Assembly: GCA_016938615.1 (NCBI GenBank)
Contig: JAFGUH010000264.1
Coordinates: 1-38,193 of the forward strand
DNA from: Halothiobacillaceae bacterium
Lineage (GTDB): Bacteria; Pseudomonadota; Gammaproteobacteria; Halothiobacillales; Halothiobacillaceae
Length of the DNA: 38,193 nucleotides
Direction: 5' to 3'
Below are positions 1-38,193 of the stretch, one piece after another (positions within the stretch are counted from its first letter, which is position 1; every line of letters begins with the position of its first letter). The notes beneath the pieces were generated by a model, which saw nothing but the letters and a program-made list of their open reading frames with translations, was not told the origin of the DNA and did not search any database. The translations under genes were made by a program, and so were the position numbers.

Positions 1-68
1 CGGGGTAAGGGGATGTTCGGCCATGGGTTGAATCCCGTTTGGGTGGGTTTAGAGCAGGGAGCGTAGAC

Positions 69-107
69 AAAAAAAACCGCGACAGGCCAGCGTGGCGAGT
101 CGCGGTT
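69..107 (-). terminator. Rho-independent terminator of the RND efflux operon
   Basis: Read on the minus strand, a 9-bp perfect stem (arms at 99-107 and 75-83, AACCGCGAC/GTCGCGGTT) runs straight into a run of T (69-76). A second small stem, GCCA/TGGC, lies within the loop. It begins 21 bases after the permease stop codon, so it should end the efflux transcript. Seen directly in the sequence. Confidence 0.9.
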
Positions 108-127
108 CATCGGCTCGTGCGTGGTCG

Positions 128-3100
128 TCAGGCTGTCTTTCGCGCCTGCTTGTCGGCCTTGATCTGCTGATCAAGCTGCCAGAAGTAGTACATGATCGGG
201 ATCACGAGCAGCGTCAGCATGGTCGAGGCGAAGGTGCCGAAGATCAGCGACACGGCCAGCCCGCCGAACACGGGGTCGGTGATCATGATCGCCGAACCGA
301 ACATGATCGCCAGCGCGGTCAGCAGGATCGGTCGGAATCGCACCGCGCCGGCTTCGAGAACCGACTCCTTCAGGCCGTAGCCCTGCTGTCGGTAATCGAG
401 GATGAAGTCGATCAAGAGCAACGAGTTGCGGACCACGATACCGGCCAGCGCGATGAACCCGATCATCGAGGTGGCGTTGAACGGCATGTCGAACAGCCAG
501 TGTCCCGGGAAGATGCCGACCAGCGTCAACGGGATCGCCCCCATCACGATGACCGGCATCATGAACGACTGGTAGTAGGCCACCAGCAGCAGGTAGATGA
601 ACACCAGTGCGACGATGAAAGCCGCCCCCAGGTCGCGGAACACGTCGAGCGTCAATCGCATGTCGCCGCCCCAGAGCAGCTCGTAGCCCTTGAGATCCTC
701 GGGCTGGGTGTCGACGAAGCCGAGGTTGCCGGTGGTGATGGTGACGCTGTCGCCGAACTGCATTTCGTCGAGCCACTTGTTCAACGTCAGCGTGGCGTAG
801 ACCGGGCTCGATCCCAGCAGGTCCCCTTGGACGGTCACCATCGGGTGTTGGTCGCGGTCGAGAATCGGCTTGGTCACCGTCGCCTCGACGATGTCGACCA
901 GGTTGCCGATCTTGACCGACTTACCCTCCTGGGTCGTCACGGTCAGGTCGCGGATCTGGCGGATCCAGGCGCGGTTGGCCTGGTCGAGTTTGAGCACGAT
1001 GTTGACCGGCTCGGAGGTGTCCGTGCCATGGACCGTGCCCAGCGTCTGGCCGCTGACGTAATCGTGGACCACCTTGGCGATCTGCGCCGGGGCGACGCCC
1101 GACTGCAGCGCCTTGGTCTGGTTGACGTCGATGCGGTATTCGGGCGCGTCCCGGGTGACCGAGTCGTCGACGTTGATCATGCCGTAGACGTCCTCGAACC
1201 GCCCGCGAACCTCCTTTGCGATCTCGCGCAGGGTCTCGTAGTCGGCGCCGTGAATGCGGGCGAGCACCTGAGCGCGCACCGGGGGCCCGGGCGGAGTCAG
1301 GAACAGCTTGATGCGCGTGTCGGCGTACTGTTCGCGCACGGGTTCGAGCTGGTCCCATAGCGCCGTCGCGACCTCGCTGGTGACCGGTCGAGAATGCCGG
1401 TCGACGATGTTCACCCGTATCTGCGCGAGGTTCGAGGCCTGTCGCATCATGTCGCCACGAACCATGCCCGCGAAGGTCAACGGCCCGGTCCGACCCACGT
1501 ACGTCTGGTAATCCGTGACGTACTGGTTCTGCGCCACGACCTGGCCGACGGCGTCGGCGACCAGCGCGGTGCGCTCGGCCGCCGTGCCTTCTCGGGTGTT
1601 GACCTCGAGCATGAAGGTGTTGACGTTGCCTTCCGGCAACATCTTCAGGCTCACGCCGGCCGGCGACAGCGGGCCGTTCATCCCCGAGGCGCGAATGAAC
1701 TGCCAGGCCGGCATCAGCATCGAGGCGACCATCAGGCCGAGCACGAACAGCAGAAAGATCAAAGAGCCGGTGCGCGACCCGAGAAGCGGCTTGGCGACGC
1801 GCTTGTAGTTGCGTGTGAGCCAGTCTTCGTGGTGAGAGTCGCCGTCGAGGCTGTCTCGTTGCGCAAGTACCTTGCGTGCCTTCGAGCCGAGCCAGCGGTA
1901 TGCCGTCCACGGCACGATGATGTAGGCCAGCACCAAGGATGCGATCATCGCGATCGAGACGTTGATCGGGATCGGCAGCATGAACGGTCCCATCATCCCC
2001 GAGACGAACGCCATGGGGATAAAGGCGAGTAGGACCGCCAGCGTGGCGATATTGGTCGGGTTGCCCACCTCGTTGGTGGCGCGCACCAGCAGATCGGCGA
2101 ACGATCGCTCCTTGCCTGCGTGCAGGTGACGGTGGATGTTCTCGATCACGACGATCGCCGCATCGACCAGCAGGCCGAGCGAGAGGATCAGGCCGAATAG
2201 CGAGATCCGGTTGATCGTCTGACCGAAAATCCAGCCCACGCCCAGCACGACGAACAGCGTCAATGGCACCGTGAGCGTCACGATCAGCGCCTCGCGCCAA
2301 CCGAGGAAGAAGAACAGGATGATCAACACCACGAGGACCGCCACGCCGAGGTGCTCGATCAGCGTGTTGACGGCGTCGTCGGCGCGCTGGCCGTAATCGC
2401 GGGTGACGGTCATCTCGACCTGGTCGGGAAGCAGCTGGCGCTCGATCGCGTCGAGCTTGTCCTTGATCGCTGTCGCGACGGTCACCGCGTTGGCACCGGC
2501 GCGCTTGCCTATGGTGACCGTGACCGCGGCGGTCGAGTCGCCGGCCGGTTCCCCATGACTGTTGGCCGGGCCGAAAGCGTGGCTGGTGAACTGGTGGTTC
2601 TCTTCCGGCGCAAAGGCGATCTCTGCGACTTCGCCCAGGTAGATGGGGCGTTGGTCGTGCTGCCCGATGACGAGGTTTTCCAGGTCTTCGGGCCCTTCGA
2701 ACGCGGCGTCGGTGCGCAGTCGGTATTCGCGATTGTCGTGCGTGATGCTGCCGCCCGGCAACACGGCGTTCGCCCCCTTGAGCATTTCGCTCAGGTGAGT
2801 CATCGAGACACCGGCCGCCGCGAGCCGCTGCGGATCGACGTCGACCGACAAGACGCGGCGATGACCGCCGATCACGTCACTGGTACCGACGTTGGGAACG
2901 CTCTGTAATTGCTCGAGCACTCGTTGGCCCACTTCGCGCAACTGCGTGCTGTCGAGCGCCTTCGAGCTCAACGTGACGCCCATGATGGGCACGTCCGTGA
3001 TGCCGATGCTCTTGACCAGGGGTTGACTGGTGTTGGGTGGCAAGCGGTCGATGTTTCGCGACAGTTCGTTGTAGAGCAACAGGAGACTCGACTCCTCGTC

Positions 3101-3439
3101 GCGGCCCACCTCGAACTGCACCGTGACGATGCCCACGTCGTCCATGGCCACGCCGTAGGTATGCTCGACGCCCTTGAGGCCGGCCATCAGCGCCTCGAGA
3201 GGCTTGACCACCTGATCGTGTATCTGGTCTGCCGAGTTCCCCGGCCGCTGCACGAAGACCTGCGCCCCGGGCACCACGATTTCCGGGTTGTAGAGGCGCG
3301 GGGTGATCAGTACGGCCATCACGCCGAACAGCGTGATGGCGATCATGATCAAGGCCGTGATCTTGGAATAGAGGAAGCTACTCGCGAGCCGTCCGGCCAG
3401 GTTCAGTTTCGGTTGTGTGGAATTCGTCGACCGACTCAT
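128..3439 (-). CDS. RND-family efflux permease, inner-membrane subunit
   Basis: This is the inner-membrane pump of a tripartite RND exporter, which uses the proton gradient to drive substrate through the adaptor and the TolC-like channel encoded upstream. At 1103 residues it is slightly longer than AcrB. The first membrane helix is near residues 28-45. Two groups of helices (about 360-510 and 955-1090) flank large periplasmic loops, giving the usual duplicated architecture. In helix 4 the signature reads LLVDAAIVVIEN with D426. The second Asp of the AcrB pair is Ala427. In the helix-10 region the AcrB Lys position appears to be Arg1004 (VVRNS). The adaptor stop lies 3 bases upstream, so the two are co-translated. 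The substrate cannot be told from sequence: the single-Asp helix 4 recalls metal-type pumps, while the overall sequence looks more like the drug or hydrophobic-compound group. Confidence 0.95.
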   Translation of the reverse strand: MSRSTNSTQPKLNLAGRLASSFLYSKITALIMIAITLFGVMAVLITPRLYNPEIVVPGAQVFVQRPGNSADQIHDQVVKPLEALMAGLKGVEHTYGVAMDDVGIVTVQFEVGRDEESSLLLLYNELSRNIDRLPPNTSQPLVKSIGITDVPIMGVTLSSKALDSTQLREVGQRVLEQLQSVPNVGTSDVIGGHRRVLSVDVDPQRLAAAGVSMTHLSEMLKGANAVLPGGSITHDNREYRLRTDAAFEGPEDLENLVIGQHDQRPIYLGEVAEIAFAPEENHQFTSHAFGPANSHGEPAGDSTAAVTVTIGKRAGANAVTVATAIKDKLDAIERQLLPDQVEMTVTRDYGQRADDAVNTLIEHLGVAVLVVLIILFFFLGWREALIVTLTVPLTLFVVLGVGWIFGQTINRISLFGLILSLGLLVDAAIVVIENIHRHLHAGKERSFADLLVRATNEVGNPTNIATLAVLLAFIPMAFVSGMMGPFMLPIPINVSIAMIASLVLAYIIVPWTAYRWLGSKARKVLAQRDSLDGDSHHEDWLTRNYKRVAKPLLGSRTGSLIFLLFVLGLMVASMLMPAWQFIRASGMNGPLSPAGVSLKMLPEGNVNTFMLEVNTREGTAAERTALVADAVGQVVAQNQYVTDYQTYVGRTGPLTFAGMVRGDMMRQASNLAQIRVNIVDRHSRPVTSEVATALWDQLEPVREQYADTRIKLFLTPPGPPVRAQVLARIHGADYETLREIAKEVRGRFEDVYGMINVDDSVTRDAPEYRIDVNQTKALQSGVAPAQIAKVVHDYVSGQTLGTVHGTDTSEPVNIVLKLDQANRAWIRQIRDLTVTTQEGKSVKIGNLVDIVEATVTKPILDRDQHPMVTVQGDLLGSSPVYATLTLNKWLDEMQFGDSVTITTGNLGFVDTQPEDLKGYELLWGGDMRLTLDVFRDLGAAFIVALVFIYLLLVAYYQSFMMPVIVMGAIPLTLVGIFPGHWLFDMPFNATSMIGFIALAGIVVRNSLLLIDFILDYRQQGYGLKESVLEAGAVRFRPILLTALAIMFGSAIMITDPVFGGLAVSLIFGTFASTMLTLLVIPIMYYFWQLDQQIKADKQARKTA

Positions 3440-3441
3440 GA

Positions 3442-4584
3442 TCAGACGCCACCTTGGTTGTCGGGGTTGCGGGTTACGGTCACACCGTTGGACAGGTGAT
3501 CCCGTGCGCTGACGACCACGCGATCCCCATCGCTCAGGCCGGCGAGTACCACGACGTCGTCACCGCGTCGCTGGCCAACTCGCACCAGCCGGAAGCGGGC
3601 GCGGTTTTCGTCGTCGAGCACGAACACGCCTTCCATCCCGGCCCGCTTGTGGATAGCGGTTGCCGGAACGGTGATTGCCGGTTTCTGGTCGAGCACGATG
3701 TTGACGGTGACGTAGTTGCCCGGACGTAGCGGAATGTCGGCGGGCACGTTCAGCTTCACCGTGTGAGTCCGAGTAATCGGGTCGGCGGCACCCACCAAAC
3801 GCAGCACCTTGGCCTGGAATGTTGCCGCCGCACCCTCGGTGGTCCGGTATCCCACCTCGACGGTATCGCCCTCGGCGAGGCGTTCGTAGGCCTGGTCGTT
3901 GACCTCGACCTGGATTTCCCGGTCGCCGCTGCCCATCAACATCAGCAAGGGTTGGCCAGGCGTGGCCAGTTGGCCCGGATCCGCGTTTCGCTGAACGATC
4001 GTGCCCGCGAACGGCGCACGGATCTGAGCGTAGCTGACCTGCGACTCGGCTTGTTCGACCGCGGCCTTCGCCGCGTTGAAGTCACCCCGAGCGACTTCGT
4101 AGGCGGTCTGCATTTTCTCGAACTGCTGCTTCGGGACCGCGTTTTCTTCGTACAGGCGCTTGAACCGCTCGTAGTTGCTGCGGGCGTTGGCGAGCCCTGA
4201 GCGTGCCTTGGCAAGCGATGCCTCGGCCTGGCGAATCTGGCTGTCGACGTCGCTTTGGTCGATGGTCAGCAGAATGTCGTCCTTCTCGACCGTGTCTCCT
4301 TCGTCGGCGTTGATCTCGCGTACGTAGCCCATCATGCGCGAGGCGATCGGCGAGCGATCGCTCGCGATCACGGTGCCGGGGAACATCGCCGTGTCGTCGA
4401 CCTTGCCGGCGTCGACCGTAATCCAGTCGCCCTCGACCGAGGTACCTGTGCCTGCCGCCGCGTGCTGCTCGTGTTCTTCGCCGCCGCATCCGGCAAGGCC
4501 AAGGACGGCCAGAAACACGAAAAGCGGCCGGGCCCACAGCCGGGCAGGGTGGGGAGGGGGAAACGAATGGGTCGCGTGAGTCAT
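3442..4584 (-). CDS. RND efflux periplasmic adaptor (membrane fusion) lipoprotein
   Basis: This 380-residue protein is the periplasmic adaptor that joins the RND permease to the outer-membrane channel. The N-terminus is a lipoprotein signal with lipobox LAGC, so Cys33 should be lipidated and the protein anchored in the inner membrane. Next come a biotinyl/lipoyl-like half (around residues 80-110), an alpha-helical hairpin rich in Ala, Glu, Lys and Gln (about 115-180), the second lipoyl half with RAPFAGTI (about 190) and then the beta-barrel and membrane-proximal domains. This is the standard order for HlyD/AcrA-type adaptors. A short His/Glu-rich stretch follows the lipid Cys (EEHEQHAAAG). 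It might bind metal but may only be a linker. The gene lies between the channel gene (74-bp gap) and the permease gene (2-bp gap). No strong Shine-Dalgarno precedes the ATG. Confidence 0.94.
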   Translation of the reverse strand: MTHATHSFPPPHPARLWARPLFVFLAVLGLAGCGGEEHEQHAAAGTGTSVEGDWITVDAGKVDDTAMFPGTVIASDRSPIASRMMGYVREINADEGDTVEKDDILLTIDQSDVDSQIRQAEASLAKARSGLANARSNYERFKRLYEENAVPKQQFEKMQTAYEVARGDFNAAKAAVEQAESQVSYAQIRAPFAGTIVQRNADPGQLATPGQPLLMLMGSGDREIQVEVNDQAYERLAEGDTVEVGYRTTEGAAATFQAKVLRLVGAADPITRTHTVKLNVPADIPLRPGNYVTVNIVLDQKPAITVPATAIHKRAGMEGVFVLDDENRARFRLVRVGQRRGDDVVVLAGLSDGDRVVVSARDHLSNGVTVTRNPDNQGGV

Positions 4585-4658
4585 GATCGATGGGTCTCGC
4601 TGGGTACGAATCGCGGTGACAAGTGGAGTTTGGGCAGAGTGTGTTCGCCGAGCGCCAA

Positions 4659-6263
4659 TCAGTGGGCGGCGCCCGCCAGCACGTCTAGGATGGCATTGTC
4701 GTGATCGGTCGCGACGCGGTCGGACGCCAGTTCGCCGAGCGCCAGCCAGAGGGCGGCCCGCTGCATGGTGCGCTGGAAATGGGCGCGGATCAGTTCGGCA
4801 CGAGCGTTATCCAGCTCGGTCTGGGCCGCGAGCAATTCGGTCATGGTCGCCAATCCCTGCTGGTAGCGTAGTGTTTCGAGTCGCACGGCCTCCTCGCTCT
4901 GCTCGATGGCCAGCTGGCGTACCTCGACGCGTTTCTCGGCCATGTTCGCCTCGCGCCAGACCTTGCCGACCTGCCCGAGCAACTTGTCGAGTGCTTGCTG
5001 GCGTTCGGCGAGGCTGGCATTGACCTTTGCCTGGGCGCGATTGACCTTGCCGGAGCGCGCGCCGAAATCGAAGATCCGCCAGGTGAGCTGACCGCCGATC
5101 GTGTAGCTCTCGTTCTCGAGGCCGAGCGACTCGTCGTTGAAGTCCTGCTGGGCCATCAGATTGACGTGCGGCTTGTAATCCGCGCGGGCGACGTCCACTT
5201 CGGCCCGCGCGGCCTCGACCCGCCCGCGCAGCGCCTGGATCCGCGGGTTGTTGTCGAGTGCTCGCTGGCGGGCGCGGGCGAGATCCGTCTCCGGCAGCGC
5301 CACGTCGATGGTCTCGGTCAGGTCGATGGCGCGCGATGTGTCGATGCCCGTGAGCACCTTCAGCCCGTCGGCGGCGTTCTCCGCCTGGTTGCGCGCGTCC
5401 GCGAGGCTCAGCTCGCGTTCGCCGAGATTGACCTTGGCCTTGAGCAGGTCCGACTTGGTGACCACGCCCTCGTCGAACAGCGTCTGCGACAGGTCGCGGA
5501 ACGAGCGCGCCGCATTCTTCGCCTGCCGCGCTACCTCGACGAATGCCTCGGCGGTGTTGATGCCCGCGTAGGCCTCGATCGTGTGAAGCACCAATTGCTG
5601 GCGCGCGGCCTGGTCGCCGGCCTCGGCGGCCTGCAGCAGAGCTTGCGCCTGGGTGCGCATCTCGCGAATCTTGCCGCCGTTATAAATGGGCACCGAAAGC
5701 TTCAGGGACGTCTGGAAGTTGTGATGCCAGCCGGGATCGTTGAGGCTGTCGGGTTCCGTGGCGAAGGCACCGGCCTGATCGCCCTGATTGAATTTCTGGA
5801 AGAACTCGCTGACACCGAAATCGTTGAAGCTCGCCTGCTCCTGCTGGAGTTTCATCCCGAACACGTTCAGCGGGTTGTTCGAGCCCATCACGCCAAAGGA
5901 GAGGTCGAGCGTCGGCAACAGGTTGCCGTTTGCCTGCTCGATCGCGGCCCGGGCCTCGGCGATGCGTGCCTGCGACAGGTCCATGGCCGGGTTCTGGCTC
6001 AGCGTGCGCTTCATGGCCTCGGCGAACGACAGGTGGAGTGCTCGTCCGGGCGCCTCGGCAGCCGGAGCGGTGAATGTCGGACCACCGTTGCCCGCGGCCC
6101 AGGTAGGCAGCCACGCACCGGTAGCCAGGCAGGCGCTCAAGCCGGTCGCCAGTGCCATGCCGATCGACGGTCGTCCCCCTTGCGACGCGTTCGGGAGGCG
6201 ACGTGCCGTGGTGTGCGTGAGCCGGGGATTAATCGGCCCCCAAAACAGTCGGGTACGACCCAT
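4659..6263 (-). CDS. TolC-family outer-membrane efflux channel
   Basis: First gene of the efflux operon; it encodes the outer-membrane/periplasmic channel that completes the pump. The protein has two repeated halves of long Ala-, Glu- and Gln-rich helices, as expected for the TolC/OEP family (for example AIEQANGNLLPTLDLSFG near the N-terminus, then LVLHTIEAYAGINTAEAFVE, and LETLRYQQGLATMTELLAAQ near the C-terminus). The start chosen is the ATG at 6263, because GGAAAGGA lies 8-12 bases upstream; this gives 534 residues. An in-frame ATG at 6308 has no such support. The signal peptide is unusual: about 35 polar residues precede the hydrophobic core (MALATGLSACLATGAWL, ending near WAAG), so either the N-terminus is long or an internal Met is used. 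Transcription probably starts in the palindromic region at 6335-6363. Confidence 0.93.
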   Translation of the reverse strand: MGRTRLFWGPINPRLTHTTARRLPNASQGGRPSIGMALATGLSACLATGAWLPTWAAGNGGPTFTAPAAEAPGRALHLSFAEAMKRTLSQNPAMDLSQARIAEARAAIEQANGNLLPTLDLSFGVMGSNNPLNVFGMKLQQEQASFNDFGVSEFFQKFNQGDQAGAFATEPDSLNDPGWHHNFQTSLKLSVPIYNGGKIREMRTQAQALLQAAEAGDQAARQQLVLHTIEAYAGINTAEAFVEVARQAKNAARSFRDLSQTLFDEGVVTKSDLLKAKVNLGERELSLADARNQAENAADGLKVLTGIDTSRAIDLTETIDVALPETDLARARQRALDNNPRIQALRGRVEAARAEVDVARADYKPHVNLMAQQDFNDESLGLENESYTIGGQLTWRIFDFGARSGKVNRAQAKVNASLAERQQALDKLLGQVGKVWREANMAEKRVEVRQLAIEQSEEAVRLETLRYQQGLATMTELLAAQTELDNARAELIRAHFQRTMQRAALWLALGELASDRVATDHDNAILDVLAGAAH

Positions 6264-6334
6264 GCTGCAAGTCCTTTCCAAGGTGTCTGCGGTTACCCGC
6301 CGGGCCAACGGAGCGGCGGCGACATTGACCGGAC

Positions 6335-6363
6335 AATATATCAGAAAACACTAATATATGAAA
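6335..6363 (-). promoter_or_regulatory. Promoter overlapping a 24-bp palindromic operator for the efflux operon
   Basis: On the minus strand a -35-like TTTCAT (6358-6363) and a -10-like TATATT (6335-6340) are separated by 17 bases, about 70 bases upstream of the channel-gene start. The same stretch contains an inverted repeat: ATATATCAG (6336-6344) and CTAATATAT (6351-6359), with 8 of 9 positions complementary and a 6-base spacer. The AT-rich palindrome stands out in GC-rich surroundings. A repressor bound here would block RNA polymerase. ArsR- and TetR-type regulators bind sites of this shape, but no regulator gene is in the window, so the protein is unknown. From here to the repeat element at 6550 (about 185 bases) I see no gene. 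Confidence 0.6.
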
Positions 6364-6549
6364 CCCGAGACCGCGGCCGGCCGTGCCGGCTTGTCGCCCA
6401 TCCCTCGGGTTTTCGATCGGTCGCGGAAAGCCTAGCACGCCCGACGTGGCGCCGTTTGCGCATCAGCGTATGCTGAAAATCTGATACATGCCGACCGGGG
6501 CGTGCACCGCCTGCACTGCTCCCGACACGGTATCATCGCGCCTCGTAAG

Positions 6550-6806
6550 GGAGACTCTGCACGAATCGACAGTGTCTGAAGCGGGACCGTCGAGGGTCCA
6601 GATGCAAGGCGCGGAGCGCGGTGAATGGCCGTCGCCATTCGCACTCGCGGCAATGCCGCAGATAGGCCCTTTTCGGCCCGCCCGCACGCCGCAAAGCCGT
6701 CTCTCGACGGGCCCATGTTGTTGCCTTGGGGCCCGTCTTTTAGACGGCGCCAGAAAAGCGAACAAGCCCGCGAGCCAGAGGCACCATCGATTCGTGCAGA
6801 GTCTCC
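6550..6806 (+). mobile_element. MITE-like non-coding element, copy 1, directly upstream of truA
   Basis: A 257-bp stretch is bounded by a perfect 20-bp terminal inverted repeat (6550-6569 GGAGACTCTGCACGAATCGA and its complement at 6787-6806). It has no credible coding frame. Inside are hairpins, for example GAATGGC/GCCATTC at 6623-6640 and CCGTC/GACGG around 6736-6750. The right-hand 45 bases (GAACAAGCC, then AGCCAGAGGCA, then the terminal repeat) recur in copy 2, and a diverged version ends copy 3. I see no clear target duplication. The element ends 33 bases before the truA ATG, so truA transcription must start in it or cross it. The ends resemble those of IS5-type insertion sequences, but that is a recollection, not a match I could run. 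Confidence 0.75.
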
Positions 6807-6839
6807 TTGGAACACCTCGTTCGATACTGGGAGCAGGGT

Positions 6840-7628
6840 ATGCGATTGGCCATGGGCATCGAATACGACGGTGGGCGCTACCACGGCTGGCAGCGTCAGT
6901 CCCACTGCGACTCCGTCCAGGCGCGGGTCGAGACGGCGATCGGCCGGGTGGCGGACGCGCCGGTCGAGGTGACGTGCGCGGGACGAACCGATCGGGGCGT
7001 GCATGCGACCAACCAAGTCATCCACGTCGACGTGGTCGCCGAGCGGCCGTTGCACGGCTGGATGATGGGGACCATGCAGCACTTGCCGCGCGACATCACC
7101 GTGCGTTGGGTCCGCCTTGTCGACACCGACTTTCACGCCCGTTTTTCAGCGATCGCGCGTGAATACCGGTATTGCCTGCTCAATCGCAGCACGAGACCGG
7201 CGATCGCGGCCGGCCGGCTGAGCTGGTGGTATCGCCCACTGGACGAGCGGCGCATGCAGGCGGCGGCTGACCGGTTGCTGGGCGAGCACGACTTTTCCAG
7301 TTTCCGCGGCAAGGATTGCCAGGCGCGTTCTCCGGTGCGACGCCTGGAGACGCTGCGGGTCACGCGGCTGGGCGATTATCTGTTCTTCGACGTGCGTGCC
7401 AACGCGTTCCTGCATCACATGGTGCGTAACCTGGTCGGGAGCCTGTTCGCGGTGGGGACCGGCGAGCGCCCGATCGATTGGATCGACGAGGCACTCGCGG
7501 CCGTCGATCGTGAGGCCGCCGGGATTACCGCACCCGCCGACGGGCTCTATCTCACCGGGGTGGAGTACCCGCCGGCGTTCGGATTGCCCAGCGGGTCGCG
7601 CCGACCCGTTTTCGAACAGATGGACTGA
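6840..7628 (+). CDS. truA: tRNA pseudouridine(38-40) synthase TruA
   Basis: Converts uridines 38-40 in the anticodon arm of many tRNAs to pseudouridine. The 262-residue product begins MRLAMGIEYDGGRYHGWQRQ, the usual TruA opening, and carries the catalytic-Asp motif AGRTDRGVHATNQV. Later conserved stretches are AREYRYCLLNR, HDFSSFRGKDCQARSPVR and FLHHMVRNLVGSLFAVG. The ATG at 6840 is preferred because it is preceded by GGGAGCAGGG and matches the family N-terminus; the frame is open further upstream to a TTG at 6807, which would add 11 unrelated residues. truA heads the truA-trpFBA-accD-folC run common in gammaproteobacteria. A MITE-like element lies immediately upstream, separating it from any older neighbour. 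Confidence 0.97.
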   Translation: MRLAMGIEYDGGRYHGWQRQSHCDSVQARVETAIGRVADAPVEVTCAGRTDRGVHATNQVIHVDVVAERPLHGWMMGTMQHLPRDITVRWVRLVDTDFHARFSAIAREYRYCLLNRSTRPAIAAGRLSWWYRPLDERRMQAAADRLLGEHDFSSFRGKDCQARSPVRRLETLRVTRLGDYLFFDVRANAFLHHMVRNLVGSLFAVGTGERPIDWIDEALAAVDREAAGITAPADGLYLTGVEYPPAFGLPSGSRRPVFEQMD

Positions 7629-7715
7629 GCGACCGCCATTCCGGGGGTGGTGGGAATCCTGCTAGACTCTCCCGCCCGATTACCTTTCAGCTTTCAGCGC
7701 GAGGCCGTTTGCCAG

Positions 7716-8375
7716 GTGGACACCAGCCGTACCCGGGTCAAGATCTGCGGCATCACCCGCTTGACCGATATTCAGGCCGCCGTGGCTGCCGGTGCCGACG
7801 CGCTCGGCTTCGTGTTCGTGCCGGCCAGTCGCCGGTCGATAGCGGTGGAGGCCGCGCGTGACCTGGTCGCCCGGGTTCCCGCCTTCGTCCAGTCCGTGGC
7901 CCTGTTCTCCGACCCGAGCGTGGATTGGGTAGAGACGGTCGTCGATCAGGTTGGTCCCGACATGTTGCAGTTCCATGGTGGCGAGAGTGGCCGTTTCTGC
8001 CGGCAGTTCGGGCGCCCTTACCTCAAGGCCATCAGTGCCGAGCTGGACGAGGAGCGCCGCCGCCGCGTGATACAGGACCACCACACCGCCCGCGGCTTTC
8101 TGCTCGACAGCCATGCCGTAAGCGGTCTCGGTGGCACAGGGCACGCCTTCGACTGGAGTCGCTGGCCGCGCGAGACCGGTCGTGATCGTCGACCCTGGAT
8201 ACTGGCCGGCGGTTTGTCGCCGGATAATGTCGCCGAGGCGGTAACTACGTTACGGCCCTACGCCGTCGACGTGTCCAGCGGTGTCGAGGATATGCCGGGT
8301 ATCAAGTCGGCCGAGAAGATCAATGCATTCATCCAAGGGGTAGCGCATGCCCGAGAGCAACGACATGGCGACTGA
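7716..8375 (+). CDS. trpF: Phosphoribosylanthranilate isomerase
   Basis: Catalyses the Amadori rearrangement of phosphoribosylanthranilate in tryptophan synthesis. The 219-residue TIM barrel opens with RVKICGITR, whose Cys11 is the expected catalytic thiol. It continues with [13 protein letters not shown] and [12 protein letters not shown], has the C-terminal phosphate-binding segments [10 protein letters not shown] and VDVSSGVED, and carries the general-acid Asp in [14 protein letters not shown]. The GTG at 7716 is chosen because it gives the family N-terminus; a GTG at 7647 would add 23 residues with no family resemblance. The gene overlaps trpB by 29 bases, indicating translational coupling. 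trpE, trpG, trpD and trpC are not in the window. Confidence 0.96.
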
Positions 8376-9576
8376 AACCACGATCGATTACGCGAGTTTT
8401 CCGGACGTACGGGGCCGATTTGGCGACTACGGAGGTCGCTATGTGGCCGAGACCCTGATGGAACCGATCGAGGAGTTGACGGCAGCCTATCAGCGCTACC
8501 GAAACGACCCGGACTTCCTAGAGGAATTCCAGGGTGACCTCCGCGACTATGTGGGTCGGCCTACCGCGCTGTATCACGCCAAGCGCCTCTCGGAATTCTA
8601 CGGCGCGGAGATCTGGCTCAAGCGGGAGGACCTCAACCACACCGGCGCGCACAAGATCAACAATGCCCTCGGCCAGGCTCTGCTCGCCAAGCGCATGGGC
8701 AAGACCCGTATCATCGCCGAGACGGGTGCCGGGCAGCACGGTGTCGCCACCGCAACGGTCGCCGCGCGTCTCGGCATCGAGTGCGTCGTGTACATGGGCG
8801 CCGACGATATCCAGCGCCAGGCCCCGAACGTCTTCCGCATGCGCCTGCTGGGCGCGACGGTCGTGCCGGTCGATTCCGGCACCCGGACGCTGAAGGACGC
8901 GCTCAACGAGGCGATGCGCGACTGGGTGACCAATGTCGATGACACCTTCTACATCATTGGCACCGTCGCCGGGCCGCACCCGTATCCGCAGATGGTGCGC
9001 GACTTCCAGTCGGTGATAGGTCGTGAGGCCCGCGCCCAGATGCTGGAGAGGACCGGAGTGCTGCCGGACCAGGTGGCCGCCTGCGTGGGCGGCGGTTCGA
9101 ACGCGATCGGCATCTTTCACGCCTTTCTCGGTGACGATGGGGTCGAGTTGCACGGCTCAGAGGCCGGCGGCGACGGGGTGGAGACCGGCCGACATGCCGC
9201 GCCCCTCACCGCCGGGCGTCCGGGCGTGTTACACGGCAACCGCACCTATCTGATGGAAGACGAGAACGGCCAGATCATTGGCACGCACTCGATCTCCGCC
9301 GGGCTCGACTACCCCGGCGTCGGGCCCGAACACGCCTGGCTCAAGGATATCGGCCGGGTCAGCTATGCCGCCATCACCGATGAGCAGGCCATGGCCGCTT
9401 TCCACGACCTGATGCGTTGTGAGGGCATCATTCCGGCGATCGAGTCCGCCCACGCGATTGCGCACGCCCGTCTGCTGGCCGAGGCGCGTGGAGGGCAGCG
9501 TATCCTGGTCAATCTCTCCGGCCGGGGCGACAAGGACATCAACACCGTGGCCAAGCTCGAGGGGATCGAATTGTGA
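8347..9576 (+). CDS. trpB: Tryptophan synthase beta subunit
   Basis: PLP enzyme that joins indole and serine to form tryptophan, working as an alpha2-beta2 complex with TrpA. The 409-residue sequence contains the PLP lysine in [13 protein letters not shown] (Lys103), the catalytic region [13 protein letters not shown], the phosphate-cradle GGGSNAIG, and the C-terminal [11 protein letters not shown] Shine-Dalgarno AAGGGG precedes the ATG at 8347, inside the end of trpF. This is the classical TrpB1 type expected beside trpA. The next gene starts on the GTGA that overlaps the trpB stop, keeping the two subunits equimolar. Confidence 0.98.
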
Positions 9577-10421
9577 GCGACACCCGACACGCCAGTGGCA
9601 GCCGTCTGGCACCGTTGTTCCAGCGGCTTTCCATCGAGAACCGTGCCGCCCTGATTCCCTACATCACCGCGGGTGACCCAAGCGCGGCGGCGACGCTCGA
9701 CCTGATGCACGCGCTGGTCGAGGGAGGCGCGGATGCGATCGAGGTGGGGGTGCCGTTCTCCGACCCGATGGCGGACGGCCCGGTCATCCAGGCGGCGCAT
9801 GAGCGCGCCCTGCGCTCCGGGCTCGGCCTGCGCGGCGTACTCGATCTGGTGGCGGAGTTCCGCAACCGTGATGCGCAGACGCCGGTGATCCTGATGGGCT
9901 ACCAGAACCCGATCGAGGCGATGGGAGTGGCCGATTTCGCGGCACGTGCCGCCGAAGTGGGCGTCGACGGCGTGCTGACGGTTGACCTCCCCCCCGAAGA
10001 GGCCGACGAACTGTCCGCGGCACTGCGCGCACCGGGGCTCGACAGCATTTTCCTGCTCGCGCCCACCACTCGCGCCGAACGCACACAGGCGGTGGCTTCG
10101 CGTGCTTCGGGCTTCATTTATTACGTCTCGCTCAAAGGGGTGACGGGGGCGTCCAACCTTGACACGGACGCACTGGGCGATCAGCTCGACCGCATCCGCG
10201 AGACTTGCGAACTGCCAGTGGGCGTGGGATTCGGCATCCGTGACGCGGATACCGCCGCGCGAGTCGGCGCCGTGGCCGATGCGGTGATTGTCGGCAGTGC
10301 CATCGTCCGTCTGATTCACGAGCGCGCCGAGGCCGCGGGCGGCGTGGATGCGACCGTGCTCGGCGAGGTGCGCGATTATGTCGCGACCATGCGTCAAGGC
10401 ATCGCTTCGGCACGGGCGTGA
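9573..10421 (+). CDS. trpA: Tryptophan synthase alpha subunit
   Basis: Cleaves indole-3-glycerol phosphate to indole, which is channelled to TrpB. The 282-residue barrel has the catalytic Glu and Asp in [20 protein letters not shown], the active-site loop after [13 protein letters not shown], and the phosphate-binding [11 protein letters not shown] and AVIVGSAIV. Translation starts at GTG 9573, overlapping the trpB stop by 4 bases (GTGA). A gap of about 100 bases separates it from accD, with no clear terminator, so read-through into accD is likely. Confidence 0.98.
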
Positions 10422-10520
10422 AGGCCCTGTACCCGATTGACGGCGTGCCGAGCGGCGACGCGCGCAGATAGATAAGCCGAGATCCGTTCGGCGGCCGACC
10501 TAACCCTGGGAGACTGGAAC

Positions 10521-11405
10521 ATGAGCTGGCTCGACAAGCTGATTCCCTCACGCATTCGAACCGAGAACACCGGCAAGCGAGGTGTGCCCGAGGGGCTTTG
10601 GGTCAAATGCGTCGGTTGCGACGCGGTGCTCTACCGCGAGGAGTTGCGACGCAACCTCGAGGTGTGTCCGAAGTGCGGGCACCACATGCGTATCGGTGTG
10701 CGCGAGCGGCTGGACGCCTTTCTCGATAGCCACGGGCGCGAGGAATTGTTCGGCGGGATCGGGCCCGTGGACATGCTCAAGTTCCGCGATCAGAAGAAAT
10801 ACCGCGACCGGATCAACGCGAGCCAGAAGGCGACCGGCGAGAACGATGCCCTGGTGGTCATGCGTGGCCAGCTCGACGGCGTAGCGGTAATCACCGCTGC
10901 CTTCAACTTCGCCTTCATGGGCGGATCGATGGGGTCGGTCGTCGGCGAGAAGTTCGTCCGTGCGGTTGACTCGGCGATCGAGAACCGCTGCGCATTGGTC
11001 TGCTTCACGGCCTCGGGTGGGGCGCGCATGCAGGAGGCATTGTTCTCGCTGATGCAGATGGCCAAAACCTCGGCGGCCCTGACCCGATTGTCGAAAAAAC
11101 GCCTGCCGTTCATCGTGGTGCTCACCGATCCCACGATGGGGGGCGTGTCCGCCTCGCTGGCGATGCTCGGCGACGTCCAGATTGCCGAGCCGAACGCCCT
11201 GATCGGCTTTGCCGGCCCGCGCGTTATCGAGCAGACCGTGCGCGAGACCTTGCCCGAAGGTTTCCAGCGCAGCGAGTTTCTGCTCGAGCACGGCGCCATC
11301 GACATGATCGTTGCCCGCAGCGATCTGCCGCAGACCATCGCCTTGCTGATTGCCAACCTGCAGAAAAAAGACCTGCCCAAGACGGAGGCGAAAGCCGCTT
11401 CGTGA
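10521..11405 (+). CDS. accD: Acetyl-CoA carboxylase carboxyltransferase beta subunit
   Basis: With AccA it transfers carboxyl from biotin to acetyl-CoA, giving malonyl-CoA for fatty acids and, here, for the polyene synthase downstream in the window. The 294-residue protein has the N-terminal zinc ribbon with four cysteines (C30, C33, C49, C52) and the crotonase-fold core ([49 protein letters not shown]). Length is normal for AccD. A GGGAG Shine-Dalgarno sits 9 bases before the ATG. The trpA-accD-folC order is conserved in gammaproteobacteria. Confidence 0.98.
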
Positions 11406-11412
11406 AGGCGGC

Positions 11413-12735
11413 GTGCCACGCGTTTCGCTCACGGTGCCGGCTTTGAGTCGGTCGATCGAGGTCTGGCTCGATCAATTGATGGCCCGGGACCCGAACCGGA
11501 TCGAGCCGGGGGTCGAGCGTACTCGTCGGATTGCCAACGACCTGCTTGACGGTCGACCCTCGGCCTGTGTGATCAGTGTCGCCGGCACGAACGGAAAGGG
11601 ATCGAGCGTGATGATGGCCGAGTCGATCTGTGCGGCCGCCGGGTACCGGGTGGGCAGCTACACCTCGCCGCACCTGACCGATGTGCGTGAACGATTTCGG
11701 GTCGCGGGTCGTGAGGTGGAGGCAAGCGCGTTGATCGGGGCCTTCGAGCGAATCGATGTCCACCCCGAGAGCGGGGCGCTCACCTATTTCGAATGGCTGA
11801 CCGTGGCCGCGTTCCTTGTTTTCGAGCGGGCGGCGCTGGATGTCTGGGTGCTCGAGGTCGGCCTGGGTGGGCGTCTGGATGCGGTCAACGCACTGGATGC
11901 GGACCTCGCACTGATCACTCCGATCGGGCTGGACCACCAGGCGTGGCTCGGCGAAACCCGCGATGCGATCGGCGGCGAGAAGGCCGGCATCCTTCGCCCT
12001 CGCCAGCCCGCTGTCTACAGTGACCCGTCACCGGTCGATTCGGTCGAGCAGGCCGCTCGGCGGGTCGGGGCCGATCTCTGGATTCTGGGTCGGGACTATC
12101 ACCTGGTAGTCGACGAGTCGGTCATGACCGCGTCGGTCGGGTGTCTCGAACGGCGGGGTCGGCGTACGTCGTTGCCGTTGCCGCGGCATGTCGGTACGCA
12201 TCAATGGCAGAACGCGGCGAGTGTCGTTGCTTTGTTACAACACCCCGGCAGCCCGCTTGTCGTGCCGGATGCGGCCGTGGCGACCGGTCTGGCTGCGTTG
12301 CAGCTGGCCGGTCGTCTGGAACGGCGTTGCGATCGAGGTCGGTCGGTGTGGTTCGATGTGGCCCATAATACCGAGGCGGCCGATGCGCTGGCTGCAGCGT
12401 TGAGTGAGCGACCACCCACGGGGCGTCGTCTCGCCGTGTTCTCGGCGTTTGCCGACAAGCCGATCGAGGCGTTGGTACGGCCCTTGGCCGCCCTGATTGA
12501 TGGGTGGTGGATCGCGCCGTTGACGGAACCGCGCGCCGCCGAAGTGGGTCGGATCGAGTCGGCGCTGGTCTCGGCCGGCGCTTGTCGGGTGCAGCGTGAA
12601 GCCGACCTGTCGAGCGCGTATAATGCCGCCCTGATCGAGGCCGGGGAGGGCGACGAACTCGTGGTGTTCGGCTCCTTTCACGTCGTGGGTCCGTTGCGGG
12701 CCCGACTGGACGAAAACGAGAATGCCGACGCCTGA
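11413..12735 (+). CDS. folC: Bifunctional folylpolyglutamate synthase / dihydrofolate synthase
   Basis: Adds glutamate to dihydropteroate and then to folates; a Mur-ligase relative. The 440-residue product carries the ATP P-loop GTNGKGSS (58-65), then YTSPHLTDVRERFRV, the metal/substrate region WVLEVGLGGRLDAVN, LITPIGLDHQAWLG with the conserved His, and GEKAGILR. The C-terminal domain begins near WFDVAHNTEAADAL and ends FGSFHVVGPLR. The start is taken as GTG 11413, eight bases after the accD stop, with GAAGG just upstream. The frame is open further upstream but there it lies inside accD. It precedes the SPOR gene as usual. Confidence 0.96.
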   Translation: MPRVSLTVPALSRSIEVWLDQLMARDPNRIEPGVERTRRIANDLLDGRPSACVISVAGTNGKGSSVMMAESICAAAGYRVGSYTSPHLTDVRERFRVAGREVEASALIGAFERIDVHPESGALTYFEWLTVAAFLVFERAALDVWVLEVGLGGRLDAVNALDADLALITPIGLDHQAWLGETRDAIGGEKAGILRPRQPAVYSDPSPVDSVEQAARRVGADLWILGRDYHLVVDESVMTASVGCLERRGRRTSLPLPRHVGTHQWQNAASVVALLQHPGSPLVVPDAAVATGLAALQLAGRLERRCDRGRSVWFDVAHNTEAADALAAALSERPPTGRRLAVFSAFADKPIEALVRPLAALIDGWWIAPLTEPRAAEVGRIESALVSAGACRVQREADLSSAYNAALIEAGEGDELVVFGSFHVVGPLRARLDENENADA

Positions 12736-12767
12736 GCGCGTCCTGGCCGAGTCGACAAGGGGGTGCC

Positions 12768-13541
12768 GTGGCAGAGCAAACCGAATCAAACTGGACCGAG
12801 TCTCGCTTTCGCCAACGGCTGGTGGGCGCATCGGTCGTCGTGGCCCTCGCGGTGCTCCTGTTGCCTCTGTGGCTCGACGGCAGCGGGATCGACAGCCTGC
12901 GGGTCCAGTCGGTGCCGGAAAAACCGGCCGTGGAGGGTGCCGAAGCGATCGATATCCCGCAACCGCCCGGCGACAGCGGCGAGCCGCTAGATCAGCCACC
13001 TGGCGCCCTTTTCCCTGATCAGACCCCTATCGAGGCGCGCCCGGAGGGCGAGGGCGAGTCGATGAGTCAGTCCCCGGACGACGCGGCGCCCGCTGCGACC
13101 TCCGGCACGGAGGCGGGCGCGAACGGCGCAGGCTTGCGGGCCGAGCCAAGCGATCGACTCACGAGCCAGTCCAGTGCCGATACGCGTGAGGACGTCGTGA
13201 CCGAGGCCAAGACCGATGCCGATCAGGCCTCGGCCGAGGAGGGCGCGACGGCCTCGGAGGAAGCGCCGGCCGTGACGGAATCGGCTGATCTGCCCGAGAG
13301 TGCCAGTGACGGCGAGTTCGTGGTGCAGCTGGGCAGTTTTTCGGACGAGCGCAACGCGAAAGCGTTGGCCGAGTCGGTGGAATCCTCGGGTTTCGACGTG
13401 TTCGTCGAGCCCCTGTTCTCCGAACAGGGTACGGTCTGGCGGGTGCGCGTCGGGCCGTATGCATCGCGTGAGCTGGCTGGCGAGGCGACCGACCGATTGC
13501 GCCAGCGTATCGGCCGGGACGGTCTGGTAATGACGAAATGA
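12768..13541 (+). CDS. DedD-like SPOR-domain protein
   Basis: Inner-membrane protein with a periplasmic peptidoglycan-binding SPOR domain, likely recruited to the division septum as DedD is. In 257 residues it has a short cytoplasmic N-terminus, one membrane helix (about 18-36, VGASVVVALAVLLLPLWL), a long Pro/Glu/Ala-rich disordered linker (about 40-175) and a C-terminal SPOR domain (about 183-255) that opens EFVVQLGSFSDERNAKALA and contains VWRVRVGPYASRELA. The start is GTG 12768, 33 bases after folC. The position between folC and cvpA is where dedD lies in gammaproteobacteria. The linker is typical of the family in being poorly conserved. Confidence 0.9.
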   Translation: MAEQTESNWTESRFRQRLVGASVVVALAVLLLPLWLDGSGIDSLRVQSVPEKPAVEGAEAIDIPQPPGDSGEPLDQPPGALFPDQTPIEARPEGEGESMSQSPDDAAPAATSGTEAGANGAGLRAEPSDRLTSQSSADTREDVVTEAKTDADQASAEEGATASEEAPAVTESADLPESASDGEFVVQLGSFSDERNAKALAESVESSGFDVFVEPLFSEQGTVWRVRVGPYASRELAGEATDRLRQRIGRDGLVMTK

Positions 13542-13593
13542 TCGTGGACTGCCTGGGCCGGTCCGCCCAACTATCTCGTTCCGGGAGACCCGC

Positions 13594-14082
13594 ATGACGC
13601 TGGTGGATTGGATCCTGCTGGCCATCGTGTTGATATCGACCGCCATTGCTCTCGTACGCGGATTCATCAAGGAGGTGATATCGCTCGCGACCTGGTTGGC
13701 GGCGTTCGGCATCGCCTTCGCCTTCTCCCAGCCGGCCGCGAGCCTGGTGCCGGCGGCGGTGGATATTCCGTCGGCTCGGGTGGCAATCGCATTCGTGGCA
13801 CTGTTCGTGATCGTGCTAATCCTGGGCGGGATCATCAACTGGGCGGTGTCGAAGCTGGTGGAGACGACCGGGCTGTCGGGGACCGATCGCTCGGTGGGCA
13901 TGGTGTTCGGCCTGTTGCGGGGTGTGCTGATCGTCGCCGGGCTGTTGTTGCTTGGCGGTCTGACCGCGCTGCCCCGCGAGGATTGGTGGGAGGCCTCCAC
14001 ACTGATACCGCACTTCCAGGTGGTTGCCCAGTGGCTGCTCGCGGTTCTGCCCGCCGACGTCGCCCGGAATGTGTCCTGGTGA
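13594..14082 (+). CDS. cvpA: CvpA-family membrane protein
   Basis: A 162-residue inner-membrane protein of the CvpA/colicin V production family, about the usual size. Four hydrophobic segments are visible: WILLAIVLISTAIALVRGF near the N-terminus, then around 30-48, 63-88 and 103-125. The family opening MTLVDW..L is present. The biochemical role is not settled in the literature; it is linked to envelope stress and colicin V export in enterobacteria. A Shine-Dalgarno GGGAG precedes the ATG. A 211-bp gap without a gene follows before purF. Confidence 0.93.
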   Translation: MTLVDWILLAIVLISTAIALVRGFIKEVISLATWLAAFGIAFAFSQPAASLVPAAVDIPSARVAIAFVALFVIVLILGGIINWAVSKLVETTGLSGTDRSVGMVFGLLRGVLIVAGLLLLGGLTALPREDWWEASTLIPHFQVVAQWLLAVLPADVARNVSW

Positions 14083-14293
14083 GAGCGGGCGGCGGTCCAC
14101 CGGGCCGTGCCGCGGCTCGTTAACGCGTTTTCACGCGGTGCGCCGGATCGTGCATCGCTTCCGGGGAGACCCGACCGACGCCGGGCTGGTCCATGGACCG
14201 GTCCGGCGTGATCGATTCGGTCGTCGGCCAAGGAGCGGCGGGGCCGAGGGCTTTTGACCTTTTGCACGGTTACGTACCGAGGTGGTTTGACGC

Positions 14294-15829
14294 ATGTGCG
14301 GCATTATTGGAATGGTGGCGAAATCGCCGGTCAATCAGGCGCTGTATGACGGGCTGACCGTGTTGCAGCACCGTGGTCAGGATGCGGCGGGCATCCTGAC
14401 CTCCGACGAGCAGCGACTTTTCCTTCGCAAGGAAAACGGCCTGGTCAAGGATGTCTTTCACACGCGTCACATGCGTCAGTTGATGGGGAACATGGGCATC
14501 GGGCACGTGCGGTACCCGACCGCCGGCTGTGATTCCTCCGCCGAGGCCCAACCCTTCTACGTCAACGCGCCCTTCGGTATCGCGATGGGGCACAACGGCA
14601 ACCTCACCAACGTAGACGAGCTACGTGCTGCCGTGGTCGCCGAGGATCGGCGTCATCTCAATACCAATTCCGACTCGGAAGTGCTGCTGAACGTGTTCGC
14701 TCATGAACTGGCAGCGATCGCCGGGGCGCAACCGACGGCCGACAATGTGTTCGCCGCGATCACGAACGTTCACCGCCGGGCCCGCGGCGCCTACGCGGTG
14801 ATCGGCCTGATTGCCGGCATCGGCGTGTTCGCCTTCCGCGACCCGCACGGTATTCGCCCGGTGTGCTTTGGCAAGCGGGAAACCGAACACGGCACCGAGT
14901 ACATGGTTGCCTCGGAGTCGGTGGCCATCGAGGCCGGCGAGTTCGAACTGGTGCGCGATCTGGCGCCCGGTGAGGCGATCTTCATCTCCAGCGACGGCGA
15001 GGTGACACTGCGCCAGTGTGCCGACGATCCGTCGTATTCGAGCTGCATCTTCGAGTACGTCTATCTCGCGCGCCCCGATTCGATCATCGACGACGTGTCG
15101 GTCTACAGGGCGCGCATGCGAATGGGCGAGAAACTGGCCGAGAAGATCGAGCGCGAGTGGGCGCATCACGACATCGACGTGGTGATCCCCATTCCGGACA
15201 CCAGCCGAACGGCGGCGCTGGAAATCGCGGTCAACCTCAATCTCAAGTACCGTGAGGGGTTCGTCAAAAACCGCTACATCGCGCGGACCTTCATCATGCC
15301 GGGTCAGGCCAAGCGCAAGCGTTCGGTGCGCCAGAAGCTCAACGCGATCGACCTCGAGTTCCGCGGCAAGAACGTCCTGCTGGTCGACGATTCGATCGTG
15401 CGCGGCACCACATCGAGCGAGATCATCCGCATGGCCCGCGAGGCCGGCGCCAAAAAGGTGTTCATGGCGTCGGCCGCGCCCGCGGTGCGATTCCCCAACG
15501 TCTACGGCATCGACATGCCGGCAGCCAACGAATTCGTCGCCCACGATCGGGACGTCGAGGCGATTCGCGACGTGATCGGTGCCGACGACCTGATCTATCA
15601 GGACCTCGAGGACCTCAAGGAAGCGGTGCGGTTGGGCAATTCCACCCTGTCGGAATTCGACTGCTCCTGTTTCACCGGCGACTACGTCACCAACGATATC
15701 GACACGGCCTATCTCGACAACCTTGCGAGCAACCGGGCCGACAGCGAGCGTGACAAGGCGACCGGCGCGGTCGGTGCCTCGCGCCGTTCGAGGGATATCG
15801 TCTCCGTTGGCCTTTACAATGACCAGTGA
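14294..15829 (+). CDS. purF: Amidophosphoribosyltransferase
   Basis: First committed step of purine synthesis: PRPP plus glutamine gives phosphoribosylamine. The 511-residue protein starts MCGIIGMV, so Cys2 becomes the N-terminal nucleophile of the glutaminase domain after Met removal. That domain includes [19 protein letters not shown] and MGHNGNLTN. The C-terminal phosphoribosyltransferase half contains [16 protein letters not shown] and the PRPP loop [17 protein letters not shown]. Near the C-terminus is a Cys-containing stretch, [12 protein letters not shown]. Length matches enterobacterial PurF. The gap upstream of purF (14083-14293) has no PurR-like palindrome that I can recognise. Confidence 0.98.
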
Positions 15830-16502
15830 TCGCTCAGGCCCGGCCCGGCTGGTCGCCTTTCTGCTTGTGCTGGCCGGCCTGCTCGGTTCGACAGTGGCGA
15901 TGGCCGCCCCCAGTGGTACTCAGCCCATGAACGAGCACGCCACCTCGATACCCGCCAAGGTCGAACGCGCCGCCGCGGCCATGACCCAGCGACTCGCGGC
16001 CCGCTCGGATGACGGCCGACAACAGGCGCTGGTCGTCGACGTCGGTTTGCAGCGGCTCTACCTGTTCGAGGCGGGGCGACTGGTTGGCGAGTATCCGGTT
16101 TCCACGGCGGAAAAAGGGACCGGCAACGCGGAAGGCAGCATGCGTACGCCGCTGGGTCTGCATCGTGTCGACGAGAAGATCGGTGCCGGGGCACCGACGG
16201 GGATGATCTTCCGCGGACGACGTCCGACCGGGCAGTTCGCCGAGATATTGACCGACCCGGACGCGCGCGCCAAACGGGACGACGTCACCAGCCGCATTCT
16301 CTGGCTCTCGGGACTGGAGCCCGGCGTGAACCAGGGGGGCGAGGTCGATTCCAAGCGACGTTTCATTTACATCCACGGCACGCCGGAGGAAGGCCGGATC
16401 GGCAGACCCGCCTCGCACGGCTGCGTGCGGATGACCAATGCCGATGTAATCGAGCTGTTCGACCGCGTCGAGGTCGGCGCCCTGGTCGATATCATCGATT
16501 GA
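15819..16502 (+). CDS. Periplasmic L,D-transpeptidase (YkuD family)
   Basis: Likely crosslinks peptidoglycan or attaches protein to it, with a Cys nucleophile. The 227-residue product starts at ATG 15819, inside the last codons of purF (11-base overlap). It has a signal peptide of about 29 residues (core [19 protein letters not shown]). The YkuD domain follows: [23 protein letters not shown], then TPLGLHRV, then the catalytic stretch [20 protein letters not shown] with the usual His...Ser-His-Gly-Cys. There is no recognisable LysM or other binding domain. An upstream in-frame ATG (15723) would lie wholly in purF and lose the signal peptide's position. Confidence 0.93.
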
Positions 16503-16618
16503 TGAAGGCATGTCGTGGCCGGGATCGCTTCCGGCTCGGCCACTTTATGTCGAGTGCACCCCGGGCCCCGCGGTCGGGTACTGAACATGGGAATAACCGA
16601 GACACAAGGAGAAGTGTG

Positions 16619-17269
16619 ATGCCGCAATGGGTGCGTTTTTCGATCGTGATGCTGGCCATTTCGGTGGGATCCGGCTGCGCGGTGACGCGTAGCGAGATGG
16701 ATCTGGCCGAGGTGCCCGTCGAGAACCCGGCTGAAGGCCCCGAGGTCACGTTCGTCCGGTTGGTCGATGCGCGTGATTTCGAGTTGGAGCCGGGTGATCC
16801 CAGTACCCCGTCGCTCAAGAACGGCGAAATCGAGAATGCGTCGATCACCTCCCGTGCCCTCGCCCGCAAACGAAACGGGTATGGGCAGGCCCTTGGCGAC
16901 ATCCTCCTGCCGGAGGGCAGTACGGTGACCGGGGTCGTGGAAAACCGATTGGCACGGAGTTTCGCGAACAGAGGCTATCGGGTGGTCGAGGAAGGTCAGC
17001 GCGGCTACACAGAGGCCGTACCGCTCGAGGTGAGTGTCGAGAGATTCTGGGGTTGGTTCACGCCTGGCTTCTTTACCATCGACTTGCAGTTCGAAACGCT
17101 CGTCCGGGTGACGGGCCCGCTTGCCGGACTGAGACACGGGAAGACATTCCAAGGAGCCTCCAAGGAAAGTTTTGCCGCCGCTATGGACGACAACTGGCGC
17201 AGGGTGCTGAACGCCGCGCTCGACAACCTCGAGGCGGACATACAGGCCACGCTGCCCGCGCCGGAGTGA
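16619..17269 (+). CDS. YajG-like outer-membrane lipoprotein of unknown role
   Basis: A 216-residue predicted lipoprotein. The start ATG 16619 is preceded by AAGGAG at ideal distance. The signal ends in lipobox GSGC (Cys20). Residue +2 is Ala, so export to the outer membrane is expected. The mature part ([79 protein letters not shown]) resembles YajG and the related lipoproteins sometimes labelled flagellar in pseudomonads. Function is not established. It stands alone between the transpeptidase (116-bp gap) and ilvD (127-bp gap). Confidence 0.75.
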
Positions 17270-17396
17270 CGAGCGGCCCCGGCACCGGAACGTCTCGGCG
17301 CCAGGGTGCCTGAGCGAACAAGCCGCAGATTTCGTTGAAAACCGACCACGGCTGCCGAAAGGTCCGTCGTCACCGATCGATCCGGAGACCCGATCC

Positions 17397-19262
17397 ATGC
17401 CCGATTATCGTTCCAAGACCACCACCCACGGCCGCAATATGGCCGGTGCCCGCGCCCTGTGGCGCGCGACGGGCGTGAAGGATGACGATTTCGGCAAACC
17501 GATCATTGCGATCGCCAATTCGTTCACCCAGTTCGTGCCGGGACACGTTCACCTCAAGGACATGGGCCAGCTGGTGGCGCGCGAGGTCGAGGCCGCCGGC
17601 GGGATCGCCAAGGAATTCAACACCATCGCGGTCGACGATGGCATCGCCATGGGTCACGGCGGCATGCTCTATTCGCTGCCCAGCCGCGACATCATCGCCG
17701 ACTCGGTCGAGTACATGGTCAACGCCCACTGCGCCGACGCGCTGGTGTGCATCTCCAACTGCGACAAGATCACCCCGGGGATGCTCAACGCCGCCATGCG
17801 TCTTAACATCCCGGTGGTGTTCGTCTCCGGCGGGCCGATGGAGGCGGGCAAGACGCGCCTGTCCGAGGATTCCGACGAGATCATCAAGCTCGACCTGGTC
17901 GATGCCATGGTCAAGGCCGCCGACGACTCGGTCTCCGACGAGACGCTCGCTCAGATCGAGCGCTCGGCCTGCCCGACCTGCGGTTCCTGCTCGGGGATGT
18001 TCACCGCCAACTCGATGAACTGCCTCACCGAGGCGCTGGGTCTCTCACTGCCGGGCAACGGCTCGCTGCTCGCCACCCACGCCGACCGCCGCGAGCTGTT
18101 TCTCGAGGCCGGTCGCCAGATCGTGCGGCTGGCCAAGGAGTACTACGAGAACGACGCGGCTGACGTGCTGCCGCGTTCGATCGCCACACGAGAGGCCTTC
18201 GAGAACGCCATGGCGCTCGACATCGCCATGGGCGGCTCGACCAACACCGTGCTGCACCTGCTGGCCGCGGCCCGCGAGGGCGAGGTCGCCTTCGACATGA
18301 CCGACATCGACCGCATGAGCCGCAAGATTCCGCACCTGTGCAAGGTCGCGCCGAGCACGGCGCAGTACCACATGGAGGACGTGCATCGCGCCGGCGGCGT
18401 GATGGCGATCCTGGGCGAGCTCGATCGGGCGGGGCTGCTGCACAACGACATCCCCACCGTGCACAGCAAGACCGTGTCTGAAGGATTGGACCGCTGGGAC
18501 ATCGCGCGCGACACCGCCTGCGACGAGGCCAAGAGTCGTTACCTCGCCGGTCCGGCGGGCATCCCTACCCAGACCGCGTTCTCGCAGGACACCCGTTGGC
18601 CGAGCCTGGATATCGACCGCGCCAAGGGCTGCATCCGCGACTACGAGCACGCCTATTCGAACGACGGCGGTCTCGCCGTGCTGTTCGGCAACATCGCCCG
18701 CGACGGCTGCATCGTTAAGACCGCCGGCGTGGACGAGTCCATCCTCAAGTTCACCGGCCGCGCGCGCGTCTTCGAGTCGCAGGATGCCGCCGTCGAGGCG
18801 ATCCTCAGTGACCAGATCGTCGCCGGCGACGTGGTGGTGATCCAGTACGAAGGCCCCAAGGGCGGGCCGGGCATGCAGGAAATGCTGTATCCGACCAGCT
18901 ACCTGAAATCCAAGGGGCTGGGCAAGGACTGCGCGCTTCTCACCGACGGGCGCTTTTCTGGCGGCACCTCGGGACTGTCCATCGGTCACGCCTCACCCGA
19001 GGCGGCCTCCGGGGGCGAGATCGCGCTGGTCGAAGAGGGCGACACCATCGTCATCGACATCCCCGAGCGCACGATTCATCTCGACATCAGCGATGCCGAC
19101 ATGGCCCACCGTCGCGAGAAGATGATCGAGCGTGGCGATGACGCCTACAAGCCGGTCAATCGCGAACGCTACGTCAGCCAGGCGCTCAAGGCCTACGCGG
19201 CCCTGACCACCTCGGCCTCGCTGGGCGCGGTGCGCGACCTCTCGCAGATCGGCGTGAAGTAA
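17397..19262 (+). CDS. ilvD: Dihydroxy-acid dehydratase
   Basis: Removes water from dihydroxyisovalerate and dihydroxymethylvalerate in valine and isoleucine synthesis. The 621-residue protein is full length for the IlvD/Edd family. Iron-sulfur ligands are visible as Cys122 in [11 protein letters not shown] and Cys195 within [11 protein letters not shown]. Other conserved parts are [11 protein letters not shown] near the N-terminus, [26 protein letters not shown] and [27 protein letters not shown] Shine-Dalgarno precedes ATG 17397. No leader-peptide attenuator is visible in the 127-bp gap upstream. The PaiB-like gene follows after 4 bases and is probably co-transcribed. Confidence 0.98.
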
Positions 19263-19266
19263 GCCG

Positions 19267-19938
19267 GTGACGGTCGGGACCTACATCCCGCCGCATTTCC
19301 GCCAGGACGACCCGGCGGTGATCGCCGAGGTGGTGGCGACGCATCCGTTCGCCGCCCTGGTGCTCGCCGACAAAGGGCAGATGCCGTGCGTGCATCTGCC
19401 CTTTCTGCGTTTTGGCGAGGCGACGCGACCCGAGACCTGGCGGTTCGAGTCGCATCTCGCGCGGGCCAACCCGGTCGCCGCGGCGCTGGCCGACGGTCGC
19501 GAGTTGTCCGCCATCCTCATCTTCACCGGCCCGGACGCCTACGTCTCGCCGCGCTGGTACGTCGATGCCCACGACACCAGCGTACCCACCTGGAACTACC
19601 AGTCCGTGCACGTGCGAGGGCGGGCGAGACTGGCGGGCGAGGGGTTTTCCGGCTGGTTGGATCGCCACCTGCATGCGCTGATTGATACCCATCAGCATCG
19701 GATCGATGGGGCGGCCTTCAACTGGGATCACCTGCCGCCGACGCAGATTGCGCGGATGCAGGCAGCAATCGTCGGCATCGAGGTGCACGCCGAGCGGGTC
19801 GAAGGAATCGAGAAGCTCAGCCAGAATAAGTCAGCCTCCGACCGACACGGCGTGATCGAGGGATTGCGGAAACGTCGTGAGCCCGAATGTGACGCCATGG
19901 CCGAGCTGATGCGCGATCGAGAGGGCAGAGCGGGCTGA
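19267..19938 (+). CDS. PaiB-like FMN-binding split-barrel protein
   Basis: A 223-residue member of the PaiB family (COG2808), often annotated as an FMN-binding negative transcriptional regulator. The N-terminus YIPPHFRQDDPAVIAEVV, the segment AILIFTGPDAYVSPRWY and the segment VPTWNYQSVHVRGRARL are characteristic. The fold is a flavin-reductase-like split barrel. The family was named for repression of sporulation and protease genes in Bacillus, but a DNA-binding role in proteobacteria is not shown by sequence. The start is GTG 19267, four bases after ilvD. It converges on the glycosyltransferase gene with only a 10-base gap, marking the junction between housekeeping genes and the pigment cluster. 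Confidence 0.9.
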   Translation: MTVGTYIPPHFRQDDPAVIAEVVATHPFAALVLADKGQMPCVHLPFLRFGEATRPETWRFESHLARANPVAAALADGRELSAILIFTGPDAYVSPRWYVDAHDTSVPTWNYQSVHVRGRARLAGEGFSGWLDRHLHALIDTHQHRIDGAAFNWDHLPPTQIARMQAAIVGIEVHAERVEGIEKLSQNKSASDRHGVIEGLRKRREPECDAMAELMRDREGRAG

Positions 19939-19948
19939 CTGGGTGCAG

Positions 19949-20725
19949 TCATGCCACGGACCCTCGCTGGCTCATGCGCTCTCGGATCAATCGGGGCAGT
20001 CGCCGGAGGAAACCCGCCAGCAGCCGCAGGTGCATCCAGATCAGTAGGCGGTTGTCGCGCCCGTAGCGAAAGTGCGAGACACCGTCGTCCTCGGGATCGA
20101 AGTACCGTACCGGCGCCTCGAGATTGATTGCGCGAACCCCCCGCCACGCCAGGCGCACCGCCGCCTCGGGGTCGAAGTCGAAGCGTCGCATCCAGCGCGT
20201 ATCGCCCATGACGGCGACGAGATCGTCGATCGGGTAGACCCGCATGCCGAACAGCGAGTCCCCGATACCGGCCCAGAGCGTTTCCAGCTGGGCCCAGAAA
20301 TTCGAGATCTTGCGCCCTTGCACCCTCAGTGTCGGGGCATCGTCGGCGAACACCGGGCGACCCAGGATCATCGCCTCGGGGTGCGCGTTCGCAGTAGCGA
20401 TGAAGTCGGCCACTCGCGAGACGGGATGCTGGCCATCGGCATCCAGGGTGAGTGCGTGCGTGAAATGGTCGCTCTGTGCCGCGAGCAGACCGGTGAAGAC
20501 GGCGGCGCCCTTGCCACGATTGGTTTCGTGGTGGAGGACCTTTACGGCGGGGATGCGGCTGGCGAGATCGGTAAGACGACGGCGGGTCGGCCCGTCACTG
20601 CCGTCATCGACGATCCAGACGGGCATGCCGCATTCGGCCGCCTCGGTGACGGTCGTCTCGATCCGGGCCCCGGGATTGAAGCAGGGGATGAGGATCAGCG
20701 GGACGAAGCCTCGGTTCGCGTTCAT
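19949..20725 (-). CDS. Family 2 glycosyltransferase, pigment cluster
   Basis: A 258-residue GT-A-fold glycosyltransferase. It has the N-terminal nucleotide-binding segment LILIPCFNPGARIETTV, VDDGSDGPT (about 39-47), NRGKGAAVFTGL (69-80) and the metal-binding DADGQH (95-100). It lacks the long C-terminal membrane region of dolichyl-type enzymes; the end is basic (LRLLAGFLRRLPRLIRERM) and may sit on the membrane. Last gene of the left minus-strand block, joined to the acyltransferase by an ATGA overlap. Aryl-polyene clusters commonly contain such an enzyme, and it probably adds a sugar during formation of the polyene lipid. Donor and acceptor are unknown. Confidence 0.9.
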   Translation of the reverse strand: MNANRGFVPLILIPCFNPGARIETTVTEAAECGMPVWIVDDGSDGPTRRRLTDLASRIPAVKVLHHETNRGKGAAVFTGLLAAQSDHFTHALTLDADGQHPVSRVADFIATANAHPEAMILGRPVFADDAPTLRVQGRKISNFWAQLETLWAGIGDSLFGMRVYPIDDLVAVMGDTRWMRRFDFDPEAAVRLAWRGVRAINLEAPVRYFDPEDDGVSHFRYGRDNRLLIWMHLRLLAGFLRRLPRLIRERMSQRGSVA

Positions 20726-21498
20726 GCAACCTCAAGGGCCAGGCGGTAGACATCTTGCCAGGCCTGGGCCTGTCGACGTGGGTGGCCGTCGGAGGGGGGA
20801 TGATCCGGCAATCGTTGGACGCTCAATAGAACCGGGACCCTGGGTGGTCGCCAGACGGGCGCCCCCTTGGCGAGTAGCGGCGAATCGTAGCGAAACAGGT
20901 AGGGGTGGATCGGAGCCTCGCTGCGCTGGGCGAGCATGAAAGCCGCCGGTTCGAAGGCGTCCACCCGGCCGCCCTGCGGTTCCCGGGTTCGCGAACTTTC
21001 AGGGAACAGCAGCACGTGGCAGCCCGAGCGGATGGCAGCGCGTCCCCCGAGCATCATTTCCACCGGGTTGTCGTTGGGGAGATAGCCTGCCAGACGCGCT
21101 GGCAGAGCCAGCAACGGGTTGCGCATCAGGCCGGCCCGCATCACGCAGACCACGTTCGGACAATGGGCGAGCACCACCAGGGCGTCCAGCAGCGAGGGAT
21201 GATTCGCGATCACCACGCCGGGGGTGGCCCGGCGCAGGTGGTCGAGCTCGCCGGTGTCGAAGCGGCAGCCACCGATACCGATCAGCCAGCCGCGGTAGAG
21301 CCGCATGCCGAGATGGATGGCGTGCCTTGCCGCTGCTGGCCGTCGTTTGCTGGGCAGCATTGCCAGGACGGCCGCGAGTGGAAGCCATGCCAGCAGCAGG
21401 ATGCCCAGCCCGCCGAACCCCAGGAGCAGGCCGGGCAGGCCCAGCAGCCGGCGCCAGGCGGGCTGCATCGGGCGATTGGCGGTCACAGTGGCACCCAT
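20722..21498 (-). CDS. PlsC-like lysophospholipid acyltransferase family protein, pigment cluster
   Basis: A 258-residue membrane acyltransferase with an N-terminal hydrophobic region (about 21-49), the catalytic HX4D motif in VVIANHPSLLDAL (His100, Asp105) and the substrate-binding FPESSRTREP (in place of FPEGTRS). A Pro-rich tail follows. It belongs to the PlsC/LPLAT superfamily. In a polyene cluster it likely esterifies the polyene or a fatty acyl chain onto a glycerol or sugar carrier. The start overlaps the chorismatase stop by 16 bases; a later Met (21468) is possible. Together with the LpxL-like gene at 32463 this gives two acyltransferases of different families in one cluster. Confidence 0.88.
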   Translation of the reverse strand: MGATVTANRPMQPAWRRLLGLPGLLLGFGGLGILLLAWLPLAAVLAMLPSKRRPAAARHAIHLGMRLYRGWLIGIGGCRFDTGELDHLRRATPGVVIANHPSLLDALVVLAHCPNVVCVMRAGLMRNPLLALPARLAGYLPNDNPVEMMLGGRAAIRSGCHVLLFPESSRTREPQGGRVDAFEPAAFMLAQRSEAPIHPYLFRYDSPLLAKGAPVWRPPRVPVLLSVQRLPDHPPSDGHPRRQAQAWQDVYRLALEVA

Positions 21499-22532
21499 GG
21501 CCCGTCATCCCGGATGGTCGGCTCGTCGCCTTCCCACGGTTGGCCGTCACGCGGTTGGCGAAGCGTCGCCTCGATTTCCACCAAGAGCTCGGACCGGCAG
21601 ATGTCCGCCTGGAGAAACAGTATCGCCACCGGCGCCTCAAGCCCGATAGCCAGGCGATCGCGCACGGCTTCCAGGTCGCCCGGGTCGCGCAGATAGACAC
21701 GCAACACTGTCCGGCGGTCGAATGCGAATGGCCGGGCGCGCCTGGGTTGACGAGTGTTGGCGGTGTCGAGGACCGCGACAAGGTTGGCGAGCGTTTCGTC
21801 CGTCTGTCCCCGGACGTCCCCGGGGTGCTGGCTGGCGTGCCCGACGATCGAGGCGGTGCCGGAGATGAACAACCAGTCGTGCACCACACCGTGGCCCATC
21901 GCGGCGCGGGCGAAAATGGGACTTTGCGGGCCGTAGTCAGAGGGGTAGTGGTAGGCACTGATCTGACGCGGATTCTCGATCGCAAGGCAAGGCGAGGCGG
22001 CGGCGAGGAAGATCAGCCTGCCTCGCTCCCCTGGCTGGCAGCCGAGGGCGCACGCTGCCGGCGAGCGGGTAGTCACCTCGTGCCCGGCCGAGTCGAAGGC
22101 CGCGGCCCGCCCCTGGTTGAACAGTCGATAGCGTTCCAGCCCCGTGCGTGGATCGATGGCGTTGATCCCCGGCAGATACTGCCAGACCCGCCACAGCTGC
22201 GGCGACGGCGAAGGATCGAGTGTCTCGAACAGCCGGCGATAGGCCGCCTCGGTGCCCGCCGCCAGGCCGTTGCCCTCGTCCAGCTCGATCACGCCGAAGC
22301 TGAAATCCGTGCTGCGTGCGAGGCATAGCCCGGCCTCTTGCCGGGTCTCGACGGTGGGTTCGACCCCAAATGCTTCGATGTCGGCTGCCCGATCCCCGCC
22401 TAGCCGCGTCAATGGAATAATGCCGAGGCAACCGGCGTGACGCCGCGTCTGTTGATCGGGCAGGCCGAGTGCGCCGAGGGGTGCGACGCGGTTGTCTCGT
22501 CGAGGGGCCCGGGTTGGGTCGGTGGAGGCCAT
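21483..22532 (-). CDS. XanB2-like chorismatase (hydroxybenzoate synthase)
   Basis: Likely converts chorismate to 3-hydroxybenzoate and/or 4-hydroxybenzoate, the aryl starter unit of xanthomonadin-type pigments. The 349-residue product is close to the length of Xanthomonas XanB2 and related chorismatases. Recognisable parts are LWRVWQYLPGINA, LERYRLFNQGRAAAF, FISGTASIVGHASQHPGD and the C-terminal CRSELLVEIEATL, where the family's catalytic Glu is expected. The C-terminal half has the RidA-like trimer fold. The start is taken as ATG 22532, eight bases after the halogenase stop; an ATG at 22592 would overlap that gene. The order of products (3- versus 4-hydroxybenzoate) cannot be decided from sequence. 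It competes for chorismate with the tryptophan pathway. Confidence 0.87.
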   Translation of the reverse strand: MASTDPTRAPRRDNRVAPLGALGLPDQQTRRHAGCLGIIPLTRLGGDRAADIEAFGVEPTVETRQEAGLCLARSTDFSFGVIELDEGNGLAAGTEAAYRRLFETLDPSPSPQLWRVWQYLPGINAIDPRTGLERYRLFNQGRAAAFDSAGHEVTTRSPAACALGCQPGERGRLIFLAAASPCLAIENPRQISAYHYPSDYGPQSPIFARAAMGHGVVHDWLFISGTASIVGHASQHPGDVRGQTDETLANLVAVLDTANTRQPRRARPFAFDRRTVLRVYLRDPGDLEAVRDRLAIGLEAPVAILFLQADICRSELLVEIEATLRQPRDGQPWEGDEPTIRDDGPWVPL

Positions 22533-22539
22533 CGATCGG

Positions 22540-23967
22540 TCAGGAGTCCGGGTTGACCGGCTGGACCTTGCGCCGGTGCGCCCGCCAGTCACGCAGGGAA
22601 TGGCGCAGCCGGCTCAGCGAGCTGAAGTAATAGATCATCTTGAGCGTGGCGATCGAGCGCCAGATCGGTGTGCCGCGATAGATGTCGGCGGCCAGCAGCG
22701 AGATCAGCGCTTCCTTGACCCGGAAGATGTTGCGGGGCCCCATGAACAGGTCGCGCATGACCGGCTTGGTGATTCGGTAGATGAACCAGGAGAACGCCCT
22801 CGGCCCGTGGCGCACCTGGCGGTCGTAGGTTTTCAGGGCCTGTTTCGCCCGGGCAGGGTCACGCAGGGCCGTGTCGATGGCCTCGGCTCCGAAGGCGCCG
22901 CTTTGCATGGCCAGCATGACGCCGCTGGAGAACACCGGGTCGATGAACATGAAGGCGTCACCGACCAGCAGAAACCGATCCCCGTGGGTGCGGTCGGCCG
23001 CGTAGGAGAAGTTGCCGGTGGCCTGTACCTCCCGCACCAGCGAGGCCTCGGCGAGGCGTTGCCTCAAGTCCGGCACGGTCTCGATGTTGTCGAACAGGAA
23101 CTGCTCCAGCGATCGCCCGCCGCGCGTTTTCATGTGGTAGGGCCAGGTGACCATGCCGACGCTGGTAACACCGTTCTTGAGCGGAATGAACCAGAACCAG
23201 CCGTGGTCGAACCAGAACAGCGTGATGTTGCCTTCTTCCTTGCCTGGATTGCGCTTGGCATCGCGGAAATGGCCGAACACCGCCGCGCTGTTGTGCTTGC
23301 GGCTGCGACGCTTCCAGCCATGCCGGTTGGCGAGGAAGGTGTCGCGCCCGGTGGCATCGGCGACAAAGGCACTGTGCCATTCCCGTCGTGTGCCGTCCTC
23401 GGTTTCCGTGGTCACGGTCACGTGATACTCGTTGCCCTGGTCGTCGTGGCGGGGCGAGTCGTGGAAATCGATGTCGACGACCTTCGTGCCCTCGACGGTG
23501 CGAGCCCCAAGACGTGCCGCGTTGCGGAACAGTATCCGGTCGAACTCGGCACGTTCGACCTCGTAGGCCTTGGGCATGGATTTATCCCAGGCCTCGCCGA
23601 AGTGGTAGGGCTGAACATGGTCATGGACCGGCGAAACGAATTCGGCACCCCACTTGTCGATCCCGATCTCGGCGATTTCGTCGGCGACCCCGAGAGTTTC
23701 GAACAGGTCGAGGTTCCCGGGCAGCAGTGACTCGCCGATATGAAAGCGGGGATGGTGTGCCTTTTCAGCGAGCACCACGGCATGGCCCTTGCGCGCGAGC
23801 AGCGAGGCCAGTGTCGACCCGCCTGGTCCGCCGCCGACGACGAACACGTCGCAGTAGTTGCCCGCGTCCGCAGCGACATCGTTCGGTCTGGGCGGATGGG
23901 TGTTCAGGGTCGTGTTCCTGTCGTCGTCGCGCAGGTTGCTGGGATCGGTATGGGGGCGTCCGGCCAT
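22540..23967 (-). CDS. FAD-dependent halogenase-like oxidoreductase, pigment cluster
   Basis: A 475-residue flavoprotein of the tryptophan-halogenase superfamily. It has the FAD dinucleotide motif GGGPGG (45-50), GESLLP (78-83), the halogenase hallmark WxWxIP as WFWFIP (257-262), and DPVFSSGV (343-350), a form typical of enzymes acting on phenols or pyrroles. Lys105 (DKWGAEF) is a candidate for the catalytic lysine that forms chloramine or bromamine. The start ATG 23967 has GAAGGAAAA upstream; an ATG at 24018 lacks this. Xanthomonas pigment loci carry a related gene (xanB1) and xanthomonadins are brominated, so aryl halogenation is a reasonable inference. A reductase-only or monooxygenase role is not excluded. 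It heads the left minus-strand block. Confidence 0.88.
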   Translation of the reverse strand: MAGRPHTDPSNLRDDDRNTTLNTHPPRPNDVAADAGNYCDVFVVGGGPGGSTLASLLARKGHAVVLAEKAHHPRFHIGESLLPGNLDLFETLGVADEIAEIGIDKWGAEFVSPVHDHVQPYHFGEAWDKSMPKAYEVERAEFDRILFRNAARLGARTVEGTKVVDIDFHDSPRHDDQGNEYHVTVTTETEDGTRREWHSAFVADATGRDTFLANRHGWKRRSRKHNSAAVFGHFRDAKRNPGKEEGNITLFWFDHGWFWFIPLKNGVTSVGMVTWPYHMKTRGGRSLEQFLFDNIETVPDLRQRLAEASLVREVQATGNFSYAADRTHGDRFLLVGDAFMFIDPVFSSGVMLAMQSGAFGAEAIDTALRDPARAKQALKTYDRQVRHGPRAFSWFIYRITKPVMRDLFMGPRNIFRVKEALISLLAADIYRGTPIWRSIATLKMIYYFSSLSRLRHSLRDWRAHRRKVQPVNPDS

Positions 23968-24488
23968 CGGTTTTCCTTCGCTGAAGTCACTATCATTGCG
24001 CGCGGCCGCTGGGCGCACGCGCTGTCGAGGGCGGTATGATCGGTGTCCGGCCCCGGTGCGTCAACCGGCCCGAAGGCGGGTTACGGGAATGGTCGAAGAG
24101 CTCGCCCCGGCGGTCGGAGCGTCGTGGAGGGGGCGATCCGGTGGCTTAGGGGCTTGGCCCGGACCACATCATTCCTCGTATCGTCACGTTGGCCATTGAT
24201 TCCGACCGGTCGCGATGGCCGGGTTCCGGGAAGGCGGCACGTTGCCATCATGAGTCGACGGCGATAGCGGCCGGACAAGGTGCCTGGGGCGCCTGACGGC
24301 ATGCGCCTCGCGGGAATATGTCCCGGGGGTGGGTCGCGGAGCACCTCGCGGGCCGTCGGGTTCGGATGCCACCGCTTGGCGCAGGCTCGCGCGCGACCAC
24401 CGTATTGAATGTGGCCGGGGGGCATGCGATAGTCCCGCGCACTTCGCCGGCCAACGTCAGTGGGAAAATCAGGTTGTGATCGGTACTA
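23968..24488. other. Intergenic region between divergent pigment operons
   Basis: About 520 bases separate the halogenase gene from MITE-like copy 2. I see no gene with family resemblance on either strand; open frames here are short and uncharacteristic. It must hold the promoter of the left minus-strand block and perhaps that of the plus block, but I cannot point to convincing -35/-10 pairs in this GC-rich stretch. Confidence 0.5.
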
Positions 24489-24676
24489 GGGAAACTCTGC
24501 ACCAATATCCAACGTCTCTGCGGGGCTCGCCGGCTTGCCCGTCATCGGTGTTCCCGATCCTCGCCGGGCCCGGGATTATTTGGGAAACTCTGCACGAATG
24601 CCATACCGCTGAAGCGCGCCTTGATGACGAACAAGCCGGTAAGCCAGAGGCATTGGATATTCATGCAGAGCTTCCC
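24489..24676 (+). mobile_element. MITE-like element, copy 2, with an extra internal terminal repeat
   Basis: A 188-bp stretch is bounded by 24-base arms (24489-24512 and 24653-24676) that match at 21 of 24 positions as an inverted repeat. Both begin GGGAA(A/G)CTCTGCA and reach AATATCCAA. A third terminal repeat in direct orientation, GGGAAACTCTGCACGAATG, lies inside at 24582-24600, so the right 95 bases look like an element in their own right. The right part shares GAACAAGCC, then AGCCAGAGGCA, with copy 1. The flanks are CTAG on the left and CTAA on the right if the repeat is counted from GGAA, a YTAR-type pattern. The right arm contains the ATG that is the likely start of the PAP2 gene. Confidence 0.7.
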
Positions 24677-25400
24677 TAAACAACGAAACGTGGTGGCAAG
24701 GGCTCCCGCTTCCCGGGTGCGGGCGGTGGCGCGGCGGCTGGCTTGTTGCTGGCTCATCAAGGCCCTGGGCACGACCGGGGTAATGGGCCTGTTCTTCGTC
24801 GCCTATTTCCGCCTGCTCGATCGCCCGGGTGTGCACGCCATCCTGATGCCGGAGACCGCGGTGGACCGGTGGGTGAGCTTTCAGCCGGCATTCGTCTACC
24901 TGTACGCCTCGCTTTGGTTGTACGTCTCGCTTGTGCCGGCTCTCATGCCGGATCGCCGCAGCCTGGTGCGCTATGGGATCGCGATCGGCCTGGTCTGCGT
25001 GGCCGGGCTGGCCGTGTTCTACGGCTTTCCCACCCGCATCGAGCGCGACCCGGGGCTTTGGGCGAACCAGCCTCAGTTCGCCTGGCTGAGCGCGGTCGAC
25101 GGCAGTGGCAACGCATTCCCCTCGCTCCATGTCGCCAGTGCCGTGTTCAGTGCCTACTGGCTCGATCGAATCCAGCGGGCCTTGGCCATGCCGATGGGAA
25201 TGCGCCTGTTGTCGGTCGCGTGGGCCGTGGGCATCGTTTACTCGACCTTGGCAATCGCCCAGCACGTCGCCTGGGATGTCGTGGGCGGCGTCGTGTTGGC
25301 GCTGGTCGGCGTGCTGGCGAGTGCCGGCTGGGTCGGGCGCGAAGCGCCGAGGGACGGGCTCGACGCCCAACCGTCCCGGCCCGGCGGGATTGGGCCGTGA
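24663..25400 (+). CDS. PAP2-family membrane phosphatase, pigment cluster
   Basis: A membrane protein of about 245 residues related to phosphatidic-acid phosphatase type 2. Conserved are FPSLHVASAVF (the PSxHxxS motif) and STLAIAQHVAWDVVGG (the S...H...D motif with the nucleophilic His). I do not see a clear first KxxxxxxRP motif. Several membrane helices are evident: about 33-51, 76-95, 107-125, and two near 185-220. The start is uncertain. ATG 24663 lies inside the terminal repeat of MITE-like copy 2, and no start between it and the conserved region is clearly better; an open frame extends up to 24621. It ends in GTGA, overlapping the ketosynthase start. A role in removing phosphate from a lipid or polyprenyl carrier used with the polyene is an inference. 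Confidence 0.8.
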   Translation: MQSFPKQRNVVARAPASRVRAVARRLACCWLIKALGTTGVMGLFFVAYFRLLDRPGVHAILMPETAVDRWVSFQPAFVYLYASLWLYVSLVPALMPDRRSLVRYGIAIGLVCVAGLAVFYGFPTRIERDPGLWANQPQFAWLSAVDGSGNAFPSLHVASAVFSAYWLDRIQRALAMPMGMRLLSVAWAVGIVYSTLAIAQHVAWDVVGGVVLALVGVLASAGWVGREAPRDGLDAQPSRPGGIGP

Positions 25401-26611
25401 ACTCGCGAGCGCCCCTGCCGCGTCTGCGCATTCGCCACTACACCGCGACCAATGCCGCGGGTACCGGGAATGCGGCCCTGCTCCAGGCGTTGCGCCGCCG
25501 AGATGGCGGTCTGGCGCCCTGCGACTTTCTCGATATCGATCTCGACACATACGTCGGACGGGTCGGCGGCCTCGAGGAGATGTCTTGGCCGACAGACTGG
25601 TCGGCCTGGGACTGCCGCAATAACCGGCTTGCCTGGCTGGGGCTCGAGCAGGACGGCTTCCTCGATGCGGTCTCGGCTGCGGTCGGCCGGCACGGCCCCG
25701 CGCGCGTCGGGGTCGTGCTGGGAACCAGTACCTCGGGCATCCTGCACACCGAGCTGGCCTTCCGCGAGCGAGACTCCATGAGCGGCGCGCTGCCCAGTCC
25801 ACTGTATTACGGCACGACCCACGAGTTGTCCTCCGCGCCTCGGTTCGTCCGCGAGCGACTGGGTCTGGCCGGTCCGACGTACACCGTCTCGACTGCCTGT
25901 TCGTCCAGCGGCAAGGTGTTCGCCAGCGCGCAGCGGCTGATCGCCAGCGGGCTGTGTGACGCCGTGATTGTCGGCGGGGTGGATTCGCTCTGCCTGACCA
26001 CGATGTACGGTTTCGCCTCGCTCGAGCTCACCGCGCCCGGCCCCTGTCGCCCGGGCGATGTCGATCGTCACGGCATATCGATCGGGGAGGCGGCCGGTTT
26101 CGCGCTGGTCGAGGCGGATGCGGACGACGCCGACGACCTGTGCCTTTTTGGCGTCGGCGAAAGCGTCGACGCCCATCACATGTCCACTCCGCACCCCGAA
26201 GGCGCGGGTGCCGAGCGCGCAATGCACCGCGCCCTGGCGAACGCCCGGATGGATGCGAGGCAGGTCGACTACGTCAACCTGCACGGCACGGCCAGCCGCG
26301 TGAACGACGCCGCGGAGGACCACGCGCTCGAGTCAGTCTTCGGGGCGGGGCAGATGTGCTCGTCGACCAAGGGGTGGACCGGTCACACTCTGGGCGCCGC
26401 GGGCATCACGGAAATGGTGATCGGGGCGCTTGCGATCGAGGATGGCTTCGTTCCCGGCACATTGAACACCCGTCGTGTCGATCCGGCTTTCCGTGCCGAC
26501 TACCGACTGGAGAACGGCGAGACGGGCCCGACGGTAGTGCTGTCCAACTCGTTCGGTTTCGGCGGCAACAACTGCAGCCTCCTGTTCGGCCGCAAGGAGG
26601 GCGTCGCGTGA
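25397..26611 (+). CDS. Beta-ketoacyl-ACP synthase (ketosynthase), pigment cluster
   Basis: A 404-residue thiolase-fold condensing enzyme with the full Cys-His-His set: Cys168 in VSTACSSSG, His296 in NLHGTAS and His330 in STKGWTGHTLGAAG. The C-terminal NSFGFGGNNCSLLFG is normal. The start is GTG 25397, overlapping the PAP2 stop by 4 bases; the frame is open far upstream, but that part lies within the phosphatase gene. Directly followed by the chain-length-factor gene, it should form the heterodimeric ketosynthase/CLF pair of type II aryl-polyene synthases, extending the acyl chain with malonyl-ACP. An ApeO-type role is inferred from this pairing. Confidence 0.95.
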   Translation: MNSRAPLPRLRIRHYTATNAAGTGNAALLQALRRRDGGLAPCDFLDIDLDTYVGRVGGLEEMSWPTDWSAWDCRNNRLAWLGLEQDGFLDAVSAAVGRHGPARVGVVLGTSTSGILHTELAFRERDSMSGALPSPLYYGTTHELSSAPRFVRERLGLAGPTYTVSTACSSSGKVFASAQRLIASGLCDAVIVGGVDSLCLTTMYGFASLELTAPGPCRPGDVDRHGISIGEAAGFALVEADADDADDLCLFGVGESVDAHHMSTPHPEGAGAERAMHRALANARMDARQVDYVNLHGTASRVNDAAEDHALESVFGAGQMCSSTKGWTGHTLGAAGITEMVIGALAIEDGFVPGTLNTRRVDPAFRADYRLENGETGPTVVLSNSFGFGGNNCSLLFGRKEGVA

Positions 26612-27423
26612 GGGTTGCGATCGAAGGTATCGGTTTCGTCGGCGCTGGGTTCGCCGATTGGTGCGAGGCGGCCGGGGCCCTGCGCGCCGGGGAGGCCCCG
26701 GGTCACGTACCCTTGAGCGAGTTGGGTCGGTTTCTCAAGGCCGACCGCCTGCCGCGTACCGAGCGTCGTCGGGCCGGCAAGAGCGTTCGTCTTGCGATGA
26801 CCGCTTGCTGGGAAGCTGTCGAGGCCTCAGGCCGGGACCCGGCCTGCTTGCCGATGGTGTTCGCCTCTTCGTCCGGCGATACCGAGGTGCTCTCCCATAC
26901 CTGCGCCGCCTTGGCCGAACCTGAGCGCATGGTCTCGCCCACCCGCTTTCACAACTCGGTGCACAACGCCGCTTCCGGCTACTGGTCCATTGCCGTGGGC
27001 ACCCGCGAGCCGGCCACGGCGATTGCCGCCCACGGCGATACGGCGGCGGCCGGCCTGCTCGAGGCGGCGATGCAAGTGACCACCGAGGCGCGACCGGTGT
27101 TGCTCGTGATCTACGACATCCCGTTCCCCGAGCCGATGTGCCAGGCCGAGCCGATCAGCGAGCCGTTGGCCGTCGCCCTGGTGCTCGGCCCCGCCACTAC
27201 GGAAACGACCGCCAGGGTAGGTGTCTCGCTTGAGGCCCCCGAACCTGGCAGTCGCATGCGATCGGCGGCGTGGCAGCCCCTCTGCGAGGGCGTGCCGGCG
27301 GGTCGCGCGTTGCCGTTGCTTGAGGCCATCGCGCTGGGCGTGCCTAGTGATCTGGTCCTCTCGACCGACGGTGGCCCGTCGTTGCGCCTCGACTACCAGC
27401 CCGGAAAACGGGGAGAAACGTGA
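26608..27423 (+). CDS. Beta-ketoacyl synthase chain-length factor, pigment cluster
   Basis: A 271-residue protein with only the N-terminal half of a ketosynthase fold (Ketoacyl-synt_2 type, ApeC-like). It contains LPMVFASSSGDTEVLSHTCAAL and PTRFHNSVHNAASGYWSIA; where a ketosynthase would have the nucleophilic Cys the sequence reads NAASGYW, so it should be inactive alone. Members of this family partner the catalytic ketosynthase and set polyene length. The start is GTG 26608 in a GTGA overlap with the ketosynthase stop, which fits obligate co-translation of a heterodimer. The frame extends upstream through the ketosynthase gene but without family resemblance there. Confidence 0.92.
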   Translation: MRVAIEGIGFVGAGFADWCEAAGALRAGEAPGHVPLSELGRFLKADRLPRTERRRAGKSVRLAMTACWEAVEASGRDPACLPMVFASSSGDTEVLSHTCAALAEPERMVSPTRFHNSVHNAASGYWSIAVGTREPATAIAAHGDTAAAGLLEAAMQVTTEARPVLLVIYDIPFPEPMCQAEPISEPLAVALVLGPATTETTARVGVSLEAPEPGSRMRSAAWQPLCEGVPAGRALPLLEAIALGVPSDLVLSTDGGPSLRLDYQPGKRGET

Positions 27424-28163
27424 TGGCCGATTCGGCCCATTCGAGACGTCTGGCCCTGGTCACCGGTGCGAGCGGCGCGATCGGGGCTGCGATCGCCTGG
27501 CGGCTGGCAGCGGACGGTTGCGAGCTGCTGCTGCATGCCAACCGCCGGGTCGAGCGGGTGCAGGCCCTCGCCGAGGCACTCGAGTCGGCCGGCCATGCCG
27601 CGCGTCCGGTTGTCTTCGACGTTACCGATCCCGCGGCGGTCGAACGCGTGATCGAGCCGATCGTCAGCACGCGGCCGATCCAGGTGCTCGTGAACAATGC
27701 CGGCGTGCATGACGACGGGCCGCTGGCCGGGCTGTCGGCGGCGCGCTGGCGCGCGGTTATCGACGTCTCGCTCAACGGCTTTCATCACGTTACGCAACCG
27801 GTGCTGTTGCCCATGATTCGCAGTCGCTGGGGGCGGGTGATCAATATCGCGTCGGTGAGTGGTCTGATCGGCAACCGGGGCCAGACCAACTACTCCGCGG
27901 CCAAGGCCGGGCTGATCGGGGCCACCCGGGCCCTCTCACGCGAGGTGGCCTCACGCGGGGTCTTGGTGAACGCTGTCGCTCCGGGGCTGATCGAGACCGA
28001 GATGAGCCGGGGATCGGCGGCGGCCGACGAGATCAAGGGGCACGTTCCCATGAAGCGTGCAGGCCGACCCGAAGAAGTCGCGGCTGTGGTGGGATTTCTG
28101 GCCAGCGACCAATCCGCCTACGTCACCGGCCAGGTCATCGCCGTTGACGGCGGCATGACCTGA
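27423..28163 (+). CDS. FabG-like 3-ketoacyl-ACP reductase, pigment cluster
   Basis: A 246-residue short-chain dehydrogenase/reductase with the NADPH motif TGASGAIG (14-21), NNAG (91-94) and the catalytic Ser144 (NIASVSG), Tyr157 and Lys161 (NYSAAKAG). The C-terminal VTGQVIAVDGGMT is typical of FabG. It reduces the beta-keto group after each condensation and corresponds to the ketoreductase of aryl-polyene loci. The ATG overlaps the previous stop by one base (TGATG), with GGGGAG upstream. There is one ketoreductase for the whole cluster, so it must act in every extension cycle. Confidence 0.95.
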   Translation: MADSAHSRRLALVTGASGAIGAAIAWRLAADGCELLLHANRRVERVQALAEALESAGHAARPVVFDVTDPAAVERVIEPIVSTRPIQVLVNNAGVHDDGPLAGLSAARWRAVIDVSLNGFHHVTQPVLLPMIRSRWGRVINIASVSGLIGNRGQTNYSAAKAGLIGATRALSREVASRGVLVNAVAPGLIETEMSRGSAAADEIKGHVPMKRAGRPEEVAAVVGFLASDQSAYVTGQVIAVDGGMT

Positions 28164-28170
28164 GATCTCG

Positions 28171-28905
28171 ATGACGTCGCCTTCCGTCGCGGCTGCGCGT
28201 TGCCCGGTGATGCTGAGCTTCGACGACGGCCCACGACCGGGATACACCGACCGGGTACTCGATGTGCTTGGCGCCACCCGCAACGATACCGGAGCGCCCC
28301 TGCGCGCCGGTTTTTTCACCCTCGCAGACAACCCGCGCGGATTTCTCCGCCAGCGGCGGCTGTTTGCTCCTTACGAGTTGTGGACTGCAAAGGGAAGCAT
28401 GCGCCGTTACCCGGAACTGACGCGGCGCATCGTCGCGGAGGGGCACTGGCTGGGTAATCACGGCGCCGAGCATTTCTGGCCCCGCTGGCCGAGGTTTCGC
28501 GACGTCGAGGGCGTCTCTCGAATGCGGCACGGGTGGGAGACGGTCGCCGATGACGTCGTACCCGTCTGGCGCGCGCAGCCGATATGGCCGGCACGGGCAC
28601 CGTACCTGGTACGCAGCGCGGCCTGGCGCCGGGCTATCGACCTTGCGGGGTATCGAGACGTCGGGGGTATTACGACCGGCGACGCCGTACCCTACGCCAA
28701 CCGTGACAGCGTCCAACGTCACCTCCTCGACAAACTGGCACGCCACGAGAGGCTTGCGGGCGAGCCCGCCTTGGCCGCGCCCGTGATCCTGATCTTCCAT
28801 GACATCCGGGAGGTAACGGCGGCCCATCTGGGCGACTGGCTGGAGGCCTTGCGAGCCACCGGCCATCCGTTGCGGGATTTTGACCCGCGTCCGGCGAGCT
28901 CATAG
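28171..28905 (+). CDS. NodB-fold polysaccharide-deacetylase-like protein, pigment cluster
   Basis: A 244-residue cytoplasmic (no signal peptide) carbohydrate-esterase-4-like protein. Motif 1 is LSFDDGPRPG (Asp18-Asp19). The metal-binding His pair is in GNHGAEHFW (His97, His101), in place of the usual H-S/T-x-S/T-H. A final ILIFHDIRE carries the catalytic His-Asp. The key metal ligands thus look intact. The start lies 7 bases after the ketoreductase stop, and the gene is last in the plus-strand block. It may remove an acetyl group from a sugar lipid to which the polyene is attached, complementing the glycosyltransferase. This is inference; the family also includes deacetylases with other amide substrates. 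Confidence 0.85.
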   Translation: MTSPSVAAARCPVMLSFDDGPRPGYTDRVLDVLGATRNDTGAPLRAGFFTLADNPRGFLRQRRLFAPYELWTAKGSMRRYPELTRRIVAEGHWLGNHGAEHFWPRWPRFRDVEGVSRMRHGWETVADDVVPVWRAQPIWPARAPYLVRSAAWRRAIDLAGYRDVGGITTGDAVPYANRDSVQRHLLDKLARHERLAGEPALAAPVILIFHDIREVTAAHLGDWLEALRATGHPLRDFDPRPASS

Positions 28906-28922
28906 CCTCGGTCGGTATCGGC

Positions 28923-29462
28923 TCAGGCCTCGGGGGCGAGCCAGACCGAGGCACGACCCTCAATCAACGTGGCCTCTTGGCGACGGCCATCACCCTTGCA
29001 AGCCGAATCGTCGGTGATTGCCCGATCCGAGCCGTCGGCCTGCCGGGCGACCGAGAAGGCGTATCGAGCCATGCCCCCGGCGATCACCTCGCAGTGGACG
29101 CTGATGATCAGTGGCTCCTCGATCGAGTCCAGCCGGGGTGTCGACCACCGGACGTCGTTGAGTCGCGTGATCATTCCCTGACGGAACGCGGCCTTGCCAT
29201 CGCCGCTCAACGCCACGGACAGTGCCATGTGCAGCGCCATCGCCTGGCCGGCCATTTCCATGCCGGCGTGGACGGAGAGCCGACCGTCGCGTCGCAGCGG
29301 GTTGTCCGGACGGCGGTGGGCGGTGGTGCGGCAGACGATGCGCTCGGCGTCGCAGGCGATCACCTGCTCGATCTGGCAGACGCCGCCGGCATGCGGCAGG
29401 GCCTCGCAGAGGGCCTGGGCGGAAAGGGCCTGGGCGGAAAGGGCGGTGGGCAAGCGCGTCAT
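28923..29462 (-). CDS. ApeP-like hot-dog dehydratase, pigment cluster
   Basis: A 179-residue hot-dog-fold protein resembling the ApeP-type 3-hydroxyacyl-ACP dehydratase of aryl-polyene loci. Candidate catalytic residues are His24 (ALPHAGGVC) and Glu69 (HAGMEMAGQAMALH). It would remove water in each cycle to give conjugated double bonds, probably together with the second small dehydratase at 33404. The N-terminus holds a duplicated LSAQA (residues 8-17), matching a 15-base tandem repeat in the DNA. It is the last gene of the right minus-strand block, with an ATGA overlap to the MMPL gene, and converges on the deacetylase with a 17-base gap. Confidence 0.85.
   Translation of the reverse strand: MTRLPTALSAQALSAQALCEALPHAGGVCQIEQVIACDAERIVCRTTAHRRPDNPLRRDGRLSVHAGMEMAGQAMALHMALSVALSGDGKAAFRQGMITRLNDVRWSTPRLDSIEEPLIISVHCEVIAGGMARYAFSVARQADGSDRAITDDSACKGDGRRQEATLIEGRASVWLAPEA
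29411..29444 (+). repeat. 15-base in-frame tandem repeat in the ApeP-like gene
   Basis: Unit GGGCCTGGGCGGAAA occurs at 29411-29425 and again at 29426-29440, followed by the first four bases of a third unit. It encodes LSAQA twice on the minus strand. Being a multiple of three, gain or loss of a unit would keep the frame. Confidence 0.9.
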
Positions 29463-31855
29463 GGCGAACTCTCCCGGCCGGGGGGCATTGCGCCGGATGG
29501 GGGTGACGACCCGCGGGATGACGGGTCGCGAGCAAAGGTTGCGGCAAGCAGGAAAGCCGCCAGCGCGCCCGGCGCGACCACCGCGCCGATTGCCTGCAGG
29601 ATCGGGACAGCGGAGAGCGAAAGCACGCCGAAGGCGCTTACCGTGGTCGCGGTGGCGAGGGTCAGCGAGGCGAGCGTGCGCGCGTCCATCGGCTCGTCAC
29701 GCCCCCCTGGCTGGAAGAACAGCGCGTAATTGGAACCCACCGCCACGGTGAGCAACAGGCCGATCAGATGCAGCAGGGTCAGACCGCCGCCGACCAGACG
29801 ATGCCCGGCCAGCACGAGCAGGATCGCGATCGCGATCGGCAACAGGGTGCGCAACGTGCGTCGCGGCGAACGCTGAACGGCGAACAGGAGCAGCACGATG
29901 GCCCCCGCGCCGATCAAGGCGACCGTGAGCGTGGTCTGGAGGTAATGGCGGTACAGCCGGTTGGACTCGCCCAGCATGTCGACCAGGGTGGCCGAGTCGA
30001 CGGGGGCGATCGCCTTGCGAACGGCCGCCGCGTCGATCGGCTGCTCCGTGTCGGTCTCCTTCAGCGTGACCATCGCCAACTGGCCTTCGCGCGGGTCCGA
30101 CGGCAACTGGCCGGCGACAGCGAGCCACAAGGGGGTGCCCCGCAACGTTTCCAGATCGATCGGATCGGCGGCGCGTTGTCGTTCGACGTCCTCGACGAAT
30201 CCGTCGAGTCGGTCTGTCGAAACCGGCAGGTCGGTCAGGGCGACCTCGAGCCGTGCCCGGAGGGTGTCGGCCGTCGGCAGGGCGGCCTGGCGAGCACGCT
30301 GGGTGGCGGTGGAGGGGAGCAGGTCCGTCGGCGTGTGAAAGCCCGCCACGATCCCGTTCTCGACCAGTCGATCGAGGATGGGCGTCAGCCGTTCGGTGCG
30401 TTGCAAGGCCGTTTCCCGGTCCGCCCCCTTGACCACGATCAGGTAGCGAGGGCTCGCCGACCCCAAGTCCTCGCGCAGGCGGGTCTCGGCGGCCTCCAGT
30501 GCGGGATCGATAGGGACCAGACCCGAAAGCGTCCCGCGCCAGAGGCCATCATGACCCGCCACGACGATCAGCAATGCCACCGCACCGGCCAGCAAGGCGG
30601 GAACCCGCAATCGGCGCAGGCCGTGCAGCACCGGGGCGAGGCGTTCGCCGAAGCCGGCGATGTCGCCCCGCGGCAGACGGCTGCCCACCAGCGGCAGGAT
30701 GTATCGCGTGACCAGCGCGGCCGTGACCAGGCCGGTCATGGCGTAGGTCCCGATCTGCATCAGGCCCGGAAAGCCGGAGAACAGCAGGGCGGCGAAGCCG
30801 ATCAGGGAGGTCATCAGCCCCAGGCGAATCGTCGGCCAGTAGTGACGCACCCAATGTCGCTGGACGACGTCCGCCTGATCGAGCTGACGCGACTGGACGA
30901 AGAAGTAGATGCTGTAGTCGATCGCCTCGCCCATCAACGCGGTGCCAAACCCGATGGTGATGCCGTGAACCTGGTCGAAGCCCAGCGAGACGGCCGCAAT
31001 CCCGATGACCACACCGCTGGCGACCGGCAACAGGCCGGCGAGCAATACGCGGATGCTGCGGTAGGCGGCCAGGAGCACCAAGGTCACCAGCAGCAGGCTC
31101 GCGGCCGAAAAGCCGGTGACCTCGCTTCGAATGGTGTCGCGGGCGGCAATGGCGAAGGCCGGCGAGCCGGCCACGGTCAGTCGCAGGGTCTGCCCAAGCT
31201 CGGTTTTGATGTCCTCAAATGTGGCGTGGATGCGATCGTTCGCGCGTGCCAAAGCGTCGGTGTCCGCACCGCTTGCTGCCGCCTGGGCGATCAGCAGGGT
31301 GCGTTCGCCGTTTGTGGAGGCCCATACGCCGCAGCATCGTGACGGTCCGTCGTCATCGTCGAGCAGTTGAAGCATCTCGCCGGTCGGGTCTCGCGGGAAC
31401 AGGTCGGCCATCATGTCGCCCCAGGGCGAGTTGAGACGCTGTATCGATGCCCCGATCGCCGTGGTCAGACCCTCGCGGCTGAAATGCGCGGTATCGACGG
31501 CTGGGCTCAGCAGGTAGCGGTGGGCGAACAGGTGCTGCCGGGCGCGTTCGAGGTCCTCGCTTCCACCGTTCTGTACCGTCGCGAACCCCGGCTCGTCGCG
31601 AAGACGCATCTTCAACGCCTCGCTCGCCGCCGCTCGTCCGTCGGCGGTGCCGCCCTCGATGCCGATCAGGAAGGTGCGCGAGATGCCGCCTTGCTGGAGT
31701 TGCTCGACCAACAGCCGTTGTGCCTCGGTCGGTGTCGCCGGCAGGAAAGCCGACATGTCGGCGGTGAACCGGGTCTGGCCAATGATCGCGACCGCAAGAG
31801 CCAGGGTTCCGATCCAGAGTGCCAGCGCCAGGAAGGAACGGCGGCGCGGGCTCAT
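29459..31855 (-). CDS. MMPL/RND-superfamily exporter, pigment cluster
   Basis: A 798-residue inner-membrane protein of the MMPL-type RND exporters, like XanK of xanthomonadin loci. After helix 1 (about 8-26) comes a periplasmic domain (about 28-235). It is followed by a first group of helices (about 238-390, including VHGITIGFGTALMGEAIDYSIYFF with the family's conserved acidic and Tyr residues), a helix near 418-435, a second periplasmic domain and a second group of helices (about 640-795). It likely moves the finished polyene lipid, or a precursor, from the inner membrane toward the LolA-like carrier encoded next to it. The start overlaps the carrier stop by 4 bases (ATGA). Confidence 0.92.
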   Translation of the reverse strand: MSPRRRSFLALALWIGTLALAVAIIGQTRFTADMSAFLPATPTEAQRLLVEQLQQGGISRTFLIGIEGGTADGRAAASEALKMRLRDEPGFATVQNGGSEDLERARQHLFAHRYLLSPAVDTAHFSREGLTTAIGASIQRLNSPWGDMMADLFPRDPTGEMLQLLDDDDGPSRCCGVWASTNGERTLLIAQAAASGADTDALARANDRIHATFEDIKTELGQTLRLTVAGSPAFAIAARDTIRSEVTGFSAASLLLVTLVLLAAYRSIRVLLAGLLPVASGVVIGIAAVSLGFDQVHGITIGFGTALMGEAIDYSIYFFVQSRQLDQADVVQRHWVRHYWPTIRLGLMTSLIGFAALLFSGFPGLMQIGTYAMTGLVTAALVTRYILPLVGSRLPRGDIAGFGERLAPVLHGLRRLRVPALLAGAVALLIVVAGHDGLWRGTLSGLVPIDPALEAAETRLREDLGSASPRYLIVVKGADRETALQRTERLTPILDRLVENGIVAGFHTPTDLLPSTATQRARQAALPTADTLRARLEVALTDLPVSTDRLDGFVEDVERQRAADPIDLETLRGTPLWLAVAGQLPSDPREGQLAMVTLKETDTEQPIDAAAVRKAIAPVDSATLVDMLGESNRLYRHYLQTTLTVALIGAGAIVLLLFAVQRSPRRTLRTLLPIAIAILLVLAGHRLVGGGLTLLHLIGLLLTVAVGSNYALFFQPGGRDEPMDARTLASLTLATATTVSAFGVLSLSAVPILQAIGAVVAPGALAAFLLAATFARDPSSRGSSPPSGAMPPGRESSP

Positions 31856-32463
31856 GGCGTGTCGGTGGGGTGAGAGATGCGCATCACGTTTGCGTTGCCG
31901 TTGTCACGCTCGATCGTGAGTCGATCCACCAGGGCGACATCATCCACGAGCCGACCGCGGACCGTGATGCGGTCGAGGTGCGCGGCGAGGGGATCGCTGC
32001 GTGGGACGAGTTCGAGCCCCCATTCCTGCTCGCCGAACGATCGGAAGGTCATTTCGTAGTCCGCTCCCAGGCGTTCGATCTGGCCGTTGAGTACCGCCCG
32101 CAAGCTGGTCGCCACGGCGGCAAGTTCGGGCGACTCGGCCAGGTTTAAGCGCCGGGTGCGGCCGTCCGCCTGAAGTATCAGCTCGTCGCCATCGAGTGTG
32201 AGGGTCTGCCGTGTAGGCGCGATCTGTTCCTGGACCAAGTGATCCGGCGGACGGTAGCTAAGGTGACCGCGTGACTCGAGGGGGGCGTCCAGCATGTCGA
32301 GGTATCGCGTCTGCTGGTATTCAGCGTGGGAGGGACCCCGCGCGGCGAGCGCTTGTGCAAGTCTCTCGATGGACAGTTCCTGCGCCGCCTCGGCCAGCGG
32401 CGAGAACAGGAGGCTTGCCAGGGCACAAGCGAGCAGGGGAAAGGGCAGGGCGAGGTATCGCAT
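31852..32463 (-). CDS. LolA-like periplasmic carrier, pigment cluster
   Basis: A 203-residue secreted protein with a signal peptide (core PLLACALASLLFSPL, cleavage likely after AEA at residue 26) and a LolA/LolB-like beta-barrel domain (SHAEYQQTRYLDMLDAPLESRG, LSYRPPDHLVQEQI, GDELILQADGRTRRLNL). Proteins of this kind are standard in aryl-polyene clusters and probably carry the hydrophobic polyene lipid across the periplasm, receiving it from the MMPL exporter. There is no lipobox, so it is soluble rather than a lipoprotein. The gene overlaps the upstream acyltransferase stop by one base. Confidence 0.88.
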   Translation of the reverse strand: MRYLALPFPLLACALASLLFSPLAEAAQELSIERLAQALAARGPSHAEYQQTRYLDMLDAPLESRGHLSYRPPDHLVQEQIAPTRQTLTLDGDELILQADGRTRRLNLAESPELAAVATSLRAVLNGQIERLGADYEMTFRSFGEQEWGLELVPRSDPLAAHLDRITVRGRLVDDVALVDRLTIERDNGNANVMRISHPTDTP

Positions 32464-33407
32464 CAGCTGTTCTCGCGGTCGGAATGGGAATCGCGCGGCG
32501 ATCCCTTGGCCCAGAAGTCGAAGAAATTGAACCAGTTGTCGGGGTGTTCTCGAACCAGGATCTCGAGTCGCTCGACATAATGGTCCATCGCCTCGGCGAT
32601 TGCGCGGCGACGATCCGATCTGGTTACGCCGCGAAAGTCGGCGATTGGTTCGAAAAGCACCCGGTAACGGTTCCCGCCAAGATAGATGCCGGCCATGAAC
32701 AGCACTCGTTGGCGAAGCAGGGCAGCCATGCGAAACGGTCCCTCGGCAAAGGTCGCCGGGTGGCCGAGAAAATCGCGTTCGGTCATCGGATCACTGGCGA
32801 GGCTGCGGTCGGCGAGCATTCCGACGAGATGACCCCGATGGAGTCGTCGATCGGCCTCGATCATGGAGTCAATCCGACCCAGCTCGATGATGTCGGCGGC
32901 GCGTTGCGGGTTGATCGCATCAAGAACGCGCTGGATGTTCCGCGCATTTTCCGGGTACATCATCATGGTGATGGGTAACTGTCGTTCCGACCAGCCGGCT
33001 GCCCGGAGGGCATCGAAACTGCCGATATGCGCGCCGACCAGGATGGCGGGCTCCGGGGGCTCGAAATGCTCGCGTCCCTCGACCTCGACATCGAAGGCAT
33101 TGACGCGGTCATTCAGGAGGTAGACGCGATCGTGGATGGTGCTCGCGAAGTGGTGGATGTGCCAGAACGCCTCGCCCAGGCCCGCACGTCGACCGCGGAC
33201 CCGTTCGAAAAAAGCGCGGCTCGAGCGGCGTGCCTCGGGCACGAAGCACAGGAAATAGAGGCTAATCGGCAGTAACAGCGGGCGCGTGAGGCGCCGGCCC
33301 AGTCGGAGCGACAGGAACGCCATCAACCGCATGAGCCAAGCGTGTCCACGCTCCCCGCGTGCCTGCCAACGGGCGTCTGCGCGTTGGGTGCCCGGTTGCT
33401 CGGTCAT
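32463..33407 (-). CDS. LpxL/HtrB-like acyltransferase, pigment cluster
   Basis: A 314-residue protein of the lipid A acyltransferase superfamily. It has an N-terminal membrane-anchoring region (LMAFLSLRLGRRLTRPLLLPISLYFL), the catalytic HX4D motif in VGAHIGSFDAL (His127, Asp132), and GMLADRSL and FAEGPFRMAALLRQRVLFM in the later part. In aryl-polyene loci such enzymes are thought to transfer the polyene acyl group from carrier protein to a lipid or sugar acceptor. The start ATG 33407 overlaps the dehydratase stop by 4 bases and has GGGAG upstream; the ATG at 33437 is less likely. Confidence 0.9.
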   Translation of the reverse strand: MTEQPGTQRADARWQARGERGHAWLMRLMAFLSLRLGRRLTRPLLLPISLYFLCFVPEARRSSRAFFERVRGRRAGLGEAFWHIHHFASTIHDRVYLLNDRVNAFDVEVEGREHFEPPEPAILVGAHIGSFDALRAAGWSERQLPITMMMYPENARNIQRVLDAINPQRAADIIELGRIDSMIEADRRLHRGHLVGMLADRSLASDPMTERDFLGHPATFAEGPFRMAALLRQRVLFMAGIYLGGNRYRVLFEPIADFRGVTRSDRRRAIAEAMDHYVERLEILVREHPDNWFNFFDFWAKGSPRDSHSDRENS

Positions 33408-33763
33408 GATTCGTCTCCCGGCATCGCCGACGTGCATGATGCCGCATCGATGAGCAGTTCCATCACGATGCGCGGTTCGTGGCCGTCCGCGTGAGAAACC
33501 GTCAACCGGGTCCGACCCCGTGGCGCAGTCTCGGAGGTCAGGACGAGCGGGACCCCCGGGCGGGCCGGCGAGGGAAACTTTGCTTGCCGGATTGCACCAG
33601 GAGCGGCCGGCGACCCCAACTGGGTCTGAAACGAGGTCACGGCCCAGTCGACCATCAGGGCGCCGGGGAGCAACGGGTCCCCGGGAAAGTGACCGGCAAA
33701 CACCGGGTCCGCGGCGTCCGGTGTCCAGTGGGCCAGTATCCGTCGCGTCTCCGAAAGCGTCAT
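33404..33763 (-). CDS. ApeI-like hot-dog 3-hydroxyacyl-ACP dehydratase, pigment cluster
   Basis: A 119-residue single hot-dog protein with the FabZ/FabA-like motif AGHFPGDPLLPG (His25), close in size to ApeI. The rest is short and basic. It would dehydrate 3-hydroxyacyl-ACP intermediates. With the ApeP-like gene at 28923 the cluster has two dehydratases, as in characterised aryl-polyene systems where both are needed for full activity. Overlaps of 4 bases on each side (ATGA) show tight coupling between ligase, dehydratase and acyltransferase. Confidence 0.87.
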   Translation of the reverse strand: MTLSETRRILAHWTPDAADPVFAGHFPGDPLLPGALMVDWAVTSFQTQLGSPAAPGAIRQAKFPSPARPGVPLVLTSETAPRGRTRLTVSHADGHEPRIVMELLIDAASCTSAMPGDES

Positions 33764-35181
33764 GTCGATGGCTCCGTGCCGGGCGGCGTCGATACGTCGC
33801 CGATCAGGCGGAGCAGGCTCTCGTGCGTGACCTTGCCGGTGGCATTAACCGGCAGATGGTCGACCAGCAACAGCGGGCGAGGCAGGAACACGGGGTCCAC
33901 CTGGGCGCGCAATGCCTCGCGCAGCCGCTCGGTCGAGAGGCCGGGGGCGCATACCACCGCCGCGAGTCGTTGCGTGCCCCGGCGGTCGGCGGTTCGACCG
34001 GGGTGGAAGAACCGTCCGTCGACCACGCCGTCGATCGCGAGCAGTTTGGCGTTCAGGAATTCGATCGAACTGCGTTTACCGGCGATGTTGACCTGATTGC
34101 CCCGTCGTCCATGCAGACGAAAGTGTCCCGGGTCGATCGGCTCGATTCGGTCGGCGAGTGGCGTCGGCTCCTCAAGATGCCCCCCTTGAGCGATGGTTTT
34201 CTCGCCCGACTGGCGCAGCTCGATTCCCCGCATCAGTGACCATTGGTCGTTCTTGCAGGGCCGGCGCACGGCGATCTGTCCGGTCTCCGTCGATCCATAG
34301 ATTTCCTGTAGCACCCCGCCAAGGCGCGACTCGGCCTCCCGGGCAAGCGCCGGGTCGAGGGGCGCGGTGGCACAGAGGATGCGTTCGCAGCGAGGAAGCG
34401 TGATTTCTGCCGCCAGCAGGTGCTGCAGGTGATAGGGCGTGGTCACCAGCGCGCGGGGCGTCGGCAACCGGGCCAGGCCATCGGCAATGTCGCTGGGAAA
34501 GAACGGCTGATCGGTCGAGAGGACCGCATCGCCACACAGGGCGGCGAGTACGAGTGACTCGAATCCGTACATGTGCTGGGAGGGGACGGTTCCCAGCAGG
34601 TGGAGCGGGGGGTTATCGAGCTCCGCCTCCGCCGCCAGTGCTCGGGCCGCGTTACGGGCGTTGGCGACCAGCCGACCCCAGGTCTTGTCGTGGCCGCTGG
34701 GCGTGCCCGTGCTGCCGGAGGTGAATACCCGGGCGACGATGGCGTCCTCCCGCAATAGGGGCATCGCGGTCTTGACGTGGCGCGGTGCGCTCGCAACGGG
34801 CGAGCGGATCGCGACCCTCGGAATGGATTCGTCGATCGAAACATCGAGGGTGGCATCGCTGCCGTGGAGGATCACGGTCCGGGGGTAGCGGGCGCCGAGA
34901 TCGTTGATCGCCCCCGGCGTGTGTGTCGATGGCATCAGGTTCATCTGACCCCCGAGCATCCCCGCGAGCAGGCCCACCACGAAATCGTCACGTCGCGTGG
35001 CGAGGTTGATCAAGTAACGGGGCGTCCGAGCTCGGGCGCGGAGTCGGTCGGACAGCGCCTGGGCGCTGTCGAGCAGGTCGCCGGCCGTCCAGGCGCGGTC
35101 CGGCGACCAAAGGATGACCCGTTCTAGGTCCCCCTCGCCGAACAGTGCCAACCGACGCGGAGACTTGCCCATGCGGCTCAT
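33760..35181 (-). CDS. AMP-forming aryl:ACP ligase, pigment cluster
   Basis: An adenylate-forming enzyme of about 473 residues (XanA2/ApeH type) that activates hydroxybenzoate with ATP and loads it on an acyl carrier protein. The P-loop reads FTSGSTGTPSGHDKTW, then TVPSQHMYGFESL, YGSTETGQIAVR and, near the C-terminus, the catalytic lysine in LPVNATGKVTHESLL. Start choice: ATG 35181 overlaps the previous stop as ATGA, but ATG 35172 has an AGGGA at ideal distance, so translation may begin there. The open frame further upstream lies in the neighbouring gene. It is the natural partner of the chorismatase at 21483, even though the two lie in different blocks. Confidence 0.92.
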   Translation of the reverse strand: MSRMGKSPRRLALFGEGDLERVILWSPDRAWTAGDLLDSAQALSDRLRARARTPRYLINLATRRDDFVVGLLAGMLGGQMNLMPSTHTPGAINDLGARYPRTVILHGSDATLDVSIDESIPRVAIRSPVASAPRHVKTAMPLLREDAIVARVFTSGSTGTPSGHDKTWGRLVANARNAARALAAEAELDNPPLHLLGTVPSQHMYGFESLVLAALCGDAVLSTDQPFFPSDIADGLARLPTPRALVTTPYHLQHLLAAEITLPRCERILCATAPLDPALAREAESRLGGVLQEIYGSTETGQIAVRRPCKNDQWSLMRGIELRQSGEKTIAQGGHLEEPTPLADRIEPIDPGHFRLHGRRGNQVNIAGKRSSIEFLNAKLLAIDGVVDGRFFHPGRTADRRGTQRLAAVVCAPGLSTERLREALRAQVDPVFLPRPLLLVDHLPVNATGKVTHESLLRLIGDVSTPPGTEPST

Positions 35182-35870
35182 TCCCTGTCGCCCGTGAGCC
35201 GCAACATGTGGCGTCGGTAAGCCTGGATAGCTGCGATCGGACCGCTGCATTCCTCGCGGGGCAATACCTGCAATCGCACGAGGTATTCGACAACGAAGAG
35301 GGTCGCGACAAGAGGGAGTGTTGCGTACATGGCATAGACCGTCCACAGCGAGGGGCCGAATGCGATCATCAGACCGATCGACATCGCGCCGTTGGCTACG
35401 AAGAACAGGCCCCAAGCCCAGGTGATACGCCGGGTGTAGTGACGCAGGGAGGGAGACAGTTGGTCGTGTACCTGGGCGGCTAGGCGGGTGCAGACGGGTT
35501 CGTGGCCAGCACGCAGGCTGCCGAGAAACAGCCCGGCAAGCGCGAGGTGAACGGCAAGGTGCTGGCTGAGGTAGTACAGGGGGAGTCTGTCGCCGATCAG
35601 CATGGCGAGGACCGGCGCCACGGCCCCCGCGAGTGCGGCGAGGAGGACGGTGCGGCGGGTGTCCAGTCGCGGCGCTATCGACAGAATCACGATGCCCGCG
35701 AGCGGGAGCAGCGCGAGCAGGACCAGGGCGAACTCGGGGTCAGGTCGACCACTCAACCACTGGGCGAGGCCAAGGTTTGCCAGCATCAGGGCGCCGATCA
35801 GCCAGCGCCTGACCTTGAACCGCCCTGTTGTGGCGCTTACTTGGTGCGATGCTCGGCGATGAATCGGCAT
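35178..35870 (-). CDS. COG4648-like integral membrane protein, pigment cluster
   Basis: A 230-residue protein with about six or seven membrane helices (for example LIGALMLANLGLAQWL near the N-terminus, FALVLLALLPLAGIVILSI, and FVVEYLVRL near the C-terminus) and the motif ITWAWGLFFVANGAMS, which is shared by membrane proteins found next to the ligase in aryl-polyene clusters. The function is not known. The start overlaps the end of the first carrier-protein gene by 34 bases; there is no better ATG, GTG or TTG that keeps the first helix. Confidence 0.8.
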   Translation of the reverse strand: MPIHRRASHQVSATTGRFKVRRWLIGALMLANLGLAQWLSGRPDPEFALVLLALLPLAGIVILSIAPRLDTRRTVLLAALAGAVAPVLAMLIGDRLPLYYLSQHLAVHLALAGLFLGSLRAGHEPVCTRLAAQVHDQLSPSLRHYTRRITWAWGLFFVANGAMSIGLMIAFGPSLWTVYAMYATLPLVATLFVVEYLVRLQVLPREECSGPIAAIQAYRRHMLRLTGDRE

Positions 35871-36118
35871 AGACTGCGCAGCGAGGCAAATATCTGTTCG
35901 TTACGCTCGTCGTCCGAGCGCAGGTTCAGCCCGTAACGTTTGGAGACAACGAGCGCGATTTCCAGCACGTCGATGGAATCGAGCCCGAGTCCGTCGCCGA
36001 AAAGCGGGGCGTCCGGGTCGATCTCCGCAGGGGATTCGTCGAGGTTGAGCGCGTCGACGAGGTGCGCGGCCACTTCCGGTATAAGGGCGTCGGTCTTGGT
36101 GTCGATGGTGTCTGTCAT
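35837..36118 (-). CDS. Acyl carrier protein 1, pigment cluster
   Basis: A 93-residue acidic carrier protein. The phosphopantetheine attachment site is Ser48 in GLGLDSIDVLEIA. It carries the starter aryl group or the growing polyene between ligase, ketosynthase and tailoring enzymes. It differs from the second carrier protein (37421) in length and in the residues after the Ser, so the two probably have different partners, as do ApeE/ApeF and the two carrier proteins of Xanthomonas. It begins 44 bases after the ketosynthase stop, the largest gap inside this block, without a clear Shine-Dalgarno. Confidence 0.92.
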   Translation of the reverse strand: MTDTIDTKTDALIPEVAAHLVDALNLDESPAEIDPDAPLFGDGLGLDSIDVLEIALVVSKRYGLNLRSDDERNEQIFASLRSLCRFIAEHRTK

Positions 36119-36162
36119 GAGTATGGGTCGTTGGTGGATGCGAAACCATGGGCTATGCGGTA

Positions 36163-37428
36163 TCAGTCGTCGTCCGCCCTGGAGAATGCCAGAACCGCGT
36201 TGCTGCCGCCGAAGGCGAACGAATTCGATAGGGCCGCTACTATACCGGGAACCTCGCGCGCCCGGTCTCTAATGTGATCGACGCCCGCGCAGGCAGGGTC
36301 GATCACGTCCAGGTGGGCCGTCGGCGGCAACGACCGTCGTTGCAAGGCCATCACGGTGATCGCCGCTTCGATTGCGCCGGTGGCGCCCATTGCATGCCCG
36401 TGGGCTGCCTTGGTGGCACTGACCGGCAACCGGGCGGCTCTTTGTGTACCGAAGACGCTGCGCAGTGCATCGATCTCGATCGCGTCTCCTTCGGTGGTCG
36501 CGGTGCCGTGAGCGTTCACGTAGCCGATCGCGTCGTGTGGCAACCTCGCGTCGGCCAAGGCCTTCTCGATGGCGCGGACCTGCCCGTGTTTCTGCGGCCG
36601 AACCACGTGGTTCGCATCGTTAGACGCCCCGAATCCGCAGAGTTCGGCGAGAATGGGGGCGCCGCGCGATCGGGCCCGATCCATCGATTCCAGCACCAGG
36701 CACGCCGCACCCTCCGCGAGTACGAGGCCCCGACGCTCTGGGTGGAACGGCCGACAAGCGAGGTGCGCGTTCTCGTCGTCGCCGGGGGCGAGCATGTGCA
36801 TGGCATCCCAGGCACGCAAAACGCCCAGGGCCAATGGCAGGTCCGAGCCGCCGGCGAGCATCAGGTCCATGTGCCCGTCCCGGATGCGCTCGTAGGCGTC
36901 GCCGATCGCGATCGCGGCCGAGGCGCAGGCGACGCTGTGGGTCACGGCCTGTCCGCCAAGGCCGTAGCGGATACCGAGCTGGGCAGAGGCGGCATTGTTC
37001 ATGCCCATCACCACGGACATCGGTGAAAGACGTTGCCGCCCCTCTTTCCAGAAAGCGCGGTAGCCGTTCTCGAAGGTGTTTATGCCGCCCAGTCCAGTTC
37101 CCCAGTTGACACCCGCACGGGGGTCAACGCTGGTTGGCGCGGGAAGGGCAGCGTGGGCCCAGGCCTCGTCGGCGGCGAGCAGGGCGAGTCGCGCGAACGG
37201 ATCGGTGGCGCGGCACAGCGCCTTGCCGAGTCGCGCCTCGAAATCGATCGGATCGAAAAAGACCGCCGGGGTGCGGCCACCGAGGCCGGCATCGCCATAG
37301 TCGAAGGGGCGTACGCTCGACTGACCGGCGAGCAAGCGGTCCATCAACGCGTTGGTGTCGCCGCCGAACGGGTCGAGTATCGACAGTCCGGTTACCGCCA
37401 CACGCGTGCGACTGCGCGGGTCACGCAT
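36163..37428 (-). CDS. Beta-ketoacyl-ACP synthase (FabF-like), pigment cluster
   Basis: A 421-residue condensing enzyme with Cys168 in HSVACASAAIAIG, the His of VNAHGTATTEGD and the Lys/His of ATKAAHGHAMGATGA; it ends NSFAFGGSNAVLAF. It is a complete FabF-type ketosynthase and is distinct from the ketosynthase/CLF pair on the plus strand. It may act alone, like ApeR, for the first or a specific extension step. The start overlaps the second carrier-protein gene by 8 bases, pointing to a functional pair. Confidence 0.95.
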   Translation of the reverse strand: MRDPRSRTRVAVTGLSILDPFGGDTNALMDRLLAGQSSVRPFDYGDAGLGGRTPAVFFDPIDFEARLGKALCRATDPFARLALLAADEAWAHAALPAPTSVDPRAGVNWGTGLGGINTFENGYRAFWKEGRQRLSPMSVVMGMNNAASAQLGIRYGLGGQAVTHSVACASAAIAIGDAYERIRDGHMDLMLAGGSDLPLALGVLRAWDAMHMLAPGDDENAHLACRPFHPERRGLVLAEGAACLVLESMDRARSRGAPILAELCGFGASNDANHVVRPQKHGQVRAIEKALADARLPHDAIGYVNAHGTATTEGDAIEIDALRSVFGTQRAARLPVSATKAAHGHAMGATGAIEAAITVMALQRRSLPPTAHLDVIDPACAGVDHIRDRAREVPGIVAALSNSFAFGGSNAVLAFSRADDD

Positions 37429-37657
37429 CGTCGGGAAGATGCCCGCGAAGGATATCGATCAAATCTTGTACCGTTTCTGGCGTGCCAACGTCATTGCCAA
37501 GCTCGATGTTCATTCTTTCCTCGAGCGAAAAGATCAATTCCAGCAAGGTGAACGAGTCGATGCCAAGCTCGTCCAGCCGACGCTCTGGCGTGACCGAGGC
37601 CGGGTCGATGTCGGTATTTTCGGCGATGCCCGTCCGGATGATCTCGAGTGCCTGCAT
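37421..37657 (-). CDS. Acyl carrier protein 2, first gene of the right pigment block
   Basis: A 78-residue carrier protein of normal size, with phosphopantetheine site Ser35 in DELGIDSFTLLELIF and the acidic helix II/III expected for the family. The ATG at 37657 has a strong Shine-Dalgarno, AGGAAGGA. It is the promoter-proximal gene of a nine-gene minus-strand block (37657 to 28923) in which nearly every junction overlaps. MITE-like copy 3 ends 39 bases upstream of the start codon, so the block's promoter lies in or beyond that element. Confidence 0.94.
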   Translation of the reverse strand: MQALEIIRTGIAENTDIDPASVTPERRLDELGIDSFTLLELIFSLEERMNIELGNDVGTPETVQDLIDILRGHLPDDA

Positions 37658-37696
37658 GCGTGTCCTTCCTGTGGTGATGATAATCCGTTACGTAAA

Positions 37697-38047
37697 GGAA
37701 ACCCTGCCGGAATGGCCCGCCCGCACGCCGGCGCGGGCGTTCTGAACGAGCCTTGCCCATCCGGGCCGCCCGAATCTCGGTGTCGGGGCCCGCTCCAAGG
37801 AGCCGTGTACATCCGCCGATGCGGCCGCGTCTCCACCGTTCGCCATTGGTCCTTAAGCACCGTGACAAGGGGGACAGGCGCGCCGGGGACGCGTCCGGGC
37901 GCACCGCGACACGCGGTGTGTCATCCAACTCGTTCAGCGCCGAGTCTTCGCGGCTACGCAAAACCACCGTTGTCAACCCGGGACACTGCCTCGTGGATTG
38001 CGGGCAACCCGCGAGGCAGAGGCACAACCGAATCCTACAGACCTTCC
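37697..38047 (+). mobile_element. Degenerate MITE-like element, copy 3
   Basis: A 351-bp non-coding stretch between the pigment block and the tRNA. Its left end GGAAACCCTGCCGGAATG (37697-37714) matches the consensus terminal repeat GGAAACTCTGCACGAATG at 15 of 18 positions. Its right 38 bases (38010-38047) match the right end of copy 1 at 29 of 38 positions, including the block CAGAGGCAC. A 17-base identity with copy 1 (37714-37730 and 6675-6691) adds weak support. A hairpin CTGCCTC/GAGGCAG occurs at 37986-38019. It is more diverged than copies 1 and 2, so presumably older. No gene is apparent in it. Confidence 0.55.
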
Positions 38048-38068
38048 CTCGGGAGCGGGTGAGCGGAT

Positions 38069-38094
38069 ATAAAAAAAGACACCCGGAGGTGCCT
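38069..38094 (-). terminator. Terminator of the tRNA-Ser transcript
   Basis: On the minus strand a 7-bp stem (AGGCACC/GGTGTCT, one G-T pair, loop TCCG; arms at 38088-38094 and 38077-38083) is followed by at least six T. It starts 17 bases after the tRNA 3' end. In the other direction the hairpin is also followed by GTTTTT, so it could act both ways. Confidence 0.85.
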
Positions 38095-38110
38095 GTTTTT
38101 GCCTGATTGA

Positions 38111-38193
38111 TGGCGGAGGGTCAGGGATTCGAACCCTGGAAGGGCTATTAACCCTTGCCGGTTTTCAAGACCGGTGCATTCAACCGCTCTGCC
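38111..38193 (-). tRNA. tRNA-Ser(UGA), 5' end beyond the window
   Basis: The minus strand reads GGCAGAGCGGTTGAATGCAC and onward, with anticodon loop CTTGAAA (anticodon UGA, template 38165-38167), a long class II variable arm (AAGGGTTAATAGCCCTT), the T-arm GGGTTCGAATCCC and an encoded 3' CCA (38111-38113). This is a typical serine tRNA decoding UCA and other UCN codons. About eight bases of the 5' acceptor stem lie outside the window. Confidence 0.95.

Follow-up and report, generated by a model that had tools for sequence, protein, structure and literature searches.

The described systems closest to the locus reported here are the arcuflavin (arc) genes of Azoarcus sp. BH72 (PMC3949708), the xanthomonadin-like pigment cluster of Lysobacter enzymogenes (PMC3691225) and the aryl-polyene (APE) cluster of Escherichia coli (PMC8253772). 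As far as the accessible sections of these reports go, ArcT of the Azoarcus system acted on 3-HBA in vitro and ArcB yielded 3- and 4-HBA, and in L. enzymogenes the pigment was lost in ketosynthase (KS), acyl carrier protein (ACP), ketoreductase (KR) and ORF16 mutants and was formed without the LolA-like gene. Sideroxydans lithotrophicus ES-1 is already named as a carrier (PMC3949708), so that finding such genes in a lithotroph is in itself no novelty.

We analyzed a 38,193-nt stretch (hereafter, the window), contig JAFGUH010000264.1 of Halothiobacillaceae bacterium assembly GCA_016938615.1, a 94.7% complete genome placed in or near Guyparkeria, a genus of sulfur oxidizers. The nineteen genes at positions 19949-37657 very probably form an aryl-polyene pigment cluster of the xanthomonadin/arcuflavin type in a sulfur oxidizer resembling Guyparkeria, with the product predicted from the gene content. 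A known pathway to yellow membrane pigments is thereby placed in a family of chemolithoautotrophs.

Gene content and layout of the cluster

Features were called from Pfam and NCBIfam scans combined with frame reading, and are given below by block, followed by the flanking tRNA gene.

Block 1
19949..20725, minus strand, GT2 glycosyltransferase, arcE-like (PF00535, 3.7e-19)
20722..21498, minus strand, PlsC-type acyltransferase, arcD-like (PF01553, 1.2e-10)
21483..22592, minus strand, putative chorismatase of the FkbO/Hyg5/XanB2 type (PF21168, 6.2e-28; PDB 4bps, FkbO, 7.2e-45)
22540..24018, minus strand, flavin-dependent halogenase, GTG start uncertain (PF04820, 3.5e-21)
Block 2
24717..25400, plus strand, PAP2 phosphatase/phosphotransferase, opening the block (PF01569, 1.9e-10, scored on 24621-25400)
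25397..26611, plus strand, ketosynthase KSa, ORF17/arcK/ApeO-like (NF006618, 516 bits, above cut-off)
26608..27423, plus strand, chain-length-factor-like protein, ORF16/arcJ/ApeC-like (PF13723, Ketoacyl-synt_2, 1.8e-31 on 26656-27423)
27420..28163, plus strand, ketoreductase, FabG-like (PF13561, 4.5e-57; NF004200, FabG, above cut-off)
28171..28905, plus strand, NodB-type polysaccharide deacetylase (PF01522, 6.3e-9)
Block 3
28923..29462, minus strand, ApeP-like dehydratase, last of the block (profile of 18 homologues against PDB 6qsr_B, 1.1e-12)
29459..31855, minus strand, MMPL exporter (PF03176, 3.6e-15)
31852..32463, minus strand, LolA-like carrier, LolA_3 (PF19574, 3.6e-19)
32463..33437, minus strand, LpxL-type acyltransferase (PF03279, 2e-13)
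33404..33763, minus strand, ApeI-like dehydratase (PF22818, 1e-6, barely above cut-off)
33760..35181, minus strand, AMP-forming aryl:ACP ligase, arcT/ApeH-like (PF00501, 8.3e-17; start ATG 35181 set by manual frame reading)
35178..35870, minus strand, membrane protein between ACP and ligase, in the position of E. coli ApeG (COG4648) and arcU
35837..36118, minus strand, acyl carrier protein 1 (PF00550, 3e-8; NF006617, 127 bits, above cut-off)
36163..37428, minus strand, second ketosynthase KSb, FabF-like (PF00109, 1.8e-40; PDB 1j3n, 2.3e-80)
37421..37657, minus strand, acyl carrier protein 2 (ACP2), 78 aa, first of the block (frame reading; DSFT motif)
Flank
38114..38193, minus strand, tRNA gene clipped by the contig end (RF00005)

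A preliminary description of this DNA had proposed a complete xanthomonadin-type cluster with genes for starter synthesis, extension, attachment and export. Family matches uphold this assignment, and each of the activities it listed is encoded at 19949-37657, as judged by Pfam and NCBIfam matches, frame reading and profile comparison with the PDB. Its picture of three divergent blocks holds for blocks 1 and 2, but blocks 2 and 3 are convergent, with 17 nt between them. Genes overlap at all within-block junctions but two, the PAP2 stop overlaps the start of KSa, and none of the 19 reading frames contains an internal stop. A repeat element (24487-24678) occupies the gap separating the divergent blocks; the PAP2 start is uncertain (GTG 24690 or 24717), with the TTG at 24621 falling inside the repeat. 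Scans for promoters (2 vs. 1.8) and terminators (5 vs. 9.4) were no richer than shuffled sequence, and PADLOC returned no match for the three proteins submitted. ARAGORN reported no tRNA in the window despite the RF00005 match; in four relatives, the same place is taken by tRNA-Ser(TGA).

Several assignments draw on more than one comparison. The top PDB matches of KSa (7f28_B, 3e-70; 6qsp_A, 1.1e-66) and of its partner (7f28_A, 2.2e-9; 6qsp_B, 1.1e-6) are the two chains of the same entries, 7f28 and 6qsp, which we take to be ApeO/ApeC. The locus appears to encode a XanB2-type chorismatase, judging by FkbO-type matches (further PDB matches, 5ag3/5a3k), with a score against TIGR04444 of 210 bits, under the NCBIfam cut-off of 325. 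The halogenase matched PDB entries 8zop, 3e1t, 7fco, 5dbj (PltA) and 5buk. The dehydratase at 28923-29462 by itself had no Pfam or NCBIfam match, and 8 of its 18 homologues matched PF22817 (ApeP-like). Below cut-off were the match of the LolA-like carrier to NF053544 (flexirubin LolA2; 50 bits), the top NCBIfam model of the ligase (4-coumarate--CoA ligase) and all NCBIfam ACP models for ACP2 (best 5e-10), which at 78 aa lies under the 80-aa floor of the ORF list and was found by frame reading. The membrane protein at 35178-35870, overlooked in the preliminary description, is the one gene of the 19 without a family match (IspA match weak, 0.003; alignment of 49 sequences).

Likely catalytic residues are kept across 9 to 79 aligned homologues, depending on the protein. 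In the halogenase, W274, W276, I278 and P279 are invariant and K122 is present in at least 90% of 38 aligned sequences; P167, S168, H170, H215 and D219 of PAP2 (39 sequences; numbering from 24621), D19, H97 and H101 of NodB (14 sequences) and H24 and E69 of the dehydratase at 28923-29462 (79 sequences) are invariant as well. KSa carries a CSSS motif with residues C168, H296 and H330, and KSb keeps C168, H307 and H343 (nine sequences).

Proposed pathway and alternative readings

Whereas the genes, motifs, homologies, synteny and overlaps described above were observed, the steps of the pathway are proposed from homology. The chorismatase would convert chorismate to 3- (and 4-) hydroxybenzoate, which the AMP ligase would load onto an ACP. 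Chain growth by malonyl units could then be carried out by KSa with its ApeC-like partner, the KR and the ApeP-like and ApeI-like dehydratases turning each added unit into a double bond, and the flavin halogenase may brominate or chlorinate the carrier-bound aryl head. GT2, NodB, PAP2 and the two acyltransferases would assemble a lipid based on an amino sugar or glycerol and couple the polyene to this lipid; MMPL and LolA would deliver the polyene lipid to the outer membrane, where it may act as an antioxidant or photoprotectant. KSb and ACP2 probably act in an early condensation or provide a dedicated supply of acyl groups. Tentatively, one can imagine a more specific picture for chemoautotrophic sulfur oxidizers living mostly in the dark: the aryl polyene would be halogenated, would lack the arcM methyl group and would sit on an amino-sugar glycolipid with a head made by GT2, NodB and PAP2. 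Induced by stress, it would protect the membrane as an antioxidant instead of screening sunlight, and its genes would be retained, lost or swapped among members of the genus as a single 17.7-kb cassette beside tRNA-Ser.

The extra KS and ACP of the window could instead point to a polyene-dialkylresorcinol ester, a flexirubin/arcuflavin-like hybrid, with KSb and ACP2 as darJ and darC; in Azoarcus, a KS (darJ) and an ACP (darC) are among the dar genes that accompany the arc genes (PMC3949708). We regard such a hybrid as very unlikely. Of the DarA/DarB features of arcuflavin/flexirubin (DAR hybrids), DarB appears to be lacking: only a single PF08541 protein was detected in this 94.7% complete genome, and we interpret it as FabH rather than DarB from a neighbor that by eye resembles plsX. 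Furthermore, KSb remained unmatched at 1e-70 in two Azoarcus-type genomes (Parazoarcus and Azoarcus), and its identification with darJ was rejected on this whole-genome comparison.

Reports on the phenotype of other strains of the family bear on two further readings. Colonies on thiosulfate agar were white and slightly translucent in a study in which Guyparkeria made up 18 of the 41 kept isolates (PMC9144203); in the accessible part of a Raman study, the bands named for TX1 are those of cytochrome c and phenylalanine only, and no polyene band is named for TX1 or H. diazotrophicus (PMC13082230). These observations would fit a product that is no visible pigment, namely a membrane lipid, aryl or polyunsaturated, whose double bonds are too few to give color, but the types of KSa and its partner, of the dehydratases and of the ligase are those of aryl-polyene clusters, and the chorismatase is present in 16 of 27 family genomes, 14 of which have KSa at 1e-60; we regard a colorless lipid as highly improbable. 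The same reports, together with the repeat element between the divergent blocks, would also suit a cluster that is intact yet silent or weakly expressed in this lineage. The uninterrupted frames, the retained catalytic residues and the genus-wide conservation of gene order speak against silence, which we consider unlikely. In the literature found, with most subscription journals outside the search, Halothiobacillus was not linked with aryl polyenes or xanthomonadin, and Guyparkeria did not co-occur with pigment-class terms among the matches listed.

The predicted aryl-polyene cluster also bears on a Raman method that uses the ~1125 cm-1 band in chemoautotrophs. Polyenes also scatter strongly near 1125 cm-1. 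The 2026 method, which relies on this band, calls carotenoids irrelevant to chemoautotrophs (PMC13082230).

Relatives, synteny and distribution

Gene order was the same, as far as seen, in six of six fetched same-genus loci (five of these stretches ended within KSb, and four of the five were extended further), so the cluster is more than a chance grouping. In one relative with a 99% complete genome, G005, the whole cluster is absent from the site between the FMN-binding gene and tRNA-Ser. G005 groups with G006 and G008 in the FMNb tree (97/99), in which case the absence would be a loss; the IlvD tree lacked resolution for G005, and flank genes and cluster genes disagree.

For the wider comparison, 80 named loci were used, the best 80 of at least 568 confirmed and thus nearest relatives rather than a fair sample; many end at contig ends, where absences are not real absences. 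None of the 80 is a Xanthomonas locus. The KSa proteins of the family form a single clade (support 100/99), with nearest relatives outside it, among these best 80, in the betaproteobacterial loci L038, L040, L042, L046, L073 and L094 (22-row set, 98/87). Gene order in these sister loci differs from that of the window. KSb and ACP2 are present in four of the six (L038, L040, L042 and L073), KSb being counted only in loci that also carry ACP2 because the homologue profiles took the best match per family locus automatically and the KSb profile admitted KS paralogues where KSb was out of reach. Two methyltransferase-like genes come after KSb in L042.

PAP2 and NodB had been regarded as foreign to such loci, a view that does not hold. 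Table 1 of PMC3949708 lists the Azoarcus arcuflavin gene arcN (azo0254) as a polysaccharide deacetylase, and of the 76 named loci that do not belong to the family (best 80 of at least 568), 16 have a PAP2 homologue immediately upstream of KSa. Seven ORFs situated between MMPL and KSa were selected from named loci, and all seven matched PF01522 (92-103 bits). The window NodB belongs to a subfamily other than that of the betaproteobacterial-type deacetylases in the named loci; a second deacetylase profile, from seven hand-picked loci, found none in family loci L021-L036 at 1e-10. In one unrelated genome, a NodB of the family type occurs close to a GT2 and an LpxL-type acyltransferase, and the 20 kb examined there contain no polyene-KS match, a single case hinting at a glycolipid module. 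The recurrence of deacetylase and PAP2 genes draws attention to an unsolved step, the joining of polyene and lipid.

With a profile of five genes, no arcM-type methyltransferase was detected among 426 window ORFs at E 1 (NodB as positive control), nor in the 17 family loci at 1e-10, vs. 14 of 76 loci outside the family (best 80 of at least 568). Directly before KSa, 87 loci had PAP2 in 33 cases (17 of them family loci, some the same genome twice), a methyltransferase in 10 and both in none. Mutual exclusion of the two genes was rejected, as L041, L043 and L080 hold both in the locus.

Comparison with known aryl-polyene systems

The set of components typical of an aryl-polyene type II PKS is encoded in the window, including an ApeO-like KS with an ApeC-like partner; ApeI/ApeP dehydratases, KR, ACP and ligase; and LolA-like carrier, MMPL-type exporter, acyltransferase and GT. 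The flavin halogenase of the xanthomonadin/arc subtype is likewise present. Xanthomonadin/arcuflavin comes close to being a well-characterized family of known product that would hold the cluster with an identical gene set, but the gene sets differ.

The Azoarcus arc genes share with the window the halogenase, XanB2-type chorismatase, acyltransferases, GT and polysaccharide deacetylase, as well as KS, N-terminal-KS partner, KR, dehydratases, exporter, LolA, ligase and ACP (PMC3949708). They are split between two unlinked loci, in contrast to the single locus here, and are accompanied by the arcM methyltransferase and dar genes, whereas PAP2, KSb and ACP2 of the window are absent from the arc lists in Table 1 of that report. 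The L. enzymogenes cluster shares KS and its ORF16 partner, ACP, KR, two dehydratases, acyltransferase, LolA-like carrier, exporters and a XanB2 homologue (PMC3691225); it lacks a halogenase, which is thus not universal in the xanthomonadin/arc subtype, and the text of the report mentions no deacetylase or phosphatase. The E. coli APE cluster shares two ACPs, the COG4648 protein beside the ligase, ApeI and ApeP dehydratases, a LolA-like protein, an RND-family exporter and three KS-type proteins (PMC8253772). Unlike the window, its gene table holds no chorismatase or halogenase, and the cluster has methyltransferase, thioesterase, LolB-like and lipoprotein genes. Features distinctive of the family are a window without an arcM-like methyltransferase and with no DarB found, a divergent NodB subfamily, and KSb with ACP2, the latter pair common to the sister betaproteobacterial clade. 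Overall, the cluster resembles those of many other proteobacteria.

Organization of the putative pigment cluster and predicted pathway

The window is contig C157 of its source genome (2.40 Mb, 94.7% complete), and the span 19949-37657 holds a pigment cluster of 19 genes in three blocks. The gene content seen in the preliminary description was borne out, and its broad reading of the locus as a xanthomonadin-type aryl-polyene cluster is supported. The two ketosynthases are denoted KSa (ApeO-like) and KSb (FabF-like), the ApeC-like partner CLF-like, and FMNb is the gene for an FMN-binding protein flanking the cluster on the left.

128-6308, left half of the window: AcrB/HlyD/OEP efflux set
Left half, housekeeping block, first part: truA, trpF, trpB, trpA, accD, Mur-ligase-type (folC-like) gene
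Left half, housekeeping block, second part: SPOR, cvpA, purF, L,D-transpeptidase, ilvD, FMNb
Block 1, minus strand: GT2, PlsC-type acyltransferase, chorismatase, halogenase
Block 2, plus strand: PAP2, KSa, CLF-like, KR, NodB
Block 3, minus strand, first half in transcription order: ACP2, KSb, ACP1, membrane protein, ligase
Block 3, minus strand, second half: ApeI-like dehydratase (DH2), LpxL-type acyltransferase, LolA, MMPL, ApeP-like dehydratase (DH1)

A 0.7-kb gap separates the divergent blocks 1 and 2, whose partner block 3 is convergent with block 2, and neighbors within blocks overlap by 1-53 nt, except for KR-NodB (7-nt gap) and ACP1-KSb (44-nt gap); the ligase start (35181) and ACP2 end (37421) behind these figures were derived by hand. 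The halogenase/PAP2 gap contains a MITE-like inverted-repeat element (24487-24678) with ends like GGGAAACTCTGCAC, with which the inverted pair 6550-6577/6779-6806 was grouped. A 104-base part of this element (24575-24678) has 57 matches in the genome, counting itself and many partial ones, and partial matches to the element occur in the same gap in three of six same-genus loci.

Residues that we take to be catalytic are conserved throughout: C168, H296, and H330 of KSa (invariant in 14 family sequences), C168, H307, and H343 of KSb (9 sequences), D19, H97, and H101 of NodB (14 sequences), and, in alignments including the window, P167, S168, H170, H215, and D219 of PAP2 (39 sequences; numbered from 24621), H24 and E69 of DH1 (79), H25 of DH2 (65), Y158 and K162 of KR (79), S48 of ACP1 (61), and S35 of ACP2 (10).

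We modeled the mechanism on Lysobacter genetics, Azoarcus enzymology, and E. coli APE genetics. With good homology behind each step, the chorismatase would form hydroxybenzoate, the ligase would load it onto an ACP, and KSa and its partner, together with KR and the dehydratases, would extend the polyene. The halogenase has among its PDB relatives PltA (5dbj) and ChlB4 (7fco), the substrates of which are carrier-bound, and therefore likely acts on the loaded aryl head; the steps building the lipid anchor we infer. A dialkylresorcinol hybrid as the product is unlikely, given that the only PF08541 protein found in the 94.7% complete genome has a plsX-looking neighbor. As to pigmentation, and for strains that may or may not carry the cluster, one study describes white colonies with Guyparkeria as the commonest genus among them (PMC9144203), and another, using Raman spectroscopy, names only cytochrome c and phenylalanine bands for Guyparkeria TX1 and H. 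diazotrophicus (PMC13082230).

Distribution within Halothiobacillaceae and the tRNA-Ser site

Of the named sequences listed, those matching KSa best come from 'Halothiobacillus sp.' LH_M8, at 81% identity, and Guyparkeria sp. SCN-R1, at 77%. A family search at 1e-60 recovered KSa in 17 of 27 genomes, including the source genome: 7/11 in its own genus and 8/10, 1/5, and 1/1 in genera g4, g3, and g2, with the g3 and g2 loci differing in layout and scoring lower. The g2 KSa (L126, genome G011, 9.2-10.4 kb) is in two pieces, one flagged with an internal TGA, which may reflect gene disruption or misassembly. Gene order is the same in all six fetched same-genus loci, and ACP2 is present in five, the stretch from G001 stopping short of its position. 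Among own-genus genomes without KSa at this threshold, G007 and G009 are cut by a contig break after the cluster's left end (with the chorismatase present there in G007) and G004 is only 64% complete; in G005 (99% complete), no KSa, NodB, or chorismatase was found. Chorismatase occurs in 16 of the 27 genomes, 14 of them also with KSa, and elsewhere in the genome in G013 and G023; G025, G014, and G011 have KSa without it. G022 (g4, 93% complete) has chorismatase and no KSa at 1e-60, which may represent a leftover or another use for 3-hydroxybenzoate. In the part of the open-access literature covered, we found no published description of a cluster of this type in the family.

In G006, G010, G002, and G008, tRNA-Ser(TGA) lies ~130-160 nt past ACP2, and the contig end of the window falls inside a tRNA gene (38114-38193) at the same position. 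G005 (L141 5088-6590; L145 4899-4989), alone among the nearly complete same-genus genomes in lacking the cluster, has the order purF, L,D-transpeptidase, ilvD, FMNb, a 60-nt stretch 81% like DNA at the 3' end of tRNA-Ser(TGA), an ORF judged by eye to be tyrosine integrase-like and, ~13.7 kb from FMNb, intact tRNA-Ser(TGA), beyond which it is collinear with G006 (~82%). Each border of the ~13.7-kb stretch carries a copy of a 15-nt sequence from the tRNA end. This repeat, the integrase-like ORF, and the gene order indicate that in G005 the cluster is missing as a unit and the tRNA gene is a used integration site.

The flank (17397-19938) and cluster genes (25397-31855) of the window conflict over which relative is nearest. 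FMNb points to G003 (83% vs 64-65% for G006 and G008), whereas KSa (81% vs 73-77% in the other four same-genus loci), NodB (69-70% vs 57-59%), and MMPL (76-77% vs 64-65%) are closest to G006 and G008. Within-genus recombination at the left border is possible.

Relationship to other aryl-polyene loci

In the KSa tree, the family forms one clade (16 rows, support 100/99) that groups, at 98/87, with six betaproteobacterial-type loci. Four of the six carry KSb and ACP2; neither was found in 21 kb of L046 or on the 4.4-kb contig L094. Shared descent of this pair in the family and the sister loci is likely but falls short of proof, because two Gallionella loci outside the six (L041 and L043) also carry it. 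In the sister locus L042 (6594-8292), two methyltransferase-like genes lie side by side after KSb and ACP2.

Judged by profile scores, the NodB of the family represents a separate subfamily. A profile from seven outside-type deacetylases did not find it at 1e-10, and outside loci score 19-35 bits with the family profile, except L109 (266 bits). A class sample of 274 genomes searched at 1e-25 gave a single match beyond the own genus, in G274. There (L124 3573-10456), the gene lies near GT2, an LpxL-type acyltransferase, and squalene-hopene cyclase, with no polyene-KS/PKS match in the 20 kb covered, possibly a glycolipid or hopanoid module.

Occurrence in named loci outside the family, among the best 80 of at least 568 confirmed (42 with at least 8 kb either side of KSa; all 76)
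PAP2 immediately upstream of KSa: 11/42; 16/76
PAP2 anywhere: 19/42; 25/76
Deacetylase: 32/42; 49/76
Chorismatase: 18/42; 28/76
Halogenase: 20/42; 28/76
KSb+ACP2: 1/42; 6/76
GT2, PlsC-type, MMPL: 35/42, 23/42, 40/42
Ligase, KR, DH1: 38/42, 39/42, 41/42

Chorismatase, halogenase, PAP2, and deacetylase occur together in only three of these outside loci (L043, L054, and L059), some of the others being incomplete. PAP2 and NodB had initially been regarded as atypical of the Xanthomonas pig locus; given their counts among these best 80 of at least 568 loci, PAP2 and deacetylase genes are recurrent rather than foreign parts, and the cluster belongs to an already known kind.
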